Part shown: positions 1-64,000 of the stretch, one piece after another
Layout of the letters: every line of letters starts with the position of its first letter
Position numbering within the stretch: the first letter of the stretch is position 1
Source: Paeniglutamicibacter sulfureus
GTDB taxonomy: Bacteria > Actinomycetota > Actinomycetes > Actinomycetales > Micrococcaceae
NCBI RefSeq assembly: GCF_030512175.1
Contig: NZ_JAULBL010000001.1
Coordinates: forward strand, 1,216,510-1,280,509
Reading direction: 5' to 3'
Length of the DNA stretch: 64,000 bases
Notes under the pieces: model-generated
Databases searched by the model: none
What the model was told of the DNA's origin: nothing
What the model saw: the letters and a program-made list of their open reading frames with translations, nothing else
Position numbers and translations under genes: made by a program

Positions 1-1318
1 TCAAGCCAAGGCTCGTACGCAACACGCCCAGGTCTTCGGCGGGCCTCGGGGCCGCCAACGGGCGTCGCCGAAGCATGCGGCGCAACCTCCGCGGGCGGCC
101 CAACTTCCGGGAGAGCGCATGCGCCTGGCGCTTGAGTACACGCTCCGCTTGGTCCCAGGCGCGCACGGCATGTTCGGACCCGCCCGCCTTGCCGGTGCTT
201 GCCGCAAGCAGGGCGTCCAATGCGGATTCAAGGTCGGTGACGGCCCGCGGATCGATCGCGCCGGCCGGGGCGGCGCGCAGGCGCGCCAATAGTTCCCTGG
301 TGGCGAATGCCAGCGGTGCGGTCAACCGCTGGAAGGTGTTTTCGCCGCCGCGGAAGCGTCCAATGACGGCACCGGCACCCATCACGGCGTCGGCCGATGC
401 GGCCAATTGCGACACCAGGGATTCGAAACTTTCGAGCTTTCGGGCGGTTTCCGGTGTCATGCCGCTGCCGCGCGCATGCACCGCTGCGACGACCTTTTCC
501 TCGGTTCGCGCCAAGTCCAGCGACGCCTTGCGCACCTTGGCCCAAGCGGCAGTGAACCCGCGGGGGCGTTGCCCCGGGTCGACGGCGAGGTAGGTCACCT
601 CGAGGGCTTCGAGCTCCAGGACCACGCCTGCAAGTTGGCGCTGCGCGGCGGTGAGCCGGCGGAAGCGGGCCTCCCACCGGGAACGGCGGCGTTGTGCCTT
701 GGAGAGGGCGAACGCCGTCAGCGCCAGGCCCAGCGCGGTGGCCATGATCCAGGGCCAGTACGAAGGCGGAGACCCGTGGTCGAGGTGCCGGGATGCTTCT
801 TGTGCCGCGGCGATGACTGCCAGTGGCCCGTGGCCGATTCCGACATTGGCCTGGTATGCATCGTGGATACCCTGGCCGACGGCGAGGTTTTGGGCCGGAT
901 CCTCGAAGAAGGGGCGGATTGCCACCTTGTCGCGGGCTTGGGCTCGCCTGATCGAGCCGTCGTAGTTATCGATCGTTGCGGCTTTCGGGAGCTTGGTGCT
1001 CAGCAGGATATCGGTGCCCGGGGCGAGGTTTCCCTGCTGTTCCTCGAGACTCAGCGTCCGGTCGGTGACCGTGAGGGTGAGCGGTTGCCAGGAAGCGACG
1101 GGTCGGTCCAGTGCGGCTTCGACCGTTTCCCGGGAGATGTTCCACTGCTGCTGGCCCTCAATGACGATCCGGACCTCGGAATCCGGTTGGGTGGCGATGT
1201 TCACGAGCCCGGTGGTTCCGAAAACCACGGTGACAGCCCCGAGAAGGATGGATATCCAGGGGAGGCCGAAATTCGGTTTGTTGCCGGAACGGGCGGGCGG
1301 TCTGGCTTTGCGGCTCAT
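1..1318 (-). CDS. Two-segment membrane protein, 3' end beyond left edge
   Basis: The reading frame opens with ATG at 1316-1318 and stays open to the left edge, so the C-terminus is missing and at least 439 residues are present. A hydrophobic segment lies at about residues 19-42 (core WISILLGAVTVVFGTTGLV). An extracytoplasmic stretch of roughly 150 residues follows, then a second hydrophobic segment around residues 190-206 (WPWIMATALGLALTAFAL). Behind it comes a long Arg/Ala/Leu-rich, probably helical cytoplasmic region. The upstream frame is closed by a TAG just before this ATG, which leaves it as the only good start. I do not recognise the family with confidence; DUF5129-type actinobacterial membrane proteins have a similar plan, but that is a guess. 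Overlapping open frames on the other strand lack any recognisable protein features. Confidence 0.6.
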   Translation of the reverse strand, partial: MSRKARPPARSGNKPNFGLPWISILLGAVTVVFGTTGLVNIATQPDSEVRIVIEGQQQWNISRETVEAALDRPVASWQPLTLTVTDRTLSLEEQQGNLAPGTDILLSTKLPKAATIDNYDGSIRRAQARDKVAIRPFFEDPAQNLAVGQGIHDAYQANVGIGHGPLAVIAAAQEASRHLDHGSPPSYWPWIMATALGLALTAFALSKAQRRRSRWEARFRRLTAAQRQLAGVVLELEALEVTYLAVDPGQRPRGFTAAWAKVRKASLDLARTEEKVVAAVHARGSGMTPETARKLESFESLVSQLAASADAVMGAGAVIGRFRGGENTFQRLTAPLAFATRELLARLRAAPAGAIDPRAVTDLESALDALLAASTGKAGGSEHAVRAWDQAERVLKRQAHALSRKLGRPRRLRRMLRRRPLAAPRPAEDLGVLRTSLGL

Positions 1319-1739
1319 GGACTCAATCAGGCGTATGCGGGCGTGAACCAGCCAATTCTAACGAAAATTGAATAAATGTCTGGCCGCGGAATACCCGGCC
1401 CTACGCTTTTGGAAAACATCAGAACCAGGCGAGCCAACCGCGAAACCCGTGAGCATAAACAACTTTGTGCTGGCGGGAGTCAATATTGCAGAACGAGCCC
1501 ACCAACATGGACAGGCCAAACGCTGCGGGGTTGGTTCCTCGAGGTGGTCCGGTGCGAACGCGACCGGGCGGTGGTGAATGGCGGAATCGAACATGGTGGC
1601 TTCCGTATGGGTGGATCAGTCTTGGAGGACCGAACCACTCAACAGGAGCCACTCCTTTCTGCCCTGGCGACGAACCGACTTGACGTCATGCTCAGAATCT
1701 CAACCGAACGGCATGGGGCCCAGCCGCCGTTGCCGGCGG
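1319..1739. other. Intergenic region without a convincing gene
   Basis: This 421-bp gap separates the membrane-protein start from the end of the YchJ-like gene. It holds an imperfect hairpin around 1613-1640 (9 of 11 pairs, six-base loop) and no tRNA that folds properly. Short open frames on both strands have no ribosome-binding site or recognisable composition. It probably carries the promoter of the leftward membrane-protein gene and the terminator of the YchJ-like gene. Confidence 0.4.
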
Positions 1740-2141
1740 TTATTCCTCGCCGTCGAGGTAGTACCAGCGTCCGCCCTCGCGCGTGAAATTGCTGACCTCT
1801 CGCTGGGAACCCGGCTGGTTCAGCAGGCGGTAGTGCGCCTCGAACTCGACGATGCCGCGGGTGTCGAACGGCCCTCCTGCTTCGGTGCGGATGATGGCCA
1901 GGTCGCCCCAGACGATCGCTTCGTCCAGCACCAGCTCCGCAGGGCGCGTGTCCGGGTGCCAGGTTGCCAGCAGGAATTCCGGAAGTCCTAGGGCGAAGGC
2001 ACTGAAGCGCGACCGCATCAGCGACACCGCGGTTCCGGGCCAAGCGGGGGCATTCGAATCTTCGTATCCCCGGTGATATCGGCCACAGCAGGATTCGTAG
2101 GTTTCCCCGGAATTGCAGGGGCAACGCGCATCTTTTTCCAT
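1740..2141 (-). CDS. YchJ-like SEC-C motif protein
   Basis: This is a 133-residue protein of the YchJ/UPF0225 family. The N-terminal CPCNSGETYESCCGRYH is the SEC-C zinc-binding motif, with Cys8, Cys10, Cys18 and Cys19 as likely ligands. The remainder is the YchJ middle domain, an NTF2-like fold, with the family signature SLMRSRFSAFALGLPEFLLATWHPDTRP. Length is normal for the family. The molecular function of YchJ proteins is not established; SEC-C modules are also found on SecA and on metal-dependent adaptors. The gene is divergent from purS, sharing a 200-bp intergenic region, and looks monocistronic. Confidence 0.9.
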   Translation of the reverse strand: MEKDARCPCNSGETYESCCGRYHRGYEDSNAPAWPGTAVSLMRSRFSAFALGLPEFLLATWHPDTRPAELVLDEAIVWGDLAIIRTEAGGPFDTRGIVEFEAHYRLLNQPGSQREVSNFTREGGRWYYLDGEE

Positions 2142-2342
2142 TGAACCAGCCTAAGGGCAGTCGGATCGACGGAATAACGGCGGCCAGCCTGCGCTCCGGG
2201 ACCCCTGCAACCCGACACAAAACCAGAGGAACGACCCCGTGCCGGTAGACTGGGCAGGCAAGCTCGCGGAGCGCCCCCACCCTTGGCGTGAGACGGCACG
2301 TCCGCGGGCGATTAACCACCCCTCGCGCACAGGAGAACCCGG

Positions 2343-2594
2343 ATGCCCCGGATCGTTGTTGATGTTATGCCCAAGCCCGAAATCCTTGACCCGCAGGGCA
2401 AGGCCATCGTCGGCGCACTTCCCCGCCTTGGCTTTACCGCTTTCAGCCAGGTTCGCCAGGGCAAGCGCTTCGAACTGACCGTGGACGGCGAGGTCACCGA
2501 GGAAATCCTCGAGCAGGCCCGCAACGCCGCCGAGAAGCTGCTCTCGAACCCGGTCATCGAAGACGTTGTCAACGTCGAGGTAGTCGCAGACTAA
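2343..2594 (+). CDS. purS: Phosphoribosylformylglycinamidine synthase subunit PurS
   Basis: At 83 residues this matches the small PurS subunit of the three-part FGAM synthase. It bridges PurQ and PurL so that ammonia released from glutamine reaches the PurL active site in step four of de novo purine synthesis. The start [20 protein letters not shown] and the central VGALPRLGF stretch are typical. An AGGAG-like site (cacaggagaaccc) precedes the ATG. The stop codon overlaps the purQ start (TAATG), so translation of the two is coupled. It is first in the purS-purQ-purL operon; a TAGACT-like -10 element lies about 100 bp upstream, but no PurR site is evident. Confidence 0.97.
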
Positions 2595-3349
2595 TGAGCG
2601 CAACCGAACTTCCCCTGATCGGCGACTATTCGACGCCCGTCGCAGCGCTGTCCGGCGCCCGCATCGGCGTCGTTACCTTCCCGGGCACCCTCGATGACCG
2701 CGATGCTGCCCGCGCAGTGCGACTGGCCGGCGCCGAGGCAGTGTCCCTGTGGCACGCCGATGCCGAGCTTCAGGACGTCGACGCCGTGGTCATTCCCGGC
2801 GGATTCTCCTACGGCGACTACCTGCGCGCCGGCGCGATCTCCCGCTTCGCACCGATGATGGGCAAGATCATCGACGCCGCGAACTCGGATGCCAAGCTGC
2901 CGGTCCTGGGCATTTGCAACGGCTTCCAGATCCTGACCGAATCGCACCTGTTGCCGGGCTCCATGATCAAGAACGATCATTTGAAGTTCCTGTGCCGCGA
3001 CCAGGTCCTGCGCGTGGAAAACAACAACACCGCCTGGTCCAACCAGTACGCGCAAGGTGAGGAAATCACCATCGTGCTCAAGAACCAGGACGGCCAGTAC
3101 GTGGCCGACGAAAAGACCCTCGACGCCCTTGAGGCCGAGGGCCGCGTGGCCTTCAGCTACGTGGGCTGGAACCCCAACGGTTCGCGCCGCAACATCGCGG
3201 GCATCACCAATGCCGCGGGCAACGTCGTGGGCCTCATGCCTCACCCGGAGCACGCAGTAGAGGCCGGATTCGGCCCCGACCACACCGGAACCGACGGGCT
3301 GGGTTTCTTCACCTCCGTCCTGACCCACCTTGTTGGAGGCCAGAAGTGA
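2594..3349 (+). CDS. purQ: FGAM synthase glutaminase subunit PurQ
   Basis: This 251-residue class I glutamine amidotransferase hydrolyses glutamine to supply ammonia for FGAM synthesis. The nucleophile elbow is [10 protein letters not shown], with the catalytic Cys near residue 101. PHPEHAVE near residue 215 supplies the catalytic His and Glu. The N-terminus ([18 protein letters not shown]) and [13 protein letters not shown] form the oxyanion region of the PurQ family. Length is slightly above the usual 220-230 residues. The ATG overlaps the purS stop by one base and the TGA overlaps the purL GTG by four bases, giving a tightly coupled operon. Confidence 0.98.
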
Positions 3350-5673
3350 GCGCCGCAGAGCAGACCACCGAGCAGAAGAAGTTCAACATGGACACCGTGG
3401 CCAACGCCGCGGCCACCCCGGAGACCGAACTGCCCTGGGCCGAGCTCGGCCTGAAGCAGAACGAGTTCGACGAGGTCGTCAAGGTCCTGGGCCGCCGCCC
3501 CACCGCCGCGGAACTGGCCATGTACTCGGTCATGTGGTCCGAGCACTGCTCCTACAAGTCCTCCAAGAACCACCTGCGCCAGTTCGGCGACAAGGTCAGC
3601 GAGGAAATGAAGAAGGACATGCTCGTTGGCATCGGCGAAAACGCCGGCGTGACCAACCTGGGCGACGGCTGGGCCGTGACCTTCAAGATCGAGTCGCACA
3701 ACTCCCCCACGATGATCGAGCCGTACCAAGGTGCTGCCACCGGCATCGGCGGCATCGTGCGCGACATCATTTCCATGGGCGCCCGCCCGGTGGCCGTGAT
3801 GGACCCGTTGCGCTTCGGTGCGATCGACCACCCGGACACCGCACGCGTGATCCACGGCGCGGTCGCCGGCATCGGCGGCTACGGCAACTCCCTGGGCCTG
3901 CCGAACATCGGCGGCGAAATGGTCTTCGACTCCGTCTACCAGGGCAATCCGCTGGTCAACGCGCTGGCAGTGGGCGTGATGCGCCACGAGGACATCCGCC
4001 TGGCCAACGCGTCGGGCAAGGGCAACAAGGTCGTGCTCTTCGGTGCACGCACCGGCGGCGACGGCATCGGCGGCGCCTCGATCCTTTCCTCGGAGTCCTT
4101 CGACGACACCAAGCCCTCCAAGCGCCCCGCCGTCCAGGTGGGTGACCCGTTCGCCGAAAAGGTGCTCATCGAGTGCTGCCTCGAGCTGTTCAAGGGATCC
4201 CTCGTTGAAGGCATCCAGGACCTCGGCGCCGCGGGCATCTCCTGCGCCACCTCGGAACTGGCCTCCAACGGCGACGGCGGCATGGAGGTCGAACTGACCT
4301 CCGTCCTGCTGCGCGACCCGTCCCTGACCCCGGGCGAGATCCTGATGTCCGAATCCCAGGAACGCATGATGGCGGTGGTCTCCCCGGAGAACATCGAAGC
4401 CTTCGAAGCGACCATGGACAAGTGGGCCGTGGAGTACTCCTGGCTTGGCGAGGTCACCGACACCGGCCGCCTGATCATCAAGTGGGACGGCGAAGTCATC
4501 GTCGACGTCGACCCGCGCACCGTCGCCCACGACGGCCCGCTCTACGACCGCCCGTACGCCCGCCCCGAGTGGCAGGATGCGCTGCAGGCCGACACCTTCA
4601 AGTCCTCGGAGGCCGGCGCCAACCTGCCGGCCACCGGGGATGAGCTGAAGGCCGCACTGGTTGAGCTGATGGCTTCGCCGAACATGTGCGACAAGTCCTG
4701 GATCACCAACCAGTACGACCGCTACGTCGGCGGCAACACCGCGCTGGCCTCCCCGGACGACGCCGGCGTGATCCGCGTCGACGAGGAAACCGGCCTGGGC
4801 GTTGCCCTGGCCACCGACGCCAACGGCCGCTACACCTTCCTGGACCCGTACCACGGCGCGCAGCTGGCCCTGGCCGAGTCCTACCGCAACGTCGCGACCT
4901 CCGGCGCCGTGCCGATGGCCGTCTCCGACTGCCTGAACTTCGGCTCCCCCGAGGACCCGGATGTCATGTGGCAGCTCGCCGAGGCCATTCGCGGCCTCTC
5001 GGATGCCTGCCTGGAGCTCGGCGTGCCGGTCACCGGCGGCAACGTCTCGCTGTACAACCAGACCGGGTCAACTCCGATCCACCCGACCCCGGTCGTGGCG
5101 ATGCTGGGCAAGTTCGACGACGTCGAGCGCCGCACCCCCTCGGGCTGGCGCGCGGATGCCGACGGCCAGGCCATCTACCTGCTGGGCACCACCTTCGACG
5201 AGCTGGACGGCTCGGAGTTCGCGAACATCCGCGGACACCTCGGCGGCCTGCCGCCGAAGGTCGACCTGGCAGCGGAGAAAACCCTGGGCGCGATCCTGAT
5301 CAACGCCTCGCGCGACGGCATGATCGACTCGGCCCACGACCTCTCCGAGGGCGGCCTCGGCGCAGCCTTGGGCGAGATGGCCCTGCGCTACGGCGTCGGT
5401 GCCCGCGTGGCACTGGATGACCTGTGCGAGCGCGACGGGGTGGATGCGTTCACCGCGCTCTTCTCCGAGTCGCAGGCCCGCGCGATCGTCGCTGTTCCGC
5501 GTTCCGAGGAGGTCCGCTTCAACGACATGGCCACCGCGCGCCGGTTCCCGGTGGTTCGCCTCGGCGTGGTTGACGCCGCGAGCACCTCGCTGGAGGTCCA
5601 GGGCCAGTTCGACCTGGACCTGGCCGAGCTGCGCGAGGCCCACGAGGCGACGCTGCCGAAGTACTTCGGCTAG
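3346..5673 (+). CDS. purL: FGAM synthase large subunit PurL (small-type)
   Basis: This 775-residue ATP-dependent ligase converts FGAR and ammonia to FGAM together with PurS and PurQ. The short actinobacterial/Bacillus PurL is 740-770 residues, so it is full length apart from a short N-terminal extension of about 20 residues. Visible motifs include [15 protein letters not shown] near the N-terminus, [26 protein letters not shown] and the second-half pseudo-symmetric [12 protein letters not shown]. The start is GTG at 3346 inside the purQ stop (GTGA). A G+C-rich hairpin follows 16 bp after the stop, ending the operon. The long opposite-strand open frame across this gene is a codon-bias shadow. 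Confidence 0.98.
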
Positions 5674-5688
5674 GCACGTCTGGCCACT

Positions 5689-5722
5689 GCGGGGCGTCGG
5701 GGATTTTTCCCCGGCGCCCCGC
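5689..5722 (+). terminator. Terminator hairpin after purL
   Basis: A 15-bp G+C-rich stem (GCGGGGCGTCGGGGA at 5689-5703 paired with 5708-5722, one G-T pair) closes a TTTT loop. It begins 16 bp after the purL stop. There is no long T tract behind it, only a T-rich stretch (gatgtttaacttc), so it may be a weak or Rho-assisted terminator. Confidence 0.75.
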
Positions 5723-5816
5723 CGATGTTTAACTTCATCTTCACCTTTTCGGCCAAGTCAGATTGAGTTCACCGTGCGAGAGATCTGCTTGCGAGCATCT
5801 CATAATCGAGCAAAGC

Positions 5817-5870
5817 GAACTTCAAGCTAGTTTCAAGGTCAAATTTGAACTTGAAACTAGCTTGAAGTTC
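5817..5870. repeat. 54-bp near-perfect palindrome, left copy
   Basis: The 54 bp are self-complementary at 26 of 27 positions. The arm begins GAACTTCAAGCTAGTTTCAA and the centre is CAAATTTG. TTCAA half-sites sit at offsets 5 and 16, mirrored by TTGAA at 35 and 46, that is 11 bp or one helical turn apart. The last codons and the TAG stop of the fic gene lie inside the right arm. A sister palindrome lies at 7279-7332 on the other side of fic. It could act as a terminator for fic, as an operator, or as a boundary of a mobile unit; sequence alone does not decide. Confidence 0.9.
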
Positions 5871-7212
5871 GAGCTCGACCTATTTTGCCCGAAAGCTTAT
5901 TGATCAGTTGCGGCGTTGGACGCCAAAGATACGACCTACCTACCTTTTGTTTTGTCAGGTAGCCATGTTTGGTGAGATCGTTAAGATCAGCGCGCGCAGT
6001 TTCGTGTGACACCCTGAAGCGATCCCGATACTGCCTCACCGAAACCCGCTCATTCTCATCACGAGCCAACTTCTCCAAAATTTCCGCTTGCCGGAAATTA
6101 AACTCAACAGTTTTGCTCGCGAGGGCAGAGCGTATATCGGCGGCCTCCTGGACCTTCGCCTGCAAGTGGTCATCTAGCTCGTCAAGCGCTCGGATAAAAA
6201 CGTCCAGCTGGTAGTGGATGAAGTAGGTGAGGTCGCGTTCGTCGTCCTCAGTTAGCAAATAGGCAGTTGAGTATCGCGACGGTGCTTTCTTGAAAATCTT
6301 GGAGATCGCGACATACTCACTGAGCCAGTATTCTTGCTTGAGCATGCACCAATAGAAGAGAGCTCGAGCGGTTCGCCCGTTACCGTCAGCAAAATAATGG
6401 TCGTAGCCAACCATAAAATCGACAATTACCGCCCGCACTACTGGTGGAATGTACGCCCCTTCCGGGGTATCACCGTTGGCAAAATCGCATAACGCCTGCA
6501 GTCGCTGGGGAAGTTGGTCTGCACTCGGTGGCTCGTGAACACAAATTTCGTTATCCCATACGGCAACTCGTTGATGATCGAGAGTTTCCAAACGACCTGC
6601 GTCGCTAGGGTCTTCCAATGTCCCATCGGTCAGGATGCGATGTAGTTCAATGACGAATTCTGTTGTCAACGGCTCCGCGAGCGAAGTTCGAATCCTCTCC
6701 ATAGCCTGATAATTGTTGTATATCATGAGCTCAGACTTGTTGCGTGGATCCCGCTTTGAGTCAAGCATCTCGATGGCGACTCGTCGCGACGTCGAAGCCC
6801 CCTCCAGCTGGCTCGAAGTAATCGCCTCTTCTACAAGCGATCGCACAATGTACTGATTTCGACCAGTTGTCCCAAAAACGTCGTCCGGCGTTCGAATCTG
6901 ACCACTTGCGCGACGCGTAATTTGCTCACTCTGCTTGAGCAGGCGATCAGTCATAGTGAATTGAAAGGCCTGACCGTTCTTGTCGGACAAATCAACGGCA
7001 CGATACTGGCTGCGGCGAGCAAACTTAAGCGACAACCACCATTCCTCAAGAGTCATCGCCTCAGGCGGCGTCTTATAACGAAGCTCGTCCCAATGCATAT
7101 ACCGTGAATCGTCAGGGTGAGCACTCATGAGTTCAAACAGGCGATTAGGTTGAACGGAATAGATCTTTTGCATCGCTGCTTCGATGTTGGGCGCGGACAT
7201 TGGCAGCTTCAT
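5857..7212 (-). CDS. Fic-domain AMP-transferase with C-terminal winged helix
   Basis: This is a Fic/Fido protein of 451 residues; Fic proteins usually transfer AMP from ATP to a hydroxyl side chain of a target. The active-site motif HYFADGNGRTAR is at about residues 272-283. The inhibitory motif SSQLEG at about 133-138 fits [S/T]xxxE[G/N] placed before the Fic core, i.e. an auto-inhibited class II protein. Residues 375-430 look like a DeoR-type winged helix (VSVRQYRDRFRVSHETARADL), so it may bind DNA and repress itself. I chose Met at 7212 because GAGG lies five bases upstream; an ATG at 7227 would add MKRGP but has no ribosome site. Codon use is visibly less G+C-rich than in neighbours, suggesting acquisition. 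The stop codon is provided by the flanking palindrome. Confidence 0.9.
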   Translation of the reverse strand: MKLPMSAPNIEAAMQKIYSVQPNRLFELMSAHPDDSRYMHWDELRYKTPPEAMTLEEWWLSLKFARRSQYRAVDLSDKNGQAFQFTMTDRLLKQSEQITRRASGQIRTPDDVFGTTGRNQYIVRSLVEEAITSSQLEGASTSRRVAIEMLDSKRDPRNKSELMIYNNYQAMERIRTSLAEPLTTEFVIELHRILTDGTLEDPSDAGRLETLDHQRVAVWDNEICVHEPPSADQLPQRLQALCDFANGDTPEGAYIPPVVRAVIVDFMVGYDHYFADGNGRTARALFYWCMLKQEYWLSEYVAISKIFKKAPSRYSTAYLLTEDDERDLTYFIHYQLDVFIRALDELDDHLQAKVQEAADIRSALASKTVEFNFRQAEILEKLARDENERVSVRQYRDRFRVSHETARADLNDLTKHGYLTKQKVGRSYLWRPTPQLINKLSGKIGRARTSS

Positions 7213-7235
7213 TGGACCTCGCTTCATTCAGATCT

Positions 7236-7263
7236 ACTTCAAATGGGCATCAAAATTTGAAGT
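7236..7263. promoter_or_regulatory. Inverted repeat ACTTCAAAT-N10-ATTTGAAGT upstream of fic
   Basis: A perfect 9-bp inverted repeat (7236-7244 and 7255-7263) sits 24 bp upstream of the preferred fic start. It shares the TTCAA half-site with the two 54-bp palindromes, so it is a candidate operator for the Fic protein's own winged helix. That link is inference. Confidence 0.6.
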
Positions 7264-7278
7264 TAGATGCAGTCGAGC

Positions 7279-7332
7279 GAACTTCAAGCTATCTTCAAAT
7301 CCAAATTTGAACTTGAAGATAGCTTGAAGTTC
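7279..7332. repeat. 54-bp near-perfect palindrome, right copy
   Basis: The 54 bp are self-complementary at 25 of 27 positions; read as leftward RNA, the two exceptions become G-U pairs, so the whole stem can form. Its arm starts GAACTTCAAGCTATCTTCAA. Compared with the left copy (5817-5870), the arm differs at AGT versus ATC and the opposite arm differs correspondingly, so the two have covaried. It lies about 66 bp upstream of the fic start, in its promoter or leader region. Confidence 0.9.
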
Positions 7333-7617
7333 TCTCCGCGCCAGCACGAATGCTCGACGGGCGAAACTGGTTGAAGTGGATGGCTCCGCGCGAGGAAACC
7401 ATCAACTCCCGATTTACATCCATACTTCAGTCGCCACGCATCTCGAGGAATCCACAAAGCGATAGGCCTCACGCTCATTTCCGGCCAATCGCCGGAGCGT
7501 CCGTACGCAACCGATCGCACACCCAAGCGTCAGACGGCACGCGCATTTCCCGCGCCTCCGCCACCCGCACTTGTGACCCACAACGCCTTGCCGTAGAGTT
7601 CTACATCACAGGCCAAA
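7333..7617. other. Intergenic stretch between fic cassette and monooxygenase
   Basis: No gene is supported here. Short open frames on both strands lack ribosome sites. Together with the operator-like repeats at 7618-7652 it forms a 366-bp spacer upstream of the monooxygenase. Confidence 0.35.
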
Positions 7618-7652
7618 GTTCGACTATAGAATCCAGTGTTCGACTATAGAAC
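7618..7652 (+). promoter_or_regulatory. Twin operator-like repeats before the monooxygenase
   Basis: GTTCGACTATAGAA occurs twice (7618-7631 and 7638-7651) with a 20-bp period, two helical turns. Each copy is itself partly palindromic (GTTC...GAAC). The arrangement resembles the repeated 10-15-bp sites bound by IclR-type regulators of aromatic catabolism such as PcaR/PcaU. No IclR gene is adjacent, so a regulator encoded elsewhere is assumed. TATAGA could also serve as a -10 element. Confidence 0.5.
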
Positions 7653-7698
7653 ACCATGCGGCGGCCGCAGACAGAACTCGACGAAGTGAGGAAAGCCC

Positions 7699-9591
7699 GT
7701 GCAGTTCCACCACCACGGTTACGTATCCGGTGACCCGCGTATCAAGCCAGCAGCCGGCGTCGGCATCAACCGTCCGGAGGAGCTGCCCGAGAACATCGAC
7801 GTGCTCATCGTGGGCTCCGGCCCCGCCGGCATGCTCACCGCCGCCCAGCTCTCCCAGTTCCCCGACATCACCACCCGCATCGTGGAACGACGCGGCGGCC
7901 GCCTGGAAATCGGCCAGGCCGACGGCATCCAGGCCCGCAGCGTCGAGACCTTCCAGGCCTTCGGCTTCGCCGAAGCCATCACAGCCGAGGCCTACCGGAT
8001 CACCGAGATGGCGTTCTGGCGCCCGGACACCGAGAACCCCAAGAACATCATCCGCGGCGGCCGCGCCCTGGACGACACCGTGGGCATCAGCGAGTTCCCC
8101 CACCTGATCGTGAACCAGGCACGAGTGCTCGACTACTTCGCCGAGGTCGCCAAGAACTCCCCCACCCGCCTGGTCCCCGACTTCGGCTGGGACTTCCAGG
8201 GTCTCGAGGTGGCGGAAAGCGGCGATTACCCCGTCAAGGTCACCCTGGTGCGCAGCGCGGGCAAGGATGAGGGCACCACGCGCATCGTGAACGCCAAGTA
8301 CGTCGTTGGCGCCGACGGCGCACGCTCCAAGGTCCGAGCCTCCATCGGCTGCACCATGGCCGGGGACCAGGCCAACCACGCCTGGGGCGTCATGGACGTG
8401 CTGGCATCCACCGACTTCCCGGATATCCGCCTCAAGTGCGCCATCCAGTCCCACGACGGCGGCTCCATCCTGCTGATCCCGCGCGAAGGCGGGCACCTCT
8501 TCCGCATGTACGTCGACCTGGGCGTGGTGCCCGAGGGCGACAACGGCGCGGTACGCAAGACCAGCATCGAGCACATCATCGAGCAGGCCAACGCGATCAT
8601 CCACCCCTACACGCTCGAGGTTCGCAACGTCGCCTGGAGCAGCGTCTACGAGGTCGGCCATCGCCTCACCGATCGCTTCGACGACGTATTGCCGGAGGAC
8701 CGCGGCACCCGCAACCCGCGCGTATTCATCACCGGGGACGCCTGCCACACGCACAGCGCCAAGGCCGGACAGGGCATGAACGTCTCCATGCAGGACGGCT
8801 TCAACATCGGCTGGAAGCTGGCCCATGTGCTTGAGGGCCGCAGCCCCGAGTCGCTGCTGGCCACCTACTCGGCCGAGCGCCAGGTGGTGGCGAAGAACCT
8901 CATCGACTTCGACAAGGAATGGTCGACACTGATGGCCAAGAAGCCCGAGGAATTCGAGAATCCCTCGGACCTCGAGGACTTCTACGTGCGCACCGCCGAA
9001 TTTCCCGCGGGCTTCATGACCGAGTACGCGCCCTCCATGCTCACCGGCGAGGCCGTGCACCAGGAGCTGGCCACCGGGTTCCCGGTGGGCAAGCGCTTCA
9101 AGTCGGCCATGGCATCGCGCGTCTGCGACACCAACCCGATGCAGCTGGGCCACCACGCCACCGCCGATGGCCGCTGGCGCATCTACGTCTTCGCCGATCC
9201 CTCGGCCCCCGGGGCCGATTCCCCGGTGGGCGAGCTGGCGCAGTGGCTATCCACCGCGCCCGAGTCGCCGCTGGCGGCCACCCCGGCGGGCCTGGACATC
9301 GACGCTTGGTTCGACGTGAAGGTCATCTACCAGCAGAAGCACGAGGACATCGACATCAACGCCGTCCCCGCTGTTTTCAAGCCGGAGGTCGGCCCGTTCA
9401 AGCTCACCGAGTACGAAAAGGTCTACGGCACAGTTCCCGGCAACGACATCTTTGATGTACGCGGACTCTCCCGCGACGGCGTCATTGTGGTGGTCCGCCC
9501 GGACCAGTACGTGGCCAATGTGCTGCCGCTGGGCGCGACCGACGAGCTCGGCGAGTTCTTCGCCCGGATCCACTCGGGCGCGCGCGTCTAG
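7699..9591 (+). CDS. FAD monooxygenase, 3-hydroxybenzoate 4-monooxygenase-like (MobA)
   Basis: This 630-residue class A flavoprotein would hydroxylate a phenolic acid using NAD(P)H and O2. It resembles MobA of Comamonas, which makes protocatechuate from 3-hydroxybenzoate, along its whole length. Features include VDVLIVGSGPAGML (FAD Rossmann fold), GQADGIQARSVETFQAFGF, YVVGADGARS (the DG motif), GDACHTHSAKAGQGMNVSMQD (FAD ribityl site) and a thioredoxin-like C-terminal domain as in phenol hydroxylase. The GTG start at 7699 follows GAGGAAAG. No ring-cleavage genes are nearby, so the exact substrate is open; phenol-2-monooxygenase is the main alternative. Upstream twin repeats suggest inducible control, and a strong hairpin terminates the gene. 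Confidence 0.88.
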   Translation: MQFHHHGYVSGDPRIKPAAGVGINRPEELPENIDVLIVGSGPAGMLTAAQLSQFPDITTRIVERRGGRLEIGQADGIQARSVETFQAFGFAEAITAEAYRITEMAFWRPDTENPKNIIRGGRALDDTVGISEFPHLIVNQARVLDYFAEVAKNSPTRLVPDFGWDFQGLEVAESGDYPVKVTLVRSAGKDEGTTRIVNAKYVVGADGARSKVRASIGCTMAGDQANHAWGVMDVLASTDFPDIRLKCAIQSHDGGSILLIPREGGHLFRMYVDLGVVPEGDNGAVRKTSIEHIIEQANAIIHPYTLEVRNVAWSSVYEVGHRLTDRFDDVLPEDRGTRNPRVFITGDACHTHSAKAGQGMNVSMQDGFNIGWKLAHVLEGRSPESLLATYSAERQVVAKNLIDFDKEWSTLMAKKPEEFENPSDLEDFYVRTAEFPAGFMTEYAPSMLTGEAVHQELATGFPVGKRFKSAMASRVCDTNPMQLGHHATADGRWRIYVFADPSAPGADSPVGELAQWLSTAPESPLAATPAGLDIDAWFDVKVIYQQKHEDIDINAVPAVFKPEVGPFKLTEYEKVYGTVPGNDIFDVRGLSRDGVIVVVRPDQYVANVLPLGATDELGEFFARIHSGARV

Positions 9592-9637
9592 CCACAACCC
9601 GAACCGAACCACCCGATTCGCGCCAGCGGATCACCAG

Positions 9638-9674
9638 AGGTAGTGCCCGCGGCCGATGGCCGCGGGCACTACCT
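9638..9674 (+). terminator. Perfect 17-bp terminator hairpin after monooxygenase
   Basis: AGGTAGTGCCCGCGGCC (9638-9654) pairs perfectly with 9658-9674 around a GAT loop, followed by gttttgc. It lies 47 bp after the monooxygenase stop and separates it from the SDR gene. The following 263 bp up to the SDR start hold no gene I can support and presumably contain its promoter. Confidence 0.85.
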
Positions 9675-9937
9675 GTTTTGCAGGGGGCACGTCTGATCGT
9701 CGACGGCGCCAGCCCGCTTTGGCGGCGCCGACGTCTGCCGGCAAACAGTCCCTTCCCCAAAACCCTTCATTCGATCTGCCGAAAGCCGCAGACCCGGCAT
9801 GGTTCCGCGATACGTTGGAAGCAGCGCGAACCGGCCTGGACTCGCATCGCCGGACGAGCAGGAATAATCCGCAAATTACATGTGTTTGCATGAATACTGG
9901 CGGACACAACCGCTGGACCCACTGAAAGGAAGCACCC

Positions 9938-10720
9938 ATGCAGAGGTTTGAAGGCAAGTCAGTCATCATCACCGGCGCAGGCTCCGGCCTGGGACGTGCC
10001 GCGGCCATCCAGATTGCCAAGGAGAAGGGCAAGCTGGCGCTGGTCGACCTGAACGCCGCCGGGCTGCAGGAAACCGAGCGGGAGATCCGGGACATCGCAC
10101 CGGACGCAGAGATCATCTCGGTGACCGCAAACGTCGCCAACGAGTCCGAGGTGCAGAACTACGTCGCCGAAACCCTCAAGAACTTCGGGACCATCGACGG
10201 ATTCTTCAACAACGCCGGCATCGAAGGCAAGCAAAACCCCACCGAGGACTTCGGCTCGGACGAATTCGGCAAGGTCCTGTCCATCAACCTCACCGGCGTC
10301 TTCTACGGGCTCAAGCACGTCCTGAAGGTCATGAGGGAGCAAGGTTCCGGCGCCGTCGTGAACACTGCGTCGGTCGGCGGCATCCGCGGCGTGGGCAACC
10401 AGTCCGGTTATGCTGCCGCCAAGCACGGAGTGGTCGGCCTGACCCGCAACTCCGCCATCGAATACGGCCAGTACGGCGTGCAGATCAACGCCATCGCCCC
10501 GGGCGCCATCATGACCCCCATGGTCGAGGGATCACTCAAGCAGATCGACCCGGAGAACTGGGAAGCCGTGGGCCAGGCCTTTGTCGAGCCGAACCCCATG
10601 AAGCGCTTCGGCAAGCCGGAAGAGGTCGGCCAGCTGGTCGCCTTCCTGCTTTCGGGCGACGCCGGGTTCATCAATGCGGCGGTCATCCCGATCGACGGCG
10701 GCCAGTCCTACAAGTACTGA
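9938..10720 (+). CDS. SDR oxidoreductase, levodione reductase-like
   Basis: This 260-residue short-chain dehydrogenase has the nucleotide motif TGAGSGLG, the NNAGIEGK motif, catalytic Ser in NTASVGGIRG and YAAAK. It matches what I recall of the NAD-dependent levodione reductase of Leifsonia aquatica (which reduces (6R)-levodione to actinol) in several long blocks, such as IDGFFNNAGIEGKQNPTE and QSGYAAAKHGVVGLTRNSA, and in the C-terminal VVPIDGGQS-type ending. The physiological substrate is unknown, and a general cyclic-ketone reductase is possible. A good site (GAAAGGAAGC) precedes ATG 9938. The gene is monocistronic between two hairpins. Confidence 0.88.
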   Translation: MQRFEGKSVIITGAGSGLGRAAAIQIAKEKGKLALVDLNAAGLQETEREIRDIAPDAEIISVTANVANESEVQNYVAETLKNFGTIDGFFNNAGIEGKQNPTEDFGSDEFGKVLSINLTGVFYGLKHVLKVMREQGSGAVVNTASVGGIRGVGNQSGYAAAKHGVVGLTRNSAIEYGQYGVQINAIAPGAIMTPMVEGSLKQIDPENWEAVGQAFVEPNPMKRFGKPEEVGQLVAFLLSGDAGFINAAVIPIDGGQSYKY

Positions 10721-10743
10721 GTCCCAAGACCGGATCCCCGGCA

Positions 10744-10771
10744 GGCCCCGCGGTGATGTCACCGCGGGGCC
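10744..10771. terminator. Bidirectional terminator hairpin
   Basis: GGCCCCGCGGTGA (10744-10756) pairs perfectly with 10759-10771 around a 2-base loop. It lies 23 bp after the SDR stop and its right arm overlaps the last codons of the convergent HD-GYP gene, so it can serve both. Confidence 0.75.
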
Positions 10772-12399
10772 GTGCCGTGCCCGCGGTCCCACAGCCCGTG
10801 CTCAAGGGCGAAGAGCGTGGCCGAGACGCGATTTGATGCCCCGATTTTCAGGTAGATATGTTCCACGTGGTTGCGTGCGGTCTTCGGGGCGATGACCAGC
10901 GCCGCGGCAATCCGCCGGTTGTCCATGCCGCGGCAGAGCAGGCGCAACACCTCGATTTCCCGACCGGTCAGGCCCGCCGGACCGGCGGAGCGCCGCCGGT
11001 GTGCCAAGGGCGTGCCGGCCGCGGCGAGCACGGCATCAACGGCCGACGCATCGAGCCTGCCTGCCGCGGCCTCGGAGCGAAGCCGCTCACCGGCCGCCCG
11101 CGGGCCCAGCGCCTCCCGGTGCGGCCGCGGCTCGAGGTAGGTCTGGTGGGCCTCGGCGGCGGCGAGCAGTCGCTGGGTCGGATCCAGCTCGGACCCGGTC
11201 CTCCCCTGCGGATAGCCCGAGCCGTCGAGCCGCTCCCGGTGGGCGCCGGCCACCTCGGCCACCCGGCGCATGCCGGGCACCCGCGCCAGGATCCGTTCGG
11301 TGAGGAACGGGTACATGGCCAGGTGCTCCAGTTCCACCGCCGAGAGCGGCCCCGGCTTGTCCCAGACCGCGTTGGACACCCCCATCCGGCCCAGGTCGTG
11401 GACCCAGCCCGATCGGCGCAGCACCACTGTCTCGACCGGGTCCAGGCCAAGGCGTCCTGCGGCCGCGGCGGCGAGCGTGGCCACCGCCCGCGAGTGTCCC
11501 GTCGTCCACGGGGATTTCAGGTCGGCAAAATCACCCATGGCCTCCAGCACGGAATCGAGCCCGGCGGCATCCAGCGGTTCATCGGCCGGGGCGGAGGCCA
11601 GCACCGCGGGCCAGGGATCGCCCAGCATCAGGCCCCGGGACAATTCCGGGGCGCGTGCGCAAAAAAGGTCGGCGATCTCCGGGTCGAACTGGGTGCCGCG
11701 GCGTGCTGCGACCATGGCCACCGCCGCGTCGATGCCGCCGGAGCGCAGGAAGACCTCGGCCGCGTCGGCGAGCTGTGCGATGCGCATCTCCAGCGGGATC
11801 TGTGTCCCGGATTTCCCCGCGGGAAGTCCCAGGCCGTCCCAGCGCTCAAAGGTGTGGGCAAGGATCGAGGGCAGGTCCCCGTCCAGCCCCACCCGCGCCG
11901 CCAGCTGGCCGGCCGAGGTGCAATGCGAGGCAATGAGGTCCCTGACCGCTGTCTTCGCCCCGAGAGCGAACCGCGCTCGTTCCAGGACCCGCCGCCCGCC
12001 GGCATGTTGCGAACCGGTGTGGCGCAGCATCAGCGAGAGCATGGGCAAGCCCTGTGCATCGATGAGGTAGTAGTCGGAGCGGAAGGCGATGTCGTCGTCG
12101 AAGAGCGCCGCAAGTTCGAAGGAATCCGCGTGGCAGCCGATCCAGGCCAAGAGGTTCGCGTGGTAGATGCGCTCGCGCGCCGGCTTGTCGACGCCCAGCT
12201 GTTCAGCGATCCGCAGGCCCAGCAGCGTCGCGCGCATCATGTGTTCCATGGGCTGGCCGAGCCCCAGGTCGATGGCCAGTGAGAGTGCGGCGAGCAGTTC
12301 GCTGCGGCGCGGGGCGCCCGCCCCGGCCCGCGCGGCCGAACCCGCGGACCCCGTGACCGCGGGGATCCGGTCGAAGCCGCGCGCGCCCTGATCCGCCAC
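10759..12399 (-). CDS. Tandem HD-GYP-like protein with LuxR DNA-binding domain
   Basis: The 546-residue protein carries two HD-type halves and a DNA-binding tail. The C-terminal half has HD at residues 334-335 (GWVHDLGRMGV) and HRERLDGSGYPQG with GYP at 395-397, the signature of HD-GYP phosphodiesterases that cleave cyclic di-GMP. The N-terminal half (RWDGLGLPAGKSG near residue 190) looks like a degenerate copy lacking GYP. Residues 477-535 are a LuxR-type helix-turn-helix (LTGREIEVLRLLCRGMDNRRIAAAL). It may therefore be a transcription factor controlled by, or degrading, a nucleotide second messenger. It is second in a two-gene operon, with its ATG four bases after the stop of the hypothetical gene at 12404. 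Confidence 0.85.
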   Translation of the reverse strand: MADQGARGFDRIPAVTGSAGSAARAGAGAPRRSELLAALSLAIDLGLGQPMEHMMRATLLGLRIAEQLGVDKPARERIYHANLLAWIGCHADSFELAALFDDDIAFRSDYYLIDAQGLPMLSLMLRHTGSQHAGGRRVLERARFALGAKTAVRDLIASHCTSAGQLAARVGLDGDLPSILAHTFERWDGLGLPAGKSGTQIPLEMRIAQLADAAEVFLRSGGIDAAVAMVAARRGTQFDPEIADLFCARAPELSRGLMLGDPWPAVLASAPADEPLDAAGLDSVLEAMGDFADLKSPWTTGHSRAVATLAAAAAGRLGLDPVETVVLRRSGWVHDLGRMGVSNAVWDKPGPLSAVELEHLAMYPFLTERILARVPGMRRVAEVAGAHRERLDGSGYPQGRTGSELDPTQRLLAAAEAHQTYLEPRPHREALGPRAAGERLRSEAAAGRLDASAVDAVLAAAGTPLAHRRRSAGPAGLTGREIEVLRLLCRGMDNRRIAAALVIAPKTARNHVEHIYLKIGASNRVSATLFALEHGLWDRGHGTAPR

Positions 12400-12403
12400 G
12401 CCT

Positions 12404-13129
12404 TCATTCTACGGCCGCAACCCGCCTCGGGGCCGTGGAGGGGAAGACGAGACTGGTGTCGGCCACGAACACGCCGCGCTGCGGCAGCCAGGCGTCGGCG
12501 AGATGCTCCTGGACGGGGAGCGGCTGCGGGATCCCGGCGTCTACTCCGTCGACGGTGGCGACCGAGGCGCGAACCATCCACACCCGCATCGGGCGAGCGC
12601 GGAAGGACTGCCCGTTGGGCACGCGCCCGGCCAGCCCCATTCTCCCGGCGCGCAACACCGGTCCCATGACCCTGCCCATGGCGCCGAGCATGGCATCGCT
12701 GCGCCACAGCGCGTCGGGCATGGCACCGGCCACCGCACCGAGCATCTTCGTGGCCGGGGTCGAGGCCAGGTCCAGCTGCCAGTCCAGCACTCCGGGAACC
12801 GAGACCTCCAGGCGTGCGGGCCCCGTCCAGCGGGCGGATACCGGTGCGAGCACCGTCTCGTCCACGGCCGCCCCGAAGAAGCGGGCGCAACTGGTCTCCG
12901 GCGGGGCGTCGGCGTATATGCTCCAGGACCCGCCCGGCCGGCGCAGCCACACCGACCGATAACCGGGGCCGAAGGAACTGCGCGGGAAACGCCGGTAGGC
13001 CAGGTAGTGGCCGCTGCTGAAAGGCAGGCCCATGAGCGCATAACCTGCCAGGCGTTCGGCGTCCCCGGGCGGCAGCGTCGCTGCGGTTTCGGCGCGGTGC
13101 GCGTAGTGCTGCGGTGTCTTGTCTTTCAC
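12404..13129 (-). CDS. Hypothetical protein paired with HD-GYP/LuxR gene
   Basis: This 241-residue protein has no membrane segment or signal peptide and no motif I recognise. It contains many aromatic and Arg residues (SGHYLAYRRFPRSSFGPGYRSVWLRRPGGSW) and reads like a beta-rich lipocalin or AttH-type fold, but that is only an impression. An AGGAGACC site precedes the ATG at 13129. The downstream HD-GYP/LuxR gene starts four bases after its stop, so the two are co-transcribed and probably functionally linked. Confidence 0.75.
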   Translation of the reverse strand: MKDKTPQHYAHRAETAATLPPGDAERLAGYALMGLPFSSGHYLAYRRFPRSSFGPGYRSVWLRRPGGSWSIYADAPPETSCARFFGAAVDETVLAPVSARWTGPARLEVSVPGVLDWQLDLASTPATKMLGAVAGAMPDALWRSDAMLGAMGRVMGPVLRAGRMGLAGRVPNGQSFRARPMRVWMVRASVATVDGVDAGIPQPLPVQEHLADAWLPQRGVFVADTSLVFPSTAPRRVAAVE

Positions 13130-13180
13130 GGCGGTCTCCTTGGCTTGTTTTCACAGCCTAGAAATTCCGCGCCCGCGGCG

Positions 13181-13200
13181 CATGGGGCCGCTGCCCCATG
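13181..13200. terminator. Hairpin between AlkD-like gene and downstream gene
   Basis: CATGGGGC (13181-13188) pairs perfectly with GCCCCATG (13193-13200) around CGCT, 15 bp beyond the stop of the leftward AlkD-like gene. The T run (TTTT) is on the rightward side, so its direction of action is unclear. Confidence 0.45.
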
Positions 13201-13214
13201 TTTTGGGCGGGCGC

Positions 13215-13883
13215 TCAGCCTTCCTTGCGGCGAACCATCTCGTTGATCCAGGCCGGCGCGAAGGGCGAGGTGCAGTTCGGCGGCGTCGGGTAGTCCTTGA
13301 GCACCTCGAGGCGTTCGCCGATCCGAAGCGCCCGGGCGCGAAGCGCTGGATGTTCGATGCCGATCGTGGCCAGGGCCTGGTTCATGGCCCACTGCAGTCG
13401 CTCCGGGGCATCCTTCATCTGCGCCTCGATGACATCCAGCAGCCCCGGCAGGTCAAGGCCCTCGGGCTTCTTCGCGATCCGTTCGCTGGTCAGCGCCCAC
13501 CCGGCGCTTGCCACCACGGGATCGGCGTCGGCCATCCAGGCGACGCGCAGCTCCTCGGCGTGGGGGCTCTTCTTCACCACGTAGTTCACGAGCCAGTCGT
13601 GGACCTTCGGGGCGCCGGCCTCGCGCAGCATGGTGTCCAGCGTGTCGCGGCCGAAGGCCCTGGGCCGGCAGATGAGCAGCGCCAGCAGCCGCGCCGGGGT
13701 CTGCCCGGTTGCCCAGAGTTCCACTGCCAGCTCCTGCTGGGTCTTCAGCCGCTTGGCCACGGCCCGCAGCTTGGAGAGGTTCACCCCGTGGTCGTCCCCG
13801 CGCTTCTCGTTCACGGCGCGCATTTTCGGGTCCTCGAGCGCCGCCAGCTCTGCCAGCAGCCCGTCCACGGTCGTTTCCGACAT
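13215..13883 (-). CDS. DNA alkylation repair protein (AlkD/HEAT-like)
   Basis: This 222-residue helical-repeat protein belongs to the AlkD-like family (PF08713). Its best-known members are HEAT-repeat glycosylases that excise bulky or cationic alkylated bases without flipping them. Repeats are visible through the sequence, for instance ELAVELWATGQTPARLLALLICRP and VHDWLVNYVVKKSP. RVAWMADADPVVASAGWAL contains Trp and Asp residues in the region of the AlkD active site. Length is within the family range. Many family members lack demonstrated glycosylase activity, so activity is inferred. The gene stands alone. Confidence 0.82.
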   Translation of the reverse strand: MSETTVDGLLAELAALEDPKMRAVNEKRGDDHGVNLSKLRAVAKRLKTQQELAVELWATGQTPARLLALLICRPRAFGRDTLDTMLREAGAPKVHDWLVNYVVKKSPHAEELRVAWMADADPVVASAGWALTSERIAKKPEGLDLPGLLDVIEAQMKDAPERLQWAMNQALATIGIEHPALRARALRIGERLEVLKDYPTPPNCTSPFAPAWINEMVRRKEG

Positions 13884-14052
13884 CCCAACCTCCAGCTGTT
13901 CGTGTGTGTGGCTTCCAGTCTACGAAAGTTGTTCCCCCGACGCGTCCGGGCCGACGCGGCAACTGCGGCGGGCCGATCACCCGTGGCCCAAAACCATGCG
14001 GCAGAATGTTTAGGCGGGCAGGCGTGAGGCTTGCCGTTGTCGAGAGGACCTC

Positions 14053-15810
14053 ATGGCCGGTTTCATGCACAGGACCCCGGGGTGGGTGCGCCCCGTTCTG
14101 GGCGCTGCCCTGGCGGTCCTCGGGTCCGTCCTTGCGCTGCATTCGGCCGCATCCATCGAGGTGTTCGTGGTCCTGGTCTCCGCCGGGCTGGTGGCGCTGG
14201 GCGTTGCCCGGATCGCCGGGGCCCTGGGCCGGGACGGGGACGGAGAGGGAACCTGGCCCTGGCTCGAGGGGGGCAGCGGTGCGCTCCTGGTCGTTGCGGG
14301 CATCGCTGCGTTGCTTTGGCGCGGCACCACGCTGCCCGTGCTCGCGGCCTGCGTGGCCGTGCTCCTGCTGGTCACCGGCGCCACGTCCCTCGCCGCGCTG
14401 TTCCGCAAAACCCCGGTCCACCGCGCCGCCGCGCTGCTCGGCGGCCTGGCCGCGGTGCTGGCTGGCCTGCTGGTGATGTTCTGGCCCCGGCTGACGCTGT
14501 GGGCCTTTGGCGTGGTATTCGGCGGCTGGCTGGTCTTCGCCGGCCTGCACATGCTGGTGGGATTCCTGGCCCGGCGGCGGGGACCCGGGGGTCGCGCCGG
14601 GGGCCGGTGGCGGGAGTTCGGCAGGGTGGCGGGTTCCGCGGTGGCGTTGCTGATGGCCGTGGCGATGGTGGCCCTGACCGCGTTCATCCATGCCGGGGAC
14701 CCGAGGCTGGTGCCCGATGCGTTCTACACCCCGCCCACCGACGTCCCCTCCGAACCCGGCAGGCTGCTGCGCGCCGAGCTGCTGGGTTCCGGGGTCCCGG
14801 CCAACGCCGAGGCGTGGCGCATCCTGTATACGACGACGAACCCGGACGGGTCGCCGGCCGTCGCCTCCGGCTCGGTGGTGGTGCCGCGGGACCGCGGCGA
14901 GGCGCCGCTGCCGGTGGTTTCGATGGCGCACGGGACCAAGGGCATAGTCCCGCGCTGCGCCCCTTCCCTCTCGCCGCAGCCATTCGAGGACGGTCCCGCC
15001 GCGGCACTGCGCGAGCTGGTGTCCCAGGGCTGGGCCGGGGTGATGACCGACTACGTGGGGCTGGGCACCGCCGGCCCGCACCCGTACTTGGTGGGCGAGG
15101 CCGAGGGGCGCAACGTGCTCGATGCGCACCGGGCCGCCCGCCGGCTCGAGGGGATCGCGCTGCGCGGGGACGCCGTGATCTGGGGGCATTCCCAGGGCGG
15201 GCACGGTGCCCTGTTCAGCGCAGCCATCGCGCGGGACTATGCCCCGGAGATCGGGGTGCTGGGTGTCGCGGCACTGGCCCCGGCCAGCAACCTGGAGGAT
15301 TTGGCCCTGGGGGTGAAGGACGACGCGGCGGGCAAGGTCGTGTCCTCCTACATTGCCGCCTCCTGGGAGGAGCTTTTCCCCGCGCTCGGCGTCGGTTCCT
15401 TGCTGACACCCGGCTACGCCGGAGCGGTCGAACGCATCGGCGAACTCTGCTTTGGCGGCCGCGATGCGCTCTCGGCAATCGTTGGCGGCACGCAGCTCTT
15501 CGACGCGGTGCTTCCCGCCTCGGCGCTGCACGGACCGCTGGGCGCGAAGCTGAGGGAAAACTCGGTGGCGATGGACATCGGCTACCCGCTCTTCGTGGGC
15601 CAGGGGCTGGCCGACCAGCTGGTGAAACCGGGGATGCAGCGCAACTGGGTTGCCGCGCGCTGCGCGGCGGGGCAGGAGATGGAGTATCGCGAGTATCAGG
15701 GACTTGACCACATGCCGCTGGTGCAGGACGACTCCCCGTTGATCCGTGACCTGGTCGCGTGGGCCAATGACAGGCTTCAGGGCCGGGAACCGGTGGACAC
15801 CTGCCCGTAG
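14053..15810 (+). CDS. DUF308/HdeD-type membrane domain fused to secretory lipase domain
   Basis: This 585-residue fusion has six or seven hydrophobic helices in residues 11-212, arranged as in HdeD/DUF308 proteins. They precede an alpha/beta-hydrolase domain of the fungal-type secretory lipase family (PF03583). The nucleophile elbow is GHSQGG with Ser380; Asp521 (GLADQL) and His553 (LDHMPL) complete a plausible triad. The catalytic domain would sit outside the membrane. Substrate is unknown; a cell-surface esterase or lipase acting on triglycerides or acylated lipids is likely. The start follows gagagGACCTC. The gene is monocistronic and convergent with the MpaB-like gene. Confidence 0.85.
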   Translation: MAGFMHRTPGWVRPVLGAALAVLGSVLALHSAASIEVFVVLVSAGLVALGVARIAGALGRDGDGEGTWPWLEGGSGALLVVAGIAALLWRGTTLPVLAACVAVLLLVTGATSLAALFRKTPVHRAAALLGGLAAVLAGLLVMFWPRLTLWAFGVVFGGWLVFAGLHMLVGFLARRRGPGGRAGGRWREFGRVAGSAVALLMAVAMVALTAFIHAGDPRLVPDAFYTPPTDVPSEPGRLLRAELLGSGVPANAEAWRILYTTTNPDGSPAVASGSVVVPRDRGEAPLPVVSMAHGTKGIVPRCAPSLSPQPFEDGPAAALRELVSQGWAGVMTDYVGLGTAGPHPYLVGEAEGRNVLDAHRAARRLEGIALRGDAVIWGHSQGGHGALFSAAIARDYAPEIGVLGVAALAPASNLEDLALGVKDDAAGKVVSSYIAASWEELFPALGVGSLLTPGYAGAVERIGELCFGGRDALSAIVGGTQLFDAVLPASALHGPLGAKLRENSVAMDIGYPLFVGQGLADQLVKPGMQRNWVAARCAAGQEMEYREYQGLDHMPLVQDDSPLIRDLVAWANDRLQGREPVDTCP

Positions 15811-15843
15811 CGGGCCGACCGCCCGAAACCCGGGCCGGCTTGC

Positions 15844-17247
15844 TCAGTTTCCGCCGGCAAGCCTCCGGGCTGCCGCCACGTAGCGGTCCGTGACCATTGA
15901 CTGGGCGGCCGCGGTCACCGGGGAGCCCAAGCGGTAGATCCCCGGCGAAGGCCGCGAGACGGCCTTGAGCTCCAGGTACACCGCGCCGTCGGGCTCCAGC
16001 ACGGCGGCGAAGGATTCCTCGCCGGTCTCCGGGTGCCCGGCCAGCGTGCCATAGGCGAAACCGCGCCGAGTGGCGGACTCGATCAGCCGAACAACGCGGC
16101 AGGGAGCCTCGATGCGTGCGGCTCCCAGGCCGATTCCGAGCCGGACGCGACTGGCCAATTGGACCATCGGAGTGTCGGCGCGCACGCGCAGTCCCGCACC
16201 CTCGTGCAGCTTCCAGGACATGATCCCCGAGGCCAACGCCTCGAAGGCCGCCTGGCCCTGTCCCACGCACTCGCGCACCGCAAGGGTCCGGAATCCCGCG
16301 GGTGCCGGGACGGAGTCGGTGATTCCAGCCGCGGGGTAGTCCAGGTCGTTGAGCACTCCGAGGCGGAAAAGCCTGCGGCGTGCGGCCAGTTCCGCCGGGC
16401 CGTGCTTGGCCAGGGCCAGGCCCGCCATCCCGAGCGCCGCCTTTCCGCCGAGGCGGGCGGGCAGCGGAATCCCGGCCAGGGTCGGGCGCCGAAGCCCCAG
16501 CATCCGCCGGTGGTTTTCGGGCAGGGTGTCAACCACCGCGGCGAAGAGCAACCTGTATCCGGGCAGCACGGCGGGATCCAGCGGCGGGTTCTTCAGGAAG
16601 GAGACGACCTCGGCGACCCGGGGACCGCCGGCCAGTTCGCCGCGGGCCTCGTAGCCGGCGATGGCTTCGCGGAGTTCGGCATCGCTGCGCGGAGGGTTGG
16701 GCACTCCCATGAGTTCGCCGGCCTTGGCCCACTCGCGCACATAGGCGTCGGCCCCCTGCGGGACGGGGCCGGAAAAGATCTCGTGGCTGCGCAGGAAGGC
16801 ATCGGCGAAGGCCAGGTGCACCCATGCCGCGAGGCCGGGGTCGTTGGCCGCATACTCGCGTTCTTCCCCGGTGCCGGCGAGGTAGCTCCCGGTGACGGCT
16901 TCGTGGCGGCGGGCCACCCAAGCGCAGGCCGCGTCGGCCGCAACGGTGTCGCCGTAGGTGAGGGTGAAGATCCAGCGGATGGTGCCTGCAAGCCTGGCCA
17001 GCGGATCCGATTGGTAGTTCGAGTGTTCGGCCACCCCGGCGAGCGCCCCCGGGTGGAGGGCCTGGGTCAGCAGTGCCCGGATGCCGGCGGCGATCGGGCT
17101 CATCCCGCCGTGCACCACCCAAACCGCGGAGTCGTGCGGGAAGTACCCCGCATCATCCCCGCGGTCCAGCTCGCGTTCCCACACCGGATCGTAGTGTTCC
17201 TGGGCGGAAAAGGTCTGCTGCAGCTTGCGCCGAAGTGGCTCGAACAT
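15844..17247 (-). CDS. MpaB-family oxygenase (DUF2236) fused to DUF1990
   Basis: In this 467-residue protein, residues 1 to about 280 are the DUF2236/MpaB-like domain, with WVVHGGMSPIAAGIRALLTQALHPGALAGVAEHSNY near the N-terminus. That family includes latex-clearing b-type cytochromes and fungal MpaB; conserved His residues (LHPGALAGVAEHS, RRHEAVTGSY) fit a haem site. Residues 305-462 match DUF1990 (YPAAGITDSVPAPAGF, FAYGTLAGHPETGEESF). The fusion suggests that the DUF1990 domain binds a product or lipid substrate. The quinol-monooxygenase-like gene sits seven bases upstream, so they form an operon. Confidence 0.82.
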   Translation of the reverse strand: MFEPLRRKLQQTFSAQEHYDPVWERELDRGDDAGYFPHDSAVWVVHGGMSPIAAGIRALLTQALHPGALAGVAEHSNYQSDPLARLAGTIRWIFTLTYGDTVAADAACAWVARRHEAVTGSYLAGTGEEREYAANDPGLAAWVHLAFADAFLRSHEIFSGPVPQGADAYVREWAKAGELMGVPNPPRSDAELREAIAGYEARGELAGGPRVAEVVSFLKNPPLDPAVLPGYRLLFAAVVDTLPENHRRMLGLRRPTLAGIPLPARLGGKAALGMAGLALAKHGPAELAARRRLFRLGVLNDLDYPAAGITDSVPAPAGFRTLAVRECVGQGQAAFEALASGIMSWKLHEGAGLRVRADTPMVQLASRVRLGIGLGAARIEAPCRVVRLIESATRRGFAYGTLAGHPETGEESFAAVLEPDGAVYLELKAVSRPSPGIYRLGSPVTAAAQSMVTDRYVAAARRLAGGN

Positions 17248-17253
17248 CTCGGT

Positions 17254-17577
17254 CTAGCCGATCTGCAATTCGCCCATTTCGCCCCAGGAATCGCCCTCTA
17301 CCTTGCGTGAGATGATCTTCGGGGTGGCCACCAGGGCCGGGCGCATGGCTTCCAGACCCGCCTTGAAGTGCTCGGAGTTCACGTGTTTGCCGGCGGCATC
17401 GTCGTCCAGGAACGCTTCAACGAGCACGAACTCGCTGGGGTCTTCAACGCTGCGGGACCAGTCGAACCAGAGGTTCCCGGGCTCCTTGCGGGTGGCTTCG
17501 GTGAACGGGGTCACCAGGTCCATGAATTGGGCGGTGTAGTCGGGCTTGGTCTGGAATTTTACAACGATGAAGTACAT
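17254..17577 (-). CDS. Antibiotic biosynthesis monooxygenase-fold (ABM) protein
   Basis: This 107-residue single ABM ferredoxin-like domain resembles YgiN-type putative quinol monooxygenases. Typical features are MYFIVVKFQTKPDYTAQFM, EPGNLWFDWSRSVEDPSEFVLVEAFLDDDAAGKHVNSEHF and the C-terminal strand. Such proteins act without a metal or flavin on quinols or polyketides, or serve as small haem-binding enzymes. It starts 24 bp after the YjbR-like gene and ends 7 bp before the MpaB-DUF1990 gene, so all three may be transcribed together. Confidence 0.85.
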   Translation of the reverse strand: MYFIVVKFQTKPDYTAQFMDLVTPFTEATRKEPGNLWFDWSRSVEDPSEFVLVEAFLDDDAAGKHVNSEHFKAGLEAMRPALVATPKIISRKVEGDSWGEMGELQIG

Positions 17578-17601
17578 GCCATCCAGCCTACCGATTCCGG
17601 A

Positions 17602-17988
17602 TCATCCGCGCTCTACGAGGCCCTTCCAGCCCAACGCCGCGCGTTCGGCGGCGGGCAGCGAGGCGACAACCAGGTCGTACGAATCCTCGATCATCGCCAG
17701 CATGGTTTCCTCCTCCAGTCCCGGGACCACGGTGTTCCAGTGCTTTTTGTTCATGTGGTAACCGGGGGTGATCTGCTCGTTGGCGGCCCGCAGCTGCTCG
17801 GCGAGCGCGGGATCGCACTTGAGGTTCAAGTTCAGCTGCCCGCCGCGGTGCATCAGCAGCCCGAACATCTTGGCGCGGCCGCCCTGCTTCCCGGCAACCT
17901 TGAACACCGCCGCGTCCTCACCGAAGGGGAAGTCCTCGAAGGCGCCGGGCATCGACAGCAGCATCCCGCGCCATGATTCGTATTCCAC
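17602..17988 (-). CDS. MmcQ/YjbR family protein
   Basis: This 128-residue protein has the YjbR (PF04237) signature: WRGMLLSMPGAFEDFPFGEDAAVFKVAGK, then LNLKCDPALAEQLRAAN, GYHMNKKHWNTV and EDSYDLVVASL at the end. The fold is a CyaY-like double-wing DNA-binding type; biological roles are unestablished. It is the first gene of a short leftward cluster with the ABM and MpaB-DUF1990 genes. Confidence 0.87.
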   Translation of the reverse strand: MEYESWRGMLLSMPGAFEDFPFGEDAAVFKVAGKQGGRAKMFGLLMHRGGQLNLNLKCDPALAEQLRAANEQITPGYHMNKKHWNTVVPGLEEETMLAMIEDSYDLVVASLPAAERAALGWKGLVERG

Positions 17989-18077
17989 GTTGCCAATCCT
18001 AAGCCCGGTGGGCAGGGAATTGCCCGCCTCCCCCGGTGGTTCCCCGCCGTGGCAGGCGTGGGTTGGATCGTGTGGAA

Positions 18078-18506
18078 CTACAGGTAGGGGTACTCAATCT
18101 TCGGACAGGTGTCCATAACGACTTCCAAGCCGGCTTCCTTGGCGCGCCTGGCGGCGGCTTCGTCGATGACGCCTAGTTGCAACCACACGGCATCGGCACC
18201 CACGGCGATGGCTTGGTCAACAATGTCGCCGACCCTTTGCGAGTTCACGAAACAGTTCACAACGTTGATGTGCCCCGGGATTTCGTCCAATCGCTTGTAC
18301 CCAACGTTGCCCAGAACGCTTTCGCCGCTCAGGGACACCGGAATGATTTCCATGTCCAGCTGATCCTGCAGGAATCGAGAGACTCCCGGAGCCACACGAC
18401 TCGGGTTGTTGGTCAGTCCGACCACGGCCCACCGCGCCGGGGTTTGCAGAAGTCGACGAATCACTGCCGGGTCATTGACGTGCCGCTGGCCTTGTTCATT
18501 GCTCAT
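18078..18506 (-). CDS. CoA-binding (YccU-like) protein near metQ
   Basis: This 142-residue Rossmann-fold protein of the CoA_binding_2 type has WAVVGLTNNPSRVAPGVSRFLQ near the N-terminus, a central GYKRLDEIPGHINVVNCFVNSQRVGDIVDQAIAVGADAVWLQLG, and the ending VVMDTCPKIEY. The ATG at 18506 (MSNEQGQ) is preceded by AGGAG; an upstream ATG at 18602 would add 32 residues that look untranslated and overlap a hairpin. A paralogue follows metY at 53369, so both copies of this poorly understood protein lie beside sulfur-amino-acid genes. It may be separately transcribed from metQ because of the hairpin at 18569-18603. Confidence 0.85.
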   Translation of the reverse strand: MSNEQGQRHVNDPAVIRRLLQTPARWAVVGLTNNPSRVAPGVSRFLQDQLDMEIIPVSLSGESVLGNVGYKRLDEIPGHINVVNCFVNSQRVGDIVDQAIAVGADAVWLQLGVIDEAAARRAKEAGLEVVMDTCPKIEYPYL

Positions 18507-18568
18507 GCTCCTAACGCTACCGCGACAGTACGGGGCCCGCACCGTAGGAATATTCTGCGCCCGGATCC

Positions 18569-18603
18569 AATGTTCGGAATGAATGGAAATCATGCCGAAC
18601 ATT
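18569..18603 (-). terminator. Hairpin downstream of the metNI-metQ operon
   Basis: AATGTTCGG (18569-18577) pairs perfectly with CCGAACATT (18595-18603) around a 17-base loop, 23 bp after the last metQ stop. It is a plausible weak terminator of the leftward operon. No clear T tract follows. Confidence 0.5.
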
Positions 18604-18625
18604 CTGGGAATGGTGCGTGACGGTC

Positions 18626-19501
18626 TCAGCTATCCCAGGTCTTGCGGTCGGCAACGGGATCGCGGTCCCAAGGAGTTGGGAGCACGCCGTCAATGTACTC
18701 CTTAAACCACGTGCGAACCTCATCCGATTGGTAGGCATTTTGCAAGGCCTTGCCTTTCTCAGTTTCGGCGAATCCAGGCTTGGCAGCTACGACGCAGATA
18801 AATGGCAGCGCGTCGGCATCCTCTTCAAAGAGCAGCGCATCCTGTGGCGTGAGGCCCAGCTCTGCGCCAAGCCGTACGAATAGGAAGCCTGCGTCAACGT
18901 CTGGCAGGGTCTTGGAGAGCGACTGCTGGTCGACTTCCGTGAAGGAAATGCCCTTCGGATTTTCCAAGATGTCATTCTGGGAGAGATGGATCACGCTCTT
19001 GTTTTCGTCAACCTTGAGGACCCCTGCCTTGGCCAGCAGCGCCAGTGCACGCCCATTGTTGGCCGGGTCGACGGGAATGGCGATCTTGGCACCCTGTGGC
19101 AATTCATCGATGGTCTTGTGCTTCTGGGAATACAGTCCACCGGGCGATCCATACATGTAGAAAGCCGTTTCAACGTCGATGTCCTTATCCTTGGTGAACT
19201 GAGCGAGATAAGATGCGTGCTGGAAATAGTTGGCATCGTATTCACCGTTCGCTACGGCAAGGTTCGGCTGGACGATGTCAGTGACATACTTGACCTGAAC
19301 TTCCCAGCCCTCGGATTCCAGAACCTTCTGGGCAATTTTGGTCGGTTCCTGATAAGGGGCCGATTCGGTGACGATGAGTTTGATGGTCATGTTCTCTGCC
19401 CCCGTGGCAGCATTCCCGGTAAGGCCACAGCCTGTCAACACGGCAAGACCGGTTAAGGCGCTTATGCCCAGGGATCCTTTGATAAAGGTGCGTCGTTCCA
19501 T
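18626..19501 (-). CDS. metQ: MetQ-type substrate-binding lipoprotein (copy 1)
   Basis: This 291-residue extracytoplasmic binding protein of the MetQ/NlpA family would feed D/L-methionine or a related sulfur compound to MetN-MetI. MERRTFIKG is followed by a hydrophobic signal and lipobox LTGC (Cys near residue 25). Family blocks include IKLIVTESAPYQEPTKIAQKVL, DANYFQHASYLAQF, AFYMYGSPGGLYSQKHK, AIPVDPANNGRALALLAKAGVL and DVDAGFLFVR. The start at 19501 is preceded by AGGAG; the open frame extends upstream but without a signal peptide. It is last in the riboswitch-controlled operon, 65 bp after its paralogue, and the two appear roughly 70% identical. Different ligand specificity is possible. Confidence 0.92.
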   Translation of the reverse strand: MERRTFIKGSLGISALTGLAVLTGCGLTGNAATGAENMTIKLIVTESAPYQEPTKIAQKVLESEGWEVQVKYVTDIVQPNLAVANGEYDANYFQHASYLAQFTKDKDIDVETAFYMYGSPGGLYSQKHKTIDELPQGAKIAIPVDPANNGRALALLAKAGVLKVDENKSVIHLSQNDILENPKGISFTEVDQQSLSKTLPDVDAGFLFVRLGAELGLTPQDALLFEEDADALPFICVVAAKPGFAETEKGKALQNAYQSDEVRTWFKEYIDGVLPTPWDRDPVADRKTWDS

Positions 19502-19566
19502 TGCCAATTCTCCTAACTCTGCCGAGGCCCGCACACCCCAGGTCTGCGTGCTACACGACGGTTTAC

Positions 19567-20439
19567 TTAGACGTTCCAGGCTTTTAGATCCGCTGCGGGA
19601 TCTCGGTCCCACGGAGTGGGCAACGCACCGTTGAGGTAGCCCTCGAACCACTCACGGACCTCGTCCGAGTGATAAGCCGCTTCAAGCGCCTTACCCTTTT
19701 CAGTAGCTGAAAAACCCGGTTTGGCCGCAACAAGATTGATGAACGGAAGTGCGTCCTCTTCCTTTTCAAAGAGAAGGGCATCCTCCGGATTAAGTCCGAT
19801 CTCTGCGCCGAGGCGAACGAAAAGGAAGCCCGCGTCAACATCCGGCAGAGTCTTGGATAACGACTGCTGATCGACTTCGACAAAATTGAATTTTCGCGGG
19901 TTCTCCAAGATGTCGGCCTGTGAAAGGTGAATCAGGTTCTTCCCCTCGGTCAGCTTCAACAGTCCGGCCGTCTGCAAAAGGGCCAGAGCTCGTCCGTTGT
20001 TGGACGGATCCACGGGAATCGCGATCTTGGCACCTTCGGGAAGGTCACCGATTTTCTTGTGTTTCGCCGAGTACACACCCGCTGGTGATCCGTACATGTA
20101 GAACGCGGTTTCCAGCTCAAGGTTCTTGTCGGTGGTGAATTGCTCAAGATAGGCGGCATGCTGAAAGTAGTTCGCATCGAATTCGCCATTGGCCACGGCG
20201 AAGTTCGGCTGGACGATATCGGTGACGTATTTGGCTTCAACCTTCCAGCCTTGGGACTCCAGGATTTTTTGGGCGATTTTAGTCGGTTCCTGCGTTGGGG
20301 CCGACTCGGTGACAATCAACTTAATGGTTTTGTTGTTGCCGGTCGCGGCGGTTGAAGCCCCGCCGGTTAGTCCACACGCGGTAAGCGAGGCGAATGCACC
20401 GAGACCAAGTGCTCCGGCAAGGAAAGTACGACGCTGCAT
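19567..20439 (-). CDS. metQ: MetQ-type substrate-binding lipoprotein (copy 2)
   Basis: This 290-residue MetQ/NlpA-family lipoprotein starts MQRRTFLAGALGLGAFA, with lipobox LTAC. The blocks are the same as in the neighbouring copy, with substitutions such as SAPTQEPTKIAQKIL, DANYFQHAAYLEQF and NPEDALLFEKEEDALPF. An AGGAG site sits just before ATG 20439. It follows the DszC/SfnB-type gene by 88 bp in an operon headed by metN. Two binding proteins sharing one MetNI pair suggest an extended substrate range, for instance methionine plus an oxidised or alkylated sulfur compound. Confidence 0.92.
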   Translation of the reverse strand: MQRRTFLAGALGLGAFASLTACGLTGGASTAATGNNKTIKLIVTESAPTQEPTKIAQKILESQGWKVEAKYVTDIVQPNFAVANGEFDANYFQHAAYLEQFTTDKNLELETAFYMYGSPAGVYSAKHKKIGDLPEGAKIAIPVDPSNNGRALALLQTAGLLKLTEGKNLIHLSQADILENPRKFNFVEVDQQSLSKTLPDVDAGFLFVRLGAEIGLNPEDALLFEKEEDALPFINLVAAKPGFSATEKGKALEAAYHSDEVREWFEGYLNGALPTPWDRDPAADLKAWNV

Positions 20440-20527
20440 GATGCTTCTCCTGAAATATTTGCAATGATTTGGTGGCCGATGAAGATCCGACGGTTCTTCA
20501 TGGGTAATAGTTCTGCTGAGGCGGACG

Positions 20528-21793
20528 TTATGTGATGGACGGAACCGTCGTCGCATCGCCAATGGCGTTAAGACCCTCCGGGAGGGTTCCGTTGATGAAG
20601 TAGTCACCAATCGCTCGGGCACGGAATGCGATTGGATTGTGCGTTGCCACAGTCTGCGCGTTCCGCCAGTGGCGGTCCAATCCCTTTGAGGTGCTGGTAG
20701 CCGAGGCTCCCCCGGTTTCGAAGAGTTGCTGCGCAGCGCCGATCGCCAACTCCGGAACAGAGACTTGCGCTTGTTCCACGGCCAATTCAGCCAGATGCCC
20801 TTCAAACGTCGTTGGGCGATGACCGTTTTCATCTGGTTCCTGCCCAACAGCCGCATCAATGGCGATATCAAGGGTTCGCGCCGCAGCCAGCACGGTGGCC
20901 TCTGCTGTAAACGCTTTCGTGGCGATGCGGCCAACGGTTTCCTGGATCAGGGGATCGTTCCTGAAGGGCAATCCCGATCCGGTGTTGAAGGTGCGGGCCC
21001 GTTTGGCGACCGACTGCGCCGCATCATCCCGGGCAGCGCGGGCGATGCCTGCGAGCACCGCCAGCAACACCAATTGGAAGAACGACGCTTCGTGGGTTGC
21101 TTCCGCGCCGCTGGCCTCGCGGCCAAATATGTCGACGGCATCCACGTGGACGTTCTCAAAAATAGTGGTGCCCGTGCCGGTCAGCCGTTGGCCAAAACCA
21201 TCCCAGTCATCGATGACTTTCACGCCGGCTGCCTTGGTTTCAACGACCGCAAACACACGTCCCGGCTTTCCCTGAAGGGCTGCTGAAACGCGCGTGTAGT
21301 CGGAAAAAATGGTGCCCGTGGTGTAGAACTTTTCACCGTTTAACACCCACGCCTCATTCTCGTAGGACAGCACCGTGTTGAGCTGGCCGAGCGCATTTCC
21401 GCCGCGTTCGGTGGATGCATTTCCAACAGTTTTTCCGGCGGCCGCGAGTTCATACCAACTTCGTCGGATGGGCTCGTCCTGCCACTGCAGGGACTCCACG
21501 AAGCCAAAGTGTGATCGATACAAATGGGCAACGTTCGAATCCGCGGCTGCCAGATCAATGAGAAGGCGCGCAAAGGTTTCGATACTGACGCCCGCGCCAC
21601 CGTACGCCTGGGGTACCCGCAGCGCTCCAAACCCCGCTTCATCCAGCCACGCGACTTGTTTGAATGGGAGGATGCGTTTGAGATCACGTTCCCGGGAGCC
21701 TTCGGCAATCCGCGAAAAGAGTTCGGCAAATCGCGCGCGTTGGGTCGAATAATCGGCGGCAACAATTTCGGATGCCTTCAAAGTAATGGTCAT
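20528..21793 (-). CDS. DszC/SfnB-type acyl-CoA-dehydrogenase-fold flavin monooxygenase (copy 1)
   Basis: This 421-residue protein of the acyl-CoA dehydrogenase fold falls in the branch that uses reduced flavin and O2 (DszC, SfnB). Blocks include GFGALRVPQAYGGAGVSIETFARLL, DSNVAHLYRSHFGFVE, STERGGNALGQLNT, WVLNGEKFYTTGTIFSDY and LDRHWRNAQTVATHNPIAFRARAIGDYFING near the C-terminus; the Arg/His-rich end is typical of DszC-like enzymes. A role in oxidising organosulfur compounds for sulfur assimilation is supported by the SAM-riboswitch operon and the DszA-type partner 12 bp upstream. The actual substrate is unknown. A close paralogue lies at 39429. Confidence 0.88.
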   Translation of the reverse strand: MTITLKASEIVAADYSTQRARFAELFSRIAEGSRERDLKRILPFKQVAWLDEAGFGALRVPQAYGGAGVSIETFARLLIDLAAADSNVAHLYRSHFGFVESLQWQDEPIRRSWYELAAAGKTVGNASTERGGNALGQLNTVLSYENEAWVLNGEKFYTTGTIFSDYTRVSAALQGKPGRVFAVVETKAAGVKVIDDWDGFGQRLTGTGTTIFENVHVDAVDIFGREASGAEATHEASFFQLVLLAVLAGIARAARDDAAQSVAKRARTFNTGSGLPFRNDPLIQETVGRIATKAFTAEATVLAAARTLDIAIDAAVGQEPDENGHRPTTFEGHLAELAVEQAQVSVPELAIGAAQQLFETGGASATSTSKGLDRHWRNAQTVATHNPIAFRARAIGDYFINGTLPEGLNAIGDATTVPSIT

Positions 21794-21805
21794 GCTGGAT
21801 GCCTT

Positions 21806-23224
21806 TCAGGAACTTGCTGTGACCGCGGCGAGATTTTCATTGGCTGCCGAGAATTGGGTGAAGGCTCCGCGGAAAGCGGCTGCCGGGTGTGAGGCCTCGA
21901 GCGTCGCTTGTCGCCCAAAGACCTTCTCGCGCAAAGTGCCTGGCGCATATTCGGTTTGGGCAAGGCCGCGGGCTCGCAATTCGGGCACCACACCCTCGAT
22001 GAAATCCGTGTAGGAGCCAGGCAGAATCTGGTTGATGATGTTGATGCCGTCGGTTCCTGCGTCCTGCCACAGTTCGAGCTGATCAACGATTTGTTCAGGG
22101 GTCCCGGAGATCTGCATGGACTTCGCCCGGTACCGGGCGAGATCGGCAATCGTGGGGTTTCCTCCCGGAACCGAAGCGCGAATGGCTTCAAGCACACCCT
22201 TTCCGCCCTCTGTATCGATTTCACCAAGTCGGGTGTCCAATGGCCTGCCGCCGAGGTCAATACCGAGCCCTCCGCCTATGTGCGCAACCACGGCGTCCAG
22301 GTCGAGATACTCGTCATAGTCAGCTTGCTTGCGCAAGACCTCTGCTTCTGTACTTCCCACTACGAAGGAGAGTCCGGCAAAGATTTTCACATCGGATGCT
22401 TCGCGCCCGGCGTCAACTGCCAGTTTCCGAATGACCTCAGAGTTCTTGCGAACGTTTTCGGGGTTCGGCGCGAAAAGGAAGGTGGCTTCCGCGTTGGCGG
22501 CCGCGAACGATCTGCCACGTGGAGAACTCCCGGCTTGAAAAAGAAAGGGGGTTCGCTGCGGGCTGGGTGAAGACAAGTGCGGGCCGTCAATTGAGTAGCG
22601 TTCTCCCCGATGGTAGATCTTGTTCACCAAGGCCGGATCAGCGTGGATTCCTGCAATTTTGTCGGCCAGCAACGCGCCGTCTTCCCACGAGCCTTCCCAC
22701 AGCTTGAACGCAGCCTGAACGTATTCTTCGGCCCAGTCATAGCGGTCTGCGTGTTTGGCTAGCCCGTCAGCCCCAAAGTTGCGGTGTGAATTCTCCAGCA
22801 CGCTTGTCACGATGTTCCAGGCAACTCGACCGCTGCTCAGGTGATCGAGCGTCGAGAGCTGACGTGCCAACTGGAAGGGATCGGACTGGATTACCGAGGA
22901 CGTGAAGGCCAGGCCGATTTCTTCGGTCACTCCTGCCAGGGCCGAAGCAAGCACTAGCGGGTCATTGGACGGCACCTGCAGTCCGCGCTTGATGTGCGAT
23001 GCCCAGCCCCCGTCGTGGTCGCCGTAGAGCCCAACAACATCCGCAAGGAAGATTGCATCGAACCTTGCGGCTTCCAGGTCCTTGGCCAGATCCACCCAGA
23101 GCTTGAGCTCGTTGAAGCGATGTTGTTGTGCCTCGGGGTGGCGCCATTGGCCACCAAGGATGTGGCTGGTGGTGTTCATCAGGAAGGCGCTCAACAGCAG
23201 GCGCGGTCGCCGTGAAGTACTCAT
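21806..23224 (-). CDS. NtaA/SnaA/DszA-type FMN-dependent monooxygenase (copy 1)
   Basis: This 472-residue bacterial-luciferase-fold protein belongs to the NtaA/SnaA/DszA/SoxA group. These enzymes use FMNH2 and O2 to open C-N or C-S bonds. Visible family blocks are FDAIFLADVVGLYGDHDGGW, DPLVLASALAGVTEEIGLAFTSS, ARQLSTLDHLSSGRVAWNIVTS and SPSPQRTPFLFQAGSSPRGRSFAA, with the C-terminal REKVFGR. I take ATG 23224, nine bases after GGAGAG; a farther upstream ATG at 23260 is less likely. Sitting between metI and a DszC-type gene, it probably cleaves a C-S bond of a compound imported by MetNIQ. It needs a separate flavin reductase, and none lies nearby. Confidence 0.9.
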   Translation of the reverse strand: MSTSRRPRLLLSAFLMNTTSHILGGQWRHPEAQQHRFNELKLWVDLAKDLEAARFDAIFLADVVGLYGDHDGGWASHIKRGLQVPSNDPLVLASALAGVTEEIGLAFTSSVIQSDPFQLARQLSTLDHLSSGRVAWNIVTSVLENSHRNFGADGLAKHADRYDWAEEYVQAAFKLWEGSWEDGALLADKIAGIHADPALVNKIYHRGERYSIDGPHLSSPSPQRTPFLFQAGSSPRGRSFAAANAEATFLFAPNPENVRKNSEVIRKLAVDAGREASDVKIFAGLSFVVGSTEAEVLRKQADYDEYLDLDAVVAHIGGGLGIDLGGRPLDTRLGEIDTEGGKGVLEAIRASVPGGNPTIADLARYRAKSMQISGTPEQIVDQLELWQDAGTDGINIINQILPGSYTDFIEGVVPELRARGLAQTEYAPGTLREKVFGRQATLEASHPAAAFRGAFTQFSAANENLAAVTASS

Positions 23225-23272
23225 GGTTGGGGTCTCTCCAAAAGAAGCAGGTCGGTTCAAGAAGGGCGATGG

Positions 23273-24007
23273 TTACTGCCGCTTGTCCAGACGGGATGCG
23301 ATGCGGGTGCCCGAGATCTGCACAATTTGGACCATCAGAATCATCAGCACGATGGCGACGACCATCATGCCTGTTTCATATCGGTAGTAGCCATAACGGA
23401 TGGCAAAGTCACCGATGCCTCCCCCGCCGACCAGTCCCGCCATTGCCGAATAACTGATGAAACTCACCGTCATGATCGTGATCGAACCAATCAGTGCAGG
23501 CTTCCCTTCCACTAGCAACACGTCGCGGACGATCTGGCCGCGGGTCGCACCCATGGCCCGTGCAGCTTCAACGACGCCGCTGCCGAGCTGCGTGAGATTC
23601 TGTTCAACGAAGCGTGCAAAGTAGGGAATCGCGTTGATCGTCAGCGGGACAATCACGGCTGCCGTACCGATGGTTGTTCCAACGACGAACCGGGTGAAAG
23701 GAATGATCGCGATCAGCAAGATCAGGAACGGAAAGGACCGCATGGTGTTGACGAAACCATCGACAATGCGATGCAGCTTCGGCCGGGGTCGGAGGCCTTG
23801 GGGGGCCATTGAATAGAGCCAAATACCCAAGGGCGTTCCCACCAGGATCGCGATGGGGATGGACACGACGAGCATGGCCAAGGTCTGGCCGATTGCCGCG
23901 GCAATTTCAGGCCAAAGCTCGATAACGCGGTTGAGGTCGAAGGCCGCTGCACCGCTGCCGTTGGTGGAGGAAGCAGGCACGCTGACGGCCGCAGCAAACT
24001 TAGACAA
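23273..24007 (-). CDS. metI: Methionine-type ABC transporter permease MetI
   Basis: This 244-residue membrane permease of the MetI family has five or so hydrophobic segments. It shows the binding-protein-dependent permease loop EAARAMGATRGQIVRDVLLVEGKPALI, which contacts the ATPase. Other family marks are TMRSFPFLILLIAIIPFTR, GTAAVIVPLTINAIPYFARFVE and SAMAGLVGGGGIGDFAIRYGYYRYETGMM. The N-terminus carries an extra Ser/Ala-rich stretch of about 25 residues. It overlaps metN by eight bases and is followed by the monooxygenase gene after 48 bp. Confidence 0.95.
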   Translation of the reverse strand: MSKFAAAVSVPASSTNGSGAAAFDLNRVIELWPEIAAAIGQTLAMLVVSIPIAILVGTPLGIWLYSMAPQGLRPRPKLHRIVDGFVNTMRSFPFLILLIAIIPFTRFVVGTTIGTAAVIVPLTINAIPYFARFVEQNLTQLGSGVVEAARAMGATRGQIVRDVLLVEGKPALIGSITIMTVSFISYSAMAGLVGGGGIGDFAIRYGYYRYETGMMVVAIVLMILMVQIVQISGTRIASRLDKRQ

Positions 24008-24824
24008 GGGAGGCCTCCTTCAAAGGTGCGCCGAAGCTTGCGGATTCGGTGCCGCGGACCTGGCGCTTGCGGTCCAAGGTGATGTCATCGGAAATGAGGT
24101 ACCGGCCGATGGCGGTCGCCGGTGTAAACGAGGGATTCCGAAGTGCGCTGATGTCGAATTGTTCGACGACTCGGCCTTCTTCCATGACGGCGACGTTATC
24201 GGCGATTGCCTTGACGACGTTCATTTCATGCGTGACGATCACGGTGGTGATTCCCAACTGGGCGTTGATGTCCGAAAGGTACTGCAACACCGACGCAGTG
24301 GTCCGCGGATCCACGGCTGATGTCGGCTCGTCGCAAAGCAATACCTTTGGCTCGGTGGCCAGCGCACGGGCAATGGCCACGCGTTGCTTCTGTCCGCCTG
24401 ACAGCTGTCCCGGATAAGCCTTGGCTTTGTCGGCCAAGTCCACAATTGCCAAGGCTTCGTGGGCGCGGCGGCGGCGTTCTTTCTTGGCTACTCCCGCGAA
24501 TTTAAGGCTAAGCTCGACATTTTCAACGGCGTTGCGGTTGTTCAGGAGGTTGAAATGTTGGAAGATCATCCCGATCTGATGCCGAGCCCTGCGCAATTCC
24601 TCGTCGTTCAGCGACGTAAGGTCCGTACCGTCAACCACCACGCGGCCGTTCGTCGGGCGCTCCAAGAGATTGATATTGCGAAGCAACGTTGATTTGCCCG
24701 CACCGGAAAATCCAATGATTCCCTGGATCGAGCCCCGCGGGATTTCCAGCGAGACGTTGTCCACCGCAGTGAAGGGTGCCTCCGCCGGAGGGAAAACTGT
24801 TGACACGCCTTGAATGCTGATCAT
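24000..24824 (-). CDS. metN: Methionine-type ABC transporter ATPase MetN (no NIL domain)
   Basis: This 274-residue ATPase has Walker A GFSGAGKST, Q-loop QHFNLLNNRNAVENV, signature LSGGQKQR, Walker B VLLCDEPTSAVD and H-loop THEMNVVKAI. Sequence and MetI/MetQ partners place it in the MetN family. It is about 70 residues shorter than classical MetN (about 343) and lacks the C-terminal NIL domain through which methionine trans-inhibits transport, ending instead in a short unconserved tail. Feedback would then rest on the SAM riboswitch upstream. The start at 24824 follows GAGAGGAG. Confidence 0.93.
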   Translation of the reverse strand: MISIQGVSTVFPPAEAPFTAVDNVSLEIPRGSIQGIIGFSGAGKSTLLRNINLLERPTNGRVVVDGTDLTSLNDEELRRARHQIGMIFQHFNLLNNRNAVENVELSLKFAGVAKKERRRRAHEALAIVDLADKAKAYPGQLSGGQKQRVAIARALATEPKVLLCDEPTSAVDPRTTASVLQYLSDINAQLGITTVIVTHEMNVVKAIADNVAVMEEGRVVEQFDISALRNPSFTPATAIGRYLISDDITLDRKRQVRGTESASFGAPLKEASLV

Positions 24825-24931
24825 GTCCTACTCCTCTCGGTTCACCCGAGGAACGCCGCGACATGGCAAATCAGTCAAATACGTGCGTAAGAACGAAAGT
24901 ATTCGGCGGACCGCGCAGAGTTTGGCTATCT

Positions 24932-25020
24932 CCATCGGTCCTGGCGGTAGCACCGGATCCCAAGGACGGGAGTGGTTGCTGCGGCGTCAACGAGCCAGGT
25001 CTCTCAGCCGCTCTGGATGG
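24932..25020 (-). ncRNA. SAM-I-like riboswitch, leader of metN operon
   Basis: On the minus strand the element runs from CCATCCAGAGCGGCTGAGAG through GACGCCGCAGCAACC to GGTGCTACCGCCAGGACC and GATGGAGA. P1 is CCATC/GATGG, P2 is GCGGC/GCCGC, and the conserved GCAACC and GGTGC pair as P3. The metN ATG is 107 nt downstream. Immediately before the metN ribosome site, CTCGG-GTGAA-CCGAG forms a hairpin abutting AGGAG. The expression platform may therefore be this hairpin rather than P1. Low SAM should allow expression of the whole metN-metQ operon. Confidence 0.9.
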
Positions 25021-25028
25021 CGTGTGTT

Positions 25029-25051
25029 GGCGTTGGTCGATTGCCAACGCC
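25029..25051. repeat. Inverted repeat just upstream of SAM aptamer
   Basis: GGCGTTGG (25029-25036) and CCAACGCC (25044-25051) flank a 7-base spacer, directly before the metN-leader aptamer. It may be a protein operator or a 5' RNA hairpin; there is no further evidence for either. Confidence 0.45.
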
Positions 25052-25147
25052 GAACAGTTCAAGTGTGTCGCAGAATCTTCGATCGAACCAAGACTAATCG
25101 CACTCCGGTGAAACAAATCGACTCACAGAACGATTTCCGCGCTTGAT

Positions 25148-25219
25148 TTGCTTCATGAACCGTCATAAGTCGGAAAATGAAGCGTCGATCCGCCCTACCT
25201 TGCTTCATGATTGCGTCAT
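25148..25219. promoter_or_regulatory. Repeated TTGCTTCATGA elements upstream of metN leader
   Basis: TTGCTTCATGA occurs at 25148-25158 and 25200-25210, each followed by GTCAT after three or four bases, and an inverted ATGAAGC lies between them at 25177-25183. Spacing of the two direct copies is 52 bp, close to five helical turns. This looks like a cluster of regulator sites ahead of the metN transcript, in addition to the riboswitch. The remaining sequence up to the terminator at 25531 holds no gene I can support. Confidence 0.5.
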
Positions 25220-25530
25220 GTTGAGAATGCGCCCCACGCGCGCGCCCCGGTCTTGCCGAGCCAATTCCAGCCCATAGGTGAACCCTCGTCTGAGCACCAC
25301 CAAGGTTCGCCACCCGTGGGATTTGCGAAACAACAACCGGTGACCCACTGCTGCGTCACCGGCGGCGACAAAGATTGCGCGACGTCAAAGACACCCGCGG
25401 CCGTCACCATGTCCGATCGCTGCAGACCGAATTCCGAGGGCAACCGCGCGGCGACCAACGGGCCAATTTTCGTGGTTACCCCATGGATCGCCAGAGGTAT
25501 TTACACGATGACCCGCAACCGCCCACAGCA

Positions 25531-25577
25531 AACCCGCAGGTACCGGGAGCCGCGTGGGCGGAAGGTACCTGCGGGTT
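25531..25577 (-). terminator. Terminator of the DoeA-SDR operon
   Basis: AACCCGCAGGTACC (25531-25544) pairs perfectly with 25564-25577 around a 19-base loop. It starts 13 bp after the SDR stop in the leftward direction. The stem is G+C-rich but the loop is long. Confidence 0.7.
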
Positions 25578-25590
25578 CATCGTCGTCGGC

Positions 25591-26343
25591 TCACTTGGCC
25601 AAATAGCCACCATCGACCGGCAACGAAACGCCGGTGACGTAAGTATTGGTGGCACTGGCAAAATAACCCACCGCTTCGGCAACGTCTTCCGGCATCGCCA
25701 CTCGACCCAGCGGAATCGCTTCGGAGACCGCTCGCTCCGCGGCCATGGGATCCTCGTGTCCGGCCAACCAGTCCTCAAACATCTGGGTACGTGTCATCCC
25801 CGGGGCCACGGCATTGACCCTGATGTTGTGCGGTGCAAGTTCCACCGCCGCGGCCCGTGTCAGCGCCAGCATCGCGCCCTTGCTCGCGCTGTAGATCCCC
25901 ATGGTGGGAACCCCAATGCTTGCCAGCCGCGAGGTCACGTTGATGATCGCGCCGCCACCGGCACCACGCATGACCCGCCCCGCAGCTTGGAGACAGAAAA
26001 TCGCCGCGAAGGTGTTGATTTCAAAGGTTTCCCGCACCTCCTCCTCCGGGGTGTCGAGTAGGGAATTGATGTGGTCAATGGCCGCATTGTTCACCAGAAC
26101 ATCAAGCCTTCCGGTGCGTTCGAGCACCGTGTCCATCAATGACTGCGCGGCACCCGAAGCGGTCAGTTCAGCCCGCACGAAGAAGCCGGACTCGCCGAGT
26201 TCTTCGGCCACCTGCTCTCCGCGTTCCTCATTTCGTCCGGTCACCACGACCTTCATTCCATCTGCCACCAGTCGTCGGGCAATCTCGATTCCGATTCCCG
26301 AGGTGGCGCCGGTAACCAGTGCGACGCGTTGGTTTTCTCCCAC
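25591..26343 (-). CDS. SDR-family oxidoreductase
   Basis: This 250-residue classical SDR has the motifs TGATSGIG (NAD(P) binding), NNAA, catalytic Ser in NVTSRLASIG and YSASK, and the ending VSLPVDGGYLAK. It resembles 3-oxoacyl-ACP-reductase-type or sugar/polyol dehydrogenases, and the substrate cannot be told. The start is taken as GTG 26343 because GGAGGAGAG lies four bases upstream; a GTG at 26361 would lie upstream of that site. It is last in the leftward operon behind the MHS transporter (78 bp) and before a hairpin, so it is probably an accessory step of the ectoine-like pathway. Confidence 0.85.
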   Translation of the reverse strand: MGENQRVALVTGATSGIGIEIARRLVADGMKVVVTGRNEERGEQVAEELGESGFFVRAELTASGAAQSLMDTVLERTGRLDVLVNNAAIDHINSLLDTPEEEVRETFEINTFAAIFCLQAAGRVMRGAGGGAIINVTSRLASIGVPTMGIYSASKGAMLALTRAAAVELAPHNIRVNAVAPGMTRTQMFEDWLAGHEDPMAAERAVSEAIPLGRVAMPEDVAEAVGYFASATNTYVTGVSLPVDGGYLAK

Positions 26344-26421
26344 TGCGCTCTCCTCCTTCACTTCGCTGTTTGTCCTACTTTTTTGCGGGACCGATCAATT
26401 CCTGGCCCGGGCGGCTGTCGC

Positions 26422-27834
26422 TTAGGGGCGTCCCGCCCCCACCAGCCTTTCACCAAGCTTTCGTCGCTGCTGGTCGTCGCTGCCTGGAATGACGTTGCCC
26501 CGAAGCGAACGCCCCGCGGTCTCCTTGAAAGTGAGCACCGAAATCAGCCCGATCACGCCCGCAGCCATCAGGTACCACCCCGGTACCAGCGAATTTCCGG
26601 TCGCACCGATCAGCGCCTCGTTGGCCACCGCCGCGGTGCCGCCGAAGACGGCCGTGGACAGGTTGTAACCAATGGCGAATCCGGAGTAGCGCACCGAAGT
26701 CGGGAACAACGCGGGCAGCGTCGAGGAGATCGTCGAGAGCAGCATGACCAGCAAGAGACCCAGGGTGCCGATGCCAACGATCTGCCCCCACAATCCGGCC
26801 GACTGCATCAATTGCACCGCCGGCACCGAAAGCAGCACGAAGCCAATGCTTGCGGTCACCAGCAGCGGTTTACGTCCAATCCGGTCGCTGAGTGCCCCCA
26901 ACGGCACGATCAATGCGATCATCACCAGCTGGATGAGAACCAGCGTCATGTTGGACTCCACCGAGCCATGTCCCAAGGTCGTCGTCAGGTAACTGGGCAT
27001 ATAGGTCAGCACGAGGTAGAAGGCGACGTTGACCAGCACGATAAAACCGAAGAGCTTGAAGAGCTGACCGGGATACTTGCGCAACAATGTTCCCAGTGCC
27101 TGCGGCGCGGTGCTGACTTCGTTGTCCTTGGAACTGTCCTCGGTAAAGGTTTCGGATTCCTCAAGGTGGCGTCGCATCCACAATGCAATCCCCCCAAGCA
27201 CGAGGGTGAGTGCGAAGGGCAACCGCCACCAGCCAGCCATCATGCCTTCCTCGCCAACCACCAGGGTCAGCCCGGTGCACAGGATCGCCGCCGCGCTGAA
27301 GCCGGCCAAAGTGCCGAATTCAAGGAAGGAACCATAGAAGCCACGGCGGTTATCCGGGGCATGTTCGCTCATGAACACCGCGGCTCCGGCGTATTCGCCG
27401 CCGGCGGAGAACCCCTGGACCATGCGCAGCAGGACCAGCAAGACCGGAGCCAGGTAGCCGACCTGGTCAAAGGTGGGCAGGGCGGCGATGCACGCGGTGG
27501 ACACACTGATCATCACAATGGTGAAGATCAAGACCTTCCGTCGGCCAATCCGGTCACCGAGCGGGCCGAGCACCATGCCACCGAGCGGACGGATGAGGAA
27601 GGAAATCGCGAAGGTGGAAAAGGCGAGGATTCGAGGCAGGGTTCCCCCTTCTTCACCGAAGGTGAAGAACAGTTGGGAGATGTACACAATCAGGTACCCG
27701 TAGATCCCGTAGTCGAACCACTCGATCGCGTTTCCTATTGCCGATCCGGCCACGGACTTCCGGGCCTGCTTCAGTTCTGTCGGGCTGAAATCGGCTTCGA
27801 GTCTCAGGGCAGGCGGTTGGGTTTGGCTGGTCAT
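26422..27834 (-). CDS. MHS-family MFS transporter (ProP-like)
   Basis: This 470-residue, 12-helix transporter of the metabolite:H+ symporter family has the family start GNAIEWFDYGIYGYL and the loop 2-3 signature GPLGDRIGRRKVL, repeated as GALSDRIGRKPLL in the second half. R-rich FSAGGEYAGAAVFMSEHAP in helix 5 is typical of ProP, OusA and related carriers of betaine, proline or ectoine. It lies between the M20 hydrolase (24 bp upstream) and the SDR. Given the DoeA homologue in the same operon, uptake of ectoine or a related osmolyte is a reasonable inference. Confidence 0.92.
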   Translation of the reverse strand: MTSQTQPPALRLEADFSPTELKQARKSVAGSAIGNAIEWFDYGIYGYLIVYISQLFFTFGEEGGTLPRILAFSTFAISFLIRPLGGMVLGPLGDRIGRRKVLIFTIVMISVSTACIAALPTFDQVGYLAPVLLVLLRMVQGFSAGGEYAGAAVFMSEHAPDNRRGFYGSFLEFGTLAGFSAAAILCTGLTLVVGEEGMMAGWWRLPFALTLVLGGIALWMRRHLEESETFTEDSSKDNEVSTAPQALGTLLRKYPGQLFKLFGFIVLVNVAFYLVLTYMPSYLTTTLGHGSVESNMTLVLIQLVMIALIVPLGALSDRIGRKPLLVTASIGFVLLSVPAVQLMQSAGLWGQIVGIGTLGLLLVMLLSTISSTLPALFPTSVRYSGFAIGYNLSTAVFGGTAAVANEALIGATGNSLVPGWYLMAAGVIGLISVLTFKETAGRSLRGNVIPGSDDQQRRKLGERLVGAGRP

Positions 27835-27858
27835 GGTGTGCTCCTTTGGCGGCCTTAA

Positions 27859-29088
27859 TTAATGGGAGGGAGTCGGTGCGTTGTTTGAGGCATGGCGCAG
27901 GGCGAACAGTGCATACGCGCGGGCGGCGGTAAGCAGGTCATCGATCTCCACCGATTCGTTTGGCTGATGGGCCTGGGTGTTGATTTCCCCGGGACCGAGG
28001 ACCAGGGTGGGGACCTGATGGTGCTCGGCCATGTAGCCGCCCTCGCACGAAGCTGTCCAAATGCCGAGCTCACCGGCGCCGGAGACATCGCGGACTGCCT
28101 GGCGCATACCGGCGACGACGGCGCTGTCCGCGTCGGTGAGGAACCCGGGCATCTGCATCTGCAGCTGGCCGCGGACGGTGATCTTCTCGCGCCCCGGCAT
28201 CGAAGCGGTCTGCAGGCGCTCACGGATGCGATCCAGCAGATGTTCAAGGATAAGGTGCGCGTCCTCGCCGGGCAGCAGACGCCGGTCAAGGCTCATTTCG
28301 CAGGTGTCGGGCACAATCGAGGTTCCGTGTCCGCCGGCGATGGTTCCGATATTCCATGTTGCGGCCCCAAGCACCGGGTGGGCGGCCGCCGCCAGTCGCT
28401 CCGTGTCCTGGCCTATTTCGGCAATGATCTCTGCCGCGGCCTGGATGGCGCTGGCCCCGTCGGCCGGGCGTCCGGCATGGGCGCTCGCCCCGGTAATCTG
28501 CAGGCCGAAATTCGCAGCTCCCCGACAGCCGACAATCGCCACCAAGTCGGTGGGTTCGGCGACCACGCAGCCCGTGTACGAGCCAACGGGCTCGGTGGCC
28601 ACGTAGTGTGCGATGCCGATCGCGTCGGCTTCCTCATCCACGGTGCATACCAAGGACAGCGGCAGCTGCGGATGGTGCGCATGGACAGCGGCCATGGCCG
28701 CGATCACCGCGGCCAGGCCACCCTTCATGTCCGTCGCGCCGCGTCCTATGAGCCGCCCCTGCTTCTCTCGTGGCGTGAAGGCATCGGCGTCCCAGCCGTG
28801 GCCGGCCGGAACAACGTCGCTGTGACCCAGGAAAAGCAGTCCCCCGCCGGTTCGGTCCCCGCCGAGATGAGCCGTCAGGTTGGCTCGTCCCGGGGCAACC
28901 TCGTCGAGGTGCACAATCGCACCGAGCCCGGTGAGCACCCGATCCAGGATGGCCACGGTGGCTGCTTCGGTGCCACCGGGGTTTTCCCCGCCGGCGGCAA
29001 TCAGCTCTCCGGTCAGTTCGACCAGGCGGGCCCGGTCGATCTCGGCCAGCACGCTGGTCTCCAGCGGCCTCAAGGGTGCGGTAGCCAT
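27859..29088 (-). CDS. M20 family metallo-hydrolase/deacylase (ArgE/DapE type)
   Basis: This 409-residue M20 zinc hydrolase has metal and catalytic motifs GHSDVVPAGHGWDADAF, GRGATDMKGGLAAVIAAM and CTVDEEADAIG. The dimerisation lid (GASAHAGRPADGASAIQAA) and the C-terminal AEHHQVPTLVLGPG motif follow. ArgE/DapE-type enzymes remove N-acetyl or N-succinyl groups from amino acids. In this operon it could deacetylate N-acetyl-2,4-diaminobutyrate, replacing the AstE-type DoeB of Halomonas; that is inference. I use ATG 29088 (MATAPLRP), five bases after the aminotransferase stop, because upstream residues are the shadow of that gene. Confidence 0.88.
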   Translation of the reverse strand: MATAPLRPLETSVLAEIDRARLVELTGELIAAGGENPGGTEAATVAILDRVLTGLGAIVHLDEVAPGRANLTAHLGGDRTGGGLLFLGHSDVVPAGHGWDADAFTPREKQGRLIGRGATDMKGGLAAVIAAMAAVHAHHPQLPLSLVCTVDEEADAIGIAHYVATEPVGSYTGCVVAEPTDLVAIVGCRGAANFGLQITGASAHAGRPADGASAIQAAAEIIAEIGQDTERLAAAAHPVLGAATWNIGTIAGGHGTSIVPDTCEMSLDRRLLPGEDAHLILEHLLDRIRERLQTASMPGREKITVRGQLQMQMPGFLTDADSAVVAGMRQAVRDVSGAGELGIWTASCEGGYMAEHHQVPTLVLGPGEINTQAHQPNESVEIDDLLTAARAYALFALRHASNNAPTPSH

Positions 29089-29093
29089 CCGGT

Positions 29094-30329
29094 TCACCGC
29101 GCGTCCCGGCTGGCCAAAGCCTCTTCCAGCGCGGCGTGCAGCCGTTGCACGCCCTCGGCAATCCGTGCCGGGGTGGAGGTCGCGAAGCACAGGCGCAGTG
29201 CGTCGGCAAACGCCCCCGAGTCCGAGAATGCCGGACCGGGAATATATGCGACGCCGTGCGCCAAGGCGATCGGGAAGAGCTTTTCGGAATGGATCGCGGC
29301 GTAGCGTCCGCGCAGGGTGAGCCACAGGAAGAACCCGCCCTCGGGATCCGTGGCTTCCACGTCCTGCCCGAAGGCCTCGGCGAGTGCGGCCAGCATCGCC
29401 TGCTTGCGTTCCCGGTAGACCTCGCGCAGTGTATTCAAGTGCGCGTCGAGCCGGCCCTCGGAGAGGTAGTCGGCAATCAGCTGTTGCATGGGCCCGTTGG
29501 TGCAGGTATCCATGGACTGCTTGGCGTTCACCGCCAGGGCACGCAGCGCCGGATCCATGTCCATCCAGCCCACGCGCAGTCCCGGGGCGAGGACCTTGGA
29601 GAAGGTGCGCACCGAGACCACCCGTGGATTGCCCGGGCTGAGTTCGGCGAAGCTTGGCTCTTCGGATCCCTCGAAGCGCAACAGGCCGTAGGGGTCATCA
29701 TCGATGATGAAGGCGTCCCATTCCTCGGCAAGTTCGAGTAGCTGCATGCGGCGCGCTCCGCTCAGCGTCCGGCCGGAAGGATTTTGGAAGTTCGGGATGG
29801 TGTAAATGACCTTGGGGATCTGGCCCGTGGCGGCGACCAGCGCGGGAAGGGCTTCGACTATCAATCCCTGCTCATCCACCGGGGCTTCCAACACGCGGCC
29901 CTGGTAGCTCAGTGCCGTGGCGATTCCGTTGGTGTAGGTCGGCGACTCGACAATTACCAGGTCTGACGGGTCAACGAAGAGCTTGAAGGCGATATCCAGG
30001 CCCTGCATGCCCCCGGTGGTCACCAGCAGCCGGCTGGGATCCAAGTCCACGCCCCTCCTGGAATGGTAGGCCACGATCTGCTCAATCAGCTCCGGGTTGC
30101 CCTCTGTGGCGGCATAGTCGTAGCGGCCTGCCGCCGGATAGGTCGCGAGCCGGGCGAACTCCGCCTCGGGGATCAGTTCGGCATTCGGCGCGCCCATCGC
30201 GAACCGGATGATGTCATGCTTCTGGCTTGCCAGCAGCGACGTCGAGGAGTCAATGATCGAGCCCTTTAGCAGGCTAACCCGCGAGGCCAAGCGGGATGTT
30301 GGGGATTTGAGCAGTGGTTCGATGGACAT
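29094..30329 (-). CDS. PLP-dependent class I aminotransferase (LysN/MocR-AT type)
   Basis: This 411-residue fold type I aminotransferase resembles 2-aminoadipate aminotransferases and the aminotransferase half of MocR regulators. Substrate and PLP features include TTGGMQGLDIAFKLF, YTIPNFQNPSGRTLS, DDDPYGLLRF and VRTFSKVLAPGLRVGW with the Schiff-base Lys. There is no N-terminal winged helix, so it is an enzyme, not a MocR protein. Its ATG lies 56 bp inside the upstream DoeA-like gene in another frame, implying translational coupling. It may transaminate the diamino acid released by DoeA and the M20 enzyme. Confidence 0.9.
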   Translation of the reverse strand: MSIEPLLKSPTSRLASRVSLLKGSIIDSSTSLLASQKHDIIRFAMGAPNAELIPEAEFARLATYPAAGRYDYAATEGNPELIEQIVAYHSRRGVDLDPSRLLVTTGGMQGLDIAFKLFVDPSDLVIVESPTYTNGIATALSYQGRVLEAPVDEQGLIVEALPALVAATGQIPKVIYTIPNFQNPSGRTLSGARRMQLLELAEEWDAFIIDDDPYGLLRFEGSEEPSFAELSPGNPRVVSVRTFSKVLAPGLRVGWMDMDPALRALAVNAKQSMDTCTNGPMQQLIADYLSEGRLDAHLNTLREVYRERKQAMLAALAEAFGQDVEATDPEGGFFLWLTLRGRYAAIHSEKLFPIALAHGVAYIPGPAFSDSGAFADALRLCFATSTPARIAEGVQRLHAALEEALASRDAR

Positions 30330-31539
30330 GAGGAGTACTCCTTGTATTAATCGTGGTTAGTTCGCGCGGGACGTCCGCGAAGAACTCGAGGCCGGTGGCG
30401 GTGACGCGGATGGGTTCGGAAACTTCGAAACCGTACCCATCGAGCCACATCCCGGCGATCAGGTGGAAGGTCATGTTTTCTTGGAGCTCGGTATGTTCCC
30501 CGGCCCGGAAGCTGACGGTGCGTTCGCCCCAGTCCGGTGGGAATCCCACGCCGATCGAGTAGCCCAGTCGGGATTCCTTGTCGAAGCCGGCGGCCTTGAT
30601 GACCCTGGTAAAGCGGTCGGTCACCTCGTGGATCGTGATTCCGGGGCGGACCAGCGAGAAGGCAGATTCGAGACCCTCGATGGTGGCGGCCGCGACTTGT
30701 TCCAGCTCCGAGCTGGGTTTGCCGATCACCGCGGTGCGGGCCATCGGTGCGTGATAGCGGCGGTGGACCCCGGCCAATTCAATGGAAATCGGGGAGTCGA
30801 CCGGCAATGGGTCATCAGTCCAGGTCAGGTGGGGGGTGTCCGCCCCTTCCCCGGTGGGAAGCATCGGGACGATGGAGGCATAGTCTCCCGCAATTCCATC
30901 GACACCCCGGGCTTGGGCCGCCATGATCTCCGCGGCAACCTCATTTTGCGGCCGGCCAGGACCCAGGGCCTGCAGAGCGGTGCGCATGACCGTCGAGCAG
31001 ACCTTCCCTGCAGCGCGCATCAGCTCAATCTCGTACGGGGACTTCACCAGGCGGACCCAGTTGACCAGTTCACGTGATTCCTGCAATTGCCATTCGGGAA
31101 GCATCGCGGACAGTGCCATAAACATGCGCACGGAGAAGTAGTGGGCATCGCCTTCAAACCCGACGCGCAGGTTGCGCCCGAATCCGAGATCGCGCAGGTG
31201 CTTGGCAATCCAGTCACCGGGATGGATGTCGGGGCGGTGCACGATCTGTTCCGGGTAGCCATGGATGTTTGATTCATCCATGCAGATTGCAGTTCGGTGG
31301 GCGCCATGGGCATCCATCTGACGCATGTAGAGGAGGGGAGCTCCCTCCAGGGGAAGCACGAGTATTTGTGCGGTGTAGAACGACCAGGCGTTGTACCCGG
31401 TCAAGTAGTACAGGTTCGCTGGATCCGAAACCAGCAAAACATCCAGCGCCTGGTTTGCCATGCGCTGACGAACACGCTGCTGACGCGCCGCATATTCGTC
31501 GATTTCGAGGTCGCGGTGACCTACCGGATTGTGCACCAT
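30274..31539 (-). CDS. M24 family hydrolase, ectoine hydrolase (DoeA)-like
   Basis: This 421-residue creatinase/prolidase-fold protein resembles DoeA/EutD ectoine hydrolases throughout: DPANLYYLTGYNAWSFYT, MDAHGAHRTAI, VNWVRLVKSPYEIELMRAAGK, GDYASIVPMLPTGEGADTPHLTW, GYSIGVGFPPDWGERT and NMTFHLIAGMWLDGYGFEVSEPI. DoeA opens the ectoine ring to N-acetyl-2,4-diaminobutyrate. Positions that bind metal in aminopeptidases are replaced (IELAGVHRRYHAPM), as expected for the metal-free creatinase/DoeA branch. It is the first gene of the five-gene leftward operon and divergent from tandem LysR genes, with a palindrome in the shared promoter region. A related amidinohydrolase or Xaa-Pro activity is less likely. 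Confidence 0.83.
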   Translation of the reverse strand: MVHNPVGHRDLEIDEYAARQQRVRQRMANQALDVLLVSDPANLYYLTGYNAWSFYTAQILVLPLEGAPLLYMRQMDAHGAHRTAICMDESNIHGYPEQIVHRPDIHPGDWIAKHLRDLGFGRNLRVGFEGDAHYFSVRMFMALSAMLPEWQLQESRELVNWVRLVKSPYEIELMRAAGKVCSTVMRTALQALGPGRPQNEVAAEIMAAQARGVDGIAGDYASIVPMLPTGEGADTPHLTWTDDPLPVDSPISIELAGVHRRYHAPMARTAVIGKPSSELEQVAAATIEGLESAFSLVRPGITIHEVTDRFTRVIKAAGFDKESRLGYSIGVGFPPDWGERTVSFRAGEHTELQENMTFHLIAGMWLDGYGFEVSEPIRVTATGLEFFADVPRELTTINTRSTPHVHRTTAQIPNIPLGLAG

Positions 31540-31644
31540 CGTCGCTTTTTGTTCCTAACGGTTTAGCGGGAAATTTTTGCCAGTGACGTAAACAATAGGG
31601 GTCGCTATCCCATCAGATAAAGTAGGTAAATCTTGTTCGTACCA

Positions 31645-31660
31645 TTAAGTTGAACTTACG
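31645..31660. promoter_or_regulatory. LysR-site-like palindrome between doeA-like gene and lysR
   Basis: TTAAGTTGAACTTACG contains the near palindrome TAAGTTGAACTTA, and the same half-site (AAGT/ACTT) forms a perfect palindrome at 33521-33535 before the second operon. It is a candidate shared operator of the tandem LysR proteins. Confidence 0.55.
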
Positions 31661-31698
31661 CTTTGGTGGCTCGAATATTCCCTGACCTCGGAGGGGCC

Positions 31699-32595
31699 AT
31701 GCTCGATTTCAAAAGACTGACCTTGCTGCGTGAACTAAAGCTGCGCGGGAGCATTGCAGCAACTGCCCGCGTCCTGGGAATCAGCGCTTCGGCGGTCTCC
31801 CAGCAATTGGCAAAACTCGAAACCGAGGCCGGCCTGCCCTTGCTGGAACAGGTCGGCCGGAACATCCAGCTGACGCCGGCCGCACGGCAGCTGGTGGCAC
31901 GCGTCGACGAGGCGGTGACGGTCCTCGAAGGAGCGTCCGCCGAGTTGGAGGCCCGCAGCAGCCGGGTCCAGGGCGTCATTCGCTTCGCCGCCTTCGGGAC
32001 CTTTGCCCGCACGTATCTCCCGGAAACCTTGCGCCGGCTGAGTCTGGTGTACCCGGACGTGGACGTGGAGTTCACCCAACTTGAGCCGTTCGAGGCCCTG
32101 GATGCCCTGGCCAGCCGCCGGGCCGATATTGCGATGGTCGACGAGTTCGTCCATGTTCCCCGGCGAACGGACGAGGGTCTCGTGCGCACCCTGGTCACCC
32201 GAGACCGGGTTGACATTTATCTGCCACACCCGATCTCCGATCCAATCGAGCTGGGGGAACTTCACTGGGCGTTCGAACCGCGTGGCACCGACGCCTACCT
32301 GTGGACCCAACGCTTCTGCCGCAAACTGGGGTTCGAACCGAAGGTCACCTTCGATTCGCCGGACCCGCGACTGCATTACGAATTGGTCGCCGCCGGGGTT
32401 GCCGCGGCGTTCTTGCCGCACATGGTTTTTCACGGCGAGATACCCACCCCTGGCACGATGACCCGATGGGTTCCGGAGGATGCCGAGACGGAGCAAGCAT
32501 TGTTCCGCGACATCTACGCCGTGGGTCGACGTGGTAGCAATTTGCGACCGGCCGTGAAAAGTTTCCTACAGATCCTCTGCGAGGTCGCCGCCTAG
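31699..32595 (+). CDS. LysR-family regulator (first of tandem pair)
   Basis: This 298-residue LysR protein has the winged helix MLDFKRLTLLRELKLRGSIAATARVLGISASAVSQQLAKLE at the N-terminus, a helical linker, and an effector domain (about residues 90-290) beginning VIRFAAFGTFARTYLPETL. GGAGGGG lies two bases before ATG 31699. It is divergent from the DoeA-like operon and followed 32 bp later by a paralogue of the same length and domain layout. It probably controls the flanking catabolic genes through the TAAGTTnAACTTA-like sites. Confidence 0.9.
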   Translation: MLDFKRLTLLRELKLRGSIAATARVLGISASAVSQQLAKLETEAGLPLLEQVGRNIQLTPAARQLVARVDEAVTVLEGASAELEARSSRVQGVIRFAAFGTFARTYLPETLRRLSLVYPDVDVEFTQLEPFEALDALASRRADIAMVDEFVHVPRRTDEGLVRTLVTRDRVDIYLPHPISDPIELGELHWAFEPRGTDAYLWTQRFCRKLGFEPKVTFDSPDPRLHYELVAAGVAAAFLPHMVFHGEIPTPGTMTRWVPEDAETEQALFRDIYAVGRRGSNLRPAVKSFLQILCEVAA

Positions 32596-32627
32596 CCCGG
32601 CGGCCCGCCTAATCAGGGAAGGACAGA

Positions 32628-33524
32628 ATGCTCGATATACACCGGCTCACCTTGCTCCGCGAGGTCAATCTGCATGGGAGCATGAGCGCCGCCGCCCGCA
32701 ATCTCTCCTACAGCCACTCGGCGATTTCGCAACAGCTCGCCCAGCTCGAACGTGAGACCGGGGTGCGTTTACTGGAGAAGGTTGGGCGCAATGTCCAGCT
32801 AACCACCGCCGGCCTTGAGCTTGTGCGCAACACCGAGGCGATCCTCGCAGCGATCGAACGGGCCGAGTCTGATCTGGCCACTTCGCATCAGCGCGCCCAG
32901 GGCACCGTCACCGTGGCGGCCTTTGCCAGTATCAGCCGGTCGGTGCTGCCGACGGCCTTGGTCCTGTTGTCCCACGAGCATCCCAGTCTTCAGGTGAACA
33001 TCCACCGCTACGAACCCGAGGAAGCGGTCCTGCGCCTGGTCTCCCGCCAGGTGGACGCGGTCATCACCGATTCGTTCCCGGGAACCGCTGCCGGCGGACA
33101 TGCCGGCCTGCACACCACCGTGTTGGGAACCGATCCGATGCGCGGCTATCTGCCCCTGGGTTTGGATCCGGATGACACCGCGGCCATCGCAGTGGTGCCC
33201 TGGGCCATGGAACCACCGGAAAGCGCCGCGGCACACTGGGCATTGCGGGTGTGCCGCGAAGTGGGTTTCGAGCCGCAAGTCGCCCATGTCTCCTCCGACT
33301 TGCTCTTCCATTTGCGACTGGTGGAGCGTGGCCTGGCCGCCGCTTTCCTGCCTGACATGCTGATGCGTGAAATGCAAAGCGAGCTGCAGCCCAGCCCCTG
33401 GCTACCCGTGGACCAGCACCGCACCATCCTCTTCGTGGCACGCAGCGGCGCTGAGCAGAACCTTGCCTTGAATGCCGTGCGCCAAGCGGTCCTGCAGGCT
33501 ATGGAACACCCCGAAATAACGTAA
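32628..33524 (+). CDS. LysR-family regulator (second of tandem pair)
   Basis: This 298-residue LysR protein opens MLDIHRLTLLREVNLHGSMSAAARNLSYSHSAISQQLAQLE, clearly a duplicate of the preceding gene. It then diverges in the effector domain (VTVAAFASISRSVLPTALVLL, AIAVVPWAMEPPESAAAHW). An AAGGACAG site precedes the ATG. The stop codon lies within the palindrome GTAAGTAAAACTTAC, so read-through into the downstream aminotransferase promoter region is directly linked to its own operator. The pair may bind two pathway intermediates or act as heterodimers; neither can be tested from sequence. Confidence 0.9.
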   Translation: MLDIHRLTLLREVNLHGSMSAAARNLSYSHSAISQQLAQLERETGVRLLEKVGRNVQLTTAGLELVRNTEAILAAIERAESDLATSHQRAQGTVTVAAFASISRSVLPTALVLLSHEHPSLQVNIHRYEPEEAVLRLVSRQVDAVITDSFPGTAAGGHAGLHTTVLGTDPMRGYLPLGLDPDDTAAIAVVPWAMEPPESAAAHWALRVCREVGFEPQVAHVSSDLLFHLRLVERGLAAAFLPDMLMREMQSELQPSPWLPVDQHRTILFVARSGAEQNLALNAVRQAVLQAMEHPEIT

Positions 33525-33535
33525 GTAAAACTTAC
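33521..33535. promoter_or_regulatory. Perfect palindrome GTAAGTAAAACTTAC
   Basis: Six-base arms GTAAGT/ACTTAC flank AAA. It overlaps the stop of the second lysR gene and lies about 130 bp before the class III aminotransferase. It shares half-sites with the palindrome at 31645-31660, consistent with one regulator family governing both operons. Confidence 0.6.
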
Positions 33536-33665
33536 AGTAATCCGTTGGTATCATTCGCTTTTCTTTACGGGTACGGCTCTCTAGATTGGAACTACGACGC
33601 GATGAACACTCGCCGCGCACGTCCTTTATCTTCAGCCGATCCGCACCGGAAAGGAGCGATTCCGA

Positions 33666-34967
33666 ATGACAGTCACCGACATTTCCCATCCGGCACCCGC
33701 CAGCCCCACCCTCCTCGATGGGCCGGCCCTCTGGCCAGCCCAGGCCCACACCCCCACGGTGCTCGGGCGTCAGTTGGTGGTGGAGCGCGGCGCAGGGTCG
33801 TGGCTGTACACCACCGACGGACGCCGACTTTTTGACGGCACCGCGGGACTCTGGCACGCCAATGTGGGACATGGCCGCCCCGAGCTGGCCCAAGCGGCCT
33901 ACGACCAGATGCGCCAGCTGGAAACCTTCCACATCTTCGCGCGCTACGCCAACGACAAGGCGCTGGAACTTGGCGAAGTCCTCGCCGAGATTTCCCCCAT
34001 CGACCGCGCGAAACTCATCTTGAACTCCGGCGGCTCGGACGCCATCGATGTGGCCTGCAAGTTGGCCCGCCGGCACTGGCAACGCGAGGGCCGCGGATCA
34101 AAGAAGATCATTCTCTCGCGTGAATTCGCCTACCACGGGCTCCACGCCTTCGGCACGAGCATCGCGGGACTCGAATTCAACCGCGAAGGCTACGGAAGCG
34201 AATCGCTGGTTCCCGAGACCGCCCGCATCTCACTGAACGACCCGGCGCAGGTCGAGGCGCTGATCACCGAGCTCGGCCCGGAAAACATCGCGGCGCTTGT
34301 GACCGAGGCCGTGCAGGGCACTGGCGGCGTGAATCCGCCGGCGCCGGGGTACCTCGAAGCCATCTCGCGGTTGTGCAAGGAGCACGACATCCTTTTGATC
34401 CTGGATGAAGTCATCACCGGCTTCGGACGAATGGGAACCATGTTCGCGGCCGAATACTACGGCCTCGAACCTGACATGATCACCTTCGCCAAGGGCGTCA
34501 CCAGCGGCTACGCACCACTGGGCGGGGTCATGGTGGCCCCCCGGTTGTGGGAACCGTTCTACCAGGACTCCCCCAACACCCCGATCTTCCGCCACGGGGC
34601 CACCTACGCTGGACATGCGACTGCCTGCGCCGTCGCACTGAAGCACATGGAAATCCTGGAGAGCGAACGGCTCGTGCCGCGGGTGGGCGAACTGGCTGGA
34701 GTGCTGGGCAGTGCGCTGGACAACCTCGCCAGCCAGAACCCGCTGGTTGCCCAGGTGCGCTACGCCGGACTGCTCGGCGGCGTGACGCTCAGCGACCAGC
34801 TCTCGGCCGAGCAGGTCTGTGACGATCTGGTCGAGCTGGGGTTCATAGGCCGTCCGCTTCGCGGGAACACCATCCAGATCAGCCCCCCATTCATCACCAC
34901 CGACTCCGAGCTACTGGACTTCGTCGCAGCAATCTCGCAGGCCATCACCGAACGAGGCGCCAAATGA
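33666..34967 (+). CDS. Class III omega-aminotransferase (DoeD-like candidate)
   Basis: This 433-residue class III PLP aminotransferase has GGSDAIDVACKLARRHW, the PLP motif LLILDEVITGFGRMGTMFAAEYYGLEPDMITFAKGVTSGYAPLGGVMV with the active Lys in TFAKG, and FRHGATYAGHATACAVALKHMEI. Omega-amino acids such as 2,4-diaminobutyrate, beta-alanine or taurine are typical amino donors. With the following aldehyde dehydrogenase it could convert diaminobutyrate via aspartate semialdehyde to aspartate (DoeD/DoeC), with alanine dehydrogenase recycling alanine if pyruvate is the acceptor. GGAAAGGAG precedes ATG 33666, and its stop overlaps the next gene by four bases (ATGA). Confidence 0.9.
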   Translation: MTVTDISHPAPASPTLLDGPALWPAQAHTPTVLGRQLVVERGAGSWLYTTDGRRLFDGTAGLWHANVGHGRPELAQAAYDQMRQLETFHIFARYANDKALELGEVLAEISPIDRAKLILNSGGSDAIDVACKLARRHWQREGRGSKKIILSREFAYHGLHAFGTSIAGLEFNREGYGSESLVPETARISLNDPAQVEALITELGPENIAALVTEAVQGTGGVNPPAPGYLEAISRLCKEHDILLILDEVITGFGRMGTMFAAEYYGLEPDMITFAKGVTSGYAPLGGVMVAPRLWEPFYQDSPNTPIFRHGATYAGHATACAVALKHMEILESERLVPRVGELAGVLGSALDNLASQNPLVAQVRYAGLLGGVTLSDQLSAEQVCDDLVELGFIGRPLRGNTIQISPPFITTDSELLDFVAAISQAITERGAK

Positions 34968-36451
34968 ACCTCACCGCCACCGTTGGCACCGAACTGATCG
35001 AAGCCGACCCAAAAGCGCTGGCCCTGGCCGACGCAGTCATCGACACCCTGCACCTGCCCTCCGACGGCATCCAGGTTCATGACCCCGCCACCGGCCAGCT
35101 CATCGCCCACGTCCCGGACCTGAGCAGCGACGATGCACTGCACGCCGTAGCCTGCGCTGACCAGGCCGGACACGCCTGGGCCGGGCGCACTCCACGCCAA
35201 CGAGCCGACGCACTGCATGCGTGGTACCAACTGCTGGTGCAGAACACCGAGGAAATCGCGCACCTGATTTCCCGTGAAATGGGCAAGACCCTGGCCGAGT
35301 CACGTGGCGAGGTGAAGTATGGAACCGATTTCGTGCGCTGGTACGCCGAGGAAGCTGTTCGTCCCAGCGGTGATTACCGCCCGGCACCGGATGGGGCAGC
35401 CGACATCCTCACGCGTCGCTCCCCCGTGGGCCTGGCAGTGCTCATTACCCCGTGGAACTTTCCGTTGGCCATGGCTACCCGCAAGATCGCCCCGGCCTTG
35501 GCCGCCGGGTGCCCGGTTGTGGTCAAGCCTGCAACAGCGACGCCGCTGACCACCTACTTCGCGGTGCAGCTCGCGGTGCAGGCCGGCATTCCAGCCGAAC
35601 TCATCCAGGTGGTCACCACCTCGGATTCCGGGGCCTTCAGCCGCAGCGTGCTCACCGATGAGCGGGTGCGCAAGGTGTCGTTCACCGGTTCGACCCCGGT
35701 CGGAAAACAACTGCTGGAACTCGCCGCGAAGAACGTGCTGCGCACCTCCATGGAGCTGGGCGGCAACGCGCCATTGATCGTCTTCGACGATGCGGATCTG
35801 GAACGCGCCCTTGAAGGCACCTTTGCCGCCAAACTCCGCAACGGCGGCCAGTCCTGCATCGGCGCCAACCGCATCTATGTCCAGGACGGGATCGCGGATC
35901 GGTTCGTCTCCGAGCTCACCGCCCGTTTCGCCCGAGTTCCCGTGGGATCGGGGCTCGGGGCCCACACGGCACTCGGAGCGCTCATTGACCACCGTGCCGT
36001 CACGCAGATGCATGCGCTGACCGAGGACGCGCTGGCCCGCGGTGCCGAACTCCTCACCGGCGGCCATGGCTACGATTCGCTCGGAAACTTCTATGCACCC
36101 ACCGTCTTGGATCGGGTACACCCCGACTCCCGGGTGGTGCGCGAGGAGATCTTCGGTCCGATTGCCGCCATTCAGCGTTTTTCCACCGAAGCGGAGGTGA
36201 TCTCGTTGGCCAACGACACCGAGTTCGGTCTCGCCGGCTACGTATTCAGCCAGGATCTGGATCGCGCGTTGAACGTCGCGGACCGGCTGCAGACGGGAAT
36301 TCTCGGCATCAACCAGGGAGTCCCTTCCAACGCCGCAGCGCCCTTTGGCGGAGTCAAACAGTCCGGTTTAGGCCGGGAAGGCGGCGCCGAAGGCCTGGAG
36401 GAATACCAGAACGTACGGTTCTACAACATTTCCCGCCGCACCACCGGCTAA
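34964..36451 (+). CDS. NAD(P)-dependent semialdehyde dehydrogenase (DoeC/GabD-like)
   Basis: This 495-residue aldehyde dehydrogenase has the cofactor motif FTGSTPVGKQL, the catalytic Glu in MELGGNAPLIVFDDAD, the catalytic Cys in NGGQSCIGANRIYV and the ending PFGGVKQSGLGREGGAEGLEEY. It falls in the succinate-semialdehyde dehydrogenase group, which also includes DoeC-type aspartate-semialdehyde dehydrogenases. It is translationally coupled to the aminotransferase and followed 61 bp later by alanine dehydrogenase. The substrate is inferred from context. Confidence 0.92.
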   Translation: MNLTATVGTELIEADPKALALADAVIDTLHLPSDGIQVHDPATGQLIAHVPDLSSDDALHAVACADQAGHAWAGRTPRQRADALHAWYQLLVQNTEEIAHLISREMGKTLAESRGEVKYGTDFVRWYAEEAVRPSGDYRPAPDGAADILTRRSPVGLAVLITPWNFPLAMATRKIAPALAAGCPVVVKPATATPLTTYFAVQLAVQAGIPAELIQVVTTSDSGAFSRSVLTDERVRKVSFTGSTPVGKQLLELAAKNVLRTSMELGGNAPLIVFDDADLERALEGTFAAKLRNGGQSCIGANRIYVQDGIADRFVSELTARFARVPVGSGLGAHTALGALIDHRAVTQMHALTEDALARGAELLTGGHGYDSLGNFYAPTVLDRVHPDSRVVREEIFGPIAAIQRFSTEAEVISLANDTEFGLAGYVFSQDLDRALNVADRLQTGILGINQGVPSNAAAPFGGVKQSGLGREGGAEGLEEYQNVRFYNISRRTTG

Positions 36452-36512
36452 ATCCCACAATTTGTCTCGCAACACTTTCACGTCAACAACCAAACACGAA
36501 GGCACAAGCTCA

Positions 36513-37634
36513 ATGAAGATCTCAGTCGTCAAGGAAATCAAGGCCCAGGAACAGCGCGTGGCACTGCTTCCAGCCGGAGTCGCCGCGCTTACCGGGCGCG
36601 GACACACCGTCTATGTTGAACACGAGGCCGGACGGGCCGCAGGCTTCCCCGATGAACAGTACGCCGCGGCCGGTGCCATCCTGGTCGACCAGAACGAAGC
36701 CTGGGCCAACGCCGAACTCCTGGTCAAGGTCAAGGAACCCGTCGCCTCCGAATACGGTTTCCTCCGCGAAGACCTCACCCTGTTCACCTACCTGCACCTG
36801 GCCGCCGACCGTCCTCTGACCGAAGCCCTGCTGGAGGCCGGCACGCTCGGGATCGCCTATGAAACGGTGCAGGACGAGACCGGGCTGCCGTTGCTGACCC
36901 CGATGAGTGAAATCGCCGGTCGACTGGCAGCCCACGCGGCGGCCAACTATCTAACCGGTCCCAACGGTGGGCCGGGACGCCTGCTGGGCGGTTCACCGGG
37001 AGTGGCTCCCTGCCGGGTGCTGGTCATCGGTGGTGGCGTGGTCGGCACCCAGGCAGCGCAGTTGGCCCTGGGCATGCAGGCCGAGGTCACGATCCTGGAA
37101 ATGTCCCCGCGCCGCATCCGCCAGCTCGATGAATTGCTAGGTTCCCGGGCCCGCGTCCTCATGAACGACCCGCTGACCCTCGAACAGGAACTGGCGCAGG
37201 CCGATGCGGTCATCGGTGCCGTGCTGGTTCCCGGGCGGGCCGCACCCAAGGTAGTCAAGCGCTCACAGCTGGGCCTGCTCAAGCCCGGAGCCTTGCTCGT
37301 GGATGTCGCCATCGACCAGGGCGGCGCGTTCGAAACGTCCCGCCCGACGACCTACCAGGATCCCATCTACGAGGTGGACGGGGTGCGTCACTACTGCGTG
37401 GCAAACATGCCAGGTGGCGTCCCGCAAACCTCGACCAAGGCACTGACCAATGCCACCCTGCCATACGTGCTGCAGCTGGCTGACCAGGGAGCGGAGCAGG
37501 CGGTGGCCGCCAATCGCGCGTTGGCCGCCGGAGTCAACACCAGGGCCGGCCGGATCGCCTATCCGGGGGTGGCCGCGGCCTTCAGCGATCTCCCCGGCGA
37601 GGACCGGGAACTGTTCGCCGTGGCAAGCAACTGA
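36513..37634 (+). CDS. ald: Alanine dehydrogenase
   Basis: This 373-residue NAD-dependent L-alanine dehydrogenase is the normal length of about 371. It opens MKISVVKEIKAQEQRVALLPAGV, has the KVKEPVASEYGFLREDLTLFTYLHLAAD active-site region with Lys and His, the Rossmann motif VIGGGVVGTQAAQLAL, and CVANMPGGVPQTSTKALTNATLPY near the end. It oxidises alanine to pyruvate and ammonium. As last gene behind an omega-aminotransferase it probably regenerates pyruvate as amino acceptor and releases the nitrogen, as in taurine or beta-alanine catabolism. ATG 36513 was chosen over 36462 because family homology starts there. Confidence 0.95.
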   Translation: MKISVVKEIKAQEQRVALLPAGVAALTGRGHTVYVEHEAGRAAGFPDEQYAAAGAILVDQNEAWANAELLVKVKEPVASEYGFLREDLTLFTYLHLAADRPLTEALLEAGTLGIAYETVQDETGLPLLTPMSEIAGRLAAHAAANYLTGPNGGPGRLLGGSPGVAPCRVLVIGGGVVGTQAAQLALGMQAEVTILEMSPRRIRQLDELLGSRARVLMNDPLTLEQELAQADAVIGAVLVPGRAAPKVVKRSQLGLLKPGALLVDVAIDQGGAFETSRPTTYQDPIYEVDGVRHYCVANMPGGVPQTSTKALTNATLPYVLQLADQGAEQAVAANRALAAGVNTRAGRIAYPGVAAAFSDLPGEDRELFAVASN

Positions 37635-37645
37635 CATCCGACAAG

Positions 37646-37675
37646 TTTGGGACAGGTGACATCACCTGTCCCAAA
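37646..37675 (+). terminator. Perfect 14-bp hairpin after ald
   Basis: TTTGGGACAGGTGA (37646-37659) pairs perfectly with 37662-37675 around CA, 11 bp beyond the ald stop. It may be a terminator or an operator-like palindrome; a canonical terminator follows seven bases later. Confidence 0.65.
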
Positions 37676-37681
37676 CCGTCT

Positions 37682-37713
37682 GCCCCGAACGTCATCGTCG
37701 CTCGGGGCTTTTT
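37682..37713 (+). terminator. Rho-independent terminator of aminotransferase-ald operon
   Basis: GCCCCGA (37682-37688) pairs with TCGGGGC (37702-37708) and is followed by TTTTT (37709-37713), the best-formed intrinsic terminator in this part of the window. Confidence 0.8.
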
Positions 37714-37876
37714 GGTTGGATCCCCTGCCCTCTGGATCCGTGGCTTTCTTGGGGCCCGCGAACTTCCGCCTGTCCACCGCCAATCCGTGCGGCGCAACCC
37801 GACCTCACCCCGGTTGCTGAAGACGGTGCTTCCCGGCCAAGACGTACATTGCGGAAGGATCTGCGGGTTAAAGAGT

Positions 37877-37916
37877 TCGGACGGCGGTGCACCCTGCAGG
37901 GTGCAACGCCGCCCGA
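37877..37916 (-). terminator. Terminator hairpin after second DszA-type gene
   Basis: An 18-bp stem with two mismatches (37877-37894 with 37899-37916, loop TGCA) lies 26 bp after the leftward monooxygenase stop. It terminates the riboswitch-controlled pair and insulates it from the ald operon. Confidence 0.65.
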
Positions 37917-37942
37917 CCCCCCCGTACGGGGACGACTACAGG

Positions 37943-39346
37943 TTACTTGACCTCGGCGTTGGCGAACCGGTAGTTGGCCGCGCGGTGGGAGTCCTGGACG
38001 CGGTCTCCCTTGCCGAAGAGCTTGTTGCGCAGCGTGCCCTCGACGTATTCGGTCGGGTAGGCACCGCGGGCCTGCAGCTCGGGAACGATGAACTCCACGA
38101 TGTCCTCAAAGGTTCCCGGGGTGATGGCATAGGCCAGGTTGAACCCGTCTACGTCGGTGTCTTCGACCCACTCGATGAGCTTGTCGGCAACCTCGGTCGG
38201 CGAGCCGACGGTGATCGGTCCGAACCCGCCAACGCCCACCCATTCGGCCAGCTGGCGGATGGTCCACGGGTTCCCGTCGTCTCCGCTGGCCTTTTGGAAG
38301 GTCGTGACGGTGGACTGGATGGCGTTGGACTTCACGTTGGCACCAATGACGTCGTCCGGGCCGTAGGTGGACATGTCCACGCCCATCCAGCCGGAGATCA
38401 GGGCGAGGGCCCCGTCGATGTCGGCGTAGGACTTGTAGTCCTCGAACTTGGCCTGCGCTGCCGCGGAGTCCACATCCGTGATGATCGTCTGCATGGCGTA
38501 GATGCGCACGTCGTAACGGCCGCGGCCCGCGGCCTCGGCGGCGTCGCGGATCTTGGTGACGGTGGCCTTGAGCATTTCCTTGGTCGGGGAGGTCACGAAG
38601 ACCGCCTCGGCGTTCTCCGAGGCGAACTTCAGTCCGCGCGGCGAGGCGCCGGCCTGGAACACCACGGGGGTGCGCTGCGGGCTGGGTTCGGTGATGGCAA
38701 TGCCCGGGACCTTGAAGTACTTGCCCTCGTGGTTGATCTCATGGACCTTGGTCGGGTCGGTGAAGATGCCGCGCTCAACGTCGCGCACCACCGCGTCCTC
38801 TTCCCAGGAGCCCTCGAGCAACTTGTAGATGACCTCCATGTACTCGTCGGCCTGGTTGTAGCGCTCGTCGTGCTCGAGCTGGTCCTCCTGGCCCATGTTC
38901 CGTGCGGCGGAGGGCAGGTAGCCGGTCACGACATTCCACCCGACGCGGCCCTTGGTCAGGTGGTCAAGGGTCGCCAGGCGGCGGGCGAAGGGGTAGGGGT
39001 GCTCGTAGGACGTCCCGGCGGTGACGCCGAAGCCGAGGTTCTCGGTCACCGAGGCCATGGCCGAAACCAGCATGAAGGGGTCGTTGACCGGGACCTGGGT
39101 GCCGGCGCGCAGCGGCACCTCGTTGGAGCCGCCGAAGACGTCGTAGGTGCCCAGCACGTCGGCGATGAAGATGCCGTCGAACTTGCCCTTTTCCAGGGTC
39201 TTGGCCAGGTCGGTCCAGTAGGACAGGTCCTTATAGCGGGCCGACTGGTCCTTGGGGTGCTTCCACAGACCCGGGGACTGGTGTCCCACGCAGTTCATGT
39301 CGAAGGCGTTGAAACGGATGTGGCGGGGGGCGGGTGTCTGGCTCAT
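37943..39346 (-). CDS. NtaA/SnaA/DszA-type FMN-dependent monooxygenase (copy 2)
   Basis: This 467-residue luciferase-fold monooxygenase is paralogous to the protein at 21806. Blocks include FDMNCVGHQSPGLWKHPKDQ, GKFDGIFIADVLGTYDVFGGS, DPFMLVSAMASVTENLGFGVTAGTSYEHPYPFARRLATLDHL, GRVGWNVVTGYLPSAARNMG and SPQRTPVVFQAGASPRG; the end has RNKLFGKG as in copy 1. It needs FMNH2 from a reductase encoded elsewhere. I start at ATG 39346 (MSQTPAPRH), preceded by GAAGGAC. It follows the DszC-type gene by 82 bp under a SAM riboswitch, so a role in sulfur scavenging by C-S bond cleavage is likely; a nitrilotriacetate-type role is not supported by context. Confidence 0.9.
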   Translation of the reverse strand: MSQTPAPRHIRFNAFDMNCVGHQSPGLWKHPKDQSARYKDLSYWTDLAKTLEKGKFDGIFIADVLGTYDVFGGSNEVPLRAGTQVPVNDPFMLVSAMASVTENLGFGVTAGTSYEHPYPFARRLATLDHLTKGRVGWNVVTGYLPSAARNMGQEDQLEHDERYNQADEYMEVIYKLLEGSWEEDAVVRDVERGIFTDPTKVHEINHEGKYFKVPGIAITEPSPQRTPVVFQAGASPRGLKFASENAEAVFVTSPTKEMLKATVTKIRDAAEAAGRGRYDVRIYAMQTIITDVDSAAAQAKFEDYKSYADIDGALALISGWMGVDMSTYGPDDVIGANVKSNAIQSTVTTFQKASGDDGNPWTIRQLAEWVGVGGFGPITVGSPTEVADKLIEWVEDTDVDGFNLAYAITPGTFEDIVEFIVPELQARGAYPTEYVEGTLRNKLFGKGDRVQDSHRAANYRFANAEVK

Positions 39347-39428
39347 GTTTGTCCTTCGCGAGGTGGTGGGAGTTTGCGGATCCGATGGTGCGCGGATCAA
39401 GTCAGTGGTTCGGTGGCGGTTGGCGGTT

Positions 39429-40766
39429 TTAGGGGAGGCCGGTTGCCGGTATTGCACCCACGTCGCCGATGGCGTTGAGCTGCTGGGGTGCCGTTCCATT
39501 GACCTCGTAGTCGCCGATGATGCGCGCCTTGTAGATCGCCGGGTTGTGGGTGGCAACGGTGCGCGCGTTGCGCCAGTGCCGGTCCAGGTTGCAGCCCTTG
39601 GCGGTTGCCGAGGCGCCCAGTCCGTCAAAAAGCTTGGTCGCCGCCGAGAGAACCAGCGGCTGGACCACGGCTTGCGCCCGATCCGCGGCGAGTTCACACA
39701 CCGCAAACCGCTCTGCCGGGCTCAGCGAGGCATCGGCAAGCGCGATCTCGATCTCCGCCACGGCGGCCAGGACGATGGAGTCGACGGCGAACGCGGTGCC
39801 CGAGATCTCGCCGACCAATTGGAGCACCTGGGGTTCCTCGCGCACCGGAACGCCCGTTCCGGTGCTGAAGCTTCGAGTGCGGGCCTGGACCGACGAGCGC
39901 ACGTCATTGAGAACCGCGCGCGTGATTCCGGCTTGGACCCCCAGGAGCACCAGCTGGAAGATGGCGGATTCCGGGTCGTTGACCTGCTGTTCGTCGGGCA
40001 GGATCGTGTCCACCGGGACGTTCTCGAACGTGGTCGAGCCGGTGCCGGTGAGCTGCTGCCCGAATCCGTCCCAGTCGTCAAAGATCTTGACCCCGGAATG
40101 CTGCGTGGAGACCACCGCGATCTGGCGGCCGGCGCGGGCCGGATGCGCCACGGCGACGGCGACCCAATCGGCGTAGATCGTGCCGGTGCAATAGTATTTC
40201 TCGCCATTGAGGATCCAGCGTTCGCCCTGCTTGGCAATGGTCGTGTTGAGCGTGCCCAACCGGTTCCCGCCGCGCTCGGTGTAGGCGTTGCCGACGATCT
40301 GGCCGGCAACAATGCGCTCGATCCAGCGGTGCCGCAAGGCATCGTCCTCAAGCAACAGCACGGATTCGACGAAGCCGATGTGTGAGCGCCACAGGTGCGC
40401 CACCTGTGAATCCGCCTCGGCGAGTTCGATCAAGAGGCGGAACAAGTCGGACACGCTTGCCCCATAGCCACCTGCTGCCACCGGGATGCGCAATGCCCCG
40501 AATCGCACCCGGTTCAGCCACCCGACAGGTTCAAAGGGGAGGGTCCGGTTGGCATCGCGCTCGCTGGCCCCGACCGCGATCTTGGCGAAGACCGGGCGGA
40601 AAATCGCAGCCAACTCGTCATAGTGACCGTTCAGTGGAACGCCCGGCGTGAGTTTGAGCAGGTGTCGGGCGGGGGTGTCGCCGGTGAATGCGTCGAGGTT
40701 GACGGCGCCAAAGATGTTCGGGTCCGCCTCGACGGCGTGCGCTAGTGCAAATGAATCGATAGCCAT
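39429..40766 (-). CDS. DszC/SfnB-type flavin monooxygenase (copy 2)
   Basis: This 445-residue acyl-CoA-dehydrogenase-fold protein is a paralogue of the one at 20528: FGALRIPVAAGGYGASVSDLFRLLIELAEADSQVAHLWRSHIGFVE, YTERGGNRLGTLNT, WILNGEKYYCTGTIYADW, DDWDGFGQQLTGTGST and LDRHWRNARTVATHNPAIYKARIIGDYEVNG. It has an extra N-terminal segment of about 25 residues. The start at 40766 lies four bases after GGAGAG, which overlaps the riboswitch P1 helix, so its translation should be SAM-repressed directly. Oxidation of a sulfide or sulfone (as DszC does) in tandem with the DszA-type gene is inferred. Confidence 0.9.
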   Translation of the reverse strand: MAIDSFALAHAVEADPNIFGAVNLDAFTGDTPARHLLKLTPGVPLNGHYDELAAIFRPVFAKIAVGASERDANRTLPFEPVGWLNRVRFGALRIPVAAGGYGASVSDLFRLLIELAEADSQVAHLWRSHIGFVESVLLLEDDALRHRWIERIVAGQIVGNAYTERGGNRLGTLNTTIAKQGERWILNGEKYYCTGTIYADWVAVAVAHPARAGRQIAVVSTQHSGVKIFDDWDGFGQQLTGTGSTTFENVPVDTILPDEQQVNDPESAIFQLVLLGVQAGITRAVLNDVRSSVQARTRSFSTGTGVPVREEPQVLQLVGEISGTAFAVDSIVLAAVAEIEIALADASLSPAERFAVCELAADRAQAVVQPLVLSAATKLFDGLGASATAKGCNLDRHWRNARTVATHNPAIYKARIIGDYEVNGTAPQQLNAIGDVGAIPATGLP

Positions 40767-40775
40767 GAATTCTCT

Positions 40776-40867
40776 CCATCGGTCCTGGCGTGAGCACCTA
40801 CCGCCCAATTAAGGGGAAGGGGTTGCTGCGGCGTCATGGAGCCAGATCTCTCGGCCGCTCTGGATGG
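40776..40867 (-). ncRNA. SAM-I-like riboswitch before DszC/DszA-type pair
   Basis: The minus-strand element begins CCATCCAGAGCGGCCGAGAG, continues through GGCTCCATGACGCCGCAGCAACC-type core to GGTGCTCACGCCAGGACC, and closes with GATGG. P1 is CCATC/GATGG. The ribosome site GGAGAG uses the last two G of P1 and the ATG follows nine bases after P1, so SAM binding should hide the site: a translational switch with no separate expression platform. Confidence 0.9.
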
Positions 40868-41296
40868 TTGTTGGACATATTTCTACACGCCCCGGCGAAG
40901 CGGAGACAACCCGGTTCGTCACAAATGGCACGTGCGTCACAGGGCACAGCGGGCTTCCTGGCCCGCCGCGGCATCGGCTCGGTAGCGACCCAACGCCGAT
41001 CCGACAACCATTCCTTCGACGAGACACCAGCCTTGGCGCGGAGGTCAGGCGACCCGGGGCCCCAGGTTCAGCCGGCCCGCCCGACAGCGGGTTCACGCGG
41101 CTGGACGCGTGATACGCGGGCCGGGAGGGCGGTCCCCCGCCGGCACTTTGGCGCTCGTGGAAAGAAGATGAAAATTCCCTATTTCATCAAATTTCATTCG
41201 ATGGATTGCCGATTCTTTCCGGCTTGTCGAACGTTCCGTCACATTACGGCCGGCTTGCCTCCATGACGCCGGATCGACTTTGATGAAGGTAACAAC
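40868..41296. other. Divergent promoter region between two SAM riboswitches
   Basis: This 429-bp stretch separates back-to-back riboswitches transcribed outward. Open frames on either strand are short and have no ribosome sites, so I see no gene. It must contain two divergent promoters; I cannot assign -35/-10 boxes with confidence. Confidence 0.5.
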
Positions 41297-41381
41297 CCAT
41301 CCCGAGCGGCCGAGAGATCTGGCTCCATGACGCCGCAGCAACCACCTCGACCGAGGCCGGTGCTACCGCCAGGAACGATGG
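41297..41381 (+). ncRNA. SAM-I-like riboswitch before ssuBAC-like operon
   Basis: CCATC (41297-41301) pairs with GATGG (41377-41381) as P1. Between them are GAGCGGCCGAGAGATCTGG, GACGCCGCAGCAACC, the small hairpin CCTCG/CGAGG, GGTGCTACCGCCAGGAACG. The ribosome site GGAGAG begins in P1 and the ATG is at 41389, seven bases beyond. This is the best-formed of the five and again implies translational control. Confidence 0.93.
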
Positions 41382-41388
41382 AGAGAAC

Positions 41389-42201
41389 ATGACTTCCACG
41401 CTTGACCACCCCACGCTTTCCCTACCGGCACGCGGCTCCAACCCGGCGCTTCGCGTGACGTTCAAAGGCGTTGGACGCAGCTTCGACGGTCGCAAAGTGT
41501 TGGGTGATGTCGACCTCGAGATCGCGGGCGGCGAAGTCGTGGCAATCCTTGGCCCTAGCGGTTGCGGCAAGTCCACGTTGCTTCGCTCGGTCTCCGGACT
41601 GGACCGACCCTCCACGGGCCAGGTCCTGATCGACGGCACCGCCGTCAACGGCCTGGACGCCCGATGCGCCGTGGCTTTCCAGGAACCGCGCTTGCTGCCG
41701 TGGCAATCCGTTGAAAAGAACGTGGCTTTGGGGCTTCCCCAGGGTACGGACCGTTCCATTGGCGCCACCCGCGTAGCCGAACTCCTGGAACTCGTCGAGT
41801 TGGATGCCCACAGCACCTTACGGCCGCGGGAAATTTCCGGCGGCATGGCCCAGCGCACCTCGCTTGCACGGGCACTGGCCCGACGCCCCGGAGTCCTGCT
41901 GCTGGATGAACCATTCGGCGCGCTGGATGCACTTACACGCCTGAAAATGCAGGACCTGCTGCTGGACATCCACGGCGCCTACCCGACGACCGTCTTGCTG
42001 GTCACCCACGACGTCGACGAGGCGCTCCAGTTGGCCGACCGCATCGTGGTGTTGGGTCGCCCGAACGGCGCCACCTCCGCCACCGTCACCCAGGTCCTCA
42101 CGGTCCCCGGCGCACGTCCGCGCCACCGCAGCGATGAAGCCCTGGCCCGAATGCGCAGCTCGCTGCTGGCGTCGCTCGGCGTTGACGCGCACCGCCACTA
42201 G
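41389..42201 (+). CDS. ssuB: Sulfonate/nitrate-type ABC transporter ATPase
   Basis: This 270-residue ATPase of the SsuB/TauB group has Walker A GPSGCGKST, Q-loop QEPRLLPWQSVEKNVALG (typical of SsuB), signature ISGGMAQR, Walker B VLLLDEPFGALD and H-loop THDVDEAL. It energises import of a sulfonate or another organosulfur ester. It is first of three genes under the SAM riboswitch at 41297 and followed 86 bp later by the binding protein. The riboswitch context supports sulfur over nitrate. I use the ssu symbol for family, not proven substrate. Confidence 0.9.
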   Translation: MTSTLDHPTLSLPARGSNPALRVTFKGVGRSFDGRKVLGDVDLEIAGGEVVAILGPSGCGKSTLLRSVSGLDRPSTGQVLIDGTAVNGLDARCAVAFQEPRLLPWQSVEKNVALGLPQGTDRSIGATRVAELLELVELDAHSTLRPREISGGMAQRTSLARALARRPGVLLLDEPFGALDALTRLKMQDLLLDIHGAYPTTVLLVTHDVDEALQLADRIVVLGRPNGATSATVTQVLTVPGARPRHRSDEALARMRSSLLASLGVDAHRH

Positions 42202-42287
42202 CACCGGCCCCCAATCACTTCCACTCCACTCGCTTCTTAGAACCAGCGCCGCACTGGCGTGCGGTCGAACACTCAAGGAAACCACTT

Positions 42288-43316
42288 ATGAACCGCAAAT
42301 TCTTCTCGCGTCGCGCGCTCATCGCCACCACCGCGCTGGCAACTGCCACCGCACTGCTGACCGGTTGCGCCGGCGAAGGCTCCGGCGGCGCCAGCGCCAA
42401 CGAAGCCACGACCCTCAACATCGACTTCGCCACCTACAACCCGTTGAGCTTGGTGCTCAAGGAAAAGGGCTGGCTGGAAGCATCGCTGAAGGACCAGGGC
42501 GTCACCGTGAACTGGGTGCAGTCGGCCGGTTCCAACAAGGCCAACGAAGCGCTCCGCGCGGGCGCCATCGACGTGGGATCGACCGCGGGCTCCGCCGCCC
42601 TGCTGGCCCGCTCCAATGGTTCACCGATCAAGACCATCGACATCTACTCGCAGCCCGAGTGGGCTGCCCTTGTGGTCGCCAAGGACTCCCCCATCAAGGA
42701 GGTCTCCGACCTGAAGGGCAAGTCAGTGGCTGCCACCAAGGGAACCGATCCTTACTTCTTCTTGCTGCAGGCCCTGGAACAGGCAGGGCTTGGTCCCGAC
42801 GACGTGACGGTGGAAAACCTCCAGCACGCCGATGGGCGCGCTGCCTTGGAAAACGGCTCCGTGGACGCCTGGAGTGGACTGGACCCGATCATGGCCGGCG
42901 CCGAGGAAAACGGCGCCACGCTGATCTACCGCAACCTGGACTTCAACACCTACGGCGCGCTGAATGCGACCGAATCCTTCCTCAAGGATTCCCCGGAAGT
43001 CGCACAGGCCGTGGTGGATTCCTACGAAAAGGCCCGTGAGTGGGCTGCGGACAACCAGCAGGAAACCGCGACCATCCTGGCCGACGTGGCCGGGCTGGAA
43101 ACGCCGGTTGCCGAAAAGGTGATCCTCGAGCGTTCCAACCTCGATGTTTCGGCGGTACCCGGTGAAAAGCTGATCGACGTCCTCACCGTCGTCGGGCCGA
43201 TCTTCGTTCAAACCCACGACGTCACGGACCAGGCCGCCGTAGATGCCGCACTCAGCACCCTGATTGACGACTCGTTCGCCAAGAAGGCCGATTCATCCAA
43301 GGTCAAGGCCTCCTAA
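42288..43316 (+). CDS. ssuA: Sulfonate-type ABC transporter substrate-binding lipoprotein
   Basis: This 342-residue SsuA/TauA/NMT1-type periplasmic-binding-like lipoprotein has an N-terminal Arg-rich stretch, a hydrophobic segment and lipobox LTGC (Cys near residue 26). Family features are YNPLSLVLKEKGWLEASLKDQGVTVNWVQSAGSNKANEALRAGAIDVGSTAGSAAL, VSDLKGKSVAATKGTDPYFFLLQALEQAGL and the C-terminal YEKAREWAADNQQETATILADVAGL. AAGGAAACC precedes ATG 42288. Its stop overlaps the permease start (TAATG). Confidence 0.92.
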   Translation: MNRKFFSRRALIATTALATATALLTGCAGEGSGGASANEATTLNIDFATYNPLSLVLKEKGWLEASLKDQGVTVNWVQSAGSNKANEALRAGAIDVGSTAGSAALLARSNGSPIKTIDIYSQPEWAALVVAKDSPIKEVSDLKGKSVAATKGTDPYFFLLQALEQAGLGPDDVTVENLQHADGRAALENGSVDAWSGLDPIMAGAEENGATLIYRNLDFNTYGALNATESFLKDSPEVAQAVVDSYEKAREWAADNQQETATILADVAGLETPVAEKVILERSNLDVSAVPGEKLIDVLTVVGPIFVQTHDVTDQAAVDAALSTLIDDSFAKKADSSKVKAS

Positions 43317-44146
43317 TGTCCGCTGACCTGTCCCTGGACACCAGCGAATCGACCAACGGCAACGGCGCGTCCATGCCCGGGGGCCCACTGCTGGCATCCC
43401 GGCTGGGCCGCATCGGCCTGGGCACGTTGGTGCCGCTGTTCATTCTCGCCCTGTGGCAGGGTGCGACCTCGTTCGGGTGGGTCACCCCGGCTCAGTTGCC
43501 GTCGCCGGCCTCGGTGTTTTCCGCCGCGGTGGATCTTCTCGGTCGCGGAGAACTGGGCAACCACATTGGCATCTCAACCCAGCGCGTCCTGGTCGGCTTT
43601 GCCATCGGCGCGGTGCTGGGCCTGGCCATCGGCGCCTTGGTCGGCTTGTCGCGCATAGCCGACGCTTTGCTGGCGCCGACCATCGGGGCATTTCGCGCGG
43701 TGCCATCCCTGGCCTGGGTCCCGCTGTTGATCCTGTGGATGAAGATCGGTGAGGACTCAAAGGTCACCCTGATTGTCATTGGTGCGTTCTTCCCCGTATT
43801 CACCACCGTGTACCTGGCCCTGCGCCACGTGGACAAGAACTTGATCGAGGCCGGCCGCGCTTTCGGACTCAAGGGCGTCAAGCTGTTGACGACCATCCAG
43901 CTTCCCGCGGTGGTTCCGGCAATATTTTCCGGCCTCCGGCTGGCCCTGGCCCAAGCCTGGCTTTTCCTGGTGGCCGCCGAATTAATCGCATCCTCCATGG
44001 GCCTGGGGTTCCTGCTGCTTGATTCTCAAAACAACGGCCGCATCGATCGACTGATCCTCGCCATCATCCTGCTGGCCGTGCTGGGCAAGACCACCGACGC
44101 GTTGGTGGGCTTGGCCGAACGCTGGGCCATCAAACGCTGGGCCTGA
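43316..44146 (+). CDS. ssuC: Sulfonate-type ABC transporter permease
   Basis: This 276-residue SsuC/TauC-type permease has about six membrane segments and the loop EAGRAFGLKGVKLLTTIQLPAVVPAIFSGLRLALAQAWLFLVAAELIASSMGLGFLLLDSQNNGRIDRLILAIILLAVLGKTTD. Its ATG shares a base with the ssuA stop. No SsuD alkanesulfonate monooxygenase gene accompanies the transporter; the divergent DszC/DszA-type pair may take that role. The acetyl-CoA synthetase with its own riboswitch follows after 125 bp. Confidence 0.93.
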   Translation: MSADLSLDTSESTNGNGASMPGGPLLASRLGRIGLGTLVPLFILALWQGATSFGWVTPAQLPSPASVFSAAVDLLGRGELGNHIGISTQRVLVGFAIGAVLGLAIGALVGLSRIADALLAPTIGAFRAVPSLAWVPLLILWMKIGEDSKVTLIVIGAFFPVFTTVYLALRHVDKNLIEAGRAFGLKGVKLLTTIQLPAVVPAIFSGLRLALAQAWLFLVAAELIASSMGLGFLLLDSQNNGRIDRLILAIILLAVLGKTTDALVGLAERWAIKRWA

Positions 44147-44181
44147 CCCGGCAAACCTGCCCAAGAACCACCGAAGAAAAG

Positions 44182-44262
44182 CATCCCGAGCGGCCAAGAG
44201 AACCGGCTCCGTGACGGCGCAGCAACCACATATGCGGTGGAGTGCCAGCGCCAGGACCGATG
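44182..44262 (+). ncRNA. SAM-I-like riboswitch before acetyl-CoA synthetase (diverged)
   Basis: It aligns with the element at 41297: CATCCCGAGCGGCCAAGAGA, GGCTCCGTGACGGCGCAGCAACC-type core, then AGTGCCAGCGCCAGGACC and GATGGAGA. P1 is CATC/GATG, P3 contains CCAC/GTGG, and P2 has one mismatch (GCGGC with GGCGC). GGTGCTA of the consensus reads GAGTGCCA. It lies between two co-oriented genes (ssuC ends at 44146) with the ATG ten bases past P1. SAM affinity may be weaker or altered. Confidence 0.75.
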
Positions 44263-44271
44263 GAGAAGACA

Positions 44272-46248
44272 ATGACTGAAACCCTGAACACGACCGCCCC
44301 CGGCATCGCCAACGAGGCCACCTGGAACGAAGCCGAACGCCTGGCCTTCTGGGACGCCGCGGCGCGGCGCCTGAGCTGGTCCGACCAATGGCACACCGTC
44401 CACAGCAGCACCGGCGTGGACCCGGAGACGCGGCGTGGACCCGAGTTGCGCTGGTTCGAGGGCGGCAAGCTCAACGCCGCCTACAACTGCGTGGACCGCC
44501 ATGTGGAAGCCGGTCGCGGCGACAAGGTGGCCCTGCACTTCGAGGGCGAGCCCGGCGACACCACCACCGTCACGTACAAGGACCTGCAGGACCGTGTTTC
44601 CCAGGCCGCCAATGCGCTGGTCGCCTTGGGCATCACCAAGGGCGACCGCGTGGTCATCTACCTGCCGGTGTTGGTGGAAACCATCGTCATCACCCTGGCC
44701 TGCGCGCGCATCGGCGCAGTGCACTCGCTGGTCTTCGGCGGCTTCTCCGCCGAAGCCCTGAAGTTCCGCGTCGAGGACACCGCCGCCAAGCTCCTGGTCA
44801 CCACCGACGGCCAGTTCCGCCGCGGCACATCGGTCCCGGTCAAGGCGCACGCCGACGAGGCCGTTTCCGGCGAAAACTCGATCGAGCACGTCCTGGTCAT
44901 CAACCGCACCGGGCACACCGACATCAACTGGGTGCAGGGCAGGGACGTGTGGTGGCACGAGGCGGTTGACACCGCGAGCACCGAACACACCCCCGAGGCC
45001 TTCGACGCCGAAACGCCCTTGTTCATCATGTACACCTCCGGCACCACCGGCCAGCCCAAGGGCCTGGTCCACACCACCGGCGGCTACCTGACCCAGGCCT
45101 CGTGGAGCCACGAGTTCCTCTTCTCGAACCCGGATCCGGCCAAGCGCGAGAACGACGTCCACTGGTGCACCGCCGACCTGGCCTGGGTCACCGCGCACAC
45201 CTATGAGATCTACGGACCGCTGTCCAACGGCGTCACCCAGGTCATCTACGAGGGCGTGCCCAATGCCCCGCACCCGGGCCGCCACTTCGAAATCATCGCC
45301 CGCTACGGCGTGACCAGCTACTACACCGCGCCCACGTTGGTGCGCTCGCTGATGGGCTGGTTCCCCGAGGGAATCCCCGAGGACTACGACCTGTCCTCGA
45401 TCCGGTTGGCAGGAACCGTCGGCGAAGCCGTGAACCCCGAGGCGTGGCGCTGGCTGCGCAGCCAAGTCGGACGCGACACCGCCGCCGGCATCCCCATGGT
45501 CGACACCTGGTGGCAGTCCGAGACCGGTGCCACGATCCTCTCCCCGCGCCAGGACGACACCGCGTTCAAACCCGGCTGCGGCACCCGCGCGCTGCCCGGC
45601 GTAGCCGTGGACATCGTCGACGATGCGGCGCAAACAGTGGAGAAGAACCTGCAGGGCTACATCGTGCTGACCAAGACCGGGCCGTCCATGGCCCGCACCG
45701 TCTGGGGCAACCCCGAGCGCTACTACACCTCCTACTGGGAGAAGTACGCGCAGCAGGGCTGGTTCCTGGCCGGTGACGGGGCGCGCTTCGATGAGGACGG
45801 GGACATCTGGATCCTAGGCCGCACGGACGATGTCATCAACATTTCCGGGCACCGGCTTTCCACCATCGAAATCGAATCGGCACTAGTCACGCACCCGGCA
45901 GTCGTCGAGGCCGGGGTTTGCCCGACCAGCGATGCCAAGACCGGCCACGCGGCCACCGCGTTCGTGGTGCCGTTCGACAAGTCCTTGGTGGGAACGGACC
46001 TGGCCGGCGAAGCGCTGGCAAAGCAACAGGCCCTCATTGCGGAGCTTCGCAACCACGTGGCAACCCAGATCGGCCCCATCGCCAAGCCGCGCGAGATAGT
46101 CTTCGTTCCCGATGTGCCCAAGACCCGCTCGGGCAAGATCATGCGCAGGCTGCTGACCCAGCTCTTTGAGCGCAGCGCCCTGGGCGACACCACCAGCCTG
46201 CAGAACGAGCCGTGCATCGCACAGATCAAGGAGATCTGCGACGCCTAA
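44272..46248 (+). CDS. acs: Acetyl-CoA synthetase-type acyl-CoA ligase
   Basis: This 658-residue AMP-forming ligase of the Acs family activates acetate (or another short acid) with ATP and CoA. It shows YTSGTTGQPKG (ATP loop), VDTWWQSETGA whose Trp limits the acyl pocket to acetate-size substrates, the hinge region GRTDDVINISGHRLSTIEIE and the acetylatable Lys in PKTRSGKIMRR. Length fits Acs. Unusually, translation appears SAM-controlled: the GGAGA site sits at the 3' end of a riboswitch. That links acetyl-CoA supply to O-acetylhomoserine-dependent methionine synthesis, or ligation of an acid released from an organosulfur substrate; both are inference. Confidence 0.93.
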   Translation: MTETLNTTAPGIANEATWNEAERLAFWDAAARRLSWSDQWHTVHSSTGVDPETRRGPELRWFEGGKLNAAYNCVDRHVEAGRGDKVALHFEGEPGDTTTVTYKDLQDRVSQAANALVALGITKGDRVVIYLPVLVETIVITLACARIGAVHSLVFGGFSAEALKFRVEDTAAKLLVTTDGQFRRGTSVPVKAHADEAVSGENSIEHVLVINRTGHTDINWVQGRDVWWHEAVDTASTEHTPEAFDAETPLFIMYTSGTTGQPKGLVHTTGGYLTQASWSHEFLFSNPDPAKRENDVHWCTADLAWVTAHTYEIYGPLSNGVTQVIYEGVPNAPHPGRHFEIIARYGVTSYYTAPTLVRSLMGWFPEGIPEDYDLSSIRLAGTVGEAVNPEAWRWLRSQVGRDTAAGIPMVDTWWQSETGATILSPRQDDTAFKPGCGTRALPGVAVDIVDDAAQTVEKNLQGYIVLTKTGPSMARTVWGNPERYYTSYWEKYAQQGWFLAGDGARFDEDGDIWILGRTDDVINISGHRLSTIEIESALVTHPAVVEAGVCPTSDAKTGHAATAFVVPFDKSLVGTDLAGEALAKQQALIAELRNHVATQIGPIAKPREIVFVPDVPKTRSGKIMRRLLTQLFERSALGDTTSLQNEPCIAQIKEICDA

Positions 46249-46252
46249 CCGG

Positions 46253-46906
46253 CTACCGCGAAATCTCCACGTAGGCCATCGCCCCGCGACGGGCCAGCGT
46301 GACGGATCCAAGACCGCTGGCCCTGACTTCGTCGAAGAGCTCGGTGCCGGATCGGATCCTGGCAATGTCTCCGTGCGCCTTCAGCAGCGCAAGATAGGCG
46401 TTGGACCGGGCCGATCCCCTGACCAATGAGGCCAGGAACAGCTTCCCGTGATCTTCGAGTTGCCTGCCCAGCTCCCGGACGGTGGCGGTGACATCCGGGA
46501 CCAAGTGCAGCAGCCCCAGGCCGAGAATTGTTTCGTACCTCCGGTCTCCCGGGGGCGCGAGCATGTCCCGGCATTCCAGGGTGATTCGATCGGGCAGTGT
46601 GCCACCGGCGGCAGTGACGATGGATTCACCGGCCAACTTCAACATCGGTCCGCTCATGTCCACCAACGTCGTCGTCCGGGCACTTGCCACGTGCAGTGTC
46701 GCCGTGGCCTGCGCCGTGCCGACCGCAACCTCCAGCAGCGGACCTTTCCCGGAGGCAATGGCCTGGGCCGCGAAGATTGAATATTGCCGGGGGTCGGTGC
46801 CCCAGAACACCTTGTTGTACACCTTTGAGCCGATCATGGCGTCGTAGGCCTTCGCACACCGGGCATAGTATTCGGGATCCCCAAAAAACGATTCGCTCAT
46901 GCACAC
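46253..46906 (-). CDS. Class I SAM-dependent methyltransferase
   Basis: This 217-residue Rossmann-fold methyltransferase has LLEVAVGTAQATATLH (motif I, here EVAVGT rather than EVGxGxG), LVDMSGPMLKLAGE (acidic post-I), LECRDML and ETILGLGLLHLVPD. The FWGTDPRQY region near the N-terminus resembles UbiE/TehB-like small-molecule methyltransferases. It converges on acs, four bases apart. The start may be ATG 46906 or ATG 46900; neither has a clear ribosome site. The substrate is unknown. Confidence 0.83.
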   Translation of the reverse strand: MCMSESFFGDPEYYARCAKAYDAMIGSKVYNKVFWGTDPRQYSIFAAQAIASGKGPLLEVAVGTAQATATLHVASARTTTLVDMSGPMLKLAGESIVTAAGGTLPDRITLECRDMLAPPGDRRYETILGLGLLHLVPDVTATVRELGRQLEDHGKLFLASLVRGSARSNAYLALLKAHGDIARIRSGTELFDEVRASGLGSVTLARRGAMAYVEISR

Positions 46907-47054
46907 ATGGTGCGCCCGCGCGGGCAGTGTTTTCTAGGCGTGGACCACGCCGATCTTCACGCGGTCCCGTCCACACGCATTCGCCACATGGTATTTGCCC
47001 TCCGGCACCTCACGACGTCGTGCCCCCGGGCGCGAACGCCGCGATCGCGCGGCT

Positions 47055-47987
47055 TCACCCTTCCCCATCCAGCCGTTCGGTGAGGATTCGCTTCGCCCTG
47101 CCCTGCAGGATCCCGAGCGATTCCTTGATCAGCGGTGAGCCGAGGCTGCCTTTGCGCACCGCCGCGACAATCCTGCGCGACGGTTTTCCGCGGCCCGAGA
47201 TGGGCAGTCGGGTCACGTTTTCCGCGTTTCCCAAGGTCGCCAGGCGCGGCAGCAGTCCAACTCCAAGGCCAGCTCCGACGAAGGCGATCTGGGTTTCCCA
47301 CTCAACGGCCTCGTGGGCAATTCTCGGCGTGACTCCGACGGCCGTAAACGCCGCAGTGAACAGGGAATGATAGGTGGAACCCGGGGCTTCGGTGATCCAG
47401 GGTTCGGTCGCCAGCTCTTCGAGCGTTACCGTTGCCCGCGTTGCCAGCGGGTGGTCGGAGGGGAGGATCACGTCGAGGGGATCGTTGAGCAGCGTGGTCT
47501 GCTCGAAGCGCGGATCTTCCTCAACATGGGTCTGGGACTGCATGGCCACGATGACCGCCAGGTCGATTCGTTCGGCGACCAGCAGGTCGAAGCAACGTGC
47601 CGGATTCGCCTCGAGCACCTGGACGTCCACCGAGGGACGTGCCGTACGCAGGGTGGCGGCCAGCGGCGCGAGCAGCTGGGCAGCCGCGGTGGAAAAGCCG
47701 CCCAGCCCGAAGTGGGACTGTACCTGGTCGCCGGCCTGGAGCGCCGCGGCCCGCAGCCGCTCCCATTCCGTCATCAACACGTCGGAGCCCGTCACGAGGA
47801 ACCTGCCGGTGGCCGTCAGGCGCACGCCCCGCCCTTCCTTCGCCAGCAGCTCCATGCCCAACACGCGCTGCAGCTCACGCAACTGTGCCGACACCGCTGA
47901 GGGCGAATATCCGGTGAGTTCCGCGGTTGCCCCGACGGTGCCGGTCCGGGCAAACACTCTGAGCGTGGTGAGTCGCGGATCGATCAT
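47055..47987 (-). CDS. LysR-family regulator next to Rieske oxygenase
   Basis: This 310-residue LysR protein begins MIDPRLTTLRVFARTGTVGATAELTGYSPSAVSAQLRELQ (winged helix) and has an effector domain starting near residue 90 (FGLGGFSTAAAQLLAPLAATL), with DPLDVILPSDHPLA and GLGVGLLPRLA. The preferred start is ATG 47987, the usual LysR beginning; the frame continues nine codons upstream. It is divergent from the Rieske oxygenase with a 159-bp intergenic region and is the likely regulator of that pair. Confidence 0.9.
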   Translation of the reverse strand: MIDPRLTTLRVFARTGTVGATAELTGYSPSAVSAQLRELQRVLGMELLAKEGRGVRLTATGRFLVTGSDVLMTEWERLRAAALQAGDQVQSHFGLGGFSTAAAQLLAPLAATLRTARPSVDVQVLEANPARCFDLLVAERIDLAVIVAMQSQTHVEEDPRFEQTTLLNDPLDVILPSDHPLATRATVTLEELATEPWITEAPGSTYHSLFTAAFTAVGVTPRIAHEAVEWETQIAFVGAGLGVGLLPRLATLGNAENVTRLPISGRGKPSRRIVAAVRKGSLGSPLIKESLGILQGRAKRILTERLDGEG

Positions 47988-48146
47988 GCACCTATTCTGC
48001 ATCATTATCCCCAAAATCTTGCGCTTTTATTGCAGGGCATCGATCCATACCCTCGTGAGTAAGAAGTTTCCGGCATTTCGGTGACCTGGATCACCAACCG
48101 GGACCCCGGCCCGCATGCCCGCCCCATTCCCCCGAGGAGTAAACAC

Positions 48147-49451
48147 ATGTCTGCATCAGTGAACGTGCCCCTGTCTTCACGCGGCAAGCTCGCTTCGTCA
48201 TTGCCTGCGGAGCAGCTGGCCGAGATCACCGAGTTGTTCGACTTCCGCCGCGAAGGCCATTCCCTTGACGCGCCCTTCTACACCGATCCGGCGATCTTCA
48301 AGATCGACATGCAGGCCATTTTCGGCGAACACTGGCTCTTTGCCGCGAGCGTCGCCGAGCTCCCGGAACCGGGCGACTATGTGACCGTCGACTACGGGCC
48401 CTACTCCCTGATCGTGCTGCGCAACGACGAGGGCGGCGTGAACGTCCTGCACAACGTGTGCCGCCACCGCGGCGCGCGCGTGTTGACCGAGTCCACCGGA
48501 ACCACGGGGAACCTGGTGTGCGGCTACCACTCCTGGACCTACGCCCCCAGCGGAGACCTGATCCACGCTTCCGCACCCGGGGAAACGAAGTTCGACAAGG
48601 GCTGCTTCGGGCTCAAGCGCGCCCACAGCCGCGAATACGCCGGCCTCATCTTCGTCTGCATGGCCGAGGAACCGCCGGCCGACTTCGACGAAACTGCGAA
48701 GATCTTCGAGCCCTACCTGGCCCCGCACGACCTCTCGAAGGCAAAGGTCGCCTACCAGCAGAACATCATCGAGGAGGGCAACTGGAAGCTCGTCATGGAG
48801 AACAACCGGGAGTGCTACCACTGCGACGGGCACCCGGAACTGGCCTGTTCCCTGTTCCCCACCTGGGGTTTGACCGAGGGCCTGATCCCACCGCACCTCG
48901 AGGAGGTGTGGGACCGCAACACCGAGGCGCAGGCCGCGCTCGAAGCCCGCTGCCGGCGCTACGGCATTCCCTACGAGGTCGTTGAGGAGCTAGACACCCG
49001 GGTGGCTGGCATCCGCATCTCGCGCGAGTCCCTCGACGGCGACGGCGAATCGTTCTCCCCCGACGGACACCGACTCTCCAAGAAGCTGCTCGGGGACCTG
49101 CGCGACTTCCGCCTCGGCCGCTGCTCGATGCACCTGCAACCCAACAGCTGGTTCCACTTCCTCGGCGACCACGTCATCACCTTCGCAGTGTTCCCCGTCA
49201 ACGAGCACCAAACCCTGGTGCGCACCACCTGGCTGGTCGCCGACGATGCCGTGGAAGGCGACGACTACGACCTGGAGAAACTCACGCACACCTGGAAGCA
49301 GACCAACCTGCAGGACAAGGAATTCGTCGAACTCTGCCAAAAGGGAGCCGGCAGCCCCGCCTACGAACCCGGCCCGTATATGAAAAGCGAATACCAGGTC
49401 GAGGCATTCATCAACTGGTACATCCAGCGCGTGCAGGAACACCTGTCGTGA
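48147..49451 (+). CDS. Rieske oxygenase, glycine betaine/stachydrine demethylase-like
   Basis: This 434-residue alpha subunit has the Rieske cluster at C105-R-H-R-G and C125-GYH-S (CRHRG / CGYHSWTY) and the mononuclear-iron motif WKLVMENNRECYHCDGHPEL. The NNRECYHC block is characteristic of GbcA/Stc2-type oxygenases that remove an N-methyl group from glycine betaine or stachydrine, giving formaldehyde. GAGGAG precedes ATG 48147. The reductase gene overlaps its stop by four bases. Carnitine-type or other quaternary-amine substrates are alternatives; no other choline/betaine genes are in the window. Confidence 0.88.
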   Translation: MSASVNVPLSSRGKLASSLPAEQLAEITELFDFRREGHSLDAPFYTDPAIFKIDMQAIFGEHWLFAASVAELPEPGDYVTVDYGPYSLIVLRNDEGGVNVLHNVCRHRGARVLTESTGTTGNLVCGYHSWTYAPSGDLIHASAPGETKFDKGCFGLKRAHSREYAGLIFVCMAEEPPADFDETAKIFEPYLAPHDLSKAKVAYQQNIIEEGNWKLVMENNRECYHCDGHPELACSLFPTWGLTEGLIPPHLEEVWDRNTEAQAALEARCRRYGIPYEVVEELDTRVAGIRISRESLDGDGESFSPDGHRLSKKLLGDLRDFRLGRCSMHLQPNSWFHFLGDHVITFAVFPVNEHQTLVRTTWLVADDAVEGDDYDLEKLTHTWKQTNLQDKEFVELCQKGAGSPAYEPGPYMKSEYQVEAFINWYIQRVQEHLS

Positions 49452-50914
49452 CCATGACCACGACCGAGCCCACAATCATGACCGAGACCACGACCACGAC
49501 CATTACCGCGCCCCACCAGGAGCCACAGCGCATCCGCGGCCTGGAAATGCCGTGGAACCGCGTGCTGGGCAGCACCGAGGGACCGGCCAGTGCCGCGCGC
49601 GCCCTGGGCCCCTGGCACCCGCAGGAGTTCCTGGCCGAATGCGTCGAGATTGTTCCGGAAGTCGGTGGAATGCTGACCTTCGTGTTCCGCCGCGCAGACG
49701 GCGCGCCCCTCGCGTTCCGCCCGGGTCAATACGTGAACATCGCCTTCCCCGTGAACGGCGAGGGCGGGGACCCGATCGACCGCAGCTACTCCCTGTCCAG
49801 TTCGCCCACGAAACCGTGGACCTTCGACATCACGGTGAAGCGCGACCCGGCCGGCCGGGTCTCGCCGTGGGTGCACGAAAACGTCGGACCCGGCACGGTG
49901 CTCGAGATGCTCGGACCCGTCGGCGCCTTCCACCTGCCCGACGCCGACCGGCGGGCGCGCTACCTCCTGCTGGCCGCGGGCTCCGGCATCACCCCGATCA
50001 TGTCCATGCTGCGGACCATCCACTCGCTGCCCGGACAGGCAGACGTGGTGGTGCTCTATCACGGGGCCGCACCTGGAGGCTTCGCCTTCCACCAGGAACT
50101 GGGCTACATCGCCACCGTGGATTCGCGCGTCACCGTCCACTTCTCCCTGGGCGACCGCAGCGCGCCCGCGGACTGGGAAGGCCTCACCGGACGGCTGTCC
50201 ACCGCGATGCTGGATGAGGTGGCGCCAGATGCCAACGGACGCCAGGTCTACGCCTGCGGCCCCGAGGGCTACCTGAACAACGTGTCCGAACTGCTTGCCG
50301 CGGTCGGCGTCGACGACACCTCCATCCACATGGAATTCTTCTCCGGAGACTGCGAGACGACCCTGGAATACCAGACAGAGGTTGCCCTGGCGGAGGAGAT
50401 TGCCGAGGAAATCGCGGAGGAAATCTCCGATTCGGCGGAGGACTACTACGAAAGCCAGCCTTCCGCCCTGGGCATGTACGAACCGGCCTACGATGACGAG
50501 GGCCCGCTGGAGGCCACGGGACTGCCGCTCCAGGCGGCCGATCCCGACTTTGCCGAACCAGGCCCCGTCGATTCCGAGGTTCCGGCCGCCGAGGCAGAAA
50601 CAGCGGAACCCTCCGCCCCCGACGTTTCGGCATTCGACACCGTCGGCACCGGAAGCCTCACCCTGTCCTTCATGCGCACCGGCATCAATGTCCGCATCGA
50701 CCCCGAGGAGAAGATCCTCGGCATTGCCCAGCGAGCCGGAGTCAGGATCGGCGCCAACTGCCAGGAAGGCATGTGCGGCTCGTGCAAGATCGTGAAGCTT
50801 TCCGGTGATGTTGAGATGAACCACCAAGGCGGGATCCGCGCACGGGAGATCGAGGCCGGCAAGTTCCTGCCGTGTTGCTCGACCGCGCGGACCGATCTGG
50901 TGATCGACGCCTAG
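49448..50914 (+). CDS. Rieske-oxygenase reductase (GbcB-like) with long acidic linker
   Basis: This 488-residue three-part electron carrier has an FAD domain with RSYS at 112-115, an NAD domain with LLAAGSGITP near 175-183 and CGPEGYL at 270-276, and a C-terminal plant-type 2Fe-2S ferredoxin with Cys438, 443, 446 and 476. It passes electrons from NAD(P)H to the Rieske oxygenase. Odd features are a Thr-rich N-terminus (about 20 residues) and a roughly 95-residue acidic linker (303-400) containing AEEIAEEIAEEIS; typical GbcB proteins, around 365 residues, lack both. The GTG start overlaps the oxygenase stop. Confidence 0.9.
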   Translation: MTMTTTEPTIMTETTTTTITAPHQEPQRIRGLEMPWNRVLGSTEGPASAARALGPWHPQEFLAECVEIVPEVGGMLTFVFRRADGAPLAFRPGQYVNIAFPVNGEGGDPIDRSYSLSSSPTKPWTFDITVKRDPAGRVSPWVHENVGPGTVLEMLGPVGAFHLPDADRRARYLLLAAGSGITPIMSMLRTIHSLPGQADVVVLYHGAAPGGFAFHQELGYIATVDSRVTVHFSLGDRSAPADWEGLTGRLSTAMLDEVAPDANGRQVYACGPEGYLNNVSELLAAVGVDDTSIHMEFFSGDCETTLEYQTEVALAEEIAEEIAEEISDSAEDYYESQPSALGMYEPAYDDEGPLEATGLPLQAADPDFAEPGPVDSEVPAAEAETAEPSAPDVSAFDTVGTGSLTLSFMRTGINVRIDPEEKILGIAQRAGVRIGANCQEGMCGSCKIVKLSGDVEMNHQGGIRAREIEAGKFLPCCSTARTDLVIDA

Positions 50915-51051
50915 CTGGCTGGTTCCAGGAGGTGACCTCGGAAGCATGGATGGCCGGGATGGAGGTCATCGGCCCTCGCCGCGCAAGGCCAGGGGGTCGC
51001 CAAGGAGGTTCCAGCCATGCCAACGTGGTTCATGTTGGAGGGCGGAATTTC

Positions 51052-51603
51052 CTAGTGTGCGGCGGCGGACAGGTGCCGCTGCAGCAGGCTGATGTCCACT
51101 TCGACGATCTGGCCATTGCGCAGCGGTTTGGTTCGCACGCCGCCCTGCAGCTCATCAACAGTCAGTCGGATCAATGTCCCGTGGGCCACGGCAATGATGT
51201 TCTTGCCCTCGTAACGCAGCACCAGCTCACTGAGGGCGGAAATCCCGCGCTTCACCACGTCTTCCTCGGGCTCTGCCGAGTGCAGCAGGAGGTCGATCTC
51301 CTCGCGGGGCAGGTCGCGGACCACACGGCCTTCGGCATTGCCGTAGTGGCGTTCCTGGAGACCGCCCAATTTTTCGGTCAGCGTCAACCCCAGGTCATAC
51401 CCGATGAGTTCCGCCGTTTCCGCTGCGCGGCCAAGCGTCGATGAGACCAGTACATCCCAGTGGCGGGTTACCAGTTCCCGGCCCGCGCCACGTGCCTGCT
51501 CACGTCCCAGCTCATTGAGCGGAATATCCGTCTGACCCTGAAGTCGACCTTCGGCATTCCATGCCGTTTCACCGTGACGGACCAAAACCAAGGTTGCACT
51601 CAT
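51052..51603 (-). CDS. Histidine phosphatase (phosphoglycerate mutase-like)
   Basis: This 183-residue protein of histidine phosphatase clan branch 1 has LVLVRHGETAWNAEGRLQGQTDIPL with the phospho-accepting His, SSTLGRAAETAELIG, LQERHYGNAEG and VAHGTLIRLTVDEL with the second His. It probably dephosphorylates a small metabolite, as in CobC or GpmB-like enzymes. ATG 51603 is chosen because MSATLVLVRHGE is the family start; the upstream 29 codons are G+C-rich non-homologous sequence. It is divergent from the metY riboswitch. Confidence 0.88.
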   Translation of the reverse strand: MSATLVLVRHGETAWNAEGRLQGQTDIPLNELGREQARGAGRELVTRHWDVLVSSTLGRAAETAELIGYDLGLTLTEKLGGLQERHYGNAEGRVVRDLPREEIDLLLHSAEPEEDVVKRGISALSELVLRYEGKNIIAVAHGTLIRLTVDELQGGVRTKPLRNGQIVEVDISLLQRHLSAAAH

Positions 51604-51737
51604 GGCCACAAGCCTAACCCGGCAGGAACGCCGCCGGGATCCGGTGCAGATCCTTCGATTCCCATCCCCCCGGACGCAACCTAAGCACACATTCTTTGGC
51701 TACAGGCAATTTTCTTGCCACAATGGATCCCAGACCC

Positions 51738-51827
51738 CCATCCCGAGCGGCCGAGAGATCTGGCTCTACGACGCCGCAGCAACCTTCCACACTCCGGTGG
51801 ACAAGGTGCTACCGCCAGAAACGATGG
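51738..51827 (+). ncRNA. SAM-I-like riboswitch before metY
   Basis: CCATC (51738-51742) pairs with GATGG (51823-51827). The core GAGCGGCCGAGAGATCTGG, GACGCCGCAGCAACC and GGTGCTACCGCCAG is nearly identical to the copy at 41297; the hairpin between GCAACC and GGTGC is TCCACACTCCGGTGGA-like. Here the gene starts 168 nt downstream, so control must act through the intervening leader, where I see no clear T-tract terminator. The 75 bp before it hold the divergent promoter region with the phosphatase. Confidence 0.92.
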
Positions 51828-51995
51828 AGAACGCACCAGCGATCTTGGGTGTCGATGCGCCCGCAGGGAAACCCCTCCCCGAGGGCACTTCGGCACCGCA
51901 TTCATCCGGGAGAAGCACCACCCGCCCCACCACAGGCGAGGACAGTCCGCACCCAGGGCTGCCCCAGCCATATACGCAAGGAGTCAGCCACCCTC

Positions 51996-53369
51996 ATGGC
52001 CGAACACCAATTTGGATTCCGCACGCGCGCGCTGCACGCCGGCGGCACCCCTGACGCCGAGCACGGCTCGCGCGCCGTTCCGATCTACCAGACCACGTCG
52101 TTTGTCTTCAAGGATTCCGACGACGCCGCGAACCTCTTTGCGCTGCAAAAGTACGGCAACATCTACTCCCGCATCGGCAACCCGACGGTGGCGGCATTCG
52201 AGGAGCGCATCGCCTCCCTCGAAGGCGGCATCGGCGCGGTGGCCACCGGCTCGGGCATGGCAGCCGAATTCATCACCTTCGCCGCACTTGCAGGCGCTGG
52301 GGACCACATCGTGGCCTCCTCCAAGCTCTACGGCGGCACCATCACCCAGCTCGACGTGACGCTGCGCCGCTTCGGGGTGTCGACGACCTTCATCGACTCC
52401 ACGGATCCGGCCGAGTTCGCCGCCGCCATCCAGGAAAACACCAAGGCCGTCTACACCGAAGTCGTGGCCAACCCTTCCGGCGACGTCGCCGACCTCAGGG
52501 GCCTGGCCGAGGTCGCCCACGCCGCGGGCCTCCCGCTGGTTGTCGATTCGACCCTCACCCCTCCGTACCTGTTGCGCCCGATCGAGCACGGTGCCGACAT
52601 CGTCATCCACTCCGCCACCAAGTTCCTCGGCGGCCACGGCACCACCCTCGGCGGCATCGTCGTGGAGGCCGGCACCTTCAACTGGGGCAATGGCAAGTTC
52701 CCCGCGATGACCGAGCCCGTGGCCTCCTACGGCAACGTCTCCTGGTGGGACAACTTCGGCGAGTACGGCTTCCTGACCAAGTTGCGCAGCGAGCAGCTGC
52801 GCGACATCGGACCGGCACTGCCGGCACAGTCCGCGTTCCAGCTGCTGCAGGGCGTCGAGACCCTGCCCCAGCGCATGGACTCGCACCTGGCCAATGCCAA
52901 GGCCGTGGCCGCATGGCTGGAGGCCGACCCGCGCATTTCCTACGTGAACTACGCAGGCCTGCCCTCCCACCCGCACTACGAGCGTGCCCAGGAGCTGTTG
53001 CCCCTGGGCGTCGGCTCCGTGTTCAGCTTCGGCGTCAAGGGCGGCCGCGCCGCCGGCAGTGCCTTCATCGAGGCATTGCAGTTGGCCAGCCACCTGGCCA
53101 ACGTCGGGGACGTGCGCACCCTGGTGCTGCACCCGGCTTCCACCACCCACCAGCAGCTCTCCGCCGACCAACTGGTTGCGGCAGGCGTTCCCGAGGACCT
53201 GATCCGCTTCTCGGTGGGACTGGAAGACATCGATGACATCCTCTGGGACCTGGACCAGGCCCTGACCGCCTCGCAGCTGGTGGCCGACGCCCCGGCCGAG
53301 GAAGCCTACGACGGGGCAGCCTGCTCCATCGACGCCGCCCGCGCGGCCGCCGTGACGGGAGCCAAGTAA
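51996..53369 (+). CDS. metY: O-acetylhomoserine sulfhydrylase (MetY)
   Basis: This 457-residue Cys/Met-metabolism PLP enzyme makes homocysteine from O-acetylhomoserine and sulfide (or methionine from methanethiol). It has RALHAGGTPDAEHGSRAVPIYQTTSFVF, YSRIGNPTVAAFEERIASLEGG, VVDSTLTPPYLLRPIEHGADIVIHSATKFLGGHG with the PLP Lys, and VLHPASTTHQQLSADQL. Length is in the 430-450 range plus a short C-terminal extension. ATG 51996 follows AAGGAG and starts the family homology. It is SAM-riboswitch controlled and its stop overlaps the CoA-binding gene (TAATG). Confidence 0.95.
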   Translation: MAEHQFGFRTRALHAGGTPDAEHGSRAVPIYQTTSFVFKDSDDAANLFALQKYGNIYSRIGNPTVAAFEERIASLEGGIGAVATGSGMAAEFITFAALAGAGDHIVASSKLYGGTITQLDVTLRRFGVSTTFIDSTDPAEFAAAIQENTKAVYTEVVANPSGDVADLRGLAEVAHAAGLPLVVDSTLTPPYLLRPIEHGADIVIHSATKFLGGHGTTLGGIVVEAGTFNWGNGKFPAMTEPVASYGNVSWWDNFGEYGFLTKLRSEQLRDIGPALPAQSAFQLLQGVETLPQRMDSHLANAKAVAAWLEADPRISYVNYAGLPSHPHYERAQELLPLGVGSVFSFGVKGGRAAGSAFIEALQLASHLANVGDVRTLVLHPASTTHQQLSADQLVAAGVPEDLIRFSVGLEDIDDILWDLDQALTASQLVADAPAEEAYDGAACSIDAARAAAVTGAK

Positions 53370-53869
53370 TGAGCAACGCCGTGGAAACCCGCACCTGGGA
53401 AGGCCCGAACGCGGCCGAACGCCTCGAGATCCTGCGCAACACCAAGTCGATCGCGATCGTGGGCGCTTCCAACAAGCCCTCGCGCGCCAGCTACTTCGTG
53501 GCGACCTACCTGTTGTCCTCCTCCAAGTACAAGGTCTACTTCGTCAACCCGGTGCTCGATGAGATCCTGGGCCAGCCGGTCTACAAGTCGCTGGCCGACC
53601 TGCCGGAGACACCGGACCTGGTGGAGGTCTTCCGCAAGCACGACGACCTGCCCGGCGTCCTGGACGAGTCGATCGCCGTGGGAGCCAAGACCCTGTGGCT
53701 GCAACTGGGTTCCTGGCACGAGGAGGTCGCGGCCAAGGCCGAGGCCAACGGCCTGAATGTGGTGATGGACCGGTGCGTGAAGATCGAACACGCACGCTTC
53801 CACGGCGGGCTGCGCCTGGCCGGGTTCAACACCGGCGTCATCTCCTCCAAGCGCCAGCTGCTCGCCTAG
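53369..53869 (+). CDS. CoA-binding (YccU-like) protein coupled to metY
   Basis: This 166-residue CoA_binding_2 Rossmann protein has KSIAIVGASNKPSRASYFVATYLL, YKVYFVNPVLDEILGQPVYKSLADLP, LVEVFRKHDDLPGVLDESIAVGAKTLWLQLG and NVVMDRCVKIEHAR. Its ATG shares a base with the metY stop, so the two are translated together. Coupling with an O-acetylhomoserine enzyme suggests sensing or shuttling of CoA/acetyl-CoA, but the role is unknown. A paralogue sits downstream of metQ at 18078. Confidence 0.9.
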   Translation: MSNAVETRTWEGPNAAERLEILRNTKSIAIVGASNKPSRASYFVATYLLSSSKYKVYFVNPVLDEILGQPVYKSLADLPETPDLVEVFRKHDDLPGVLDESIAVGAKTLWLQLGSWHEEVAAKAEANGLNVVMDRCVKIEHARFHGGLRLAGFNTGVISSKRQLLA

Positions 53870-53889
53870 CAAGACAGTCCGCCCCATGC

Positions 53890-53935
53890 GAAGGGTCCGT
53901 GCCCGAAACCCCATGGTTTCCGGCACGGACCCTTC
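53890..53935 (+). terminator. Terminator after metY operon
   Basis: GAAGGGTCCGTGCC (53890-53903) pairs perfectly with 53922-53935, and GAAACC/GGTTTC extend it inward around CCAT. It lies 20 bp after the CoA-binding protein stop. Confidence 0.85.
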
Positions 53936-54012
53936 CCATTGGAGGGAACCGCGGGACGGCCCGAGCGATTCCCGTAGGCAACCCGCCATTCAGGGGCGGC
54001 CCGTGGTTCTCA

Positions 54013-54399
54013 TTACCACCCGGTGTCGTCCTCGTCGTCGGCCTCGGAAACCCCGAGGTCCGGCTGCTGGTTTGAATCGAACTCCGCCCAGGCCTCGGCA
54101 AAGCCGAGGATGTCCTCGAGCGCTTCTTCCTCGTCGTCGTCCAACAGTTCCAGGGCCTCGGGGGTGTCGAGGATGATTCCGATCGCCGAGGCAGGGTGTT
54201 CCTCGAAGTAGTCGATCGGTGAGTAGTCGGCGTTGAAGGTCATGTCCTTGCTCTGCCCATACAGTTCAATGAAGGCCCGCACAGCCTTCGGCACACGAGC
54301 CAGGTCCAGGCCGGACAATGAGTCGTTGTAGGCCTGCGCCGTTGCCTCGGCCCATTCCTCGATGATGGCTTCATTCATTTGCGTGTCGGTGGTGCCCAC
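54013..54399 (-). CDS. Small acidic hypothetical protein
   Basis: The protein has about 128 residues and is strongly acidic (runs such as LLDDDEEEALEDIL and the ending SEADDEDDTGW), with no membrane segment and no motif I know. I prefer GTG 54399 because AGGATAGG precedes it; ATG 54438 would add 13 residues, and an internal ATG (MNEAIIEEWAE) is a third option. Composition and codon use look coding, and no stronger frame overlaps it. Confidence 0.65.
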   Translation of the reverse strand: MGTTDTQMNEAIIEEWAEATAQAYNDSLSGLDLARVPKAVRAFIELYGQSKDMTFNADYSPIDYFEEHPASAIGIILDTPEALELLDDDEEEALEDILGFAEAWAEFDSNQQPDLGVSEADDEDDTGW

Positions 54400-54544
54400 T
54401 GCCCTATCCTGCCTAATTGGAGTTACATCGAGCACCAATAGTAGTGGGCGGAACCCGAAGCGTACATGCCCAGAACTGTGAAATTCGTTGGGTCGCGGCC
54501 GGCGCTTCGGCGGCCGGGTTCAGACTGCCCGCGGGAGACGCAAA

Positions 54545-54587
54545 GGGAGCCCGTGCGGGCGCCTGGACGGCACACGCACGGGCTCCC
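54545..54587 (-). terminator. Terminator after nitrilase-family gene
   Basis: GGGAGCCCGTGCG (54545-54557) pairs perfectly with 54575-54587 around 17 bases, 14 bp beyond the leftward nitrilase stop; TTTG follows the stem on the minus strand. Confidence 0.8.
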
Positions 54588-54601
54588 GGGCATTCCTTTT
54601 C

Positions 54602-55381
54602 CTACAGCCTGCGGTTGGCCAGCACCGGCAGGAACTCGCGCACCTCGTCGATGCGCCGGCGCGTGACATCGGTCGTCACCAAGCCCTCGGCATCGTCGCC
54701 CAGGTACTCGATCGGCACACCCATGGGATCCAGGATCGCGGAGTGGCCGATGGTGTGGCTCGAGCTGGTTCCGGCGGCCGCGACCCACACCGTGTTCTCG
54801 ATCGCGCGTGCCCGCAACAGGGTTTCCCAATGCTCGATCTTGTGCTCGCCCTTGAACCAAGCGGCGGCCACCAGCAACAGTTCGGCGCCCTCGTTGACCA
54901 GCCTCCGGGCGATTTCCGGGAAGCGCAGGTCATAGCAGGTGAACACCCCGACCTTCATGCCGGCGATGTCGAAGACGGGGACCTCGGCAACATCTCCGGC
55001 CTTGATCGACTTCGATTCCTGGTAGGAGAATGCGTCGTAGAGGTGGATCTTGCGGTAGGTCCCCAGGATCGCGCCATCCTCTCCGAGCACCACCAGGGTG
55101 TTGTAGGGCAGTTCGTCGCCACTTTGCTCGTATCCCCCGGCCACAATGGCAATCTTGTGCTCGGCGGCCATGAAGGAAAGCTGTTGGACGAATTTGGTCC
55201 AGTTCCCTTCGAGGGCGTCATTCAACGGGCCCGTCACCTGCGAAACGGCGAGCATGGCCTCTTCGGGAAAGAGCACCAGGTCGGCGGCCTCGGCCTTCGC
55301 CTTGGCAACCAGTCGTTCCATGGTTTCCAAGTTGTCGGTGACCGACCCTGTGGGGGCAAATTGACCAACGCTGACCTTCAT
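54602..55381 (-). CDS. Carbon-nitrogen hydrolase (nitrilase superfamily)
   Basis: This 259-residue nitrilase-fold amidase has the catalytic triad Glu40 (VLFPEEAML), Lys111 (YRKIHLYD) and Cys149 (FTCYDLRFPE). Length and motifs fit the Nit/omega-amidase branch, which hydrolyses small amides such as deaminated glutathione or 2-oxosuccinamate; the exact substrate is not resolved. The KIEHWETLLRARAIENTVWVAAAG block is typical. The start at 55381 is MKVSVGQFAP. It is monocistronic. Confidence 0.9.
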   Translation of the reverse strand: MKVSVGQFAPTGSVTDNLETMERLVAKAKAEAADLVLFPEEAMLAVSQVTGPLNDALEGNWTKFVQQLSFMAAEHKIAIVAGGYEQSGDELPYNTLVVLGEDGAILGTYRKIHLYDAFSYQESKSIKAGDVAEVPVFDIAGMKVGVFTCYDLRFPEIARRLVNEGAELLLVAAAWFKGEHKIEHWETLLRARAIENTVWVAAAGTSSSHTIGHSAILDPMGVPIEYLGDDAEGLVTTDVTRRRIDEVREFLPVLANRRL

Positions 55382-55559
55382 GGCGATTCCCTTCGTCGCT
55401 GAGTTCTTTCACCCAGCCTAACGACAATCGCCAACTCGGCGAGTCAGCTGCAGTGATTTTTGCCCCAACCCGAAGAATGTGACGGCAAAACGGTCGACAG
55501 GGGGACGGTTCGGCATCCCGAGGCAGGTCAAGACGGCATCCGTGCCCCGGACACGGCAA

Positions 55560-55612
55560 GGGCGCGGTGCCGGGCCAGGTGAATGTCATTCATCCTGCCC
55601 CACACCGCGCCC
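55560..55612 (-). terminator. Terminator after purA
   Basis: GGGCGCGGTG (55560-55569) pairs with CACCGCGCCC (55603-55612), and an inner imperfect stem extends it. It lies 13 bp after the purA stop in the leftward direction. Confidence 0.7.
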
Positions 55613-55625
55613 GAGCGCGTCGCTG

Positions 55626-56915
55626 TCAGTCGTTGATCAAATCGTGACGGACGATCGTCTGCTCACGGTCCGGTCCCACGCCGATGGCGGAGAAACGGGT
55701 CCCGCTTATGGCTTCGAGCGCCAGCACGTAGTTGCGTGCATTCTCCGGCAGGTCATCGAGGGTGCGGGCACCGGTGATGTCCTCGGTCCAGCCGTCGAAG
55801 TATTCGAAGACGGGCTTGGCGTGGTGGAAGTCGGTCTGCGTCATCGGCATCTCATCGTGGCGCACCCCGTCAACGTCGTAGGCCACGCACACCGGGATCT
55901 TCTCGATGTTGGTCAGCACGTCGAGCTTGGTGACGAAGTAGTCGGTGAAGCCGTTCACGCGCGAGGCGTGGCGGGCCAACACTGCGTCGTACCAGCCACA
56001 ACGGCGCGGACGGCCGGTGTTCACGCCGAATTCCCCGCCGGTCTTCTGCAAGTATTCGCCCATGTCGTCAAAGAGCTCGGTCGGGAACGGCCCTGCACCC
56101 ACGCGGGTGGTGTAGGCCTTGATGATGCCGATCGAGCGGCTGATACGGGTTGGGCCGATGCCCGAGCCGACCGAGGCGCCGCCGGCGGTCGGGTTCGAAG
56201 ACGTCACGAACGGGTAGGTGCCGTGGTCCACGTCCAGGAACGTGGCTTGGCCGCCTTCCATGAGCACGACCTTGCCGGCGTCCAGCGCATTGTTCAGCTC
56301 GAGCGTCGCATCGATGACCAGCGGGCGCAGGCGCTCGGCGTAGGAGAGGAAGTACTCGACGATTTCGTCGATCTCGACGCTGCGGCGGTTGTAGACCTTG
56401 ACCAGCAGTTCGTTCTTCTGGCGCAGTGCGCCCTCGACCTTCTGGCGCAGGATGGATTCGTCAAAGACGTCCTGCACGCGGATGCCCAGGCGCCCGATCT
56501 TGTCCATGTAGGCCGGGCCAATGCCGCGCCCGGTGGTGCCGATGGCGCGCTTGCCCAGGAAGCGTTCGGTGACCTTGTCCATGGTCTGGTGGTACGGGGC
56601 GACCAGGTGCGCGTTGGCCGAGACGCGCAGCTTCGAGGTATCGGCACCGCGTGCCTCCAGTCCCTCGATCTCTTCGAAGAGCGCCTCGAGGTTGACCACA
56701 CAGCCGTTGCCGATGATCGGGATGGCATTTGGCGAAAGAATACCGGCGGGAAGGAGCTTGAGCTCATACTTTTCACCGCCAACGACAACTGTATGACCTG
56801 CGTTGTTGCCGCCGTTTGGCTTTACAACGTAGTCAACCTGGCCACCTAAAAGGTCTGTGGCCTTGCCCTTGCCTTCGTCGCCCCACTGGGCGCCGACGAT
56901 CACGATTGCTGGCAT
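55626..56915 (-). CDS. purA: Adenylosuccinate synthetase
   Basis: This 429-residue GTP-dependent ligase joins IMP and aspartate, the first committed step to AMP. It has the N-terminal P-loop [16 protein letters not shown] with catalytic Asp and Lys, [11 protein letters not shown] (IMP binding and catalytic His), [31 protein letters not shown], and [10 protein letters not shown] and [14 protein letters not shown] near the C-terminus. Length is standard. AGGGGGAGGATCCC precedes the ATG. It is monocistronic, far from the purSQL operon. Confidence 0.98.
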
Positions 56916-57083
56916 GGGATCCTCCCCCTTGCTCGATTCAGCGCGGCCGGCAAAAATGCCGGGTCCCGGCGGTGCCGGGCGCAGAAATGCCCCTCGCTCT
57001 TCGATTGGCCCAAGCAGGATCAGGAAGAACAGTAAGGGGCTCTTACGTCACGAGTTTACCCGATGCAGCATCAATGAGTGGAT

Positions 57084-57437
57084 TTATGCTTCCTTGGGCT
57101 CGTCTTCTGCTTCGACCGCCGCCGCCAATGCGGCGCGTGCCAGTGTTTCCCAGTGCTCGATCGATGTTTCGGGAACGGATACCCAGTCGCGGAAGGGCCG
57201 CCCCTGACCCGAGGGGTCGAAGAGGCCGGCACCGGGATATTCCAGGGCCTTGCGCATGATTTCACTCGCGCGTCCCACCTTGAATCCCATGGTGTCCTCG
57301 ATAAGGCAGGCGATGGCCTTTGATTCGTACTTCAAGGCGTCCTTGCCAAACATCTTTCCGGCAGCCACTCCCTCGCCAAGCAGGGCACGGGTGAGCCGCT
57401 GGAACTCTTTCATGGCCTCTGGTGTAGGAAATTGCAT
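57084..57437 (-). CDS. TfoX N-terminal-domain-like protein
   Basis: This protein of about 117 residues resembles the TfoX/Sxy N-terminal domain: GKMFGKDALKYESKAIACLIEDTMGFKVG, then PGAGLFDPSGQGRPFRDWVSVPE and HWETLARAALAAA. In Actinobacteria such single-domain proteins are not tied to competence and their role is unknown. Start ATG 57437 (MQFPTPE) is seven bases after GGGGG; ATG 57443 is an alternative two codons upstream. It precedes purA in the same direction with a 168-bp gap. Confidence 0.82.
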   Translation of the reverse strand: MQFPTPEAMKEFQRLTRALLGEGVAAGKMFGKDALKYESKAIACLIEDTMGFKVGRASEIMRKALEYPGAGLFDPSGQGRPFRDWVSVPETSIEHWETLARAALAAAVEAEDEPKEA

Positions 57438-57597
57438 ACTCATGCCCCCATCAAACCCCGCCTTTGCCCCTTGCGTCGAGGGATCGACCAAAAGTCTTTT
57501 GACGACTGCGCCTCCCGCCTGCAGCTGCTCCAGATGATGACGCGAAGAAATGCGCCCACATTCAGACTTGCTTGGAGTGCCGCCTAGACTGGGAGCC

Positions 57598-58167
57598 ATG
57601 GCCCTGACGCGTGAACAACTCATTGATGCCGCCGTGGGCGTGCTCTCGGAGTTCGGCCTGGCCGACCTGTCCATGCGCCGGCTGGCACGGGAACTGGATG
57701 TTCAGGTCGGGGCGCTGTATTGGCATGTGAAGTCCAAGCAGGAACTGCTCGTGGATGTTGCCGCCAGGCTCCTGGACGCGGTGCCTCGCCCCGAATCCCC
57801 CACCCCTGCGTTGGCACCGATGGCCATCGCCGCGCTGCTGCGCCAGCTGCGCACCGCGCTGATCACGGTTCCGGACTCGGCCGAGGTCATGCAGCTTGCT
57901 CAATCCATGCGTCCCGAGTCCTTGGATCCGTTGGGCTGGATCCTGGATTTCCTGCGGATCGCGGGCGTCCCGGAGAGCGATGCCACCTATGCCCGGCACG
58001 TGCTGGTCAATCATTTGCTGGGGTCGATCGGCGCACACCAGGAGGCGCTGGCATTGGCCGCAGGCACCGAACCGTCCGAGTCATCATCCGACTGGGGCGA
58101 CGAGGCCTTCGACTACGGTGTTCGGGTGATCCTGCGAGGGATGGCACTGGAACCCATCGCCGGTTAG
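57598..58167 (+). CDS. TetR-family regulator
   Basis: This 189-residue TetR regulator has the helix-turn-helix REQLIDAAVGVLSEFGLADLSMRRLARELDVQVGALYWHVKSKQELLVDVAARLL. It is followed by a helical ligand domain like that of TetR itself (VLVNHLLGSIGAHQEA near residue 135). ATG 57598 follows GGGAG. It is divergent from the TfoX-like gene and overlaps the end of tdk by four bases in convergent orientation. No target is evident beyond its own promoter region. Confidence 0.9.
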   Translation: MALTREQLIDAAVGVLSEFGLADLSMRRLARELDVQVGALYWHVKSKQELLVDVAARLLDAVPRPESPTPALAPMAIAALLRQLRTALITVPDSAEVMQLAQSMRPESLDPLGWILDFLRIAGVPESDATYARHVLVNHLLGSIGAHQEALALAAGTEPSESSSDWGDEAFDYGVRVILRGMALEPIAG

Positions 58168-58790
58168 CTGCCCAGACGCCCGTTCGAAGCTTCCAGGTAG
58201 CAAGCTCCGCAGAGGGATTCGTACCAAACCTCGTCCCCGTCGATGGCCACCTGGTCTCCATCGAAAATGATCTCGGTGCCGATCCGGCGGGTGTTGAACA
58301 CCGCCTTCTTTCCGCAGCGGCAAATCGTCTTGAGTTCCTCAAGGCTGTGCGCGATCTCCAGCAGGCGCCGCGACCCGGGAAACGCATGGGTGCGGAAGTC
58401 CGAGCGGATCCCGTAGGCCAGCACGGGGACGTTATCCAGGATGGCGATGCGGAACAGGTCATCGACCTGTTCCGGCGTCAGGAACTGGGCCTCGTCAACC
58501 AGCAGGCACGCCACCGGAGGCGCATCCACGTGCTGCAGCAGGGCATCCGGGTCGTCCCCGGCGACTTTAGTGGCAAAAAGTTCCCGGGCATTCGCTGACG
58601 GCGGGATGAGGAAATCCACGTCGCGGCTCATTCCCAGGCGGGAAACTATTGCCGAGTCGCCCTTCGTATCGATCCCCGGCTTCGCCAAGAGGACCCGCTG
58701 TCCGCGCTCTTCATAGTTGAAGGCGGTCTGGAGAAGACCCGTGGACTTGCCGGAATTCATTGCCCCATAGCGGAAGTACAGCTTCGCCAC
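58164..58790 (-). CDS. tdk: Thymidine kinase
   Basis: This 208-residue type II thymidine kinase phosphorylates thymidine in the salvage pathway. It shows the P-loop YFRYGAMNSGKST, the Walker B-like LLVDEAQFLTPEQVDDLF, LAYGIRSDFRTHAFPGS, the zinc ribbon cysteines CRCGKKAVFN and CGACY. The GTG start at 58790 follows AAAGGA; a longer upstream frame has no site or homology. Confidence 0.96.
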   Translation of the reverse strand: MAKLYFRYGAMNSGKSTGLLQTAFNYEERGQRVLLAKPGIDTKGDSAIVSRLGMSRDVDFLIPPSANARELFATKVAGDDPDALLQHVDAPPVACLLVDEAQFLTPEQVDDLFRIAILDNVPVLAYGIRSDFRTHAFPGSRRLLEIAHSLEELKTICRCGKKAVFNTRRIGTEIIFDGDQVAIDGDEVWYESLCGACYLEASNGRLGS

Positions 58791-58960
58791 ATCGTTCCTT
58801 TCGAGTTGGACACCGTGGACGATTCTATGCGCATCGGAGCGCCTGTCCCTTGGATCCCCCGCGTTTCCGACGAGAATGCCCGGCACCGCGCGAAGGCCGC
58901 ATCAGCGTACCGTCCGGCGTTGCCGGGCATCTTCACCGGGAGCAGGAAATCACTTGTGAG

Positions 58961-60376
58961 TTATGCCAAGTCCCCCACGGCAGCCGCTTCCCGGAGCTCC
59001 TCCTCGGCAGGGACCATTCGTTTGCGCAGTAGGAAATAGAGTGCCGCAACCACCAGCGCGAAAGGGAGGCCGAATATCAGTGTCATCTTGAATTCCTGGG
59101 TAAACAGCGTGGTGACCAGAAGGGCCGCCATCAGCAATGCGCCCAGCAGCGAACCCAGCGGATAGAAGGGCAGCTTGTAGGAAAGTTCCTCGCCGCTGCG
59201 CTTATGGTGACGACGGAAAAACAGGTGGGTGGCGAAGATCAGCATCCACGTGGCCATGGCACCAAACATGGACAAGGCCATCATCACGGTGAATCCCGTT
59301 TCGGGATTGGCGGCATAGATCAGCGTCGCCACGGCGATGCCTCCGGCCGAAAGCAGCAGTGCATTGACCGGGGCGCCGTTCTTACGCACCTTTCCGAACA
59401 CCCTCGGGGCGTGGCCACCGCGCGAGAGGGAAAACATCATGCGGGTGGAGATGTAGAGCTGCGAGTTCATGGCCGACAAGGCCGCCACGATGACCACGAA
59501 GTTCAGGATGGAATCGGCGTAGGGAATGCCGATGACCTGCATGACCGTGACAAACGGACTGCCGCCTTCAAGGATCTTGCCCACCGGCGCGATGGCAAGA
59601 ATCAAGGAGAGGGTCAGGATGTAGAAGAGGAAGAGGCGCAACAAGGTGACCTTGAAGGCCTTCTTGACCGCCACCTCGGGCTCCTTGGCCTCGCCGGCAG
59701 CCACCGCGATCATTTCGATGCTCAGGTAGGAGAAAATCGCCACAATGACGGCAAACCACACTCCCTTTGCACCGCCCAGGAAGAAGCCGCCGTCGGCGTT
59801 GTAGTTCTGCATGCCGAAGTCCGGGTTCGATCCACCAAAAACCAGTGCCGCGGCAACAACAATGAATCCCACAATGGCGAAGACCTTGGTTGCGGAGAAC
59901 CAGTATTCGAGGGTGCCGAAGGCCTTGACGTTGAACATGTTGACACCGATGAGCAACGCGGAGAATCCGAGGACCCAAACAATCGGCGGAACCGAAGGGA
60001 ACCACATCTGCATGTAGTCGCCTACCGCAGTGACTTCCGTTCCCACCGCCAGCACGATGCATGACCAGTACAGGTACTTGATCATGAATCCGGCAAACGG
60101 GCTGATGTAGTGCTCCGCGAAGGCGCCGAAGGACCCGGTGGTCGCGTGGGCAACCGTCATCTCCGAGAGGGCTCCCATGAGAAGGAGGGCAATCAAACCG
60201 CCAATGACATAGCTGATGATGACGCTGGGGCCGGCAAAGGAGATGGCAAACTTGCTGCCCAGGAAAAGACCTGTGCCGATGGCGCCGCCCAGGGCAATCA
60301 TGCCCAGCTGGCGGGACGTCAGCTGCCGGGACAAGCCGCCTTCTCGTTTCTTGATGTTATCCAACGACGAGCTCAT
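58961..60376 (-). CDS. Amino acid permease (AAT/APC family)
   Basis: This 471-residue, 12-helix transporter of the AroP/GabP/LysP type has the family start LTSRQLGMIALGGAIGTGLFLGSKFAISFAGPSVIISYVIGG in helix 1, followed by EMTVAHATTGSFGAFAEHY and FFLGGAKGVWFAVIVAIFSYLSIEMIAVAAGEAKEPE. The position 126 bp downstream of kynureninase in the same direction suggests import of tryptophan, kynurenine or an aromatic amino acid. ATG 60376 (MSSSLDNIKK) is chosen; upstream frame is non-homologous. Confidence 0.93.
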   Translation of the reverse strand: MSSSLDNIKKREGGLSRQLTSRQLGMIALGGAIGTGLFLGSKFAISFAGPSVIISYVIGGLIALLLMGALSEMTVAHATTGSFGAFAEHYISPFAGFMIKYLYWSCIVLAVGTEVTAVGDYMQMWFPSVPPIVWVLGFSALLIGVNMFNVKAFGTLEYWFSATKVFAIVGFIVVAAALVFGGSNPDFGMQNYNADGGFFLGGAKGVWFAVIVAIFSYLSIEMIAVAAGEAKEPEVAVKKAFKVTLLRLFLFYILTLSLILAIAPVGKILEGGSPFVTVMQVIGIPYADSILNFVVIVAALSAMNSQLYISTRMMFSLSRGGHAPRVFGKVRKNGAPVNALLLSAGGIAVATLIYAANPETGFTVMMALSMFGAMATWMLIFATHLFFRRHHKRSGEELSYKLPFYPLGSLLGALLMAALLVTTLFTQEFKMTLIFGLPFALVVAALYFLLRKRMVPAEEELREAAAVGDLA

Positions 60377-60501
60377 AAGTATCCTCGAATCATTGTGTGC
60401 GAGTGAAGCAGTGCAGTTGTTTTTGGGTACGACAAACCCGCGGGCGGTCCGCGTTTTCGCCAGACGGCCCACTGGGCAGGTTTGGTTGGGCTGTTGCCCT
60501 C

Positions 60502-61791
60502 TTAGGTGACGGCTTGGCGCGTTCGGTAGGCGGGGACGTCCCAGGCTCGGGTTTCCAGGATGTCGCGCAGGATTTCGACCGCATCCCAGATGTCCGTGTA
60601 GGAAAGGTAGAGCGGTGTGAGACCGAACCGCAGCACCTCGGGCTCTCGGTAATCGCCAATGACGCCCCGGTCGATCAACGCCTGGATGATGGAGTATCCC
60701 TCGGGGTGGCGGAAGCTGACGTGGCTGCCGCGTTCGGCGTGGTTCTCGGGCGTCACCAGCTCGAGGCCGAATTCACCGCAGCGCTCGCGCACCAGGGAGA
60801 TGAACACGTCTGCCAGTGCGAGCGACTTGGCCCGCACCAGGCCCATGTCGGCTTCCAAGGACACATCCAGCCCGCATTCGACCATGGCCATGGACGTGAT
60901 CGGCTGGGTTCCGCACAGGAAGCGGCGAACGTCGCTGGCGGCCGTGTAGCTGTCGGACATCGCAAACGGCGCCTCGTGGGACCACCAACCGGTCAAGGGC
61001 TGCCAGAAGCGGCCCTGGTGGCGCGCATTGACCCAAATGAAGGCCGGGGAGCCCGGCCCGCCGTTGAGGTATTTGTAGGTGCAACCAACCGCATAGTCGG
61101 CGTTGGCCCCGTTGAGGTCCACCGGGACGGCGCCTGCCGCGTGGGCAAGGTCCCAGATCACCAGCGCACCGGATTCATGGGCGGCCGCGGTGACGGCGTC
61201 CATGTCCCACATGGCGCCGGTGCGGTAATTGACATGCGACAGGGCGAGAACCGCGACGGAATCATCGAGCGCCTGTTCCAGCGTCAGGTTCTCGTCAATG
61301 AGGCGCACCTCGTAGTGCTCGTTGGTTTCGGCGTTGACTGAGTTCAGGAAATCGCTGATGCCCTCGGCAATGTAGATGTCGGTGGGGAAGTTGTCCCGTT
61401 CGGTCAGGATGACCCGGCGGGCCGGCGCGTCCTGCTGCTGGATGCGCACCGCCGAAGCGAGTGCCTTGAACAAGTTCAGGCTGGTCGTGTCCGTGACGAC
61501 GGTTTCGCCGTCGTTTCCGCCGATGAGTTTGGAGAGTTTGTCCCCAAGCCGGCTGGGCAGCTCGAACCACCCAGAGGTGTTCCAGGAACGGATCAGGCCC
61601 TGGCCCCACTCGTTGTTGATGACTTCAGTTGCCCGTTCGGCTGCACCGCGCGGAAGGGGACCCAACGAGTTTCCATCGAGGTAGATCAGCCCTTCGGGAA
61701 GTGAGAATCGCTCACGAAAGCTGGCGAGGCCATCGATCTTGTCTGTTTCCTGCAAGCTCGCGCGATCGGTGGGGTGGGTGGGCGTGCTCAT
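60502..61791 (-). CDS. kynU: Kynureninase
   Basis: This 429-residue PLP enzyme cleaves kynurenine to anthranilate and alanine. Matches include [107 protein letters not shown] with the PLP Lys, and [12 protein letters not shown]. No tryptophan dioxygenase or formamidase gene is in the window, so those steps are elsewhere or kynurenine itself is imported by the adjacent permease. It is divergent from an Lrp-type regulator. Confidence 0.95.
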
Positions 61792-61931
61792 TGGCTATGG
61801 GCCTTTCTTGGCGCATCGTGGATCTTCGACGCAAATAAAAAATACATGATATCGACGCACCCCATCATAGAATTATCAGTCGGCAGCTTGATAGCGTTCT
61901 GAATAAATGCTCAAACCTACAGGGGATCCTC

Positions 61932-62426
61932 GTGCTAAATTCGAAATCCATCAAGAATCACTACAGTCAGCAGAACACGGTTCGGCTCGATGACATCGAC
62001 TTGGTTATCTTGCGGGAACTGGGCAGGGATGCACGTACGCCCAACAACTTGTTGGCATCGCGTGCCGGGATTGCCCCCTCGACATGCCTGGGGCGCGTTC
62101 GAGCGTTGCAGGATTCGGGGGTGATACGCGGATTCCACGCCGATATCGACCCCATGATGCTCGGCCTTCGAATCACGGCGATGATTTCAGTGATGGTGCA
62201 CCCGGAATCGCGCAACGCCATGCTTGATTCAGCCCAAGCCTTGCGGGCGCTTCCAGGGGTGCAGGACGTGTTTGTGCTCGGCGGAACACCTGACATCCTT
62301 GTTCATGTCGTCAGCGATTCCATCGAAACACTGCGGGATTTCGTGGCCGAGCACCTAGGCTCCAATCCCACTTTCTCCTCGACGCAAACGAACATCGTCT
62401 TCGAGCATCTATCACCGGCTGGCTAA
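61932..62426 (+). CDS. Lrp/AsnC-family regulator (kyn locus)
   Basis: This 164-residue protein has the AsnC helix-turn-helix VRLDDIDLVILRELGRDARTPNNLLASRAGIAPSTCLGRVRALQDSGVIRGFHADIDP, then a RAM ligand domain (VMVHPESRNAMLDSAQALRALPGVQDVFVLGGTPDILVHVVS). The start is GTG 61932 after GGGGATCC. Divergence from kynU fits the KynR-type regulation by kynurenine known in other bacteria. The intergenic region of 140 bp is AT-rich (aaaaaatacatgatatc) and probably contains the binding sites. Confidence 0.9.
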   Translation: MLNSKSIKNHYSQQNTVRLDDIDLVILRELGRDARTPNNLLASRAGIAPSTCLGRVRALQDSGVIRGFHADIDPMMLGLRITAMISVMVHPESRNAMLDSAQALRALPGVQDVFVLGGTPDILVHVVSDSIETLRDFVAEHLGSNPTFSSTQTNIVFEHLSPAG

Positions 62427-62454
62427 GCAAGTCGATACTCCGGCGGACCCGGAG

Positions 62455-62883
62455 CTAAGGCGCGGATTCCGCATAAGCCCGCAATGATTTCAAGGTATCC
62501 GCTTCGGAACCGGCAATCGCCGCCAGGAGACCCCCGACTTCGTTCCGAAGTTTCTTGGCTGCTTCCACGGTGATGACTAGTCGCACCTGGGTCTGCCCGG
62601 AATCCTTGGCGAGCGCATATCTATAGTGCACGCTGATGTCCCCGCCGCCGGAAGTGAGGGTGATGGCCTTCTCATCGACCAATTCCGAAATCAGCAACTG
62701 ACGTTCATGGGATCCGGAACGGTAGTCGAGGACTGTCCCGAGGCTCGTGAGCTGCTCGGCCTCCATCGAATCAACCCCGGGCATCCATTTGGGCGCGGCC
62801 ACCCAATCGGTAAGCAGTTCCCACACTCGCGGCACCGAGAGGTGAATCAGCTCCTGGGAATCCAAAGCCTGAAACTGTGTCAT
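62455..62883 (-). CDS. SRPBCC/START-like protein
   Basis: This 142-residue helix-grip-fold protein begins SQELIHLSVPRVWELLTDWVAAPKWMPGVDSMEAE, then LDYRSGSHERQLLISELVDEKAITLTSGGGDISVHYRYAL, ending in a long helix (GSEADTLKSLRAYAESA). These proteins bind small hydrophobic ligands; the function here is unknown. It is convergent with the Lrp gene, 28 bp apart, and followed in the same direction by the wall-anchored protein. Confidence 0.83.
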   Translation of the reverse strand: MTQFQALDSQELIHLSVPRVWELLTDWVAAPKWMPGVDSMEAEQLTSLGTVLDYRSGSHERQLLISELVDEKAITLTSGGGDISVHYRYALAKDSGQTQVRLVITVEAAKKLRNEVGGLLAAIAGSEADTLKSLRAYAESAP

Positions 62884-62921
62884 AGCCGAATCGTGTCACG
62901 CCGCAGCCCAAAATGAAACGC

Positions 62922-64000
62922 CTATAGGCCCTTTTGCCTCTTGCGCGTCCCGAGCATCAAGGCGCCGCCCAGCAGTAGTGCCACCCCGAGCCCACCCATG
63001 ACGACGGTGCCGTTGCTGCCGGTATTTGCCAGTTCATGCCGTTGGGAATCGACGAGGGGTTTGGCGACTGCCTGGGCAACTTGCTTTTTCTGGACCACGG
63101 GCTTGGTGACGGTCGCAGCGGGCTTGATTTCAATATCTCGCTCTTCTGGCTCTTGCGTCGGCGTGGTCGGCTCCGGCGATTCTTGTTCGGTGACTTCCCA
63201 TTCGCCCAAACCCGCCAGGATTCCGTCGTATGCTTCCTGCGCCCATTCAGGGTTGTCCGGGAAGAGTCCGTTGAGGTACTCCCACAATTCGTCCAGATAG
63301 TACTCGTCGCCGGTCGTTGCAAAGTCAGTCACAATGTCGATGATCGTCTGGAGTTCAGGTGAATCCATCATCGCGTTGTTGTATTCATCGATGAATTCCT
63401 GGCCTTCGTCTGAATCCAGGAATTCATTCCACTGGCTCTCGTCCCACGCCTCGGAACCTTCGGGCATCGTCAGGGTCGGCATCCAGGCCGGCATTTCTGG
63501 TCCCTCTGCAGGGTCCTCGGCCATCGGCGGAGAGGCCGACTCTTCAACGATTTCGATGGTACTGCCTCCCTCAGCGCCCTCCGATTCGGTCGTTCCAGTT
63601 GGGCTCGCAACTTTAACGACCTGACCGCTGACTTCCACCGAAGGGCCGGATGGCACGGCGTCTAATAGGCCGGGTTCCTCCGTGACGGCGTTTTCTTCTT
63701 CCACGGTCGGCAGGCTCAGATCGTCACTACCAACCTGAACGGGAACCTGCGTTTCGACGACCGATGAATCCGCAGCCTCCGGGGAGACGGTCGTGGCAAT
63801 CACTTCTGCCGTGCCCGGATCGTCTTCCGGGATCTGTGGGGCGCCAGCCGGCACATCCTGCCCCGCACTGAGAGCATCACCCGACTGCTGCACGGAATCT
63901 CGGGCCGATTCGGTGTTCCCAGCTGCCGCTGCGCTATCTCCATCGTTCGCGCCAGCTATCTGGGGGTTCTCAGTCGCGGTGATTGAGCCCTCCTCTAGCG
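62922..64000 (-). CDS. Wall-anchored surface protein with LAxTG signal, 5' end beyond right edge
   Basis: The frame stays open to the right edge, so the N-terminus and signal peptide are missing; at least 358 residues are visible. The C-terminus is a sortase sorting signal: LANTG, a hydrophobic helix (VVMGGLGVALLLGGALML) and a basic tail (GTRKRQKGL). LAxTG is the class E sortase form common in high-G+C actinobacteria. The visible body is acidic and low-complexity (Glu/Ser/Thr/Pro/Val) with a more structured segment of about 80 residues before a Pro/Thr-rich spacer (EPTTPTQEPEE). It would be exposed on the cell wall; its role is unknown. Confidence 0.88.
   Translation of the reverse strand, partial: LEEGSITATENPQIAGANDGDSAAAAGNTESARDSVQQSGDALSAGQDVPAGAPQIPEDDPGTAEVIATTVSPEAADSSVVETQVPVQVGSDDLSLPTVEEENAVTEEPGLLDAVPSGPSVEVSGQVVKVASPTGTTESEGAEGGSTIEIVEESASPPMAEDPAEGPEMPAWMPTLTMPEGSEAWDESQWNEFLDSDEGQEFIDEYNNAMMDSPELQTIIDIVTDFATTGDEYYLDELWEYLNGLFPDNPEWAQEAYDGILAGLGEWEVTEQESPEPTTPTQEPEERDIEIKPAATVTKPVVQKKQVAQAVAKPLVDSQRHELANTGSNGTVVMGGLGVALLLGGALMLGTRKRQKGL

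Follow-up and report, generated by a model that had tools for sequence, protein, structure and literature searches.

Conserved SAM-I riboswitch leaders with probable gene replacement behind them in a sulfur island of Paeniglutamicibacter sulfureus

SAM-I riboswitches (RF00162) precede methionine and sulfur genes, and share the elements P1, a kink-turned P2, the pseudoknot PK-1 (L2 with J3/4), and P3 with a GCAAC/GGUGC core. Multi-copy regulons are known, Bacillus subtilis having 11 copies (PMC2258182). The same source (Barrick & Breaker 2007) describes direct translation attenuation, in which the ribosome-binding site (RBS) lies in the P1 3′ strand and the start codon follows directly, and raises the possibility that rearrangement orphans riboswitches. 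Other SAM families and variants are built differently. SAM-IV (RF00634) carries P5 and PK-2 downstream of P1 (PMC6890682), and the SAM-I/IV variant (RF01725) is defined by the absence of PK-1 and of an internal loop in P2 (PMC6890682, PMC2864571).

The window analysed here is a 64,000-nucleotide stretch from the soil actinobacterium P. sulfureus (Micrococcaceae). Within a span of 27 kb, it contains four intact SAM-I riboswitches, which probably sense S-adenosylmethionine (SAM), and one degenerate copy, all before sulfur-scavenging genes. These differ from the usual SAM-I element in that P4 is absent, P1 has five pairs, and a genome has several copies. Their targets include acs, an importer of the sulfonate type, and operons for flavin monooxygenases. 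The elements are:

24929-25023, minus strand: m1, P4-less SAM-I riboswitch, 57.3 bits; its leader precedes metN
40773-40870, minus strand: m2, SAM-I riboswitch, 52.7 bits; P1 3′ strand overlaps the Shine-Dalgarno (SD) sequence of an SfnB-like gene (ATG at 40766)
41294-41384, plus strand: m3, SAM-I riboswitch, 54.2 bits; P1 3′ strand overlaps the ssuB SD (ATG at 41389)
44178-44266, plus strand: m4, degenerate SAM-I element before acs, 25.7 bits, below the gathering score
51735-51830, plus strand: m5, SAM-I riboswitch, 59.9 bits; 165 nt upstream of the inferred metY start

An earlier note on this DNA had claimed five SAM-I-like riboswitches with near-identical core motifs, and proposed an Infernal search with RF00162. 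That search (cmscan with Rfam 15; gathering score, 44.4 bits) bears out the claim for m1, m2, m3, and m5, at 52.7-59.9 bits and with the quoted motifs present, but not for m4, which scores below the threshold (E = 0.0016 in a 501-base search), deviates from the motifs, and has broken core pairs. A second covariance model was built from 26 related elements, including the four intact ones in the window. With this model m4 reaches 64.5 bits, against 102.7-106.1 for m1, m2, m3, and m5, and thus is a true relative, but degenerate. Run over the whole window at E ≤ 0.05, the same model found no sixth copy.

The earlier note also called the clustering unusual. Against random placement it is: RF00162 has six matches genome-wide (E ≤ 0.001), four of them inside the window, and in only 4 of 200,000 simulations with uniform placement did four out of six elements fall within 26.9 kb. 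Against relatives it is less so. Among Micrococcaceae genomes with an RF00162 match, 82 of 122 have at least three copies, whereas 133 of 138 matching actinobacterial genomes outside the family have a single one; other clusters exist among the matches listed, for example in G040 and G061, each with four copies in about 18 kb.

The elements are filed as a P4-less SAM-I variant rather than canonical SAM-I because the P4 helix is missing: in the Rfam alignments of m1, m2, m3, and m5, its 17-18 model positions are replaced by 1-2 nt. What remains is the five-pair P1, P2 with its kink-turn, PK-1, and P3. P4 is deleted also in L084 and L097, whereas all four canonical actinobacterial copies shown (L111, L116, L123, and L136) have it in full. 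The 23 core pairs (P1, P2a, P2b, PK-1, and P3) form in 99.2% of alignment cells, and those of PK-1 in 99.8%. Ten of the 23 are changed on both sides (shuffled mean, 1.7) in an alignment of 110 distinct rows, from 120 matches in 62 selected sources. The tandem G.A pairs of the kink-turn (G19 A20 with G36 A37) are invariant in the 26-row alignment A1, and the m2 class has C at one J3/4 position where the other classes have A. Two neighbouring families were considered and rejected. The SAM-I/IV variant conflicts with the near-universal PK-1 pairing and with the kink-turn loop in P2. SAM-IV is likewise actinobacterial, lacks P4, and has the common core, but m2, m3, and m4 leave no room for P5 and PK-2, their start codons lying 5-8 nt past the element; SAM-I is the best clan match.

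Behind m2, m3, m4, and m5 lie the following genes:

39429-40766, minus strand: SfnB-like flavoprotein gene, behind m2
37943-39706, minus strand: NtaA/DmoA-family FMN monooxygenase (open frame; family match from residue 132)
41389-42201, plus strand: ssuB, behind m3
42288-43316, plus strand: ssuA (SsuA family, 218.9 bits; cut-off, 163.5)
43316-44146, plus strand: ssuC (Pfam match only)
44272-46248, plus strand: acs, acetate–CoA ligase (766.5 bits; cut-off, 724.95)
51996-53369, plus strand: metY, O-acetylhomoserine sulfhydrylase family (584.4 bits; cut-off, 495.1; start inferred)

The m1 leader and operon comprise:

24832-24852, minus strand: hairpin TCCTCGGGTGAACCGAGAGGA holding the metN SD, the inferred m1 expression platform, kept in the genus alignment
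24000-24824, minus strand: MetN-like ATPase (MetN model, 308; cut-off, 499.7)
23273-24007, minus strand: permease
21806-23260, minus strand: NtaA/DmoA-family FMN monooxygenase (family model)
20528-21793, minus strand: SfnB-like flavoprotein (family model)
18626-20934, minus strand: two NlpA/MetQ-family substrate-binding lipoproteins (open frames; the family-model scan covered the first only)

Overall, the targets are as first described, except that the supposed DszC/DszA-type pair consists of SfnB-like and NtaA/DmoA-family proteins. The SfnB-like proteins, which have an acyl-CoA-dehydrogenase fold, score 262-294 bits with the SfnB model (cut-off, 430.9) and 107-127 with that of DszC (cut-off, 850); the FMN monooxygenases score 468-548 bits (cut-off, 279.7). 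The ATPase is named only "MetN-like" because its MetN score falls short of the cut-off. (The first NlpA/MetQ open frame extends beyond the likely gene.) Three acs-like genes are present in the genome, including the one behind m4. The evidence on m1, m2, m3, and m5 supports both their identity as SAM-I and an organosulfur/methionine regulon.

At three window sites the P1 3′ strand overlaps the SD, 5-8 nt ahead of the start codon. This arrangement is conserved. In the genus (15 genomes), a start codon lies 5-8 nt past the element in 41 of 41 cases at the m2, m3, and acs slots; GGAG is found in 40 of these and GATGG in 35, all six GATGG exceptions being acs elements. All three features, and with them the SD-overlap layout, occur at m2 in 15 of 15 genomes and at m3 in 11 of 11; the acs slot keeps the start spacing in 15 of 15, GGAG in 14, and GATGG in 9. 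The m1 and m5 elements lack this layout and have longer leaders. Direct occlusion was dropped as a claim to novelty, since the prediction is already published (PMC2258182). Long actinobacterial SAM-I copies are similar, in that an open frame of at least 100 codons starts within 20 nt in 30 of 30 inspected, although SD-in-P1 varies among them; they are mostly single, however, and have P4 in the four alignments shown, whereas m1 and m5 in the window have long leaders. The SAM-I riboswitch of the Xanthomonas met operon also acts on translation, but there a separate hairpin hides the SD and AUG (PMC7270179), whereas m2 and m3 have the SD within P1. In this respect m2 and m3 would resemble the direct-occlusion SAM-II, SAM-III, and preQ1 riboswitches in merging aptamer and platform, although those belong to other aptamer families (PMC10907184).

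Folding predictions complicate the picture. Unconstrained RNAfold leaves a mean unpaired SD fraction of 0.01 at m2 and 0.12 at m3, because CUCCAU at the end of P2b can pair with AUGGAG; enforcing P1 and P2a gives 0.45 and 0.37, respectively. (Letters at m2, C or U, that permit full pairing of the CUCCAU/AUGGAG type are kept in 10 of 15 genomes.) At m1 and m5, SD pairing is hardly altered by enforcing the aptamer, and the SD in the m1 hairpin is mostly paired either way. The RNAfold switching test thus showed no ligand-free SD opening at m1, m2, m3, or m5. RNAfold ignores the kink-turn, the pseudoknot, and cotranscriptional order; within its terms, the SD of m2 and m3 is paired even without ligand, and therefore a simple open/closed switch is not supported thermodynamically.

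These features suggest how the regulon might work. With plentiful SAM, binding at the P1/P3 core would stabilise P1. For m2 and m3, whose P1 holds the first half of the SD, this would directly halt translation of ssuBAC and the SfnB-like operon. The start codons behind m1 and m5 lie about 105 and 165 nt downstream, and there a separate platform would have to act, presumably the SD hairpin in the case of m1. When SAM is low, organosulfur compounds would be imported and oxidised, and homocysteine made by MetY. Acs plausibly recycled the acetate released by MetY, under a riboswitch now degenerate in the window species. The joint shut-off by SAM proposed in the earlier note is plausible from the anatomy of m1, m2, m3, and m5.

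Across the 15 genomes, leaders persist while downstream genes change: metNI or an Opp-type importer behind m1; and ssuBAC, OsmC-SSF, or nothing behind m3. The m1 element and leader are found in 14 genomes (absent from G002), despite the differing downstream gene. MetN (85-100% identical) occurs there in three genomes, the Opp-type protein in 11, and neither in one; at the thresholds used, no genome of the 15 has both. The m1 leaders are near-identical up to the SD and diverge beyond it where the cargo differs. (Leader peptides were rejected for both long leaders. The m1 frame, which opens at the ATG in P1 (GATGG) and ends in a TAG directly ahead of metN, is not kept in the other aligned leaders, with early stops seen by eye in, for example, G011 and G014; the m5 frame stops early in G001 and G004.) The m3 cargo includes SsuA in eight genomes and OsmC-SSF in three, and is missing from four. 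(OsmC-SSF as an acetate-permease operon was also rejected, all NCBIfam symporter matches being below their cut-offs.)

Also surprising is the intact acs element of the four genomes without intervening genes (G005, G006, G011, and G014). It is a chimera, with the promoter and 5′ half of the upstream riboswitch. Over the upstream 62 columns, its identity with m3 is 64-66%, the level at which m3 elements resemble one another (66%), and its identity with acs is 35-36%, compared with 35% between m3 and acs elements. A short downstream stretch is acs-like; the riboswitch 3′ half does not separate the m3 from the acs parent (67-71% versus 65-67%). The chimeric acs stands behind the m3 promoter, 418-421 nt from m2, compared with 421-424 nt for m3 in 8 of the 11 genomes that have genes in between; in the other three the m2-m3 distance is 1176 (G012), 2738 (G002), and 4021 nt (G004). 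Such anatomy is as expected from, and suggests, recombination between two riboswitches.

The favoured reading, which is probably correct, is a SAM-repressed organosulfur/methionine regulon of the P4-less SAM-I subtype. Its leaders would be fixed slots with gene replacement behind them, and riboswitch-riboswitch recombination in two lineages probably removed the genes lying between m3 and m4, leaving one intact chimera before acs. A bolder extension, for and against which the chances seem even, is that the self-contained, conserved riboswitch blocks (promoter, aptamer, and RBS) are exchange joints of the sulfur island, about 90-nt repeats for excising and swapping genes, and that the intact acs switch was rebuilt from a degenerate one in G005/G006, and probably again, independently, in G011/G014. 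If so, any gene joined behind a block would fall under SAM control. The island offers a concrete case of riboswitch regulon editing: replacement behind fixed leaders; graded decay; and apparent repair by copy-copy recombination. The P4-less element itself, about 90 nt including the RBS, is a compact natural aptamer that would be simple to test, and it would link SAM sensing to flavoprotein organosulfur oxidation and possibly to acetate recycling. Among the literature titles listed, none dealt with P4-less SAM-I or with a SAM riboswitch ahead of SfnB, Ssu, or acs genes.

Operon cargo replacement is common in bacteria. The locus may tentatively be seen as an ordinary multi-copy SAM-I regulon of the Firmicutes kind, with sulfur genes merely clustered and replaced by plain insertion and deletion, the riboswitches being uninvolved. 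The copy numbers in B. subtilis and in Micrococcaceae are in keeping with this, as is the loss of the m3 slot distance in G012, G002, and G004. It does not anticipate a chimeric acs at m3's distance from m2, with m3's promoter on one side and acs-type sequence on the other, nor m1 leaders whose near-identity ends at the SD where cargo changes. The reverse order of events is unlikely, even though it would yield identical anatomy: acs would first have stood beside an m3-type promoter and riboswitch, and ssuBAC or OsmC-SSF would have been inserted later along with a duplicated riboswitch. The purA and acs trees conflict on G011/G014, and their weak deep branches leave room for such an order. However, Zafaria lies outside the genus and has one element for ssuB and another for acs, and the acs tree nests G005/G006 with two genomes that have OsmC-SSF and a degenerate acs element, G008 and G010.

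Assembly of the region by duplication, as the earlier note suggested, survives only as an old event. Paralogous elements within one genome average 76% identity, versus 87% for the same slot across genomes. Of 61 selected elements (a set without acs elements and G013), 59 have their nearest neighbour in their own slot class; recent tandem duplication inside the island is thus not supported. Changes after the old duplication look like gene replacement and excision at riboswitches. Deeper exchange between slots is possible, since Glutamicibacter elements cross slot classes: its SfnB elements are closer to Paeniglutamicibacter m3 than to m2 in five of five cases, and one of five m3 elements is closer to m2.

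Decay of the acs element is graded. In m4, 18 of 23 core pairs form and the kink-turn has a G to A change, but the SD is kept. Degenerate acs elements occur in 7 of 15 genomes; 22-23 of the 23 pairs form in eight genomes and 18-21 in five, and the remaining two elements score 66.1 and 20.3 bits with the 26-element model. Over the genus, scores fall gradually from 102.1 to 20.3 bits, with lesions that differ by lineage. Seven of the 11 genomes that have intervening genes show decay, and none of the 4 that lack them, a link that is suggestive only, the genomes not being independent. In the window species the acs copy probably is no longer in the SAM regulon. That the element is not decaying, but has a changed ligand or has become a constitutive leader under selection, is improbable: GGAG is conserved in 14 of 15 copies, and G000 and G013, two genomes of one species, have several deviations in common, the kink-turn G to A among them, but the letters of these two differ at a P2a pair that is broken in both, and both the score gradient and the lineage-specific lesions speak for decay. 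The m4-type kink-turn change also occurs in G009, where all 23 pairs are intact.

Four SAM-I elements of the window exceed the gathering score of the Rfam model RF00162. The earlier note had counted five SAM-I-like riboswitches; the fifth, m4, reaches only 25.7 bits (cut-off, 44.4) and is listed here as a sub-threshold relative.

Elements (window coordinates, strand) and the genes that follow them
24929-25023 (-): m1, SAM-I, over gathering score; MetN-like and MetI-like transporter genes, NtaA/DmoA-family FMN monooxygenase, SfnB-like flavoprotein, two MetQ/NlpA lipoproteins
40773-40870 (-): m2, SAM-I, over gathering score; second SfnB-like/NtaA pair
41294-41384 (+): m3, SAM-I, over gathering score; ssuB-ssuA-ssuC
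44178-44266 (+): m4, sub-threshold SAM-I relative; acs
51735-51830 (+): m5, SAM-I, over gathering score; metY

A covariance model of the subtype, built from 26 related elements that include the four stronger ones of the window, gives m4 64.5 bits versus 102.7-106.1 for those four. The whole genome yields six RF00162 matches at E <= 0.001. Two of them lie elsewhere in the genome, one preceding a methylenetetrahydrofolate reductase gene and one a gene for a sugar-type binding protein. Of 200,000 random placements of six elements, 4 brought four of them together within 26.9 kb. A SAM-I element at locus L006 (1501-1596(-); G000:C1:1144708-1144803), slightly below the cut-off at 41.1 bits, has an unusual target: the gene behind it encodes a Peripla_BP_4 sugar-type binding protein. 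Six further genomes of the genus have 96-nt matches with similar scores, likewise some 100 kb away from the island.

In Rfam alignments, the P4 portion of RF00162 (17-18 positions) is reduced to 1-2 nt in the four window elements over the gathering score. Searching 62 selected sources with the subtype model gave 120 matches, representing 110 distinct rows. Across these rows 99.2% of cells in P1, P2a, P2b, PK-1, and P3 are paired, and 10 of 23 pairs have changed on both sides (shuffled mean, 1.7); such counts favor the nested helices, since these made up the model used to fit the alignment, whereas PK-1 lies outside that model. At m2, m3, and m4 there is no room for a SAM-IV-type P5/PK-2.

RF00162 matches occur in 122 of 149 genomes of the family, 82 of them with at least three copies; among the matches listed (150 of a larger number), the median length is 92 nt. 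In a sample of 197 genomes from the class, 140 gave matches. Once the genome studied here and a single member of the family are set aside, 133 of the other 138 show one copy and five show two (median length, 134 nt); copy numbers in both samples are lower bounds, because the stricter filters miss weak matches. Length gives no more than an indirect measure of P4, which alignments place in four long class copies. Ten short copies from 13 further class regions were scanned; L203 aside, P4 is absent in five (L196-L200), short in two (L194 and L195), and doubtful in two (L201 and L202). Thus, the P4-less form also exists outside the Micrococcaceae. One of these loci, L197 (from another actinobacterium, G185), pairs a P4-less SAM-I element at 193-282(-) with the start of a divergent SAM-IV at 447-501(+), about 165 nt away; this match is partial, running off the end of the analysed stretch.

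Comparison of 15 genomes of the genus reveals fixed leader positions, or slots, behind which the genes differ. The m1 slot precedes MetN (85-100% identical) in three genomes and an SBP_bac_5 importer protein (assigned by Pfam from one of the eleven) in the other eleven with m1; G002 has neither protein and no m1 element. The m1 leaders are near-identical as far as the Shine-Dalgarno (SD) sequence and diverge from there. The m2-to-m1 spacing is 3945 nt in G004, a MetN genome, 3200-4061 nt where the importer is present (eleven genomes), and 15,750 nt in the window, where about 11.8 kb of additional DNA intervenes. The m3 slot precedes ssuA in 8/15 genomes, and OsmC plus a sodium:solute symporter in 3/15 (G004, G008, and G010). 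In the remaining four (G005, G006, G011, and G014), acs directly follows the riboswitch.

These four acs elements are intact (50.7-55.9 bits with RF00162, above the cut-off) and chimeric. Their upstream flanks are 64-66% identical to those of m3 (m3-m3 baseline, 66%; the G012 m3 was excluded for unknown bases) and 35-36% identical to those of acs (m3-acs baseline, 35%). The riboswitch 5' half likewise matches m3 (95-96%, versus 82-83% for acs); the 3' half does not discriminate; and the short downstream flank resembles acs (66-84%, versus 40-63% for m3). The chimeras lie 418-421 nt from m2, and m3 lies 421-424 nt from m2 in 8 of 11 genomes (1176, 2738, and 4021 nt in G012, G002, and G004, respectively). 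In the acs DNA tree G005/G006 cluster with G008 and G010 (100/97), and G011/G014 join this species (100/100). The two pairs are also separate in the purA tree, but there G011/G014 take a different, weakly supported position. The degenerate acs elements of G008 and G010, relatives of chimera carriers, give no RF00162 match at E <= 0.001. The simplest reading is two excisions through m3-m4 recombination.

Across the genus, acs elements score from 102.1 down to 20.3 bits with the subtype model. Leaving out G013 (66.1 bits) and G010 (20.3 bits), eight retain 22-23 of 23 core pairs (in G004 and G009, one P1 pair has changed on both sides), and five retain 18-21. Degenerate elements occur in 7/11 genomes with intervening genes versus 0/4 without. 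This association of decay with intervening genes is only suggestive, as the genomes share ancestry.

In m2 and m3, the P1 3' strand is GATGG, followed by AG, so GGAG is likely the SD sequence. In the m2, m3, and acs slots, GGAG is present in 40/41 elements and GATGG in 35/41 (the six exceptions are all acs); a start codon follows 5-8 nt past the element in 41/41 (15 m2, 11 m3, and 15 acs, from 15 genomes). SAM binding would lock P1 and thereby hide the SD sequence of m2 and m3. However, folding calculations revealed no SD release without ligand, which counts against a simple SAM/P1 occlusion model. The m1 leader has a conserved hairpin with the SD sequence at its end, that of m5 is long and conserved in part, and 31 elements from other family members include both short and long leaders. 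In the 30 highest-scoring class copies, open frames start at most 20 nt away, by a mechanical test on GC-rich DNA.

The sequence GGTGCTCACGCC is present in m2 of 15/15 genomes and absent from all m3 and acs elements. Their J3/4 position is C (15/15 genomes), versus A in the other classes. According to PMC3764141, A61 in J3/4 is one of the SAM-I positions that are highly conserved. By our reading of the alignment, the m2 C would correspond to A61, and might change SAM affinity.

The SAM-I family, its multi-copy habit in some bacteria, and a ribosome-binding site embedded in P1 are already known. An incomplete literature search, which did not cover riboswitch recombination, found neither a P4-less SAM-I nor SfnB, Ssu, or acs genes under SAM-I control described in print. 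Used as a query, the SfnB-like protein recovered 27 loci: 15 from Micrococcaceae (including Paeniglutamicibacter, Arthrobacter, Glutamicibacter, and Zafaria), 11 from Pseudomonas, and one from Dokdonia; the nearest relative (96%) is from Paeniglutamicibacter, the probable genus of the window. Two acs-like genes elsewhere in the genome are 54% and 37% identical to the m4-linked acs. MetY releases acetate, which Acs re-activates; this biochemistry and the gene context plausibly link the two through acetate. Between acs and metY, a Rieske ring-hydroxylating oxygenase and reductase (48081-50914(+)) have no upstream SAM riboswitch detectable with RF00162 or the subtype model.

CoA_binding_2 proteins are encoded where the metNI-metQ run ends (18078-18602(-)) and directly after metY (53369-53869(+)). 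Finally, TCGAAGAATCTGCGACACACTTGAA-like and TCGAACGTTCCGTCACATTAC-like blocks, perhaps promoter or regulator sites, are conserved across the genus upstream of m1 (~25024-25098) and m3 (~41204-41293).
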